A stretch of 33,096 bases of DNA from a virus. Within the stretch, counting starts at the first letter, position 1. Each line of letters starts with the position of its first letter. Of this stretch, positions 1-33,096 are shown in pieces. The notes below the pieces were generated by a model. That model saw nothing but the letters and a program-made list of their open reading frames with translations. It was not told where the DNA came from and searched no databases. The position numbers and the translations under genes were made by a program. Where the stretch lies: the IMG/VR virus record IMGVR_UViG_3300037963_001011, positions 1 to 33,096 of that record; one strand, 5' to 3'.

Positions 1-869
1 CTGAAGAAGAGCGTATCGCAGAGGAAGAACGACTAGCAGAAGAGAAGCGTTTAGAAGAAGAGCGTTTAGCTGAAGAGAAAAGACTTGCTGAAGAGAAGCG
101 TTTAGAAGAAGAACGTATTGCTGCAGAACTAAAAGCTAAAGAGGAAGCTGATGCTATTGCAGAGCTACAAGATTTAGACGTTGACTTATCACAAGAAAAA
201 GTAGAAGAATTTGTAGAAGTAGTTAAAGAGGTAGAAGAATTTGTAGAAACTATAATAGTAGAGGAAGAAATTATAGAGATACCTGAAGTCATTATACTTG
301 AGGTAGAGGAGGAAGAAATTGAAGAAGAGATTAATATTGTTGAGACCGAAGTTTTACCTGAGACTAAGCAGGAGATTTTGGATGAGCCAATACAGGAAAT
401 TATTGAGGAAAAACCTTTAGAAGAATTATCTGAAGAAGATATAGAAATAGTTCAAGAAGTAGTTGTACAGGCTATAGAAAATGTAGAAGAATTATCTGAA
501 GAAGAAATCGAAGTAGTTTCAGAGGTCTTACAGGTGGAGGTAGAAGATGTAGAAATCATTGCAGAGGCAGTTAAAACAGATGAAGTAGTTGCGGAAGCAG
601 TAGAGATATTTGTACAAAAAGCTGTAGAGAATGTTGATGTAGAGGACTATACACTTGCTGATGTTGTAACAGAGATACAGTACGAACAGTTTATAGAAAA
701 CCCAATAGAAATTTTTATTGACATAGAGAACATTACTGAAATAAACCTTACAAACATTGGTGATGATATGACACAAGACCAAAAGGAAAAAGCACAAGAA
801 GTTGTAGTCCCTGTTATTTTGACTAGAATAGCTACTATGGCAGCATTTGTCTTTAGGAAAACATTATGA
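1..869 (+). CDS. Glu-rich coiled-coil phage protein, 3' part
   Basis: The frame is open from base 3 to a TGA at 867-869, so 288 residues of a longer protein are visible; its start lies left of the window. The first ~45 residues are charged repeats built from units such as EERLAEEKRLEE, a classic long charged helix or coiled coil of TolA type. Residues ~60-220 stay extremely acidic, with recurring segments such as EELSEEDIE and EELSEEEIE. The last ~35 residues change character and end in a hydrophobic stretch (PVILTRIATMAAFVF) that could contact membrane or another subunit. The next gene starts inside its stop codon (ATGA), so the two are translationally coupled. I do not recognise a family. 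Its position before the lysis-type genes suggests a late gene, perhaps a stalk or fibre component, but that is inference. Confidence 0.75.
   Translation, partial: EEERIAEEERLAEEKRLEEERLAEEKRLAEEKRLEEERIAAELKAKEEADAIAELQDLDVDLSQEKVEEFVEVVKEVEEFVETIIVEEEIIEIPEVIILEVEEEEIEEEINIVETEVLPETKQEILDEPIQEIIEEKPLEELSEEDIEIVQEVVVQAIENVEELSEEEIEVVSEVLQVEVEDVEIIAEAVKTDEVVAEAVEIFVQKAVENVDVEDYTLADVVTEIQYEQFIENPIEIFIDIENITEINLTNIGDDMTQDQKEKAQEVVVPVILTRIATMAAFVFRKTL
3..137 (+). repeat. Degenerate in-frame repeats encoding charged heptads
   Basis: Units around GAAGAGCGTTTAGCT / GAAGAGAAGCGTTTA recur about six times and encode EERLAEE, EKRLEEE and similar segments. All variants keep the frame, so this is a coding repeat and not a CRISPR or intergenic array. 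Confidence 0.7.
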
Positions 870-1084
870 TTAAAAAGATTTGGAATTGGTTTATAGAAAT
901 AATAAAAGAAACATTAAACCTTTCGTGGACCTTAGTGGGTCTAGTGATTGCGACACTTACCTTGACAGGTTCGGCACAACAAATTACAGGTTTAGCTACA
1001 GTAATTACACTTGGTGTGTGGTTACTGACAATAGGATTTAGAAAAGAAAAACAAGATAAACAAAAAGGAAAGGTGAGCAAATAA
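866..1084 (+). CDS. Small two-helix membrane protein, holin-like
   Basis: This is a 72-residue protein whose ATG overlaps the upstream stop as ATGA. An amphipathic N-terminus (IKKIWNWFIEIIKE) is followed by two hydrophobic segments, about residues 20-38 and 40-58, separated by a short polar turn (GSAQQ). The tail is strongly basic (RKEKQDKQKGKVSK). Two helices with a short loop and a charged C-terminus is the usual layout of small class II holins, and the neighbours (DUF5675, r1t-like holin) support a lysis role. No conserved motif proves it, and any small inner-membrane protein would look similar. Confidence 0.65.
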   Translation: MIKKIWNWFIEIIKETLNLSWTLVGLVIATLTLTGSAQQITGLATVITLGVWLLTIGFRKEKQDKQKGKVSK

Positions 1085-1122
1085 TGGAATGTTGCGGTGG
1101 TGGATGTTGTGGGGGTAAGTAA
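1084..1122 (+). CDS. 12-residue Cys/Gly-rich peptide MECCGGGCCGGK
   Basis: The ATG shares its A with the TAA of the preceding gene (TAATG), and a purine-rich SD-like stretch (GGAAAGGTGAG) lies about 6-10 bases upstream. The encoded peptide is MECCGGGCCGGK, then TAA. Four of its twelve residues are cysteines, arranged CC-GGG-CC, and five are glycines. That layout could bind a soft metal, or iron-sulfur or arsenic-type ligands, or form disulfides. It could also be only a coupling device. The composition is far from the AT-rich background, which argues against chance. No family is recognised. Confidence 0.5.
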   Translation: MECCGGGCCGGK

Positions 1123-1151
1123 CTGTCACACATACACGAATGATAAAGGCA

Positions 1152-1169
1152 CACATATAAGCATATGTG
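1152..1169. other. Small perfect hairpin before the DUF5675 gene
   Basis: CACATAT (1152-1158) and ATATGTG (1163-1169) form a 7-bp stem with an AAGC loop, in the only gap (1123-1190) of this lysis region. No T-run follows, so it is not an intrinsic terminator. It could be an operator or an mRNA-stability element. Confidence 0.4.
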
Positions 1170-1190
1170 ATTGCAAGAATGGAGGTTTAG

Positions 1191-1781
1191 GTGAAACTTA
1201 CAGTTGTTAGAACACAATTTGGAAAAGATGCTACTAATGGTATGTTGTTAATTGATGGTGTATTTGAATGTTACACACTAGAAGACCAATACCAAGCAGT
1301 AAAAGTCATGCATGAGACATGTATACCTGAAGGTAAATACAACATACAGTTTAGAAGAACAGGTGGATTTCATGAGAAGTATAAGAAAAGATACGGCAAT
1401 GCACACTATGGTATGTTACATTTACAAGACGTACCTAACTTTACGTACATACTAATACACGCAGGTAATACTGATGAGCATACTTCAGGTTGTCTTATTG
1501 TCGGAGAAACTCAACAAGACTTAGATTTAAGTGATGACGGGTTTATAGGACATAGTGGCAAGGCATACACAAAGCTATACAATAAAGTTGCAAAAGATTT
1601 GTTACTTGGAAAGTCAGTATCAATAGAGTACACAACTATAACTAAGTTATTAGAAAAGCCATTATCAAATGCATCAACAGATGATGTTGTTTTGTCAAGG
1701 ACCGTTATGGAAAAACTTGAAGAGATTAATGGAAATGTACTTACAGTAGATGCTAGAATTAAAGGAAGGTTAATAACATAA
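1191..1781 (+). CDS. DUF5675 family protein (lysis region)
   Basis: The protein has 196 residues. The start is GTG at 1191, fixed by an SD GGAGG at 1181-1185. The first ~115 residues carry the DUF5675 pattern: a beta-rich start with LTVVRTQF, then TLEDQYQ, IPEGKYNIQFRR, HLQDVPNFTYILIHAGN and finally HTSGCLIVGE. The conserved IHxGN and GCLxVG blocks resemble a small catalytic fold with His and Cys, but no activity is established for the family. Residues ~145-196 form a separate C-terminal extension. Many phages carry this family next to holins or endolysins, as here, so a role in lysis or cell-wall contact is plausible. It ends at TAATG, giving a one-base overlap with the holin gene. Confidence 0.8.
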   Translation: MKLTVVRTQFGKDATNGMLLIDGVFECYTLEDQYQAVKVMHETCIPEGKYNIQFRRTGGFHEKYKKRYGNAHYGMLHLQDVPNFTYILIHAGNTDEHTSGCLIVGETQQDLDLSDDGFIGHSGKAYTKLYNKVAKDLLLGKSVSIEYTTITKLLEKPLSNASTDDVVLSRTVMEKLEEINGNVLTVDARIKGRLIT

Positions 1782-2083
1782 TGTTTATAAGAAGTAAACG
1801 TGCAAGAAATCAAGATGGTACATTCAAGAAGGATGTCAGGTGGACACCTTGGTCTGAATCATGGGAGTATAAAATGAGCGAAGACCTTAAAGATATGTTA
1901 GAGCGTACAGCTTGGACATTTGTAGAGGCGTTCATCGGTGCCTTGACGGTTGCACCTCTCGTTGGTGTAGAAGCTGAAACATTACAGCTTGCTGCATTAG
2001 CAGGTGGTGGTGCAGCATTAGCAGTTGTTAAAACATATGCTAAGAAACAAATATCCGGTGGCACGCAGAAAGCAAATAAGTAA
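1781..2083 (+). CDS. r1t-like holin
   Basis: This 100-residue protein starts with the ATG in TAATG. The basic N-terminus includes RSKRARNQDGTFKK and a Trp-rich stretch. From residue ~37 comes LERTAWTFVEAFIGALTVAP, then an acidic turn (VGVEAETLQ) and a second Ala/Gly/Leu-rich hydrophobic segment (LAALAGGGAALAVVKTYA). It ends in a basic tail. The order RTAxTFxxAF, polar turn, small-residue helix and K/R tail matches the phage r1t holin family common in phages of Gram-positive and actinobacterial hosts. The likely role is membrane permeabilisation at lysis. The family match is by eye, not by search. Confidence 0.75.
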   Translation: MFIRSKRARNQDGTFKKDVRWTPWSESWEYKMSEDLKDMLERTAWTFVEAFIGALTVAPLVGVEAETLQLAALAGGGAALAVVKTYAKKQISGGTQKANK

Positions 2084-2218
2084 ATGCCACACGGTAAAGG
2101 TAAAAATTCTTTAGTCGCCAACATACATAGGCGTAAAGTGCAAGGCAAAAGCCGTAGCAAAAAAAATACTACTATAAGTAAGAAGGCTTACAATCAAATG
2201 AAACGTGGTTGGAAGTAA
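2084..2218 (+). CDS. Small basic conserved phage protein (44 aa)
   Basis: The ATG at 2084 follows the holin stop with no gap, and the protein ends at 2216-2218 in a TAATG shared with the next gene. The 44 residues run MPHGKGKNSLVANIHRRK to NQMKRGWK. About a third are Lys or Arg and there is one acidic residue or none. The pattern of NIHRRK, then GKSRSKKNTTIS, then AYxxMKxGW resembles short basic proteins I know from marine podoviruses and cyanophages, whose function is unknown. A nucleic-acid-binding or virion-packaged role is only a guess from the charge. The tight coupling on both sides supports its being real. Confidence 0.65.
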   Translation: MPHGKGKNSLVANIHRRKVQGKSRSKKNTTISKKAYNQMKRGWK

Positions 2219-2472
2219 TGACAATAACTTACAGAGGTGAAAAGTTTGCAGGTTATAACAAACCTAAAGCCACACCTTCGCACAAATCTAAATCACATGC
2301 AGTATTAGCTAAGTCAGGTAATCAGGTTAAGTTGATTAGATTTGGGCAGAAAGGCGTTAAAGGTAGTCCTAAAGGTACAAAAAGAAACAAAGCTTTTAGG
2401 GCTAGACACGCTGCAAATATCAAGAAAGGTAAGATGTCAGCTGCATATTGGGCAGCTAAGACTAAGTGGTAG
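2218..2472 (+). CDS. Conserved small basic phage protein ending AAYWAAKTKW
   Basis: The protein has 84 residues. I take the ATG at 2218 (TAATG junction) rather than the TTG at 2209 because it couples to the previous stop. The body is rich in Lys and Arg. It carries the recognisable block KLIRFGQKGVKGSPKG, then RNKAFRARHAANIKKGKMSAAYWAAKTKW at the C-terminus. That C-terminal signature (RxxFxARHAxNIxKGKMSAAYWA) is widespread in podoviruses of marine and other bacteria and is normally annotated as hypothetical. It probably acts in the virion or on DNA, but this is not established. Confidence 0.75.
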   Translation: MTITYRGEKFAGYNKPKATPSHKSKSHAVLAKSGNQVKLIRFGQKGVKGSPKGTKRNKAFRARHAANIKKGKMSAAYWAAKTKW

Positions 2473-2618
2473 AACGTCTAAATTGTAAGACGTGTGGAAA
2501 ATTATTAGAAATAAAAAGACGAATTAAAAAGTGTGTTAATCTAGGTTGTATAGATTACAATAAAATAAAAAGGAGACAACGTGCCAATAACAAAAAAAGG
2601 TATGAAGAAAGGTTATAA
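2466..2618 (+). CDS. Tiny zinc-ribbon protein, CX2CX12CX4C
   Basis: A GTG at 2466 overlaps the end of the previous gene and opens a 50-residue frame ending at TAA 2616-2618. Cysteines at 7, 10, 23 and 28 give CX2C-X12-CX4C, and CIDYNK follows the last pair. The rest is very basic (KIKRRQRANNKKR), so a zinc-stabilised nucleic-acid-binding peptide is likely. The same spacing and the same CIxYNK tail occur in the leftward gene at 3718-3858, which strongly supports a real coding region. The start codon is the least certain part. Confidence 0.65.
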   Translation: MVERLNCKTCGKLLEIKRRIKKCVNLGCIDYNKIKRRQRANNKKRYEERL

Positions 2619-2655
2619 AGGTGGAAAACGTGGTGGAAAAAAAAGAAGATACTAA
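2581..2655 (+). CDS. 24-residue Lys/Gly-rich peptide
   Basis: A GTG start sits 3 bases after a strong SD (AAAGGAGA, 2570-2577) and encodes MPITKKGMKKGYKGGKRGGK followed by KRRY. Twelve of 24 residues are Lys or Arg, and seven are Gly. It overlaps the zinc-ribbon gene by 38 bases in another frame. The SD is the best in this stretch, which argues for translation, but a peptide this short cannot be confirmed by composition. It looks like an arginine/glycine-type RNA- or DNA-binding tail. Confidence 0.45.
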   Translation: MPITKKGMKKGYKGGKRGGKKRRY

Positions 2656-2830
2656 TATATTTAAAAGCCCATCATCATTAAAACGATGGGCTTTAGACTT
2701 ATCAGATAGTTGTGGTAGCGTAATAGCTAACAAACCTTATGATATGGAACAAGTTCAAAAACTTATTGATAAGTTTGTTAACGATTACAACGTCAACTTA
2801 AAACCTACTACTAAGACTACTAAGACTTAG
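2621..2830 (+). CDS. Hypothetical 69-aa protein at the convergent junction
   Basis: This frame opens at GTG 2621, with alternative GTGs at 2630 and 2633. It encodes a balanced-composition protein with MEQVQKLIDKFVNDYNVNL near its end and a Thr/Lys tail (KPTTKTTKT). It overlaps the 24-residue ORF at its start. Its stop lies 11 bases inside the 3' end of the leftward gene 2820-3695. A stable hairpin falls within it. No family is recognised. The regular amphipathic C-terminal helix suggests a real product. Confidence 0.5.
   Translation: MENVVEKKEDTNIFKSPSSLKRWALDLSDSCGSVIANKPYDMEQVQKLIDKFVNDYNVNLKPTTKTTKT
2664..2694 (-). terminator. Probable leftward terminator hairpin
   Basis: AAAGCCCATC (2664-2673) and GATGGGCTTT (2685-2694) form a perfect 10-bp stem with an 11-base loop. 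On the minus strand the stem runs into TTTTAAATATATT, a modest U-rich tail. On the plus strand the tail is poorer. It lies 126 bases past the stop of the leftward gene 2820-3695, so I read it as that transcript's terminator, possibly acting on both strands. Confidence 0.5.
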
Positions 2831-3695
2831 CTTCTTTCAGTTTATCAATCCATTGACTAGCAATCTTCTTAGTCATCTCTCCTGAATTTACAAGAGCTTT
2901 AGCTTCTTGTGCTACTAACTCTGCAGCACCACCTTTATCTATACACTCATTGATAAGTGTGTCCATAAAGTTAGCTTGTGGTTCGCTCATTGGGTCGTTT
3001 TCCCATGCACCACTTGGTATGTCTGCCATTTCATCTCCTTCTTTTAATGTAAAGACACTTCCGACTTTTTCTTCTACGGTTTTATCTTCCCATGGTTTCA
3101 TCTTGCTTCCTTGTTCTTTGTATTTCATTACAAACTTTTCAGCTTCATCTAAGAATTTACCTTGTGTACCTGTGTCCCATGACTCTATGTCCTTGGTTGC
3201 ACCGCCAATAGTTACCTTGTTGTATGCAAATTCATATGTTGTTTTAGCAAACTCTGTGTTCTCATCACACATATTAAACACTAAGTTCTTCATGTTTGTT
3301 TGCACTCTAAGTTCTTTCACAGGTTTAGAAGGGACATTCTTCAATGGTGGTTTTTTTTTAGTATCTTGTGTCTTACTCATTTCCTGTTGGGAAGGTCTCT
3401 TTTTATTACTACCTTGATACTTCCAATTAGCTAACCCTCTACCAATAGCAGAGGTTTCGCAGTTCTCTACCCATGCGTCTTTGTTAGCAAAGCCACCTTG
3501 ACCTTGTGTCTCTTGTGCTATACCTGTAGCAACAAGATTGCCATCATCATTATGTATGTATGCTTTAATGGTTACACAACTACCATCATCTGTTATATGT
3601 ACTACATCTGTTGTAATAGAACCATTTGGATTTTCTTTCCAAAAAGCTTTTAATCTATCTTCGACTAATTCATAGTCATCTAAATTGAATTTCAT
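2820..3695 (-). CDS. ERF-like single-strand annealing / ssDNA-binding protein
   Basis: The protein has 291 residues. The ATG at 3695 is preceded by a good SD (AAGGAAGGGA). The N-terminal ~95 residues contain a beta-rich start and the motif ENCETSAIGRGLANW (77-91), just after a Gly/Gln stretch. Exn(A/C)ETSAIGRALA is the hallmark of the ERF/Sak-type annealing and related ssDNA-binding proteins of phages, especially actinophages. A Lys/Pro-rich linker follows (about 95-130). The C-terminal ~50 residues, starting at SEPQANFMDTLI, look like the helical C-terminal domain often attached to such proteins. The likely role is recombination or protection of replicating phage DNA. I assign it from the motif alone, so the exact subfamily is open. 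Confidence 0.6.
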   Translation of the reverse strand: MKFNLDDYELVEDRLKAFWKENPNGSITTDVVHITDDGSCVTIKAYIHNDDGNLVATGIAQETQGQGGFANKDAWVENCETSAIGRGLANWKYQGSNKKRPSQQEMSKTQDTKKKPPLKNVPSKPVKELRVQTNMKNLVFNMCDENTEFAKTTYEFAYNKVTIGGATKDIESWDTGTQGKFLDEAEKFVMKYKEQGSKMKPWEDKTVEEKVGSVFTLKEGDEMADIPSGAWENDPMSEPQANFMDTLINECIDKGGAAELVAQEAKALVNSGEMTKKIASQWIDKLKEAKS

Positions 3696-3717
3696 AGTTC
3701 CCTTCCTTATTAAAAGT

Positions 3718-3858
3718 TTAACTTATCTTTACACGTTTCATGGTAACGTAGTTAACTTTGTTATAGTTTATGCACATCATGTTCTTACAAATTAGATGAC
3801 CATGCAGAGTGGCTTTAGTCCACCCGCAACTCGCACATATTGTATCTGATGTACACAT
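3718..3858 (-). CDS. Tiny zinc-ribbon protein, CX2CX12CX4C (paralogue)
   Basis: An ATG at 3858 opens a 46-residue frame ending at TAA 3720-3718, filling most of the gap between the ERF-like gene and the phosphoesterase gene. Cysteines at 8, 11, 24 and 29 give CX2C-X12-CX4C, and CINYNK follows. Spacing and tail are the same as in the rightward ORF 2466-2618 (CIDYNK). Two His residues (19, 21) lie in the loop, and the C-terminus is basic. No SD precedes the ATG. Instead an extended -10 sequence lies 9 bases upstream, so the mRNA would begin at or next to the start codon. Confidence 0.6.
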   Translation of the reverse strand: MCTSDTICASCGWTKATLHGHLICKNMMCINYNKVNYVTMKRVKIS

Positions 3859-3867
3859 GTCTCTTTC

Positions 3868-3895
3868 ATGATAGCAGGTTATTCCAAGTTGACAA
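3868..3895 (-). promoter_or_regulatory. Leftward promoter, extended -10 TGCTATCAT
   Basis: On the minus strand TTGTCA (3895-3890) is followed after 16 bases by TATCAT (3873-3868) with the extended TGC in front. The expected start, 6-8 bases further on, falls at 3862-3860, next to the ATG at 3858. The 14-base string CCTGCTATCATGAA recurs before the gene starting at 5155. Confidence 0.5.
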
Positions 3896-4943
3896 GGTAT
3901 TCAGCAGTAACACCTTTGTCAGGTTTAACAAATAGACAAAACTGTGAAGGTCTACCCATAGATGCTAGCTGTTCTTGTGCAAATGTATTGTAGCTTTCGG
4001 TACTACCATTACACCAAAATCTAATATCATTAATGTATTGTGTGTTAGGTGTGTGAAAGTGTCCTGCTACTGCGTAATCAAAGTCTTCCATAAGTCCTTG
4101 ACTTGCTAATGTTTTCCAACCCTGTATCTTTTTACCAAATCCATACCATGGAAACCCTGCGAATCCACGTACTTGGTCACCATGAAACATAAAAAATCTA
4201 GACTTCTTACCTAAATCAGCTACTGTATACCACGCTTTCTCACCTTTTTTGTACGCTAAATGAAACTTTAACCTCGGCTCATTAACAAATATTTGTTTAA
4301 GTATGTTACCTAACATAGCATCTGCATTTGTTTCAGGGTGCATGTCTTTACGACTTCTACCACCTAATGCACCATGATTACCTATAACCCAATGACACTC
4401 TACTTCATCAAAGTGTTGTAACAATCTATTAAAAAAACCATGCAAGATACGTGGTCCATCAACTGTAACCTGTGCGTATAAAGAACTATCTATTAAGTGT
4501 GCTTGTCCGGGAAATATTAATTCACCTTCTACTATGTCGCCTAATGCTAAGACAACACACTTCTTGACCGTATGACTAGCACGTTGTATGTCTGCTATAT
4601 CGCATATCTTATCTGCATATCTAAGCACACGTTCCTCTGCAACTGCAGTAGAATATGTTGGTGTAACCTTTGCTAGTTGTATATCACTTAATAAAGGAAC
4701 ACAAATCTCTTCACCTTTTGTTTTCTTTTTACTCTTGGTGGGTGGTTTCACAGGGCGTAAATCTAACTCGGCAATATTGGTTTCAATAGCTTCGTTCATA
4801 GCCTCAATCAAATCTAGTTTCTTGTCTTTCAACCTATCTATTTGCTTACGTTGTTTCTCAATTATCTTTTTAAGTTCATCAACTTTTTCACTTGTCGCCT
4901 CTGCGATTAAATCTACTAACTCGTCTTTACTCTTTTTGCCCAT
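3879..4943 (-). CDS. Calcineurin-like metallophosphoesterase with N-terminal coiled coil
   Basis: The protein has 354 residues. Residues 1-60 are a charged helix (DELKKIIEKQRKQIDRLKDK), and a Lys/Pro linker follows. From ~80 the metallophosphoesterase motifs appear in order: LLSDIQ (84-89, metal Asp87), LALGDIVEGE (132-141, Asp136), VIGNHG (186-191, Asn189 and His190), FHGD (253-256) and AGHFH (293-297). The first motif reads D-x-Q where many relatives, such as the Mre11/SbcD nucleases, have D-x-H, and the second has Glu at the usual distal Asp position. It could be a phosphodiesterase or a DNA nuclease; the substrate is unknown. Its 5' end overlaps the HTH gene by 28 bases, so the two are co-expressed. 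The ATG lies inside the upstream gene. Confidence 0.8.
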   Translation of the reverse strand: MGKKSKDELVDLIAEATSEKVDELKKIIEKQRKQIDRLKDKKLDLIEAMNEAIETNIAELDLRPVKPPTKSKKKTKGEEICVPLLSDIQLAKVTPTYSTAVAEERVLRYADKICDIADIQRASHTVKKCVVLALGDIVEGELIFPGQAHLIDSSLYAQVTVDGPRILHGFFNRLLQHFDEVECHWVIGNHGALGGRSRKDMHPETNADAMLGNILKQIFVNEPRLKFHLAYKKGEKAWYTVADLGKKSRFFMFHGDQVRGFAGFPWYGFGKKIQGWKTLASQGLMEDFDYAVAGHFHTPNTQYINDIRFWCNGSTESYNTFAQEQLASMGRPSQFCLFVKPDKGVTAEYLVNLE

Positions 4944-5155
4944 TTGCTTATCGTACTTTCATCTACTTTAGTTCCAAAGTTTTCTCTAAGGATTGTTGTT
5001 ACTACACTAGGAGATATGTCTTTTCCTAATTTGATTTGTTTTTCAAGCTCATCTATAAACTCTTTAGCATCATCATTTAATCGTGCGTAAAAGGTTTTGT
5101 TAAGACTACCAACTGTTGCACGTTCTATGAGTTCATTGATTTCATGATTATCCAT
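4916..5155 (-). CDS. Small HTH-like protein paired with the phosphoesterase
   Basis: The protein has 79 residues. After a helical N-terminus, residues ~48-77 read ISPSVVTTILRENFG then DESTISKWAKRVK, which looks like a helix-turn-helix with the recognition helix in STISKWAKR. It is the first gene after the double terminator at 5.2-5.3 kb and overlaps the phosphoesterase gene. The ATG at 5155 has no SD. An extended -10 (TGCTATCAT, 5170-5162) lies 6 bases upstream, so a leaderless transcript is likely. It could target the phosphoesterase to DNA or regulate this unit; both are inference. Confidence 0.65.
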   Translation of the reverse strand: MDNHEINELIERATVGSLNKTFYARLNDDAKEFIDELEKQIKLGKDISPSVVTTILRENFGTKVDESTISKWAKRVKTS

Positions 5156-5161
5156 GTGTTC

Positions 5162-5170
5162 ATGATAGCA
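5162..5170 (-). promoter_or_regulatory. Leftward extended -10 promoter, probably leaderless
   Basis: TGCTATCAT on the minus strand (5170-5162) places the expected start site at about 5155, the A of the ATG. I see no good -35 in the preceding 16-18 bases. It lies just after two terminators, where a new transcript must begin. Confidence 0.5.
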
Positions 5171-5191
5171 GGATATCGTACACGAGGGCGA

Positions 5192-5230
5192 TTAAAAAAA
5201 AAATAAAAAACATATCGCCTGTGCGATATG
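5192..5230 (-). terminator. Leftward intrinsic terminator (second of two)
   Basis: CATATCGC (5211-5218) pairs perfectly with GCGATATG (5223-5230) around a 4-base loop. On the minus strand the stem runs straight into a long T-rich tract (5210-5192). It serves the leftward transcript ending at the VWA gene. Confidence 0.85.
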
Positions 5231-5263
5231 AGATAAATAAAAAACCCCCCCGCGAAAGAGACC

Positions 5264-5304
5264 AAAAAAAAAGGTGCAGTATCGTTCGCACGATACCACA
5301 CCTT
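5264..5304 (-). terminator. Leftward intrinsic terminator (first of two)
   Basis: AAGGTG (5271-5276) pairs with CACCTT (5299-5304), and GTATCGT (5279-5285) with ACGATAC (5290-5296), separated by a CA/CA internal loop and closed by a TCGC tetraloop. Reading leftward the stem is followed by nine T's. It lies 44 bases past the VWA gene stop. Confidence 0.85.
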
Positions 5305-5312
5305 CTTATGTA

Positions 5313-5338
5313 GCTAGACTAAGCGAGACAAGTCTAGC
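5313..5338 (-). other. Hairpin directly after the VWA gene
   Basis: GCTAGACT (5313-5320) and AGTCTAGC (5331-5338) form an 8-bp stem with a 10-base loop, 9 bases from the stop codon. No T-run follows. It could protect the transcript 3' end or add to the two terminators behind it. Confidence 0.5.
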
Positions 5339-5347
5339 CACTTAGAC

Positions 5348-7264
5348 TTATCTTTTGCGTATAGTCTTAGCAAATTCCTTAGCCTCGTCTATGTCTCGTA
5401 AGATAACAATGTCATGTTTATGACATAAGTCCTCACAATAGTCTTTTAATTCATCACCATACACGTAGTTACTTGTTTTACCGACATTGTAAGCTACTAC
5501 TTCCATGTCGCTAACAAGCATACGAGGTTTTGGTTGTGATGCTAACCATAGTATTGCAGGTACATCTACAAAGTTTTCACCATATCCACGAGAGTATATG
5601 TACGTATCATCATAGTTCTCAATGGTGCGTTGGTTTTTAGCAAACACTTCAATAACACCTTCAGGCATGTTATTGTTTCTAGCGTAAGTTTCACCAACAC
5701 CTGCATATCCTACTATTGATGAGGCAGGTAACAATGATATGACTTCCTCAATGTCTTGTGCATTGAAGTGCATACTACCACTACAATCTATGGCTACTGT
5801 ACCACCTTTGATACTTTGGCGTTTTCTAGCAAACACATGCTTGTCAGTAACCCACCTGTTAATGTACTTGGGTACTGCACCTACATCACTAGGTCTGTTT
5901 CTACGCACACGTAAAGCACCTGCTAAGTCTTTGGTAAGATTACCATTTAGAAATGTAGCATTTGCCCACCTGTGCTTACCTGCACTAACTTGTATGTCTA
6001 TGTCTTTGCTAGTAAGTTGTTCAACTGCATTGTCAATTTGAGACATGATATTGTCAGCTTGATAATGCTTAGGTATAAATGCATCACCTTCCATGTTTTC
6101 AATGGTTTTTGGTACAAGTTTACCATACTCATCAAAGCTACCTTCACACAAGGATTGATACAACGCACCAAGTTTCTTAACGTGCTTGTTATATTTAGCT
6201 AATCCTCTAGGTACAACTGTGTTGTAAGGTATAACTCTCCATTGATACCTATTCACAACATCAATTACTTCTCGTAGATTGAATAACCTTCTAAGTATTT
6301 CTGCATATTCCAATCCACCCATACCTGAGTGTAGAAATTCTAACACATCTACACAATGTATTGGTTGTCGTAGTACGCCTATACCATACTTGACATCTGT
6401 ATGATGAATTGTTTTCCATAACAACTCAGCTTCAGTTTCTGTCCACCTAGAAGTAAGAGGTTTTTCTAGGTACTTTCGCTTGATTGCAAAGTGTTTGTTG
6501 ATAAATTCATCTGTTGTGTTTTTATCACTGTCATCTTGTGCATTTTGCAAACATGCAATCAACGCATCTAAGTATTCAAGAAAGTTCATACTATCTCTAT
6601 ACATAGTAAGAGACATTATATGTCCAACTTGTTGTATTGGTGTAGTCTCATACTGTAACCAAGCATGTATTGATTGCATGATAATGTCATGACAAATGTA
6701 CTCTTTGCGATTTACTTTACGTGGAACATTACCACGACTTGTGTAATTCCAAGTCCAAGTACCTTGTTCTTTACGTTCCTGCATGTACTTATCGTGTTCT
6801 TTTCTAGCTTCTTTGTTAGCTAGATTGTACTCAGCACGATACCATCTATGCATAGCGTAAGCACGTTCCAAGTATTCTTTCTGTATGTTCTTTGTACCTT
6901 GAAACTTCGGTAAAGGAAACATCTCTTTGTACATAACATGACTACGAATAGTCCTAGCATGATTAACTCTAGTTGCATTAGCATCTACCTTTGGTATATT
7001 GTAATGAGAAATCTTTCTACGAGTTTCCTCATTACGTTTCTGTACTTTGTTAATCAATTTGTTGTAAGGCTCAAGGAACTCTATAAGTTCTGTTGTGCTA
7101 ATGATACTGCAATCACAATGGTCATCACCTATTGTAACTGCAGTAGCGTTCTTACGATTGATACTAGGTTTGTTCTGTCCTAAAGACACTTGATACTCTT
7201 GTTTGTCAAGTATCTCAGGGTACAACATGCCTTGTACTCTGCGTGATTTACTCATCTTTCGCAT
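5348..7264 (-). CDS. VWA-domain protein (CobT-like partner of the AAA+ ATPase)
   Basis: The protein has 638 residues. The first ~480 are largely helical, with no motif I can name. The C-terminal ~150 form a von Willebrand A domain: GGTVAIDCSGSM (488-498) holds the metal-binding DxSxS (Asp493, Ser495, Ser497), and RMLVSDMEVV (581-590) supplies the later Asp. This helical-region-plus-VWA layout beside a MoxR/CobS-like ATPase matches the AAA+/VWA pairs that remodel protein or metal complexes, such as CobS-CobT and MoxR-VWA; phage members are known but their job is not. The start is ATG 7264 or 7255, and both overlap the ATPase stop. A Ro60-like RNA-binding protein also has a C-terminal VWA, but no TROVE signature is evident. 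Confidence 0.75.
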   Translation of the reverse strand: MRKMSKSRRVQGMLYPEILDKQEYQVSLGQNKPSINRKNATAVTIGDDHCDCSIISTTELIEFLEPYNKLINKVQKRNEETRRKISHYNIPKVDANATRVNHARTIRSHVMYKEMFPLPKFQGTKNIQKEYLERAYAMHRWYRAEYNLANKEARKEHDKYMQERKEQGTWTWNYTSRGNVPRKVNRKEYICHDIIMQSIHAWLQYETTPIQQVGHIMSLTMYRDSMNFLEYLDALIACLQNAQDDSDKNTTDEFINKHFAIKRKYLEKPLTSRWTETEAELLWKTIHHTDVKYGIGVLRQPIHCVDVLEFLHSGMGGLEYAEILRRLFNLREVIDVVNRYQWRVIPYNTVVPRGLAKYNKHVKKLGALYQSLCEGSFDEYGKLVPKTIENMEGDAFIPKHYQADNIMSQIDNAVEQLTSKDIDIQVSAGKHRWANATFLNGNLTKDLAGALRVRRNRPSDVGAVPKYINRWVTDKHVFARKRQSIKGGTVAIDCSGSMHFNAQDIEEVISLLPASSIVGYAGVGETYARNNNMPEGVIEVFAKNQRTIENYDDTYIYSRGYGENFVDVPAILWLASQPKPRMLVSDMEVVAYNVGKTSNYVYGDELKDYCEDLCHKHDIVILRDIDEAKEFAKTIRKR

Positions 7265-7952
7265 TTGATTGTTCTAATGCATCAAGTATGTCATTGTATC
7301 TGTCTTGAAATACAACCTTTGCACTATCTTCTTCGCTCATGAACTTAGTCAATCTGTTGAACTCTGCCCATGAACGTATGCTTGTACGTCTATCACTATC
7401 TGTAATGAGAGACATGGCTTCACATACTTCACGATACTTCTTAGGTATCTTTTTCAATGCAGAAGGGTGTATCTTATCAATGTTAATCTTGATAGGAAAC
7501 CTATCTGCTAGTGCTTCAGGTAGTGTATCAGGTGTGCCGTTCATGGTTGCTACAACATTGAAGTCATCTTTAGGTTTAACAAAGTCTTGTTCTCTGTTAG
7601 GTAATGTCATACCTGCGAACTCTTTGTCATCTAAGATACTATACAAAAATGTAAGCACATCACTAGATGCGTGGTCAATCTCATTGACAACAAATCTAGC
7701 ACCCTTCAACCATGCATTGACAGCTGTACCATGTAGCCAAGACATACTACCATTATCATTTGGTATGAAATGTCCTCGCAATTCCATAGCACTTCCGTCT
7801 TCTGTTAGCGTAGTTGATACTACTTCCTGCTTTTCTTTTAGATTGTAGAGTGTTGCTTGGTATGACTTTCCCGTACCCGGAACGCCATAGAGTAACACTC
7901 TATCTGCATTGCCGATAACTTGTTCGGCTAATTCCCAACATGTTTTACTCAC
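7248..7952 (-). CDS. MoxR/CobS-like AAA+ ATPase
   Basis: The protein has 234 residues. The start is GTG at 7952, preceded by GCGAGGA. Walker A is GVPGTGKS (23-30), Walker B FVVNEID (87-93), sensor 1 is the Asn in VVATMNGT (Asn138), the arginine finger lies in EALADRF (Arg151), and a sensor-2 type Arg occurs in TSIRSW (Arg193). This is the compact MoxR/CobS architecture, with a short lid and no extra domains. It overlaps the VWA gene by 17 bases, so the two should form one complex in which the ATPase hexamer drives a VWA-bound client. The client in this phage is unknown; candidates are a host complex or a virion precursor. Confidence 0.85.
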   Translation of the reverse strand: MSKTCWELAEQVIGNADRVLLYGVPGTGKSYQATLYNLKEKQEVVSTTLTEDGSAMELRGHFIPNDNGSMSWLHGTAVNAWLKGARFVVNEIDHASSDVLTFLYSILDDKEFAGMTLPNREQDFVKPKDDFNVVATMNGTPDTLPEALADRFPIKINIDKIHPSALKKIPKKYREVCEAMSLITDSDRRTSIRSWAEFNRLTKFMSEEDSAKVVFQDRYNDILDALEQSNAKDE

Positions 7953-7975
7953 GTTGTCCTCGCTTTCTGTTTATG

Positions 7976-8440
7976 TTATTCTTCCTCTGCTTTGTTGAGG
8001 TAAGAGTTTATTTCATCTAGCATTTCCTTAGTTACTTCATCTAAGTCCATGCTGTCATAGTCTGTTGCTAGTGCATAAGCAATAGGTGTGTTAGGTAAAC
8101 TTTCAAATGTAGTCAATGGTATATCCACTTTGACATTTACTGTCTTTACCTTATCACCTGCACCTGTTTGGTCTAGCAGTACGCACTCCCATATAGTTCT
8201 CATATGTACTTCACAAGGCACACCTTCTTTGTGCATGTGTTTCATATACATTTTGAGATATGCAGGGAAACGTTTATCAACATCTACAAAGAATTGTTCT
8301 GTGAGTTGTTGATTGTAACTGTTCTCAATCGCTTGGTCGTTGAGAACTTTGAGAACATCTATTGTGATAGCAATACGTTTGCTATCTACCATAGTTAAGT
8401 CCTCGCCTTCTACGAACATGTCATCACTAAAGTTAGACAT
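7976..8440 (-). CDS. Hypothetical protein, 154 aa
   Basis: An ATG at 8440 with SD AAGGAAGG opens a 154-residue acidic protein. It begins MSNFSDDMFVEGEDLTMV and ends in a Glu-rich helix (EMLDEINSYLNKAEEE). The middle has mixed helix and strand, with a KMYMKHMHKEG segment. I recognise no domain. It lies 23 bases upstream of the ATPase gene and overlaps the winged-helix gene by 8 bases. Co-expression suggests it belongs to the AAA+/VWA unit, perhaps as client or adaptor, but nothing in the sequence proves that. Confidence 0.65.
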   Translation of the reverse strand: MSNFSDDMFVEGEDLTMVDSKRIAITIDVLKVLNDQAIENSYNQQLTEQFFVDVDKRFPAYLKMYMKHMHKEGVPCEVHMRTIWECVLLDQTGAGDKVKTVNVKVDIPLTTFESLPNTPIAYALATDYDSMDLDEVTKEMLDEINSYLNKAEEE

Positions 8441-8753
8441 TAGAGCCTTCCTTTCTTATTATGTTTTGATACGCAAGACTTTGTCCATAAGCAATAGGTT
8501 GCTTAGTAAGTCTAAACGTATATTTGCTGTTACCTTCGTTGATAGTTTCAATACGCCAACCTTTCTTACGTAAGTCGTGTATCACACCACCATATCTTGT
8601 ACAACGTAAATCAAATACAAACTCACCATTTGATATAGGTTTGTTCTGCTTACGACTAATTAACAATGCCCATGCAATTAGTTGTGATTTACTTGTAATG
8701 TAATCAGGTACTTTTATACCCCTGAATTTTCTAACTAGCTTTTTTGTAGCCAT
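8433..8753 (-). CDS. Winged-helix DNA-binding protein
   Basis: The protein has 106 residues. I choose ATG 8753 over the upstream ATG at 8762 because the SD (AAAGGAG) lies 9 bases before 8753 and touches 8762. After a basic N-terminus (ATKKLVRKFRG), residues ~53-70 read RYGGVIHDLRKKGWRIET, the typical recognition-helix and wing block of the small phage winged-helix family (HTH_39-like: R-x-GxxIxDLRxxGxxI). A likely role is transcriptional control or DNA binding during replication. It sits between two unrecognised genes in the leftward operon, with short overlaps or gaps on both sides. Confidence 0.65.
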   Translation of the reverse strand: MATKKLVRKFRGIKVPDYITSKSQLIAWALLISRKQNKPISNGEFVFDLRCTRYGGVIHDLRKKGWRIETINEGNSKYTFRLTKQPIAYGQSLAYQNIIRKEGSNV

Positions 8754-8754
8754 G

Positions 8755-9408
8755 TTATTCATCTCCTTTATCGTTTTCTTTTTCCATCTCCTCTATGGCT
8801 TTGGAAACTTTATCTGCTATGTCGGTCATTTCTTGTGCTGACATGGCGAACATAGTTGTGTGTTTGCCTTCCTCAAATGCAATTATGCTTGTGATTTCAG
8901 GCATCTTCATCTTAGAAATGTTCTTACTACCTTTGTCTGAACTGTCTGCAACATCAAGATACATATCCATATTTGTCATAGTTAAGTTTGCTACACATTG
9001 ATACAATCTTTCCATGTCGGATATGTTTGCATCAAATCCTAACTTTTCACCTATTCCGTCAGGTACATTTCCTGTATCCAAGTCTGAGTACAGTTGTGCT
9101 AACAAGTCAAAACCTTTTGCGATTGCATCAAGGTAAGCCATGTTTGCAGTAGTAACAGTTACACGTGAGATAGCTTCTTGTACAGAACTAGCATTGACTT
9201 TGAAAGTCAAGTTAGTAAACTTCTGCAGGAATTTATCCATGTCCTCATCTGTCAAATCAGGTACGTTACCTTTCCTGTTCTTGATTATCTTTGTTACGTG
9301 TAACTTTTCAAACCCGACTATCACCATGTAATCTTTAGGCTCTAGTTCAGGTATGTAATTCATCTTGTCTAATTGTTTATCAATTAAACCTTCTAACTCA
9401 TCATTCAT
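8755..9408 (-). CDS. Hypothetical protein, 217 aa
   Basis: An ATG at 9408 sits in a TAATG junction with the preceding small gene and behind AAGGAGAG. The protein is acidic and mainly helical. It begins MNDELEGLIDKQLDKMNY, has a small beta segment (YMVIVGFEKLHVTKII) and a long helical middle with many Met and Asp residues, and ends in a charged helix (VSKAIEEMEKENDKGDE). No motif is recognised. It ends 2 bases before the winged-helix start. It may be a structural or regulatory partner inside the operon. Confidence 0.65.
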   Translation of the reverse strand: MNDELEGLIDKQLDKMNYIPELEPKDYMVIVGFEKLHVTKIIKNRKGNVPDLTDEDMDKFLQKFTNLTFKVNASSVQEAISRVTVTTANMAYLDAIAKGFDLLAQLYSDLDTGNVPDGIGEKLGFDANISDMERLYQCVANLTMTNMDMYLDVADSSDKGSKNISKMKMPEITSIIAFEEGKHTTMFAMSAQEMTDIADKVSKAIEEMEKENDKGDE

Positions 9409-9575
9409 TATCTCTCCTTCAATCTAAGAACTACTTCTTTAGTAGGTTCTTCATAAGTAGCAGTAACGTTTGTGATGTCAATACCACCGAACATTTCTGC
9501 TATTGTTAGTTTCTCAGTATCATCTATCACTACTTCGTGAGTAGTGCAATCATCTACACAATGTACTTCAGCCAC
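9408..9575 (-). CDS. Small acidic protein, 55 aa, GTG start
   Basis: Between two larger genes a GTG at 9575 (inside TAGTG, after GAGGAGGA) opens a frame that ends exactly at the TAATG of the next gene (9410-9408). The 55 residues begin MAEVHCVDDCTTHEVVIDD and end EPTKEVVLRLKER. Two Cys and a His near the start (C6, C10, H13) could bind metal, but the second half has no matching pair. The one-base overlaps on both sides and the good SD make it a convincing gene despite its size. Function is unknown. Confidence 0.65.
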   Translation of the reverse strand: MAEVHCVDDCTTHEVVIDDTEKLTIAEMFGGIDITNVTATYEEPTKEVVLRLKER

Positions 9576-10021
9576 TATTCCTCCTCTTGTGTGTTAGTTT
9601 GTAAGAAGTTCTCAATGTCGTTATGCATTTTCTCTGCAACGTCATCTTCTGCGAGAACTCTAGTTTGTACTAGGTCTTTACGTGTAACAACAATTCCATC
9701 TATGTCAAAATCATCATGTTGTATTCCATGATTATTGAATATTGAACTTGCTTTTTTCACGTTACCTTTGTTCAATTCATCTGCAATTTTCTCACCCATA
9801 TCACCAAATGAATTGAGTATGTCTGCTTGTATGAAGTTCCTACCTAGTTCAAGTGCTTTGGTTGTTGCCTCAGCAAATGACCTTGCTTTGATAGTTATCT
9901 CTTGTACAGGCGGCATCTTATAACCAATGGTTATGTGTGCTTGATATTCTTTTATCTTTCTAGGATTGGTAGTGCTTTCGTTTATTGCACCACCTTCACC
10001 TTGTGAGTTGCGTTCTCTCAC
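9575..10021 (-). CDS. Hypothetical protein, 148 aa
   Basis: The start is GTG at 10021 (GTGAGAGAACGC), after the SD GCGAGG. The N-terminal ~25 residues are polar and probably disordered. Then KIKEYQAHITIGYKMPPV and VQEITIKARSFAEATTKALEL look like a small alpha/beta domain, and an acidic, Gln/Glu-rich tail ends in TNTQEEE. It overlaps the zinc-protein gene upstream by 4 bases (ATGA type with a GTG). No family is recognised. Confidence 0.6.
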   Translation of the reverse strand: MRERNSQGEGGAINESTTNPRKIKEYQAHITIGYKMPPVQEITIKARSFAEATTKALELGRNFIQADILNSFGDMGEKIADELNKGNVKKASSIFNNHGIQHDDFDIDGIVVTRKDLVQTRVLAEDDVAEKMHNDIENFLQTNTQEEE

Positions 10022-10425
10022 AACATCACCTCGCTTTCTCTATCTTCTTCTGTTCTACAACAACCACAAATGACTTTGCGTTCAAAGTATTCGGGATAGT
10101 TGTTCTTCATTTCTTGGAAACATGAGCCACACATAGCATAGCCACCACTAATCTGTTGCCCTGCTTTTGCCTCACGTTTAACCTCATCAATGTCATCTAT
10201 CGTACAAGATAGATTGATTGGTTGAGTAGCATCAATACTAGAGTTACAAGCCATATCACATACCCATAAGTCATCAGGTATATCGCTATCTACTAGCTGT
10301 GATATGAACTCAAATCCTAGTTCTTGTGCTTGTTTTTTGTTTTCCTCATAGTGCATGTGTGCTTGTACTCTTGCAACTTGCCTATGTTTTATCGGATTAG
10401 GTATTACTAACCACGCTTCGTTCAC
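10018..10425 (-). CDS. Cys-rich zinc-binding protein, 135 aa
   Basis: The start is GTG at 10425 with SD GAGGAG. The first ~50 residues form a basic helical region (KHRQVARVQAHMHYEENKK). Cysteines then appear as C56-X3-C60, C74, C99-X2-C102 and C120-X-C122-C123. The late pair of knuckles (MCGSC and ICGCC) is typical of a zinc ribbon, and the earlier ones may form a second site. It overlaps both neighbours by 4 bases. Its role is unknown; zinc-knuckle proteins of this size in phages are usually host-takeover or nucleic-acid-binding factors. Confidence 0.65.
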   Translation of the reverse strand: MNEAWLVIPNPIKHRQVARVQAHMHYEENKKQAQELGFEFISQLVDSDIPDDLWVCDMACNSSIDATQPINLSCTIDDIDEVKREAKAGQQISGGYAMCGSCFQEMKNNYPEYFERKVICGCCRTEEDRESEVML

Positions 10426-10646
10426 TTTGTTATCTCCTCTCTAAATGGCGATAGTGCATACATCTTGGGTGTATGTCCACTCATCTTTGCAAACCTGTTG
10501 TCATTATCTGCTAGTGATACAATCTTATCTACCATACGAACTGCTTGTTCTTTGGTTACATCTGCATCAAAACGAAACTCAACAACAAGTTCGTTTTCAT
10601 CAATCTTGTGTCCGTGTTGTACAAACTCGTATACTTCAGCACTCAT
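10422..10646 (-). CDS. Hypothetical protein, 74 aa
   Basis: I place the start at ATG 10646, seven bases after AAGGA, rather than at the GTG three bases upstream. The protein shows a beta-alpha pattern: ELVVEFRFDADVT, then KEQAVRMVDKIVSLAD, then a polar tail (FREEITK). There is no signature motif. It starts inside the end of the upstream zinc-ribbon gene (11-base overlap) and overlaps the next gene by 4 bases, which shows strong translational coupling. Confidence 0.6.
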   Translation of the reverse strand: MSAEVYEFVQHGHKIDENELVVEFRFDADVTKEQAVRMVDKIVSLADNDNRFAKMSGHTPKMYALSPFREEITK

Positions 10647-10890
10647 CACAATGTCCTTCCATAGCTTGTGCTATCACTTTGCCTTTAGGTTTAGATACAT
10701 CAACTTCGTTAATGTCTAGGCTTATCACGTTCTTGTCATGCCTTCTGCACCACACTTGTATTCCTCTTTGTGTAAATCCTACTTCGTTATCTTGAAACTC
10801 AGCAGGTGATACACTTCTTGTAGTCTGCGACCAATCAAACATACACTCTCTACAATGTATGTAAGATACAATGTCAGGTTTGTTAGCCAT
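10636..10890 (-). CDS. Zinc-binding protein, 84 aa
   Basis: The ATG at 10890, with SD GAAAGG, is the proper start; the frame is open further upstream but that part is not protein-like and overlaps structured DNA. Metal-ligand candidates are HCREC (C13, C16), WCRRH (C48, H51) and the C-terminal HCDEC (C81, C84). It is therefore Cys/His-rich from end to end. It is the first gene after the gene-free structured stretch 10891-11197, so that element, if transcribed, forms its leader. Confidence 0.7.
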   Translation of the reverse strand: MANKPDIVSYIHCRECMFDWSQTTRSVSPAEFQDNEVGFTQRGIQVWCRRHDKNVISLDINEVDVSKPKGKVIAQAMEGHCDEC

Positions 10891-10912
10891 ATTATATCCT
10901 TTCGTAAATCTT

Positions 10913-11182
10913 GCTACCTCTACAACAGGGCTGAGTTCTGCGTTGATACGAAGTATCACTAAGTAGAGGTAGCTTGAAGCACACACATTGGCTCATTGAG
11001 TTACTGTTTTTTACTCTATGCATAGAGCGTATGTACTTCAAGCTACCCACCATGCAGTAAGGAGGCACTCCTACCACATAGTGAATAGCCATTTCAGCGA
11101 CTAGCGAGAGAGTTGCACTAGTCGTAGTATTGTTGTGATGGGTGGTGCTACGAAATATTTTATGCGTGTTAGAGTGTAACAC
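10913..11182 (-). ncRNA. Densely self-complementary RNA with two mutually exclusive stems
   Basis: This ~300-base stretch between two genes holds many perfect stems. Stem A: GCTACCTCTA (10913-10922) with TAGAGGTAGC (10964-10973), enclosing hairpin TGATAC/GTATCA (10944-10949 with 10953-10958) and CAAC/GTTG. Stem B: GGTAGCTTGAAG (10968-10979) with CTTCAAGCTACC (11036-11047), extended by ACA/TGT and enclosing a 14-base palindrome (11014-11027). A and B share 10968-10973, so only one can form. Further hairpins: AGGAG/CTCCT (11060-11072), CGACTAG/CTAGTCG (11098-11124) and GTGTTA/TAACAC (11166-11182). Read leftward, stem A ends 10 bases before the SD of gene 10636-10890, so a switch acting on translation is possible. 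A separate non-coding RNA is the alternative. Confidence 0.5.
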
Positions 11183-11197
11183 CTAGCCATCAATGGT

Positions 11198-11338
11198 TTA
11201 TCCAAAAGTGTGATTGTGTTCGTTATCAGCTTCCTGTCTAAACCTATGCCTAATGTAATCATCTAGGCAAGTATCACACATGTAACTCTCATTGTCGTTG
11301 ATAGTTACTTTGTGTTTCATACCTCTGCACAAACACAT
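11198..11338 (-). CDS. Tiny Cys-rich protein, 46 aa
   Basis: The ATG at 11338 sits in a TAATG junction behind AGGAGGA, and TAA ends the frame at 11200-11198. The peptide begins MCLCRGMKHKVTINDNESYM, then CDTC and LDDYIRHRFRQ, and ends in a His-rich tail (EHNHTFG). C2, C4, C21 and C24 form CXC and CX2C pairs, a plausible zinc ribbon with a short charged helix after it. It is coupled to the 164-residue zinc protein upstream. Function is unknown. Confidence 0.65.
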   Translation of the reverse strand: MCLCRGMKHKVTINDNESYMCDTCLDDYIRHRFRQEADNEHNHTFG

Positions 11339-11832
11339 TATTGTTCCTCCTCACTTCCATAACATTTGCACTCGCTTTTAGTAAATGGCTTGAACGTACA
11401 ACCATTTATCCTTTTGCAATATTTTGCGTTCATGAGTTCTCTCAATATGTATTGCCTTCTCTTGCGTTCTCTCATCTCTTGTGAGTTATACATTTCTCTT
11501 GCAGTTTGTGTAACCTCAATCAATGAACCATCACCCAATTCAATCCAACCTTTGTGAAATCTTTCAAGCATAGCATCACTATCAATCACACGACCACTAG
11601 GTTGCATTTGTAATTGCTTATCATCTAGCAAGTTAGTCTCTAACTCATCTAAGTTATCAAAGCCATCACGTTTGCATTGATAACATATCAAGTCTCTAGC
11701 TCTTGTGTTAGAACTACAAAACTTACATGACTTAGGAAACCTTTGGTAGTTATCTACTGCTCTCGGATTTGAGAAGTCCATACCTCTCATACCTAAGTAA
11801 GGCTTACTAGATGTCTTATAACTCTTACCCAT
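11338..11832 (-). CDS. Zinc-ribbon protein, 164 aa
   Basis: The ATG at 11832 has a strong SD (AAGGAGAG). After a basic N-terminus, C36-X2-C39 and C50-X2-C53 (SCKFC, then LICYQC) make a canonical zinc ribbon. A long charged helical region follows (REMYNSQEMRERKRRQYIL). Near the C-terminus a second Cys cluster appears: C139, C145, C155, C157. The layout, two metal sites joined by a basic helix, suggests nucleic-acid or RNA-polymerase binding. The family is not recognised. It is the likely first gene of the sub-unit following the spacer 11833-11958. Confidence 0.65.
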   Translation of the reverse strand: MGKSYKTSSKPYLGMRGMDFSNPRAVDNYQRFPKSCKFCSSNTRARDLICYQCKRDGFDNLDELETNLLDDKQLQMQPSGRVIDSDAMLERFHKGWIELGDGSLIEVTQTAREMYNSQEMRERKRRQYILRELMNAKYCKRINGCTFKPFTKSECKCYGSEEEQ

Positions 11833-11921
11833 ATACTCTCCTTCCTACTATGAATAATCGTGAAAGCTAAAAAGAAAAAACTTTTTGGCTACCCCAAAGC
11901 TACCACCACTTTTCTACAGTA

Positions 11922-11933
11922 GTGTTTTTTCAG
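11922..11933 (-). repeat. Repeat CTGAAAAAACAC, copy 1, in spacer 11833-11958
   Basis: On the minus strand CTGAAAAAACAC, preceded by ATTAG, lies 90 bases upstream of the start at 11832. A second exact copy lies at 12215-12226, upstream of the gene starting at 12138. The spacer also holds A/T-rich inverted arms (11866-11890) and two GCTACC strings. It may be a phage promoter or activator site. Confidence 0.45.
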
Positions 11934-11958
11934 CTAATTAAATTAAAGCGATAGAAAT

Positions 11959-12138
11959 TCATAGATTTCTTTTCGCACTAAGTTTCTTTATCGCTTGATA
12001 ACCACAGGTACGACACGCCATGCAGTAGTGTATGTGAGACTTAACATTACTATGCATGTACAACTTGTACATCTCATCTTGTCTGCACATATCACATATG
12101 ATTTTATGTTCTCCTGTGTCTATATCTCCTACACTCAT
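11959..12138 (-). CDS. Zinc-ribbon protein, 59 aa
   Basis: The ATG at 12138 follows AGAAAGCGAGG, a leader also seen before genes 7952 and 10021. The 59 residues contain IICDMC (C15, C18) and YCMACRTC (C39, C42, C45), a good CX2C...CX2C zinc ribbon. A His-rich loop lies between (MHSNVKSHIHY), and a basic C-terminus follows (IKKLSAKRNL). The TGA is at 11961-11959. The Cys spacing makes the call firm despite the size. Function is unknown; a host-takeover or nucleic-acid-binding role is typical for such phage proteins. Confidence 0.65.
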   Translation of the reverse strand: MSVGDIDTGEHKIICDMCRQDEMYKLYMHSNVKSHIHYCMACRTCGYQAIKKLSAKRNL

Positions 12139-12214
12139 TGTTAATACCTCGCTTTCTGTACAAAGAGAAAAGAAATTTGTAGAACTTTCAATTTACTACT
12201 TCCATATCATAGGG

Positions 12215-12226
12215 GTGTTTTTTCAG
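12215..12226 (-). repeat. Repeat CTGAAAAAACAC, copy 2
   Basis: This is an exact copy of the 12-mer at 11922-11933, again preceded by an ATTAAT-type stretch and lying 77 bases upstream of a leftward start (12138). A TATGAT string 3 bases further on could be a -10. The rest of the gap 12139-12334 shows no gene. Confidence 0.45.
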
Positions 12227-12337
12227 ATTAATAATAATATAAATAGCTTTATTGTTTTGAGTCGTGGGCGTGCATGGTACACTATCCAACTCTGAGATTT
12301 TCGAATTATGATTTGTATTTCTATCTTGACACGATAT

Positions 12338-12366
12338 AAAAAAAAGAAAAGGGGGGAAATCCCCCC
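12338..12366 (-). terminator. Leftward intrinsic terminator after gene 12372-12572
   Basis: GGGGGG (12351-12356), loop AAAT and CCCCCC (12361-12366) form the stem. Read leftward it is followed by TTTTCTTTTTTTT. It begins 6 bases from the stop of gene 12372-12572, so it closes the first leftward transcription unit. Confidence 0.9.
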
Positions 12367-12371
12367 TAATC

Positions 12372-12572
12372 TTAGCGTGTAATTACTTCGTGAACTTTAG
12401 CTTTTTGGAATAACAAATCCCAAAGGGGATTAGATTTGCACCATGAGTAAAATTCACCTACTGCAATTACTTCTGCCTCTCTGTTATCGTTAGCGTTAAT
12501 CTCAAACTTCTTGCTAAACAAAAAGGGTGAATTACGAAATCCACCCTTAATGATAACGATATAGTTATTCAT
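12372..12572 (-). CDS. Hypothetical protein, 66 aa
   Basis: The ATG lies inside the end of the upstream gene (8-base overlap, ATGAATAA). The protein has a beta-strand start (MNNYIVIIKGGFRNS), a central helix (NREAEVIAVGEFYSWC) and a short C-terminal segment ending EVITR. This small alpha/beta pattern has no recognised motif. A strong terminator lies right behind it. It is the second and last gene of the two-gene unit nearest the divergent control region, which hints at an early-expressed function. Confidence 0.6.
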   Translation of the reverse strand: MNNYIVIIKGGFRNSPFLFSKKFEINANDNREAEVIAVGEFYSWCKSNPLWDLLFQKAKVHEVITR

Positions 12573-12939
12573 CTAAGAACTCACTCATCATTGAGGATTT
12601 ACCTACAATGTTGAGTAATGCTTTAGGAACTGTACCATTTTTGTTCATGGTAACTTCCTTAGATGATAGTAACTCAATTAAATCAAAACACTTTGTAACA
12701 TTGTCAAGTGCTTGGAATTGAGTAAATTTCTTAATAGTACCTGTATCGTCTGTACTATCTAAGATAAATGCTGTGTATCTACGTAATCCTTGAGGATTAA
12801 CTTTAGTTACATTAGCAGATTTGAGGAAAAACACATACAGTGAAGTTCCTGCGATTTTTTGTGCAGATTTGAAAGCACCATAGTCACTACTACGTTTACC
12901 TTTACCCTCTGCTATCGGTTTATCTTTACCTTTAGACAT
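12565..12939 (-). CDS. Hypothetical protein, 124 aa, first leftward gene
   Basis: I place the start at ATG 12939 (eight bases after AAAGG), not at the TTG two codons upstream. The N-terminus is Lys/Gly-rich and probably disordered (MSKGKDKPIAEGKGKRSSD). The remainder is a mixed alpha/beta domain (GTSLYVFFLKSANVTKV, then RRYTAFILDSTDD). It ends with a Met-rich helix. It is the first gene leftward from the divergent region, with an extended -10 sequence 39 bases upstream. First-gene position and small size suit an early host-acting protein, but there is no sequence proof. Confidence 0.65.
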   Translation of the reverse strand: MSKGKDKPIAEGKGKRSSDYGAFKSAQKIAGTSLYVFFLKSANVTKVNPQGLRRYTAFILDSTDDTGTIKKFTQFQALDNVTKCFDLIELLSSKEVTMNKNGTVPKALLNIVGKSSMMSEFLDE

Positions 12940-12977
12940 AACCAATACCTTTCTAACACGCTAGTTACTATAAACTA

Positions 12978-12986
12978 ACTATAACA
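12978..12986 (-). promoter_or_regulatory. Leftward extended -10 promoter
   Basis: TGTTATAGT on the minus strand (12986-12978) puts the start near 12971, 32 bases before the ATG at 12939, with an SD between. No convincing -35 is present. A second TATAGT (12972-12967) lies just downstream. Confidence 0.4.
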
Positions 12987-13710
12987 ATGCGAACCAACAG
13001 CATGATTTATGGGGTTGTCAAGTGAGTTGCTTATGTGATATGGAAAGGAAAGAGGAAGTCGCAAGGAACTTGACAAGTTAGAAATTATGCTATCATTCAC
13101 GCATCTATATATCTTATCAACGAAGTTGCACAAAACGATAACATATAAACGTACGATACACTTTGCAACGATACTCGACAAGGGAACACAAACATAAGAC
13201 AAAGCAGTACAAACAATGTTAAATCAAGGGGGGGGATTTCCAAACTAAGACACATAGAGACAACACAACACATTGAATACAACAAATAATGTAATACAAA
13301 ACATAGTACGTAAAACCTGTAACCTTTGCACCGCACGTATATCACGGGCAGGTAAAGTTGGGGTTTAACATGGGGTGGCACTTCTTATGTAACGTTATAC
13401 CTCAGAATATTATTGGTAAATCTCTTTCTATAAAGAAGGCAGAAGAAGGACTTCAGCAGTAATAGGAAGGGACTTGTAAAAGGAACTACGACTAAAGTCC
13501 TTGTCCTGCTTTCTCGTGTTGGGCGTGAGCGGGCATAGATAGAGGTAGGCTTGAATAATCATTGTTCAAAGGTCTTGGGTACTGAGTTTGCCTTTCTAGT
13601 TTATACTGCCACGTATCCTCAGCTTTTAGAGTCCCGGTCTCTCCTTTACCTGTTCCTTTTACTTGATAATTAGTATTTGTCTACTTACCTTAGCATATTT
13701 ATAGAATAAA
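12987..13710. other. Divergent control region without genes
   Basis: No ORF here looks coding. The region holds an inverted pair, TTGTCAAGT (13015-13023) and ACTTGACAA (13069-13077). The second lies in a 13-base near-palindrome (AACTTGACAAGTT). ACGATA occurs three times at 13135, 13153 and 13168. There is a G7 run at 13228-13234. AAGGACTT (13446-13453) can pair with AAGTCCTT (13495-13502), and the latter also with GGACTT at 13470. A hairpin TTGAATAA/TTGTTCAA (13551-13558 with 13562-13569) has a 3-base loop. The content suits promoters, operators and a long structured leader for the rightward transcript. An origin is possible but unproven. Confidence 0.55.
13070..13096 (+). promoter_or_regulatory. 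Rightward promoter candidate TTGACA-15-TATCAT
   Basis: TTGACA (13070-13075) is followed after 15 bases by TATCAT (13091-13096) with the extended TGC, the same TGCTATCAT string as at the two leftward promoters. The spacer is short, but the extended -10 could compensate. It would give a ~720-base leader before the terminase. Confidence 0.45.
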
Positions 13711-13742
13711 GCAAAAAGTCTCTCTTGCGAGAGACCCTTTGC
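13711..13742 (+). promoter_or_regulatory. Leader hairpin before the terminase
   Basis: GTCTCTC (13718-13724) and GAGAGAC (13729-13735) close a TTGC loop. Beyond a 2x2 internal loop, GCAAA (13711-13715) pairs with TTTGC (13738-13742). No T-run follows; an SD comes next. It is probably a 5' UTR processing or stability hairpin of the late transcript, comparable to RNase III-type leader stems. Confidence 0.55.
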
Positions 13743-13758
13743 CGAAAGGAGGATAACC

Positions 13759-13794
13759 ATGAATAAGAAATATCCTGCCATAACTATAGCATAA
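13759..13794 (+). CDS. 11-residue leader peptide ORF
   Basis: The best SD in this region (AAAGGAGG, 13745-13752) is followed 6 bases later by ATG and the peptide MNKKYPAITIA, then TAA. It lies between the leader hairpin and the terminase, whose own ATG has no SD. It may serve as a translational loader for the late mRNA or be regulatory. No rare-codon run or stem typical of an amino-acid attenuator is visible. Confidence 0.4.
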   Translation: MNKKYPAITIA

Positions 13795-13826
13795 AAACAC
13801 AAGATGTTGTAGTATATTTTTATAAT

Positions 13827-15752
13827 ATGCCAAATATAGTATGTGAACTTCCTGATTGTAATAATAAATTACCTAAAGGACAAAGAAAATATTGTTCTAA
13901 ACAATGTAAATGGAATAGAGATAAACGTGTGCAGCGTGCTAAAGAAGAAGGCAAAGAATATATAATAGAAAAAAAAGAAATTAATAAATCCCCTACTTAC
14001 TCTAAAGATAAAGAAGGTAGAACCTCTCCTAGACGTGGACCTCTCTATGAAAAATTTATATCGCTAGGCTACGCAAGGGATTTAACTGAAGAACGCATTG
14101 AACAGGCGGAAGTTGCAGAAGACATGAAATGTACTGTGGCTCACGTATCTCGTATGTGGGCTGCTTATAAAGAGGATATGGCTCGTGAGATAGAACAGGC
14201 TGAGTGGTCAATACCTGAAGAAGCAAAAAAATCATTAAAATCTTTTTCCAAGTTTCGTAAACGTTATTTCTTGACAGAGAAAGGCGTGCCATTTCAAACA
14301 GCACCTTTCCATACAAATTGGATTAAGAACATACTAAAGGCTATCAAAGATGGTGGTCAGTTACAAATTTTAAGTCCACCTAGACATGGCAAGACAGAAC
14401 TACTAATACACTTTTGTATTTGGGAAATATGTAAAAATCCTAACATACGTATTATGTGGGTAGGTGGTAACGAAGATATTGCTAAAAACTCTGTAGCATC
14501 TGTACTTGACCAACTAGAAACAAATGAAAAACTTGTAGAGGATTTTTGTGGACCGGGTGGTACTTTTAAACCTGCTACACGTACAGGTAAGTCATGGTCA
14601 CAAACAGGCTTTACTGTAGCTACTAGAACAGTATCAGGTATTAAATCTCCTACTATGGTTGGTATTGGTAGAGGTGGTAAGATATTGTCACGAGATTGTG
14701 ATTTAATAATTGCAGACGACATTGAGGACCATAGTTCTACTGTGCAACCTTCTGCTAGAGAACATACAAAGAATTGGTGGACAACAACTCTAGGTTCACG
14801 TAAAGAGGAACATACAGCAATTGTAGTTATTGGTTCTAGGCAGCATCCTGAAGATTTATATAGTTCTTTATTAGATAACCAAGCATGGGAAAATATAGTA
14901 GAAGAAGCACATGACAGTAGTTGTCTAATACCTGCAGATAATGTAGAAGAACATTATGATTGTATGCTTTGGTCAGGATTTAGAACTTACAAATGGCTAG
15001 AGTCAAGAAGACAAGACTCTATGACTACAGGTGGTTTACAAAGATTTGAAATGGTATATCTTAATAAAGCTATAGCAGGTGGGTTACAAATTTTTAATCC
15101 TGAATCTATAGAGGCATGTAAACAGTATGATACAGCTATAGGCGTAGTTCCAAATAATTCTTATTTAGTTGCAGGACTTGACCCGGCAGCTACAGGTTAT
15201 CAAGCTGCAGTTTTATGGGCAGTTACCTTTGAACCTTTTAATATGATTTTAGTAGATATAGATAATCAACACGGTGGCGGTATAGACCAAGCATTAAGAG
15301 TTATACAAGAATGGAAACAGAAATATGATTTATACCATTGGGTTATAGAAGAAAACAACTTTCAGAAAGCTATTAGACAGGACACAAGAATTAAAGAGTA
15401 TTGCAATATGAACGGTGTAATACTTGAAGGACATGAGACTTATAAAAATAAATGGGACCCACAGTTTGGTGTTACAGCTATGGCTAGTTTGTTTGAAGAT
15501 AACAAAATAATTTTGCCTTACGGCAATCCTGAATCACAAAGTAAAGTAGACCAATACAAAAAACAATTAATTTATTTTGCGTCTAAAGGACAAAAGAAAA
15601 ATAAAACTGTAAGTGACATTGTTATGGCTAGTTGGTTTCCAATGAAAGTTATAAGGCGTATAAGTAAGACATCTTATGCTAGTATGGAATATGATTATGA
15701 ACCAAGTTATTATGGTTTTGAAGAAACAGATATGAACGAAGCACCGTGGTGA
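13827..15752 (+). CDS. terL: Terminase large subunit with N-terminal zinc ribbon and HTH-like segment
   Basis: The protein has 641 residues. Residues 6-27 hold CX4C-X11-CX3C (C6, C11, C23, C27), a zinc ribbon; ~86-118 look like a DNA-binding trihelix (ERIEQAEVAEDM, then TVAHVSRMW). The packaging ATPase follows: Walker A SPPRHGKTE (183-191) and Walker B CDLIIADDIED (291-301). The C-terminal RNase H-like nuclease has Asp452 (AGLDPAATG), acidic Glu508/509 (VIEENN) and Asp597 (VSDIVMASW). It cuts and pumps phage DNA into the procapsid through the portal. Typical TerL proteins are 450-600 residues. The extra N-terminus and the lack of any separate small-terminase gene next to it suggest that DNA recognition is fused in. 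The start lacks an SD; a TATAAT touches the ATG but cannot be its promoter. Confidence 0.92.
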   Translation: MPNIVCELPDCNNKLPKGQRKYCSKQCKWNRDKRVQRAKEEGKEYIIEKKEINKSPTYSKDKEGRTSPRRGPLYEKFISLGYARDLTEERIEQAEVAEDMKCTVAHVSRMWAAYKEDMAREIEQAEWSIPEEAKKSLKSFSKFRKRYFLTEKGVPFQTAPFHTNWIKNILKAIKDGGQLQILSPPRHGKTELLIHFCIWEICKNPNIRIMWVGGNEDIAKNSVASVLDQLETNEKLVEDFCGPGGTFKPATRTGKSWSQTGFTVATRTVSGIKSPTMVGIGRGGKILSRDCDLIIADDIEDHSSTVQPSAREHTKNWWTTTLGSRKEEHTAIVVIGSRQHPEDLYSSLLDNQAWENIVEEAHDSSCLIPADNVEEHYDCMLWSGFRTYKWLESRRQDSMTTGGLQRFEMVYLNKAIAGGLQIFNPESIEACKQYDTAIGVVPNNSYLVAGLDPAATGYQAAVLWAVTFEPFNMILVDIDNQHGGGIDQALRVIQEWKQKYDLYHWVIEENNFQKAIRQDTRIKEYCNMNGVILEGHETYKNKWDPQFGVTAMASLFEDNKIILPYGNPESQSKVDQYKKQLIYFASKGQKKNKTVSDIVMASWFPMKVIRRISKTSYASMEYDYEPSYYGFEETDMNEAPW

Positions 15753-15753
15753 T

Positions 15754-17487
15754 ATGAAAGTAGACAATATTATAGATAGAGTAGTGGAACTAAAAGCACT
15801 ACACGACAAAGCAATACCTGACAGAGATAAATTCAGAAGAATAATTAATGGAGGTACAGAAGGTATACAAGCATTACTAGGTGCTAACGCTGCTATGGGT
15901 AGCGGTGATTTACCTGCACCTAACTTGTTATTATCTGCTTTAGATAGAATTGCACAAAAGATTGGTAGAGTACCTAACTTAGAAATACCATTGTCTGTAA
16001 ACAAAGATAGCGTTAGAGCTAAAGATAGAAGAGACAAGCTAGAAAGAATTATACACGCATATGATGACCATCAAGATTTACATATGCAATTACCACAAAT
16101 AGGTAGATGGTTACCGGGTTATGGATTTGTAGTTTGGACTATACAAACTAAACATGACCCTAATGGCAAACCATATCCATGTGCAGTATTAAGAGACCCT
16201 TATGATTGTTATCCGGGTTACTACGGTACAGCACAACAACCTGAAGAATTAGGAGTTATACGTAGAATACCTGAATCAGATTTAGTGCAAATGTATCCTG
16301 AACTAAAAGGATATTTTAATACAAAGAATAAAAGAAAAGCACCGGGTGGCGTACCTATAACAGGCACAGCATCTATCTCATCTCCTGATGAAGAAAGATG
16401 GGAAAGTTCACGTGGTGGTGAAGTAGTTGTAGAATACATGAATGAATTAGGAACACATGTTGTACACGTAGCTAGTAGAAAAATTGTAGACTTTGTACCT
16501 AACCCATTAAAATCAGGACCTGCATTTGTTGTAGCAAAAAGATTTTCTTTTGACGCATTACAAGGACAGTTTGACCAAGTTATAGGTTTAATGTCAGCTA
16601 TGGCAAAAATAAATATTATGTCTGTTATTGCTATGGAAGATGCAGTATTTACAGAAACAAATATTGTTGGTGAATTAGAATCAGGCAAATATAGAAAAGG
16701 CAGACACTCTGTAAATTATTTGTCTCCGGGTACACAAGTTGTTAAACCTATAACTAATTTGCCATATCAATTGTTTGACCAAGTATCTAGATTAGAAAGA
16801 CACTTGCGTGTTGTAGCAGGTTATCCTGTACAAGACGATGCTATATCTCCTAACTCTTTCGTTACAGGTAGAGGACTAGAAGAGTTACAAAGTGGTGTTG
16901 GTCAAATGGTTAGAGAGTATCACACAATATTAACTACAGCTTTACAAGAACTAGATTACAAAAGATTAGAGTATGATGAGTTAGTTCATGGCGATGTTAA
17001 ACGTTCTATATCCGGTGTCTATAGAGGTAGTGTCTTTGAAGAAAGTTACAAACCTGACGTAGATATTAAAGGTGCATATAAAACAATACGTAAGTATGGT
17101 GCTATGGCATCTTTTGATGAACCGCAAAAAATTGTAACAGGCTTACAGTTATTGCAAGCAGGTATTATAGACAAACAAACTATGCAAGAAGAAATGGATG
17201 GTTTGGATAACTTACAAGCTATTAACGATAGAATAACTAAAGAAAAAGCAGAAAGAGTGTTGTTTGATTCTTTACTTGCACAAGCACAACAAGGCAATAT
17301 GCAAGCTATGTCAGCATTAAGTTCTATTTACAAATCTCCAAAAAACATGGTAGATATTTTAGAAAACTTTTTTGACCAAGCACAAGAAGAACAAGAAGAA
17401 CAACAAGCAGCAGCACAAGCTATGATGATGCAACAACAAGGTGGTATGCCAAGTGTTGCACAGGCATTTGGAGGTGTCGGTGGATAA
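15754..17487 (+). CDS. Portal protein
   Basis: The protein has 577 residues and begins one base after the terminase stop. It has the portal layout: a helical N-terminus; PAPNLLLSALDRIAQKIG; a wing region with ILRDPYDCYPGYYG-type residues (AVLRDPYDCYPGYYG, around 150); then long stem and crown helices such as HLRVVAGYPVQDDAISPNSF. The C-terminus is Gln-rich (QEEQEEQQAAAQAMMMQQQ). Twelve copies would form the ring at one capsid vertex, through which the terminase packages DNA. The position right after TerL is standard. I would not assign a subfamily without a profile search. Confidence 0.85.
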   Translation: MKVDNIIDRVVELKALHDKAIPDRDKFRRIINGGTEGIQALLGANAAMGSGDLPAPNLLLSALDRIAQKIGRVPNLEIPLSVNKDSVRAKDRRDKLERIIHAYDDHQDLHMQLPQIGRWLPGYGFVVWTIQTKHDPNGKPYPCAVLRDPYDCYPGYYGTAQQPEELGVIRRIPESDLVQMYPELKGYFNTKNKRKAPGGVPITGTASISSPDEERWESSRGGEVVVEYMNELGTHVVHVASRKIVDFVPNPLKSGPAFVVAKRFSFDALQGQFDQVIGLMSAMAKINIMSVIAMEDAVFTETNIVGELESGKYRKGRHSVNYLSPGTQVVKPITNLPYQLFDQVSRLERHLRVVAGYPVQDDAISPNSFVTGRGLEELQSGVGQMVREYHTILTTALQELDYKRLEYDELVHGDVKRSISGVYRGSVFEESYKPDVDIKGAYKTIRKYGAMASFDEPQKIVTGLQLLQAGIIDKQTMQEEMDGLDNLQAINDRITKEKAERVLFDSLLAQAQQGNMQAMSALSSIYKSPKNMVDILENFFDQAQEEQEEQQAAAQAMMMQQQGGMPSVAQAFGGVGG

Positions 17488-17695
17488 ATTTAAGGAAATT
17501 ATATTTCAAGAGTTTGGATATGATGTTAATGTTGCAGAACAACTTACAGCAAAATATCATTCTAAATTAGAAACTTATAACGAACAAACTTCATCAGGAA
17601 GTGATTTTGCATTACCGGAAATACATTTTCCGGGATTAGGTTTTATCAGAATAGAATTTGTACCGGAGGATTACAATGGCGAAGAAACGCTCTAG
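17480..17695 (+). CDS. Hypothetical protein, 71 aa
   Basis: I choose GTG 17480, five bases after GGAGG (17471-17474 region), inside the end of the portal gene (8-base overlap). The protein begins VDKFKEIIFQEFGYDV in coding sense, has a helix with AEQLTAKYHSKLETY, a polar loop (NEQTSSGSD) and a C-terminal beta part (LPEIHFPGLGFIRIEFVPE). It is small and acidic, with no recognised motif. It lies where portal-adjacent scaffold, head-completion or accessory genes often sit. Confidence 0.6.
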   Translation: MDKFKEIIFQEFGYDVNVAEQLTAKYHSKLETYNEQTSSGSDFALPEIHFPGLGFIRIEFVPEDYNGEETL

Positions 17696-18092
17696 AGTAG
17701 AAAAAAATCCGGTAGCAGGTGGTAGACCTGCATATGATGAAGCACCTGTACAAAACATACCTCGTGCTCCGGGTGACAGCACAGGTCAAAGTCAAGATTT
17801 ATTAAATCAACAACGTGGTGCACCTATGGCTAGAGAAGCAGAACTAGGAACTGATGTTAGTCAAACACAATCTGCTGCACCTATAAACTTACCTGATGCC
17901 TTTGGTCCCGGTGGTGGTAGCGTTCCTGTTAGCAGTAGCCAACCTGCTATAGGTCCTGCATTATCTATGTCTAATGGATTAACTAGAGATGATGTAGATT
18001 TATTGTTAGAAGAAATAAATGCTATTGTGCCAAGTTACGAAACAGCAGCATTAACTAGACGAGGACAAGTAGCTAGACAAGAGCCAAACTAA
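17676..18092 (+). CDS. Disordered Pro/Gln/Gly-rich protein, 138 aa
   Basis: The ATG at 17676 lies six bases after GGAGG, so I reject the upstream ATG at 17658. The N-terminus is basic (AKKRSRVEKNPVAGGRP). Residues 20-100 are rich in Pro, Gln, Gly and Ser with no predicted fold. One clear helix lies at ~103-120 (LTRDDVDLLLEEINAIV), followed by a short tail. Long disorder ending in one amphipathic helix resembles a scaffold or linker that docks by its C-terminus. That is inference from composition and position. It overlaps the preceding gene by 20 bases. Confidence 0.6.
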   Translation: MAKKRSRVEKNPVAGGRPAYDEAPVQNIPRAPGDSTGQSQDLLNQQRGAPMAREAELGTDVSQTQSAAPINLPDAFGPGGGSVPVSSSQPAIGPALSMSNGLTRDDVDLLLEEINAIVPSYETAALTRRGQVARQEPN

Positions 18093-21000
18093 TGGCATTA
18101 TTTTATCATTTACCACATTGGATGGAAAATAAAGCTGCTAAACAAGCAGAAGCAAAAAACCAAAAGAGAAAAGCATTTAGAAATTATGTTGCTCAAAATC
18201 CACAGTTTACAAGAACATTACAAGAAAACTCTGTAGCTTTTGGTTTCTTGCCTACTGATACTATTGTAGGTGCATCATTATATGGACTAGACCCTAGTAG
18301 ACCTGAATGGGATGCAATAGTAGATAAGTGGTTACAGAACGAAGCAGAAGAACAAAACAAATTTAAAGAAGCAGGAAAGTCTGCATTACGTTTGGCTTTT
18401 ACAGGTTTACAATCTATGGCAGATTCTATAGATAAAACATACAAAGCTAATGCTATGGCATTAATGGATAGAGGTATGAAGCCGTGGAATATATTAGCTT
18501 GGGGTGCAATGTCTACAATGGACCCTACATATGCAGATGACGTAATGAATTATTACAGACAACAACCTGATACACCATTTGTACAAGCTATTAACAAAAT
18601 GAAAAACGGTGAACGTGTTAATTTAGGTGATGGAATCTTAGGCGAAAGCACAAGAGCTGAAGATACAGAAATATATCAAGAAATGGTAGGTATGGGTGCT
18701 GACCCTGCAATAGTTAGTCAAAGATTACAAGAAGAATTAGGTGAACCTATTACACAAAACTATAGAGAAGAAGTTGCTAACTTTGGTAGCTATACAACTA
18801 ACAATGGTACAGTTCCTTTGTCAATTGGTAGAAATATAGCTGTAGAGTTATTTGAACCTGATGATTGGCAATTTAATTTAATGTCTACCATATTTGATGG
18901 TGCATGGAGATTAGGTACTGACCCTGCATTATGGGCAGGTAGTGGTTATGCTAAGTTAGCAAAATCAGTAAAAGCAGCACCTTCTGTGTATACAAAAGGT
19001 GTTATAGAAAATACAGAAGCATTAACTGCTGCACGTTCTGCAGGATTAGTAGACACTATGTACAGAAGATTAATAAATAAACCTGCATTAAATGATTATT
19101 TTAGAAAATCAGAATCAGGTTATCGTATTGCAGAATATTTAGCTAATGCTAAAACACATAGTGAAATACAAGCACTATTAAAATATCAAGGTACTGCTGC
19201 ACTATATGGTGCTATTAAAAAAGCAGATACACCTGAAGCAGTTATTGATTTGTTAGTACCACATATGGGAACAGCAATTAAACATAGATTAGATGCTACA
19301 TCATTATTGTCACGTGCTGTGCCTACTAGAGTTGCAGGTGGTTTATATTCTGCAGCAAAAGGCAAAGGATTTCAATATGGTTTTGATGTAGGTAGTGCAA
19401 CAGCAGTTAAATCATTAGGTGCTGATGGTACAGGATTAGGACAAATGTTAGCTGCAGCATTTCCTGTAGATAAATTAGAAGTACGTAACTTAGATAGAAC
19501 TTATAAACAAATGGCAGAGTGGATGAAGTTTGCACAAGTAAGTGCAAGAAAACAAGATGAAGTGCTTGATATGATATCTGAAATGGCAGGACGCCAAGCT
19601 GTAACTGACGATATAAATTTTGTAGATAGTTTTAATACTCTTGTAGATTTGTGGAATAATCCTGCAGGTACAGGAGTTCTTAATGAAATTACAGATAGTT
19701 TAAAATCTGCAGGTATACCTGATTCAGTTCTTAAAGGTGTAGAACAATGGTGGGCATCAGTAGATGAAACTAGAAAATACTTTGTTACTTTAGGACAAAA
19801 AGAAGGCATTGGTATTAATACAGGTCAGATAATACCGGGTCAAAAATTTAAATCATTAAAAGTAAATGGTGAAGAAATATTTATATCACAACCTACTGCA
19901 CAACTAATATCTGAATACGTATCAGAAGGTTTTATACCAATGCCTGATATTAGAACATTTATAAAACTTGTTGGACCTATGAGAACATTTGTAGGAAAAA
20001 TATTGACATTAGGATTAGCAGATACAGCTAGTGTGCAAAAGTTTATGACTAAACCATTAGCTAGAGCTATTAATTTAGGAGTTAAAAGAGAATTAGATGA
20101 TGTAGCACATGGTTCATTAACAGGATTAGAAGCTATAGAGGATTTATTTTATAGAGGATTTGTTGCTAAAGCAACACGAGTATCAAAACGTGGTGAGTTT
20201 ATAGATGATGCTATTCAATTACAAGAAGCTGCATTTACTAGATTTTCTAGTGGTGTAATGCAAAGATTGTGGAAACCATTAGTGTTGCTTCGTCCTGCAT
20301 GGACAGCACGTGTTGTAGGAGAAGAACAACTACGTATGGCATCTGCTAATTTAGATTCAGTATTTTATCACCCAATGTCATGGTTTGGTTGGGTATTAGG
20401 TAGAACACCTGCAGAAAGAAGCAAACTTTTGAAAACTGTTACAAGAATCAAAGGAGATGAAGAAGAAGCAGTTGTAGCATTTGCTAAGTTTAAAGATAGA
20501 TTTGGTAAAGGTATGTATGACATTACAGGTAATATTACTTCACATCACTATGACCATATAGCATCTATGTCTGTAGGTCACGGTGGTTGGTTAGGTGTAG
20601 ACCCTGAACGTTCTAGATATTGGAAATATTTAAATAGACCTACAGGACCTGACATAGAAGGTTTTGATAAAGGTTGGGCTAGAGGTTTATTTATTTTAGA
20701 AAAAGACCCATTAGTAAAAGCATTAGCACAATTTCATAGACCCGGCATGACACAAGTTAGTATAGATGAAATAGTAGAAAGCTTTCTTAATGGTGACCTT
20801 AGATACATTAGAGAAGCTTTTGCAGGAAACGTAGATGATGCTTTTGTAAATAGTAAAAAGATTATATTAGAATCTGACCAAAAAGCTAGAGAGTATGTTG
20901 AATCTGTATATGCACGTATACATTATGAAACAGGTGGTGCATATGAAGTAGTAAATAAAACTACAGGTCGTGTGTATGGTATGGGTGATGAGATAAATCC

Positions 21001-23257
21001 ACAAGAATGGACAAGAGATGCTTTTACATACCGAATTACTAAACAAGGGGATACAGAACTTATACAAGATTTCTTAGGTGCTGTACCTAGAGAAGGTGGA
21101 CAGATATCACAATTTACATTAAGAGGTATGGTTAACCCTGTAACAAAAAAAGATAGAATTATATATCTAGGTGAAGGTGAATCACAAGAAGCGTATAGAT
21201 TATTTACACAATGGTTAGGTACTAAGAAAATACCTAATAGACCACCTACTGTAAAGATACAAAGATTTGATGTATCACACGAATGGGGTCAATCATTAGA
21301 TACTGCAACTGAACGTTTGTTTGATATATTTATGTCAAGACCTACTAACCAACTATCACGTTCACCTGCCTTTAGACAATTTTATTGGGATGAAATAGCA
21401 GATATGCTACCACACATGGATGCAGCATTGCGTGACCAAGTAGTGCGTACTGCATATAAATCTAATGTAATGAAAGGTAGCTTAGGTAGAAAGATTAAGA
21501 AAGCTGTAGAAGAACAAAAGACAGGTAATTATAAAGCTACATTACTAGATAAAGATATTGTAGATGTAGACAATATGGCTAAAGCACAAGCATTAACTAA
21601 AACACAACATCTTTTGTATGACTTAAACAGAAGGCACGTTACTTCTGAAATACTAAGAAACGTTATACCATTCGCAGAAGTATATATTGAAGTATTAGGA
21701 ACATGGAAAAGATTATTAGCCGCTAATCCTGCATTACCTAGATATGCACAGATGGGTATAGACGGTGCAAAGAAAAAAGGTTTTATTTATACAGACCCAC
21801 AGACAGGTGAAGAGTTTTATAATTTTTCACAGTTTGGAGATAGATTACTTACTAAATGGTCATTAGGTAGTACAGATGAACAAGTAGGTGATGTGCAAGC
21901 TAGAATACAAACCCCTTCTAGACTACAAGGTTTGAACATGATTACAGGTGGTATTGGATTAGGCTTAGGTCCATTAGCTACAGTACCTATTAACTATATG
22001 TTGCCACCCGGTGATTTAGAACCACAAGTAGAAAGAATAATATTTCCTTTTGGTAGACCTGATGAAATAACAGACCAATTCTTACCGGGTTGGGTTAGAA
22101 AGATACAATCTATATTTAGTGATGACCCTCAGAAAAGAAAACTATATGAAGACACAATGATAGATGTTATGAAAGTACATTTAGATACAGGATTGTATGA
22201 TGATTCTACACCTGAACTACAAGCTAAATCACTTGATAGAATAAAGAAAGGTGCTACTAATATCGTACTTTATAGAGCTGTTACACAAGGTGTACTACCT
22301 ACACAAGCTTTTGTTAAGTATGAATACAAAACTTCTGTACCGGGTGCTGCACTACATCTTACACCTGATGAGATAGAAGAAAATCCACAATGGTTTGAAA
22401 CTGCATTGTTTAGTGACGCATACTATAGGGCATTAGCTAGATTTGATGGAGATGAACTTAGAGCTACTGATTGGTTTATTAAACAATTTGGATTTGACCC
22501 TGTAGCTTTAACTACTTCTAAATCTAGAGAATTAACACCTACATCATACACAGAAGAAGGAACATTCTTTGCTGCTGCTAATCCTGAGTTATTTGAACGC
22601 CACCCAAATGTAGCGTATTGGTTATTTCCCGATGCACCTACAGATGAATTTTATTTAACTGCTTATACAAATACTTTTATTACAGGTGCAAGGAAAGCTA
22701 GAAACTTAGATGAATGGTATGAAGATGGATACAAGACAGCACTATTTAATTTAGGAAAAGAAAATTTAAGGCGTAATTTGTATGAAAATCCAAACATGGC
22801 ACTAGATAGCCAAGCTAGAGATAACCTGTATAAAATGGGCTTAATAGAGCTAGCAGACGTATATGACATCAAAGAGTATCCATCTATAAGTGCTGTGCCT
22901 GTTGATTCTCAAATGGATGAATTGAAGCGTATGTTAACAGAAGAAGCAGATACTGTAGTTAAATTACCTGACGGACGTAGCATGAAAGTAAAAGATTTAC
23001 CTGTTGTAAATGCTATCAATGCATACTTGCAACAAAGAGAACTAATGTTAGGTGGATTACGTTATAGAACAGGTGATGTAACTGCTACACTAAGTAGAAG
23101 TGATGCAGAGTCTGAACGTGCTTTATTACAAGAAGTAGCTGATAAACTTATAAAGATTGCACCTGACTTTTACTTTTGGTTTTATAATGTTGGTGTGCGA
23201 GAATTTAGAGATGCTGATACAATGGACTTACCATTATTTGACGGATTTGAATTATGA
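18092..23257 (+). CDS. Very large virion-type protein, 1721 aa
   Basis: The ATG shares a base with the upstream stop (TAATG), and the frame runs 1721 codons without interruption. The protein is mainly helical and moderately charged, with no enzymatic motif I can name. Recognisable phage-type blocks include LVLLRPAWTARVVGEEQLRMA (near 740, quoted in part), INYMLPPGDLEP and IIFPFGRPDEI (around 1300), patterns I associate with large unannotated structural proteins of marine phages and actinophages. Its place after portal and scaffold-like genes and before a lysozyme-like gene fits an internal or ejection protein that enters the cell with the DNA. The next gene starts at ATGA within its stop. Confidence 0.75.
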   Translation: MALFYHLPHWMENKAAKQAEAKNQKRKAFRNYVAQNPQFTRTLQENSVAFGFLPTDTIVGASLYGLDPSRPEWDAIVDKWLQNEAEEQNKFKEAGKSALRLAFTGLQSMADSIDKTYKANAMALMDRGMKPWNILAWGAMSTMDPTYADDVMNYYRQQPDTPFVQAINKMKNGERVNLGDGILGESTRAEDTEIYQEMVGMGADPAIVSQRLQEELGEPITQNYREEVANFGSYTTNNGTVPLSIGRNIAVELFEPDDWQFNLMSTIFDGAWRLGTDPALWAGSGYAKLAKSVKAAPSVYTKGVIENTEALTAARSAGLVDTMYRRLINKPALNDYFRKSESGYRIAEYLANAKTHSEIQALLKYQGTAALYGAIKKADTPEAVIDLLVPHMGTAIKHRLDATSLLSRAVPTRVAGGLYSAAKGKGFQYGFDVGSATAVKSLGADGTGLGQMLAAAFPVDKLEVRNLDRTYKQMAEWMKFAQVSARKQDEVLDMISEMAGRQAVTDDINFVDSFNTLVDLWNNPAGTGVLNEITDSLKSAGIPDSVLKGVEQWWASVDETRKYFVTLGQKEGIGINTGQIIPGQKFKSLKVNGEEIFISQPTAQLISEYVSEGFIPMPDIRTFIKLVGPMRTFVGKILTLGLADTASVQKFMTKPLARAINLGVKRELDDVAHGSLTGLEAIEDLFYRGFVAKATRVSKRGEFIDDAIQLQEAAFTRFSSGVMQRLWKPLVLLRPAWTARVVGEEQLRMASANLDSVFYHPMSWFGWVLGRTPAERSKLLKTVTRIKGDEEEAVVAFAKFKDRFGKGMYDITGNITSHHYDHIASMSVGHGGWLGVDPERSRYWKYLNRPTGPDIEGFDKGWARGLFILEKDPLVKALAQFHRPGMTQVSIDEIVESFLNGDLRYIREAFAGNVDDAFVNSKKIILESDQKAREYVESVYARIHYETGGAYEVVNKTTGRVYGMGDEINPQEWTRDAFTYRITKQGDTELIQDFLGAVPREGGQISQFTLRGMVNPVTKKDRIIYLGEGESQEAYRLFTQWLGTKKIPNRPPTVKIQRFDVSHEWGQSLDTATERLFDIFMSRPTNQLSRSPAFRQFYWDEIADMLPHMDAALRDQVVRTAYKSNVMKGSLGRKIKKAVEEQKTGNYKATLLDKDIVDVDNMAKAQALTKTQHLLYDLNRRHVTSEILRNVIPFAEVYIEVLGTWKRLLAANPALPRYAQMGIDGAKKKGFIYTDPQTGEEFYNFSQFGDRLLTKWSLGSTDEQVGDVQARIQTPSRLQGLNMITGGIGLGLGPLATVPINYMLPPGDLEPQVERIIFPFGRPDEITDQFLPGWVRKIQSIFSDDPQKRKLYEDTMIDVMKVHLDTGLYDDSTPELQAKSLDRIKKGATNIVLYRAVTQGVLPTQAFVKYEYKTSVPGAALHLTPDEIEENPQWFETALFSDAYYRALARFDGDELRATDWFIKQFGFDPVALTTSKSRELTPTSYTEEGTFFAAANPELFERHPNVAYWLFPDAPTDEFYLTAYTNTFITGARKARNLDEWYEDGYKTALFNLGKENLRRNLYENPNMALDSQARDNLYKMGLIELADVYDIKEYPSISAVPVDSQMDELKRMLTEEADTVVKLPDGRSMKVKDLPVVNAINAYLQQRELMLGGLRYRTGDVTATLSRSDAESERALLQEVADKLIKIAPDFYFWFYNVGVREFRDADTMDLPLFDGFEL

Positions 23258-24621
23258 CAGTACAAGAAGCTTATAACAAAATATTACCTTTACTTGAATA
23301 TTATATTGTTACTGATTTGTTTACAGAGTATGGTATGAAAGAACAATCATTTGGCAATGAAGGTATGATTGATAATCAAATATTACAGATATTAGAATCT
23401 ATGCCTTATGAACTTTCACAAGCAGAAAGAAGTGAATTAGAAAGCATGCTTAAAGAAGAAGGTATGCTTTTGTTTAATTATTATGACAACAATATAAATG
23501 CTTTAACAACACGCAAAGAAAAATTAGATATAGCTTTACCTACATTAGTTGAAGACGCACCTGAATTATGGCGTGACGTACTAGACCAAAGCAGAATGAC
23601 AGATGCAGAAAGAGAGTATGAAGAATTTATACAATCTCAATCAGCAATAAGTGGTTTACTAGGTGATGAACTTACACAACAACAAATGGAAATTGCAATT
23701 GGCAATTTAATGGCAGGGGATTTTTATGGATTAATGGGTAATCCTACTATAGGTAGACGACAATTTGGAAGTGGTACTATTCCTGTATTTCAAATAGGTA
23801 TAGAAACTAATTTGTATGCAGACCCACACATAACACAAAGTGGTATGACATGGTTACAAGATGTACAGATTGGATTAGTAGAATTAGGTTTGTTAGGAGA
23901 TTATTATGGAGACCAAGATAGAACTATATTTACTCCTAATCAATTAGATGAACCAACAAAAAGAGCTATACAGGACGCTATGGGTATATTAAACAGAAGT
24001 GGTCAATATCTTCCTGATAGTGAAACATTACTTAATGATTTTAAAGAAGCAGGATTAAATACTGCAGGATTAGAAGCTGTATTACAATCAGGAGAAGCAG
24101 GTCAGATTGCACAATTTTTTGGTAGTGTAGCTGCAAGTCCTGAGATGAAAAGTATATTCCACAATTACTTTATGACAGGTATTAATAACATGATTAATGA
24201 TAAAAAGAAATTAGGTGGAGATATGCAAGTTATTGTTACACCTTCTTTTGAAGCAAGAGTAGCAGATGCTAAATCACAATGGGCTAGTATTACAGGCGGT
24301 ATGATGAACCCTTATCTAGCTGCAGTTGCTGCGAGTGAAATAGATAAAATATATAGAGATGTACAAATGAGTGAAGGTAAATACATGGGTCCATACGGTG
24401 CTGCTATGAGTGTATATAAAAAAGCACAACAAGATAGAATTGCAGGTAATGCACCTTCAAGCACTACTAAACCTTTCTCTGACCCACTAGATATTATAGA
24501 AAACAAAATACAAGAAACAATAATGAAGATGGCAGTAGAAGACAATGCCGCATTTGCAGCAGGAGATACGCAAAAAAATTATGGCACAAATCTATGGGCT
24601 TTGCTTAGTAGTTTGGGTTAG
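23254..24621 (+). CDS. Hypothetical virion-type protein, 455 aa
   Basis: The ATG overlaps the stop of the 1721-residue gene (ATGA). The protein is acidic at first (LESMLKEEGMLLFNYYDNN). It has a middle with repeated Gly/Asp turns (GLMGNPTIGRRQFGSG), a short unit resembling a peptidoglycan-binding or structural repeat (TWLQDVQIGLVELGLLGDYYG, quoted in part, followed by TPNQLDEPTKRAIQ), and a long helical C-terminus. The WLQ...LGLLG...D...TxxAIQDAM pattern is suggestive of a PG_binding_1-like repeat, but I would not call it without a search. Context suggests another internal or tail-base protein. Confidence 0.6.
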   Translation: MTVQEAYNKILPLLEYYIVTDLFTEYGMKEQSFGNEGMIDNQILQILESMPYELSQAERSELESMLKEEGMLLFNYYDNNINALTTRKEKLDIALPTLVEDAPELWRDVLDQSRMTDAEREYEEFIQSQSAISGLLGDELTQQQMEIAIGNLMAGDFYGLMGNPTIGRRQFGSGTIPVFQIGIETNLYADPHITQSGMTWLQDVQIGLVELGLLGDYYGDQDRTIFTPNQLDEPTKRAIQDAMGILNRSGQYLPDSETLLNDFKEAGLNTAGLEAVLQSGEAGQIAQFFGSVAASPEMKSIFHNYFMTGINNMINDKKKLGGDMQVIVTPSFEARVADAKSQWASITGGMMNPYLAAVAASEIDKIYRDVQMSEGKYMGPYGAAMSVYKKAQQDRIAGNAPSSTTKPFSDPLDIIENKIQETIMKMAVEDNAAFAAGDTQKNYGTNLWALLSSLG

Positions 24622-24622
24622 C

Positions 24623-25366
24623 ATGTCTTACAACTTCCATCACGATAATGTAATACCACATACAGAACCTGAAAAAGTTTATGAAGCTATATTAGAAATT
24701 ATTAAAGACTCAGCTTATGGTGGTGCTACATACGAAGAAGCATGGAATATGTTTGGTGCTATGGCGTGGGAATCATTTGCTGACGCAGATGGTATAGGTA
24801 GTGAAGGTTGGAACAAAGCAGCGTTTAATCCTAAAGCACATACATATGATGATGATGGTTTATTAGCTGTTGGTGTATTCCAAGTTAATGTAAATCATTT
24901 TCCTGACATGATAATGCGTAGCATGATTGATACAGGATATACAGATGAATTTAGTTTTAGTCCTACAGTTTTTACTGTGAAAAAAAATAATTGGAAAGCA
25001 GATGACCCTGATTTAGAAAGAAAGAAACAATTATTTGAAGCTGCAAGATTATGGTTAAAAATGCCTGAGAATGAATATGCTATATTGCAATGGGCATCAG
25101 ACCCAAATACATTTGACGCACAAGTTAAGATTGCTAAAGAAGCATTTAATGATAGAGAAAAAGCAGGTGTATTTGGTGGTGAAGCTTGGGATAGTTATAA
25201 GTATGGTCATATAGATAAAGGTCATAACGTAATAGAAAAAGAATATGGCTTTACTAGATTAGACCAACCATGGCTACACGGTGTAGCGACAGACACATTT
25301 GATATAGATAACACTACTGAAGTAAAAGAGAAATCAATACTAGATGGGATATACAATAAGTTCTAA
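24623..25366 (+). CDS. Lysozyme-like (transglycosylase-type) protein, 247 aa
   Basis: I choose ATG 24623, just after the previous stop; the frame is open further upstream but only through the neighbour's coding sequence. Residues 45-89 show a lysozyme-fold pattern: AMAWESF, with Glu50 as candidate catalytic acid; then NKAAFNPKAH; then GLLAVGVFQVN, the usual GxxxVGxFQxN block. The C-terminal half is helical, with LKMPENEYAILQWASDP, similar to the helical half of such domains. Within a run of large virion genes it would be the enzyme that opens the cell wall during DNA entry, as in T7-type ejection proteins. Key residues fit but the match is distant. Confidence 0.5.
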   Translation: MSYNFHHDNVIPHTEPEKVYEAILEIIKDSAYGGATYEEAWNMFGAMAWESFADADGIGSEGWNKAAFNPKAHTYDDDGLLAVGVFQVNVNHFPDMIMRSMIDTGYTDEFSFSPTVFTVKKNNWKADDPDLERKKQLFEAARLWLKMPENEYAILQWASDPNTFDAQVKIAKEAFNDREKAGVFGGEAWDSYKYGHIDKGHNVIEKEYGFTRLDQPWLHGVATDTFDIDNTTEVKEKSILDGIYNKF

Positions 25367-28300
25367 TGAATGAAAAAGAATTAAGAGATATATTAGAAAA
25401 GTTTTTTAATCACACATTAGGTGTGTCATATAAAAATCCTATGATGGTTTACGATACTAATTCGTTGTTATCAGTTGTAGGTAAAACAGTAGGTATTCCT
25501 AATGCACAACTTAAAACATTAAAGTTAATTATTGAGAAAGCACAAAAGACAGGCAGAATAAACGATAAGCTTGTTAAAGGTTTATACAAATCAATAGTAG
25601 AAACAGGTGGAGATTTGCAGTTATCTGCATTGATATTAGATAAATCTAAACCTACAGCAGAAAGATTATCTAGAATACTAGAACTTGTTTATGCACCTAG
25701 CTACAAAGGTTTGCATAGAAACATGGTAACTAATGGTCCTGCTACTAATTATGATTTAAATCAAACATTACAAGACTTAGACGTAACAGGTAGAACAAGA
25801 CGTATGCCTGATGGTCCTACAGGTTTTGTACCTGCTTATACAAACTTATTAGCAGCTATTGCGGCAATAGAAAAAGGGTTTATAGCTGCAGTACCATATC
25901 GTAAAGTTACAAATAACATAGGTGAAAAAGTAATTATAAACGAATCACAATCAGATTTATTTATTAAAAGTGCTGAAGCAGCAGCAGATTTTTATGATAT
26001 TAAAAAAGTAAATCCTAAAGGTGAAGTAGATAAATTTGAAATGACATTAGATAGATACAACGACATTACAAGAATATTAGAAGTTGTATTAGCTGATGCA
26101 GAACTAATAAAAAAATATGCATGGCAAGATTTATTAGACCCTGAAGTATTAGCAAAGCTTAATAATGAATTACAAGATGAAATAAATAAAATGAAAGCTG
26201 AAGTAAATAATAAACCTGTATTAGATGCTAAAGGTCAAGGAATGATTAATGCATTAAAAGAATGGAAAGCTACACAACCTGATTCATGGTTCGGAAATAA
26301 TCCTATAATAATTAATTCAGGGCAAATGGGTGTAGAAGAAGCAGCCTTAGAAAGACATAAGAAAAGCGGTTTAGATACAGGAGGTACTGCACCTGCAGGA
26401 TTTATTGCTAACCCTGTGAGTAATCCAAAAGTATTTCCACAAAAAGGAAAAGAATATGGTTTAAAACCTTTATATACATTAGATAAAAGTCCTGATGGTG
26501 TAACACCTATAGGTAACAAGATTGATTACAGATATCCTGATTCGTCATATGCATATGGATATATAATGGAAAATGCTAGTGATGATTTTAAAAATCATAT
26601 TAACAAATTAGCTGCTATGGGATTTGATGATGTAGCTTTAAAACTTGCTGAGTCTTTTATATATGAAAAACCTAGATTGAAAGAAGAAGGATTTGACAGA
26701 GGTTGGTCTATGAAAAAAGGAAAGCAAGCAGAGTTTGCTTTATCTAAACAAATAAACGTAGACGCAGCAGATTTAAATGTAATTATTATTAATAGTAAAA
26801 ACCCTGACGAAGTGTCACTTAAAACTGCTATGTATTCTTTGTATGGTGAATATAAATTACCTGCAAATTTATTAGGATTTTATTCAGAAAATCGTGATTA
26901 TGTTATCAAAAGTTATGCACCTGCAAATTTAGATTGGCGTGATGTTGCTGATGCGTTAAGAAAAAAATCTACTTCACAAAGACCTGATACCTATTGGGAA
27001 GCAGCAGCAAAAGAAAAGATAAAAGAAATAGCAAGAACTGTGTCAGATAAAGATTTATTTGTAAACACTTATACATTACAAGGTCAAGATGCAAAGAAAA
27101 ATACTTACGTTATTGATTTACAAAATTTTAAACACAATACATTAGCAGGAGCGTTAGAAGAATTTCAAGCAGAGTTACTTGGAAGAGGTATGGTGTTACA
27201 AAACATTAATGGTGTGCTTACTCTTGTTGATAAAAACACAGGTGCATCTCAACTGTTTGACACAGGTAAAAGTGGATATAAGATACACGTTACAGGTGAT
27301 ACAAGTGTTATTGGTGGATATTATAAAGACTTAACAGATAGAATTGTACAAGCGTTAGTAAGTCCCGAAGCTTATTATGAACAGTTAGCTAAACCACAGA
27401 TAATGAAAGAAAACATGAAAGGTGGTTCTGTACAACCTGATTACACTAAATCTCCTGTTGCTTTAAATGAATACAGCGTTGTTAATAATGAACCTATGGA
27501 AAAGGTTATGACTAAACAAGGAGAAGATGGAAGCTTTGTACCTGATTATAATAATCCAAATGTTGTGTCACAAGTAGATTTAATACGTGATGGTAAACAA
27601 AAAGGGTTTTTAATTAGAGAAGCTGACCTTCTTAAAAAATTAAATGTACCTACAGTAAAAGAAGCTATTAAGATATTAGAAACTAATCCTGAACTAAGAC
27701 TTACAAACTTTGACCAAGGTCAAGAAACTAAAGTAAAAATATCTAATTGGGAAAAATTAGAAGCATATAAGTTTGGTAAGACAGAAAGAATGAAAGATGG
27801 TAATTATAAACTTGTTACACCTAACCAAGGTTATATAGATAAATTTACTGAGTTAGTTGGTAATCCAACTGCTACATTTAAAAAAAGTAAAAAACTAAAT
27901 CCTTTAACAGGCTTGTGGGAAACAGGTAATGAAAAAATATATTTACCTGAAGGACAAATAGAATTTCTTATTAACCAAAGTAAAACACGTTATGATAAAT
28001 TTAAAAATAAAATAGAACCAAAACCATTTTGGTTATTAGAAGTAGGAGAAACAGTTAGTCCTGCTGCTAAAAAAGCAGAAGCTATTAATGAAGCACTACG
28101 TGCAATTGAACAATCACAATTACAATATGCTAGGTATTGGTCATATGGACAAGACCCTAAAGCTATAACACGTATAGGTAAAAATAATTATCCTGCAACA
28201 GTAGAAAATAATTTTTTTGTTAAAGGACCATTAGAACCTTTGTTTGTAGATTTATATCAATTCTTAACTTCATATGAATTTGGACCAAGAGATTTAAGTG

Positions 28301-31300
28301 TTGAAAGATTAATGGCTAACTTATCATCTGACGTATTTATGGCAGAGTCTTTACAAGAAATAGTTAATGCTTTACTTGCAGATGAACTTGGTTTAACTAA
28401 TGCTGTAAAACCTATAGATGCAAAGCAATTAGAAATAGCAAAGAAAAATAATTTCTTAGGTAAATTAACTATGTTTTATAAATTGTTAGGTCATCATAAT
28501 GCTGTTCTAAATGCTATAACACTTAACATTGCACAAGAACTTGCAAGTAGAGGATACGACATGCAAGGAAGCATGGAACAGGTACAACAATTTATGGAAG
28601 AAATAATTAGCTTAGATGATTTAAAAAATAACAAACAGCTAGAACAAATAATGAATCAAACATTAGGACGTCATCAAGAAGTATTAGCAAACAAAATATA
28701 TGAAACAATAAATTCTTTACACATGGCAGAAATAGAAATGCTTACTAAGTATCCCGATATAAAAGATGCGTACAATCAATTAAGAGCTATAGATAAAATA
28801 GAAGGTCAGTTTATGCCACCTTTACCACCTGACGTAGACCCTGAAATATTACAAGGTGCATTAATGGATAGAGATGGTGTAAACCCTAGGTTTCAAAATA
28901 AAAAACCAACTGACAATATGAATTTATTTAATGCAATGATGGATTCATTTCAAGGAATGACAGGTGCAGATGCTGCAGATTTGCTAGAGTTTTATGAAGG
29001 ATTGCAACAAACTTTTGAACAATGGTCTGAGGAATTAACTAAGTATGATAGAAACAGGGATAAATATAAATGGATAAAAGACTTTGCCACAATTGTTAAT
29101 GATATAGAAGGTGCATTTACAGAAGCAGAATCTAAAGGACGTAATCCTAGACAAATGTTTCCACAAGAAGAACAATTTGTTCTTGCAAAAATAGATGAGT
29201 TACAAAAACACTTAGATAAACCGGAAGCAGATGTATTTAAGAAAAGTGTTTTACCGGTAGTTCTTGATGAATTAAAAAGATTAGATAGCAAAACTTATGC
29301 AAAAGCAGACCTTACAGTTGCAGATACATTTTATGTTAATGTACTTTCAGAAGCACTTGGACAAAAGAAAATACATAAACGTCTAGGTATATTTACTGAC
29401 AATGCAATAGATGGATTTGCTGCTTTACAAAGAATTATTTATGATTGGTCAAGTTTTTATTTAGGTGAAAATTATTTACGAATAGATAATTTATTTGGTG
29501 CTGAAGATAGCGTAAATTACATGGGTAATGAAATAGAAAACTTTTCTGATGAATTATATAAATCAAGAATGATTACTGAAGAATTTGCATCATCATTACT
29601 ACCACACATTTTCAAAGATGGATTGGAAAATTTCTTTGCTTCGTCACCTACAGCATTACAAGCGTTAATGATGAATGATACAAATGTTAATCCTGCTGTA
29701 CAAGATAAATTTATTAAAGCATTTGTAGATGAGTATGGTGCAATTGTAATAAATAATGAAGCAATGATTAACAGTATGCAAACAGTTTTACCTTTATTAG
29801 CACAATCGTCATTTGTAGATAACGGTTCATTAAAATTATTGATAGACGAAGTATACAAACTAACAGACAAAGGTAAACCACCAACAGTAGATTTTGATAA
29901 TACTAAAAGTTTGAGAGAATATATAACAGAAGTGTCAGACCAATTGTTATCGGGTGGTCAAATTGAAGGTGTAGAAGCAATGGATATTGTTAAGACTTTA
30001 GAAAAGGTATTTCCACCTGATGACTTTCCTGAACTATATAGAGTTATGACAGATGACCCGTTTGCTTTAAATTACATGTTGTTTGTACTTGAAACAAATC
30101 TTAAAAGATTAGCTGTACGTCCTGAAAATATAGAAAAAATATTTAATACAGAAGTTTCTAAATTAGGAATAGGTGAAGAATTTAATTGGCAAGAGTTTAA
30201 AAACAAGATAGCAAAAGGTAATGTTTTTAAATTATTGACAGGCACAGGAGAAACATTTGATATACAACCTGAACGAGTAAACGAAATTAAAAATGTATCT
30301 AAAAAAAGATTGTCCGATATGGTTTTTGAATATAACAAACTTATGTCAGGCACAGGTGTTCAATTTAAATTAGTGTCTAATATTCCTAATAAGTGGGATA
30401 TAAAAGCACAACAAGGTAAAAACTTTAATCCATTTGTTGTAGCACCTTCTAAAGGAGCAGATGCTTTTTATCATATACAGTTAGTATTAACAGACCCAAC
30501 AAAATCATTTGCTGAAGTTATGACTAAAGAAGTAGCTATGGCTATAACTCATTTACTACAAGTAGAACAACCTACTAACTTTGTAAACAATACAGGATTA
30601 GCAGGTAACTATAGCAATAGTCTTTTACGTAACGGGTTTTTAAATTCATATTTATATGCAGATACTTTAGGTGAAGAAATAGGTATGGAAGCTCTTATGA
30701 AAGAATTAGAGCTTGAAATAGAATCTACTAAAGTTTTATTTCAAAAAATTAAAAAAGACACATTAAAGAACGCAGCTCCTGAAGATGTTAAGAAATTAGA
30801 AATTACATTTGACTATCTAGAAAGTGGTTTAGATGAAGCATACAAGTTAGCTAATGCTAGGGCAATAATGTACGGTAGGCAATTCGTTGCAGAAAAAGGA
30901 ACTAAAACTTTTTATGGATTAGATGATGCAGGTGCTTTTCCATTAGCTAAATTAAAAATACCAAAAGAATATATCTTAGGGGGTGCAACAAATGTGACTA
31001 ACTCTACATTGTTTACTAACTTTATTGCACCTATTCTTCTTAGAAATAAATCACTAGACATAGAAGATATGAAACAAGTACAAGATGTATTAAGCAAGAA
31101 AGGTGTCAATTTTGAAATAGCACAATACGTTGATGTGTTGCTAGATTTAACAGAACCAAAGCTTGGTAGAAAAACATTAGATAATGGATTGCAATTAGCT
31201 GATGAAATATACAATACAATATTTTTTGACAAAGAAAATGGGCTTATGAAACCTGCAGAAGTTACAAGCAAAGAGTTTAAAATATTACAAAATATAGATA

Positions 31301-33096
31301 AAGAATATTTCCTCTATCTAAAGCATAAGTTTGACCAAGGTATTGAGTTAAAAGATATTCCTACTAAACCGGGTGTGCCTGCAGATTATCATCAAAGAGT
31401 TCAAGAATTATTATCAGGAACTTACAACATATATGAAGGTACATTTGATGAGTTTAGAAGTAATGAGTTTACTAAAGATAAAAAAACTATAGGACAATGG
31501 TGGGATGATACATTAGAGAAATACAAGATTATGCAAGATAGATTTGTAACACCTGAACTAGGACCTGCAAACCCAACTAACTTTAAAGATTTAAGTGCAA
31601 TGTATTTGATGCAGTTTGCTAAAGATTTAGGTGATGGGTTTTTACAAGACTTATACAATCAAACAAATATAGATAGAACATATGCATTAGAAATGGACGA
31701 AATAACTTCTCATTTAAGAAAAGGAAATGGACTAGCAGATATTGCACAAATGTTTAACATACCTTTAACACCACAATTAGGTTCAGGTATTGGTAAAGAC
31801 TTAACAATACGTGGTCCTGTAGGTTGGCAAATAGTACAACCTAGGGGTGAAGCAACACCAATGGGTCCACCTAAAGGTCCAAGCGACTTAGTGTTGCGTG
31901 GTAAATTCTCTATGCTATATGATGATAGTAAACCTGCATTAGTTAAAGGTGCTAACTTTGGTGAAGGTGACCCATTTAGAAATGCATTTAAAGCACCACC
32001 ATTTAAAAAAGTTAAACAACCAAGAGACTTTACTGTGTTAAAAAATATAGTAGATGCAGCTAAAAATGTTAGATACAGTAAAGCTAAGTATCAATATAAT
32101 TTTGGTAGAGGTAAAGAACTTACATTTTATACAGGTGCGGGACCGCAATCATCTGTAGTTCCTTATGAAAAAGTAAGTCCATTTAAAAGATATTTTAGAA
32201 ATATAAGAACACTTACAGAGTTACCATACTTTTATAACAAGCATGCAGGTAAAGGTGGTCCGAGAGTATATGTTGGTTATTACCTAAGCCAACCTGTATA
32301 TGCATCAGATACAGACCCTAGAGTTATTAAGCAACCAAAGATGAAAGCAGGATTTATTCCTACAAAGCCGGGAGTTACATTAAACGCAGCAGAGTTTGAA
32401 GATTGGTATAGAACTACTAAATCAGCATACTTGAAACAAAATTTAGTGTACAGACCTGTACGTGCTTATGGCAAACTTAACGCAGCAGCTTTTGGTGCTG
32501 ATATGCTATATGCAGTAAATGCTTATAATAAAGATACTGCAGGTATGTCTTATGATGAATTTATAGAACATGCATATACGCAACCCGGACAAGAAACTAT
32601 ACACAAAATTTTTTATCCTATACAAAAAATAATGGAAGCACCATTTAAAACACGTGAAGATATACAGAATAAAAGATTAAAACTAGAACAAGATTTAAAA
32701 AATGGCGTTATAAATCAAGCTACATACAATACTAAAAGTGCTACATACGATACATTAGAGGGACAATACACAGGTGCTGTAAATATAGTTACAGCTGTTG
32801 GTAGATTGTTTGAAGGTTTTATGGAAGGTGGTCCTCGTAATATAGGTAGACAAGCAGAAGAAGCTAGACAGCAAGCAGAACTTATAGCAGAAAATTATAA
32901 AGCAGGTTCAGAAGAAGAATGGTTAGCAAATATACAAAATAGATACACAGACCTAGCAAAGACTAAACATTTAACTTATAATTATGGAGATGATTACTAT
33001 AGTCGTGGTAGAAGATTTATTAATAAACAAATGAGAAAAATGAAAATGTTTAATCGAGATAAGAATGAAAGATTTAATGACCCTGAATATATATTA
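25366..33096 (+). CDS. Giant virion-type protein, 2577+ aa, open at right edge
   Basis: The ATG shares a base with the previous stop (TAATG), and I read all 2577 codons to the window edge without finding a stop, so the true protein is longer. It starts MNEKELRDILEKFFNHTLG. It is mainly helical with many Lys, Asn and Gln residues. I see no membrane segments and no motif that defines an enzyme. I looked for single-subunit RNA polymerase motifs, because N4-like phages carry such giants, and saw none. The best reading is an internal or ejected virion protein, or a tape-measure-like component, encoded after the lysozyme-like gene. It is not listed by ORF callers that need a stop codon. The actual C-terminus lies outside. 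Confidence 0.75.
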   Translation, partial: MNEKELRDILEKFFNHTLGVSYKNPMMVYDTNSLLSVVGKTVGIPNAQLKTLKLIIEKAQKTGRINDKLVKGLYKSIVETGGDLQLSALILDKSKPTAERLSRILELVYAPSYKGLHRNMVTNGPATNYDLNQTLQDLDVTGRTRRMPDGPTGFVPAYTNLLAAIAAIEKGFIAAVPYRKVTNNIGEKVIINESQSDLFIKSAEAAADFYDIKKVNPKGEVDKFEMTLDRYNDITRILEVVLADAELIKKYAWQDLLDPEVLAKLNNELQDEINKMKAEVNNKPVLDAKGQGMINALKEWKATQPDSWFGNNPIIINSGQMGVEEAALERHKKSGLDTGGTAPAGFIANPVSNPKVFPQKGKEYGLKPLYTLDKSPDGVTPIGNKIDYRYPDSSYAYGYIMENASDDFKNHINKLAAMGFDDVALKLAESFIYEKPRLKEEGFDRGWSMKKGKQAEFALSKQINVDAADLNVIIINSKNPDEVSLKTAMYSLYGEYKLPANLLGFYSENRDYVIKSYAPANLDWRDVADALRKKSTSQRPDTYWEAAAKEKIKEIARTVSDKDLFVNTYTLQGQDAKKNTYVIDLQNFKHNTLAGALEEFQAELLGRGMVLQNINGVLTLVDKNTGASQLFDTGKSGYKIHVTGDTSVIGGYYKDLTDRIVQALVSPEAYYEQLAKPQIMKENMKGGSVQPDYTKSPVALNEYSVVNNEPMEKVMTKQGEDGSFVPDYNNPNVVSQVDLIRDGKQKGFLIREADLLKKLNVPTVKEAIKILETNPELRLTNFDQGQETKVKISNWEKLEAYKFGKTERMKDGNYKLVTPNQGYIDKFTELVGNPTATFKKSKKLNPLTGLWETGNEKIYLPEGQIEFLINQSKTRYDKFKNKIEPKPFWLLEVGETVSPAAKKAEAINEALRAIEQSQLQYARYWSYGQDPKAITRIGKNNYPATVENNFFVKGPLEPLFVDLYQFLTSYEFGPRDLSVERLMANLSSDVFMAESLQEIVNALLADELGLTNAVKPIDAKQLEIAKKNNFLGKLTMFYKLLGHHNAVLNAITLNIAQELASRGYDMQGSMEQVQQFMEEIISLDDLKNNKQLEQIMNQTLGRHQEVLANKIYETINSLHMAEIEMLTKYPDIKDAYNQLRAIDKIEGQFMPPLPPDVDPEILQGALMDRDGVNPRFQNKKPTDNMNLFNAMMDSFQGMTGADAADLLEFYEGLQQTFEQWSEELTKYDRNRDKYKWIKDFATIVNDIEGAFTEAESKGRNPRQMFPQEEQFVLAKIDELQKHLDKPEADVFKKSVLPVVLDELKRLDSKTYAKADLTVADTFYVNVLSEALGQKKIHKRLGIFTDNAIDGFAALQRIIYDWSSFYLGENYLRIDNLFGAEDSVNYMGNEIENFSDELYKSRMITEEFASSLLPHIFKDGLENFFASSPTALQALMMNDTNVNPAVQDKFIKAFVDEYGAIVINNEAMINSMQTVLPLLAQSSFVDNGSLKLLIDEVYKLTDKGKPPTVDFDNTKSLREYITEVSDQLLSGGQIEGVEAMDIVKTLEKVFPPDDFPELYRVMTDDPFALNYMLFVLETNLKRLAVRPENIEKIFNTEVSKLGIGEEFNWQEFKNKIAKGNVFKLLTGTGETFDIQPERVNEIKNVSKKRLSDMVFEYNKLMSGTGVQFKLVSNIPNKWDIKAQQGKNFNPFVVAPSKGADAFYHIQLVLTDPTKSFAEVMTKEVAMAITHLLQVEQPTNFVNNTGLAGNYSNSLLRNGFLNSYLYADTLGEEIGMEALMKELELEIESTKVLFQKIKKDTLKNAAPEDVKKLEITFDYLESGLDEAYKLANARAIMYGRQFVAEKGTKTFYGLDDAGAFPLAKLKIPKEYILGGATNVTNSTLFTNFIAPILLRNKSLDIEDMKQVQDVLSKKGVNFEIAQYVDVLLDLTEPKLGRKTLDNGLQLADEIYNTIFFDKENGLMKPAEVTSKEFKILQNIDKEYFLYLKHKFDQGIELKDIPTKPGVPADYHQRVQELLSGTYNIYEGTFDEFRSNEFTKDKKTIGQWWDDTLEKYKIMQDRFVTPELGPANPTNFKDLSAMYLMQFAKDLGDGFLQDLYNQTNIDRTYALEMDEITSHLRKGNGLADIAQMFNIPLTPQLGSGIGKDLTIRGPVGWQIVQPRGEATPMGPPKGPSDLVLRGKFSMLYDDSKPALVKGANFGEGDPFRNAFKAPPFKKVKQPRDFTVLKNIVDAAKNVRYSKAKYQYNFGRGKELTFYTGAGPQSSVVPYEKVSPFKRYFRNIRTLTELPYFYNKHAGKGGPRVYVGYYLSQPVYASDTDPRVIKQPKMKAGFIPTKPGVTLNAAEFEDWYRTTKSAYLKQNLVYRPVRAYGKLNAAAFGADMLYAVNAYNKDTAGMSYDEFIEHAYTQPGQETIHKIFYPIQKIMEAPFKTREDIQNKRLKLEQDLKNGVINQATYNTKSATYDTLEGQYTGAVNIVTAVGRLFEGFMEGGPRNIGRQAEEARQQAELIAENYKAGSEEEWLANIQNRYTDLAKTKHLTYNYGDDYYSRGRRFINKQMRKMKMFNRDKNERFNDPEYIL

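What the first reader, a model, noticed from the sequence alone, without database searches (positions are those of the whole stretch)
1..33096. GATC appears to be absent from the whole window
On reading every line I found no GATC, which is its own reverse complement. At about 34% G+C roughly a hundred would be expected by chance (rough base-composition estimate). Codon choice supports selection: Asp before a codon starting with C is written GAC (Asp-Pro as GACCC, Asp-Gln as GACCA), although GAT is the usual Asp codon elsewhere. This fits avoidance of a GATC-cutting restriction system in the host range.
Basis: partly seen in the sequence, partly recalled or inferred. Interest (0 to 1): 0.72.

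Follow-up and report, generated by a model that had tools for sequence, protein, structure and literature searches.

The report
Phage genome stripped of restriction sites
This is part of an uncultured phage genome that lacks every GATC, as do its close relatives, and that also lacks several other short sites, most likely to escape the DNA-cutting defence enzymes of its bacterial hosts.

Summary
In detail: GATC occurs 0 times in 33,096 bases against 73-106 expected, and Asp before C is GAC 61 of 61 times (elsewhere GAT 460, GAC 144). The window is most of a 34,642-base phage contig. GATC is one of several sites purged here: GCGC, GGCC and the non-palindromic CCAG/CTGG are also 0; CGCG and TCGA are scarce. 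In 31 related records (865,516 bases, several near-identical) GATC is 0 against 1,900 expected in coding sequence; no other 4-mer is zero in that pool. Of the best 80 related contigs 78 lack GATC; one exception looks chimeric, one is distant. A distant relative (L148) has normal GATC. The other purged sites (CATG, GGCC, GCGC, CCGG, CCGC, CCAG and variants) differ by lineage, change repeatedly on the terminase tree, and are removed partly by synonymous changes. Two records look like mosaics in which GGCC content follows ancestry; composition may contribute. Best reading: Type II restriction-site elimination, a known strategy, here unusually complete and multi-site. Neither enzymes nor host were identified. 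Mismatch repair (MutH) remains a rival for GATC alone. The CCAG specificity is unexplained. HTVC010P-type pelagiphages have normal GATC but no GCCC.

The parts
1..33096 (.). Stretch with no GATC (0 of 73-106 expected); also no CCAG, CTGG, GCGC or GGCC
5251..5254 (.). The only CGCG in the window
   Evidence: expected about 6
13827..15752 (+). Terminase large subunit, used to find the family
   Evidence: PHROG 38, E = 5e-63; 93 relatives in viral contigs, best 80 kept
15754..17487 (+). Conserved 577-aa protein next to the terminase, probably the portal by position
   Evidence: cluster present in 31 of 31 records; match in 32 of 32 records searched, one partial; no PHROG match at 1e-3 or Pfam match at 0.01; portal is inference
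18092..23257 (+). Giant (1,721 aa) probable virion protein
   Evidence: ORF; relatives in 29 of 31 records; virion role is inference from position
25366..33096 (+). Second giant protein (at least 2,577 aa, runs past the window end), probably a virion protein
   Evidence: ORF; 6 of 31 records, all in the window's clade with its sister G006; role is inference
5348..7264 (-). 638-aa protein with a DCSGSM stretch like a vWA/CobT-type protein, next to the MoxR-like ATPase
   Evidence: PHROG 33218, unknown function; no Pfam match; vWA reading is from the sequence and recall
7248..7952 (-). MoxR/AAA_5 ATPase
   Evidence: PF07728, E = 9e-18
3879..4943 (-). Calcineurin-like exonuclease; not known as sequence-specific (recall)
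   Evidence: PHROG 284, E = 3e-41; PF00149 below its cut-off
10018..10425 (-). Small Cys-rich protein found in 10 of 10 near-complete genomes; examined as a possible phage nuclease
   Evidence: no Pfam match better than 0.08; fold model without a match at E 0.001
7976..8440 (-). Conserved 154-aa protein found in 10 of 10 near-complete genomes, examined as a possible phage nuclease
   Evidence: no Pfam match better than 0.11; modest model (mean pLDDT 67) without a fold match at E 0.001

Best explanation
The phage belongs to a family of tailed phages that escape Type II restriction by having no target sites. Any mutation that makes a site recognised by an enzyme common in its hosts exposes the incoming genome to cutting and is lost; over time every site is replaced, partly by synonymous changes. 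GATC has been under such pressure in nearly the whole family. Other sites come and go as lineages meet hosts with different enzymes, and recombination between lineages probably moves purged and unpurged blocks around. Shown: total absence of GATC, selection at synonymous positions, family-wide GATC absence, lineage-specific other sites and their repeated change. Suggested: mosaic blocks. Inferred: that the agent is restriction, that the missing words are recognition sites of host enzymes, and that GATC is constant because its cutters are the most widespread in these hosts.
For: GATC 0 observed against 1,900 expected in the coding sequence of 31 records, 865,516 bases in all, 0 in each full record and at 31 of 31 piece junctions. 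No other 4-mer is zero in the coding pool; the next is GCGC, 68 of 253. 78 of 80 related contigs have zero GATC. Lineage-specific sets in coding sequence: CATG 0 in G011, G013, G017, G018, G020, G021, G023, G029, G032 (one outside ORFs in G021); CCGC 0 in G015, G016, G022, G032, of which the strict test flags G015 and G022; CATCC (GGATG) 0 in G031 and G026; CCAG 0 in G000, G003, G004 and 2-3 in G001, G002, G005. Minimum changes on the terminase tree: GGCC 8, CCAGC 5, GCGC 4, CATG 3. Purging seen directly: of 104 CCAG sites in the sister G006, 0 are kept in G000, while 9 control 4-mers are kept in 18-39% of cases; of 44 GGCC sites in G011, 0 are kept in G018 (AGCT 61 of 153 kept); of 13 CATG sites in G010, 0 are kept in G011 (GTAC 93 of 131). 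Both orientations of CCAG are lost, as expected for Type II. Contrast: 80 HTVC010P-type contigs from the same collection (33% G+C on average, the family 35%) have GATC 2,665 against 2,683 expected. Blocks: in G010 none of 34 GGCC lies in a 12.7-kb gap that is 89-99% like G023 and G018, which lack GGCC there; elsewhere the best match is G009 or G011.
Against: No host is known; the four close relatives found in binned genomes lie in bins of three unrelated groups, so no enzyme could be matched to any site. CCAG, CCAGA, CCAGC, CAGTC, CACTG and CATCG are non-palindromic and I recall no restriction enzyme for most of them. The null keeps codon use but not codon-pair or context bias: it also flags AAAAA and CCCCC in T7, and several of the family's words are depleted in unrelated phages too (CAGTC 1/15, CATCG 2/21 and CAGCTG 0/15 in HTVC010P; CCAGC 0/19 in phi38:1; AAGCTT 0/13 in T7 and 0/17 in HMO-2011; CGACG in P-SSP7 and HMO-2011), which may mean context bias or widely shared enzymes. 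Many records are near-identical or fragments, so record counts overstate independent evidence, and recombination means the terminase tree is not the history of whole genomes. The G010 block is weakened by composition: of 132 words tested CACG and CATG are as unevenly spread as GGCC, and CCCG, CGGC and CCCC are also scarce in the block; an assembly chimera is possible too. CCGG is in excess in the window (27 against 9), which the explanation does not predict by itself. Site elimination is otherwise a minority outcome (3.9% of pairs in one count and 7.5% of cases in another in PMC6286503, first part of the Discussion).
Confidence: 0.72

Rival explanations
1. GATC is lost because of methyl-directed mismatch repair: MutH nicks unmethylated GATC in phage DNA, or the phage gains from escaping repair. 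Other sites are a separate matter.
For: phiX174 has no GATC and this is discussed in terms of MutHLS (PMC5014478, passages); T7 keeps only 6 GATC (5 of 112 expected in coding). GATC is the only 4-mer lost family-wide, so it could have its own cause.
Against: It does not explain CCAG, GGCC, GCGC, CATG, CCGC. Phage HMO-2011 has 0 GATC in its first 50,000 bases (0 of 117 expected in coding) although its host, Candidatus Puniceispirillum marinum, is an alphaproteobacterium, a group that as far as I recall lacks MutH. Loss here is total where T7's is partial.
Confidence: 0.15
2. The phage itself makes nucleases that cut these sites in host DNA and keeps its own genome free of them in place of a methyltransferase.
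For: Fits total absence and the lack of a methyltransferase family in the 94 representative proteins scanned. Many conserved proteins have no known function.
Against: No site-specific nuclease family in 94 representative proteins by Pfam, PADLOC or NCBIfam, nor among the 25 of 38 PHROG families shown; the nuclease matches are a thermonuclease (SNase) type in one representative, a PHROG 'endonuclease' in one representative (perhaps the same protein; not checked) and the exonuclease PHROG. It would need several enzymes per genome, swapped between lineages. Two conserved unknown proteins were folded without any fold match, which decides nothing. Proteins over 1,500 aa and most under 100 aa were not in the scan.
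Confidence: 0.06
3. Mutational or codon-context bias, or an artefact of library preparation or assembly.
For: Some weaker depleted words occur in unrelated phages too, so part of the word lists may be context bias.
Against: All three reading frames avoid GATC; related phages differ completely in CCAG, GGCC and CATG; contigs of up to 44 kb from many samples could not be assembled if DNA had been cut at GATC; pelagiphage contigs in the same collection have normal GATC.
Confidence: 0.02
4. GATC is constant because it is attacked in both states: DpnII/MboI-type enzymes cut it unmethylated, DpnI-type (Type IIM) enzymes cut it methylated, so neither a methyltransferase nor growth in a methylating host can rescue a phage that keeps it. 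A refinement of the best explanation rather than an alternative.
For: Rusinov et al. report GATC at ratio below 1 in all 46 phages whose hosts encode the corresponding (Type IIM) enzymes (PMC6286503, passages). The relative L145 encodes an N6/N4-type methyltransferase and still has no GATC in 43,860 bases.
Against: No enzyme of either kind was seen; that paper attributes such avoidance mainly to ordinary Type II enzymes. The specificity of the L145 methyltransferase is unknown. Enzyme names are from recall.
Confidence: 0.2

Closest known systems
Restriction-site elimination in lytic dsDNA phages (Rusinov et al. 2018, PMC6286503; abstract, passages and first part of the Discussion seen)
   Same: Type II-like short sites missing on both strands; no integrase family among 94 scanned proteins
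   Different: There, elimination is reported for a minority of phage-site pairs; here one site is absent from nearly all sampled members of a family and each lineage adds its own set, including non-palindromic 4- and 5-mers with no enzyme that I recall
GATC scarcity in phage T7 and absence in phiX174 (PMC5014478, passages)
   Same: GATC strongly selected against
   Different: T7 keeps 6 GATC; here 0 over 865,516 bases of relatives, and other sites are lost too
Puniceispirillum phage HMO-2011 and relatives
   Same: HMO-2011 has no GATC in 50,000 of 55,282 bases; 44 of the 80 best related contigs have none
   Different: Not found as a relative by the terminase searches made; in that group GATC content varies from none to near normal
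GANTC depletion in some pelagiphages (PMC9516812, passages)
   Same: A methylation-related motif is depleted in some phage lineages and not in others
   Different: Different motif; there discussed with methylated GANTC in the SAR11 host

Membership tests
Phages using restriction-site elimination (site ratio below 0.1 with more than 15 expected, as in PMC6286503) | Observed/expected below 0.1 with enough expected sites | tested here: met
   GATC 0/73-106 and CCAG 0/113-121 in the window record; GCGC and GGCC are 0 but only 9-15 are expected
Phages using restriction-site elimination (site ratio below 0.1 with more than 15 expected, as in PMC6286503) | Absence caused by selection, visible at synonymous positions | tested here: met
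Phages using restriction-site elimination (site ratio below 0.1 with more than 15 expected, as in PMC6286503) | Host encodes a cognate Type II enzyme | not testable with these tools
   host unknown; relatives sit in bins of three unrelated groups
Phages using restriction-site elimination (site ratio below 0.1 with more than 15 expected, as in PMC6286503) | Lytic (non-temperate) lifestyle | tested here: inconclusive
   no integrase family among 94 representative proteins, but absence of a match is weak
Phages using restriction-site elimination (site ratio below 0.1 with more than 15 expected, as in PMC6286503) | Non-palindromic sites lost in both orientations (against strand-biased Type III avoidance) | tested here: met
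   CCAG 0 and CTGG 0
Methyltransferase-protected phages | Phage-encoded DNA methyltransferase | tested here: not met
   no Pfam methyltransferase family in 94 representative proteins of 31 records; one exists in the relative L145, which still has no GATC
MutH-driven GATC loss (enterobacteriophages) | Dam/MutH-bearing host | not testable with these tools
   host unknown
MutH-driven GATC loss (enterobacteriophages) | Only GATC affected | tested here: not met
   several other sites purged

The most novel reading that the evidence does not exclude
The missing words of this family are a readable, modular record of host restriction: one constant word (GATC) and a swappable set, carried on recombining blocks, so that the last host regime of each genome block can be read from what it lacks. 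Among the words are non-palindromic specificities (CCAG in the window's clade; CCAGA and CCAGC separately in others; CAGTC/CACTG) that point to widespread restriction enzymes not yet described.
Probability: 0.32. Interest if true: 0.75.

Novelty: new variant of a known kind. Interest (0 to 1): 0.55.

Why it matters
If right, sites missing from uncultured phage genomes tell which cutting enzymes their unknown hosts carry, perhaps block by block, without culturing either. It gives a way to predict restriction specificities in uncultured microbes, including ones with no described enzyme, and a natural series of related phages that gained and lost avoidance of the same site.

Tried and rejected
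Artefact of assembly or library: rejected (three-frame codon evidence; normal GATC in pelagiphage contigs of the same collection).

Named relatives: megablast of window bases 1-25,000 against 50,697 phage records gave no match; the terminase finds 208 records, the 20 listed at 26-29% identity; two other proteins find none; the capsid protein of a relative finds 24 records, the 12 listed at 27-30%, by name mostly phages of Mycobacterium and Propionibacterium. This does not settle the host.

Host: the one genome scan found 20 loci, four of them close (51-61% identity), in bins of Actinomycetota (two), Gammaproteobacteria and Rhodobacteraceae. Searching 42, 292 and 293 genomes of those orders found, besides the same bins, 0, 2 and 8 genomes with weak hits (E 3e-11 to 3e-4), and a second partial match (E 1e-22) in the Gammaproteobacteria bin; none was followed. 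I treat the bins as unreliable. A paper search for one sample number gave nothing.

Exception L029 (65% identical terminase, 7 GATC): its GATC lie at 297-551 and 3744-3997 only; bases 552-3743, which hold the family genes, have none (8 expected), and the contig has a duplicated gene at one side, so I read it as chimeric. That is a judgement. L080 (53% G+C, 46% identity) is too distant to belong. L148 (51% identity) is a distant relative with GATC 89 against 61 expected in 14,980 bases and is counted as an exception.

Phage-encoded nuclease: family scans and two fold predictions gave nothing usable.

Gap test in G010: my first controls (AGCT, GTAC, TGCA, CCAG evenly spread; CCGC with a 9.2-kb gap) were mostly commoner words. 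Testing 132 words with 3,000 permutations each put GGCC among the three most uneven, together with CACG and CATG, with CCCG, CGGC and CCCC also uneven. I therefore lowered the novel reading from 0.35 to 0.32.

Rows dropped: one search kept the best 80 of 93 relatives; the two comparison families are the best 80 of at least 600 each. Of 32 records with handles I analysed 30 plus the window's record (G019 and G024 left out, 12-13 kb each); the tree uses 62 of 80 contig loci, four MAG loci and the window; of 96 representative proteins 94 were scanned, two probably spurious ORFs of the window dropped, and proteins over 1,500 aa left out beforehand; the CCAG context table covers 17 of 31 records; Fitch counts leave tips with few expected sites undecided, up to 42 of 67 for CCGG.
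Full report
What the window is. The window is bases 1-33,096 of a 34,642-base virus record. It encodes a terminase large subunit (13827-15752; PHROG 38, E = 5e-63), a conserved neighbour that is probably the portal, two giant proteins (1,721 and at least 2,577 aa), a MoxR-type ATPase, a calcineurin-like exonuclease and many unknown proteins; no tRNA was found. No close named phage was found. It is a tailed phage of an unknown bacterium.

The observation. GATC is absent: 0 against 106 (base composition), 89 (Markov) or 73-74 (synonymous codon shuffle, coding part of the record). The rest of the record also has none. Asp before C is GAC 61 of 61; before other codons GAT 460 and GAC 144. The two other ways of making GATC across codons are also avoided. 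In 31 records pooled Asp before C is GAC 1,560 of 1,560.

GATC is not alone. In the window CCAG, CTGG, GCGC and GGCC are also 0, CGCG 1, TCGA 5. With a Bonferroni limit the record has nine depleted words in coding sequence: CCAG 0/117, GATC 0/74, TCGA 4/34, GCGC 0/12, GGCC 0/11, CGCG 0/11, CAGTC 0/20, CACTG 2/21, GAGCAA 1/17. The 5- and 6-mers are the least certain: the same procedure flags AAAAA and CCCCC in T7, and CAGTC in the unrelated HTVC010P.

The family. The terminase finds 93 related viral contigs, of which the best 80 were kept; 78 of these 80 have no GATC. The exceptions are L029, whose GATC lie only outside the family genes, and L080, a distant 53% G+C contig. In 31 records read whole or nearly so (865,516 bases; several near-identical) GATC is 0 in each record and at 31 of 31 piece junctions, and 0 against 1,900 expected in coding sequence; it is the only 4-mer with zero in that pool. 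Of four close relatives in binned bacterial genomes three have none in the stretches held (L145 43,860 bases, L146 20,496, L147 11,984), and L148, the most distant at 51% identity, has 89 against 61 expected. So absence is a property of the family in the narrow sense, not of every relative.

Controls. The same counting on 80 HTVC010P-type pelagiphage contigs (33% G+C on average against 35% in the family) gives 2,665 against 2,683 expected, with none of 80 free of GATC; on 80 HMO-2011-type contigs (42% G+C) it gives 482 against 2,332, with 44 of 80 free. Both sets are the best 80 of at least 600. T7 has 6 GATC, HTVC010P 131, P-SSP7 132 in 44,970 bases, phi38:1 74 in 50,000, HMO-2011 none in 50,000. 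Complete loss is therefore neither general in the collection nor unique to this family; what is unusual is that it is nearly fixed.

Lineage-specific sites. Other words are lost in some lineages and normal in others: CATG in nine records, CCGC in four (two by the strict test), CATCC in two, GCGC, GGCC and CCGG in many, and 6-base palindromes such as AAGCTT, CAATTG and CAGCTG in some. The window's clade lost CCAG nearly or wholly in every context (whole records: G000, G003, G004 0; G001 3, G002 2, G005 4), while its sister G006 has 128, in coding sequence 41, 26, 27 and 24 followed by A, C, G and T. Of 17 records tabulated, G012 and G031 avoid CCAGA but not CCAGC, several avoid both while keeping CCAGG and CCAGT, and G006 and G028 avoid none, so these behave as separate specificities. 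The window's clade, against most others, has CCGG in excess (27 against 9 in the window); at 4 of 18 aligned CCGG sites the sister has CCAG, so only part of the excess can come from escape out of CCAG.

Changes and purging. On the terminase tree (67 tips) the minimum numbers of changes between avoided and present are GATC 1, CATG 3, GGCC 8, GCGC 4, CCAGC 5, CCAGA 4; tips with few expected sites were left undecided, and a gene tree is not the history of a recombining genome. Aligned genes show the purge: of 104 CCAG sites in G006 none survives in G000, 45 of them with one difference in the word and unchanged amino acids; nine control words survive in 18-39%. G011 to G018: 0 of 44 GGCC kept. G010 to G011: 0 of 13 CATG kept.

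Possible mosaics. G010 has 34 GGCC, none between 21,078 and 33,759 (permutation p = 6e-5 for so long a gap). That block is 89-99% like G023 and G018, which lack GGCC over the matching stretch, while elsewhere the best match is G009 (identical where it overlaps, so not independent) or G011, which have GGCC. G023 has its five GGCC in the last 4.3 kb, the end of which is closest to GGCC-bearing relatives. Against this: of 132 words tested in G010, CACG and CATG are as unevenly spread as GGCC, and CCCG, CGGC and CCCC are also scarce in the block, so composition contributes; and an assembly chimera cannot be excluded for either record. I hold the mosaic reading as likely, not shown.

Mechanism. The simplest reading is site elimination against Type II restriction: short sites, both strands, synonymous purging, lineage-specific sets, no methyltransferase family in 94 representative proteins. 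The literature supports the general strategy and its near-restriction to Type II sites (PMC6286503; passages, abstract and first part of the Discussion). Missing from the chain: the host and any enzyme. Mismatch repair could explain GATC alone (PMC5014478, passages). A phage nuclease was looked for and not found. Why GATC is constant is open; one possibility is that it is cut both unmethylated and methylated by different common enzymes. The relative L145 encodes an N6/N4-type methyltransferase of unknown specificity and still has no GATC.

Novelty. Site avoidance is long known. Near-fixed total loss of one site across a family, combined with a swappable set and with non-palindromic words of unknown enzymes, is a variant I did not find described: searches for 'restriction site avoidance' with 'mosaic' and 'phage' gave 0 papers, 'GATC' with 'HMO-2011' 0, 'GATC' with 'restriction site avoidance' and 'phage' 1 (listing only), 'palindrome avoidance' with 'restriction-modification' and 'phage genomes' 3, and 'GATC sites' with related terms 126, of which 15 were listed. 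The library holds only open-licence papers, and I looked into three of them (PMC6286503, PMC9516812, PMC5014478).

Noticed in passing
L264-L343 (HTVC010P-type pelagiphage contigs): GCCC/GGGC occurs 0 times against 601 expected and GGCC 0 against 238 in 80 contigs, GCGC 21 against 345: a non-palindromic 4-mer wholly absent from a pelagiphage group with normal GATC.
   Followed up: no
L182 and L184-L263 (HMO-2011 and relatives): HMO-2011 has no GATC in 50,000 bases and, in coding sequence, no GAGCT, CCAGG/CCTGG, CGCTC, CGACG or CCGAG; 44 of 80 related contigs have no GATC, the rest range up to 0.85 of expectation.
   Followed up: partly
L145 / L170-L172, L167:1441-2199: Relative in an over-long contig: its methyltransferase gene occurs twice, 43,860 bases apart, as if a circular or redundant 43.9-kb genome was read past its start; no such gene was seen in the 31 records.
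   Followed up: partly
L148: Distant relative with GATC in slight excess (89 against 61) that instead lacks GATGC/GCATC (0/22), CCAGC (0/14), CTCAG (0/14) and AGCCT (0/13).
   Followed up: partly
L161 (contig of an Ignavibacteria bin): Unrelated stretch of 48% G+C with GATC 0/57, GGCC 0/51, CCGG 4/67 and GAGTC 0/13.
   Followed up: no
L151 (contig of a Phycisphaeraceae bin): ACGT 0 against 34 expected, the only zero among 12 words counted there.
   Followed up: no
window 1-33096: CCGG is three-fold in excess (27 against 9) in the window and raised in its clade, but zero or near zero in most other contigs of the family.
   Followed up: partly
window 5348-7952, - strand: MoxR-type ATPase beside a probable vWA protein, both found in 10 of 10 near-complete genomes; role in the phage unknown.
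   Followed up: no
window 3-292, + strand: Low-complexity EEERLAEEKRL-like repeat at the start of a 288-aa open-ended protein.
   Followed up: no
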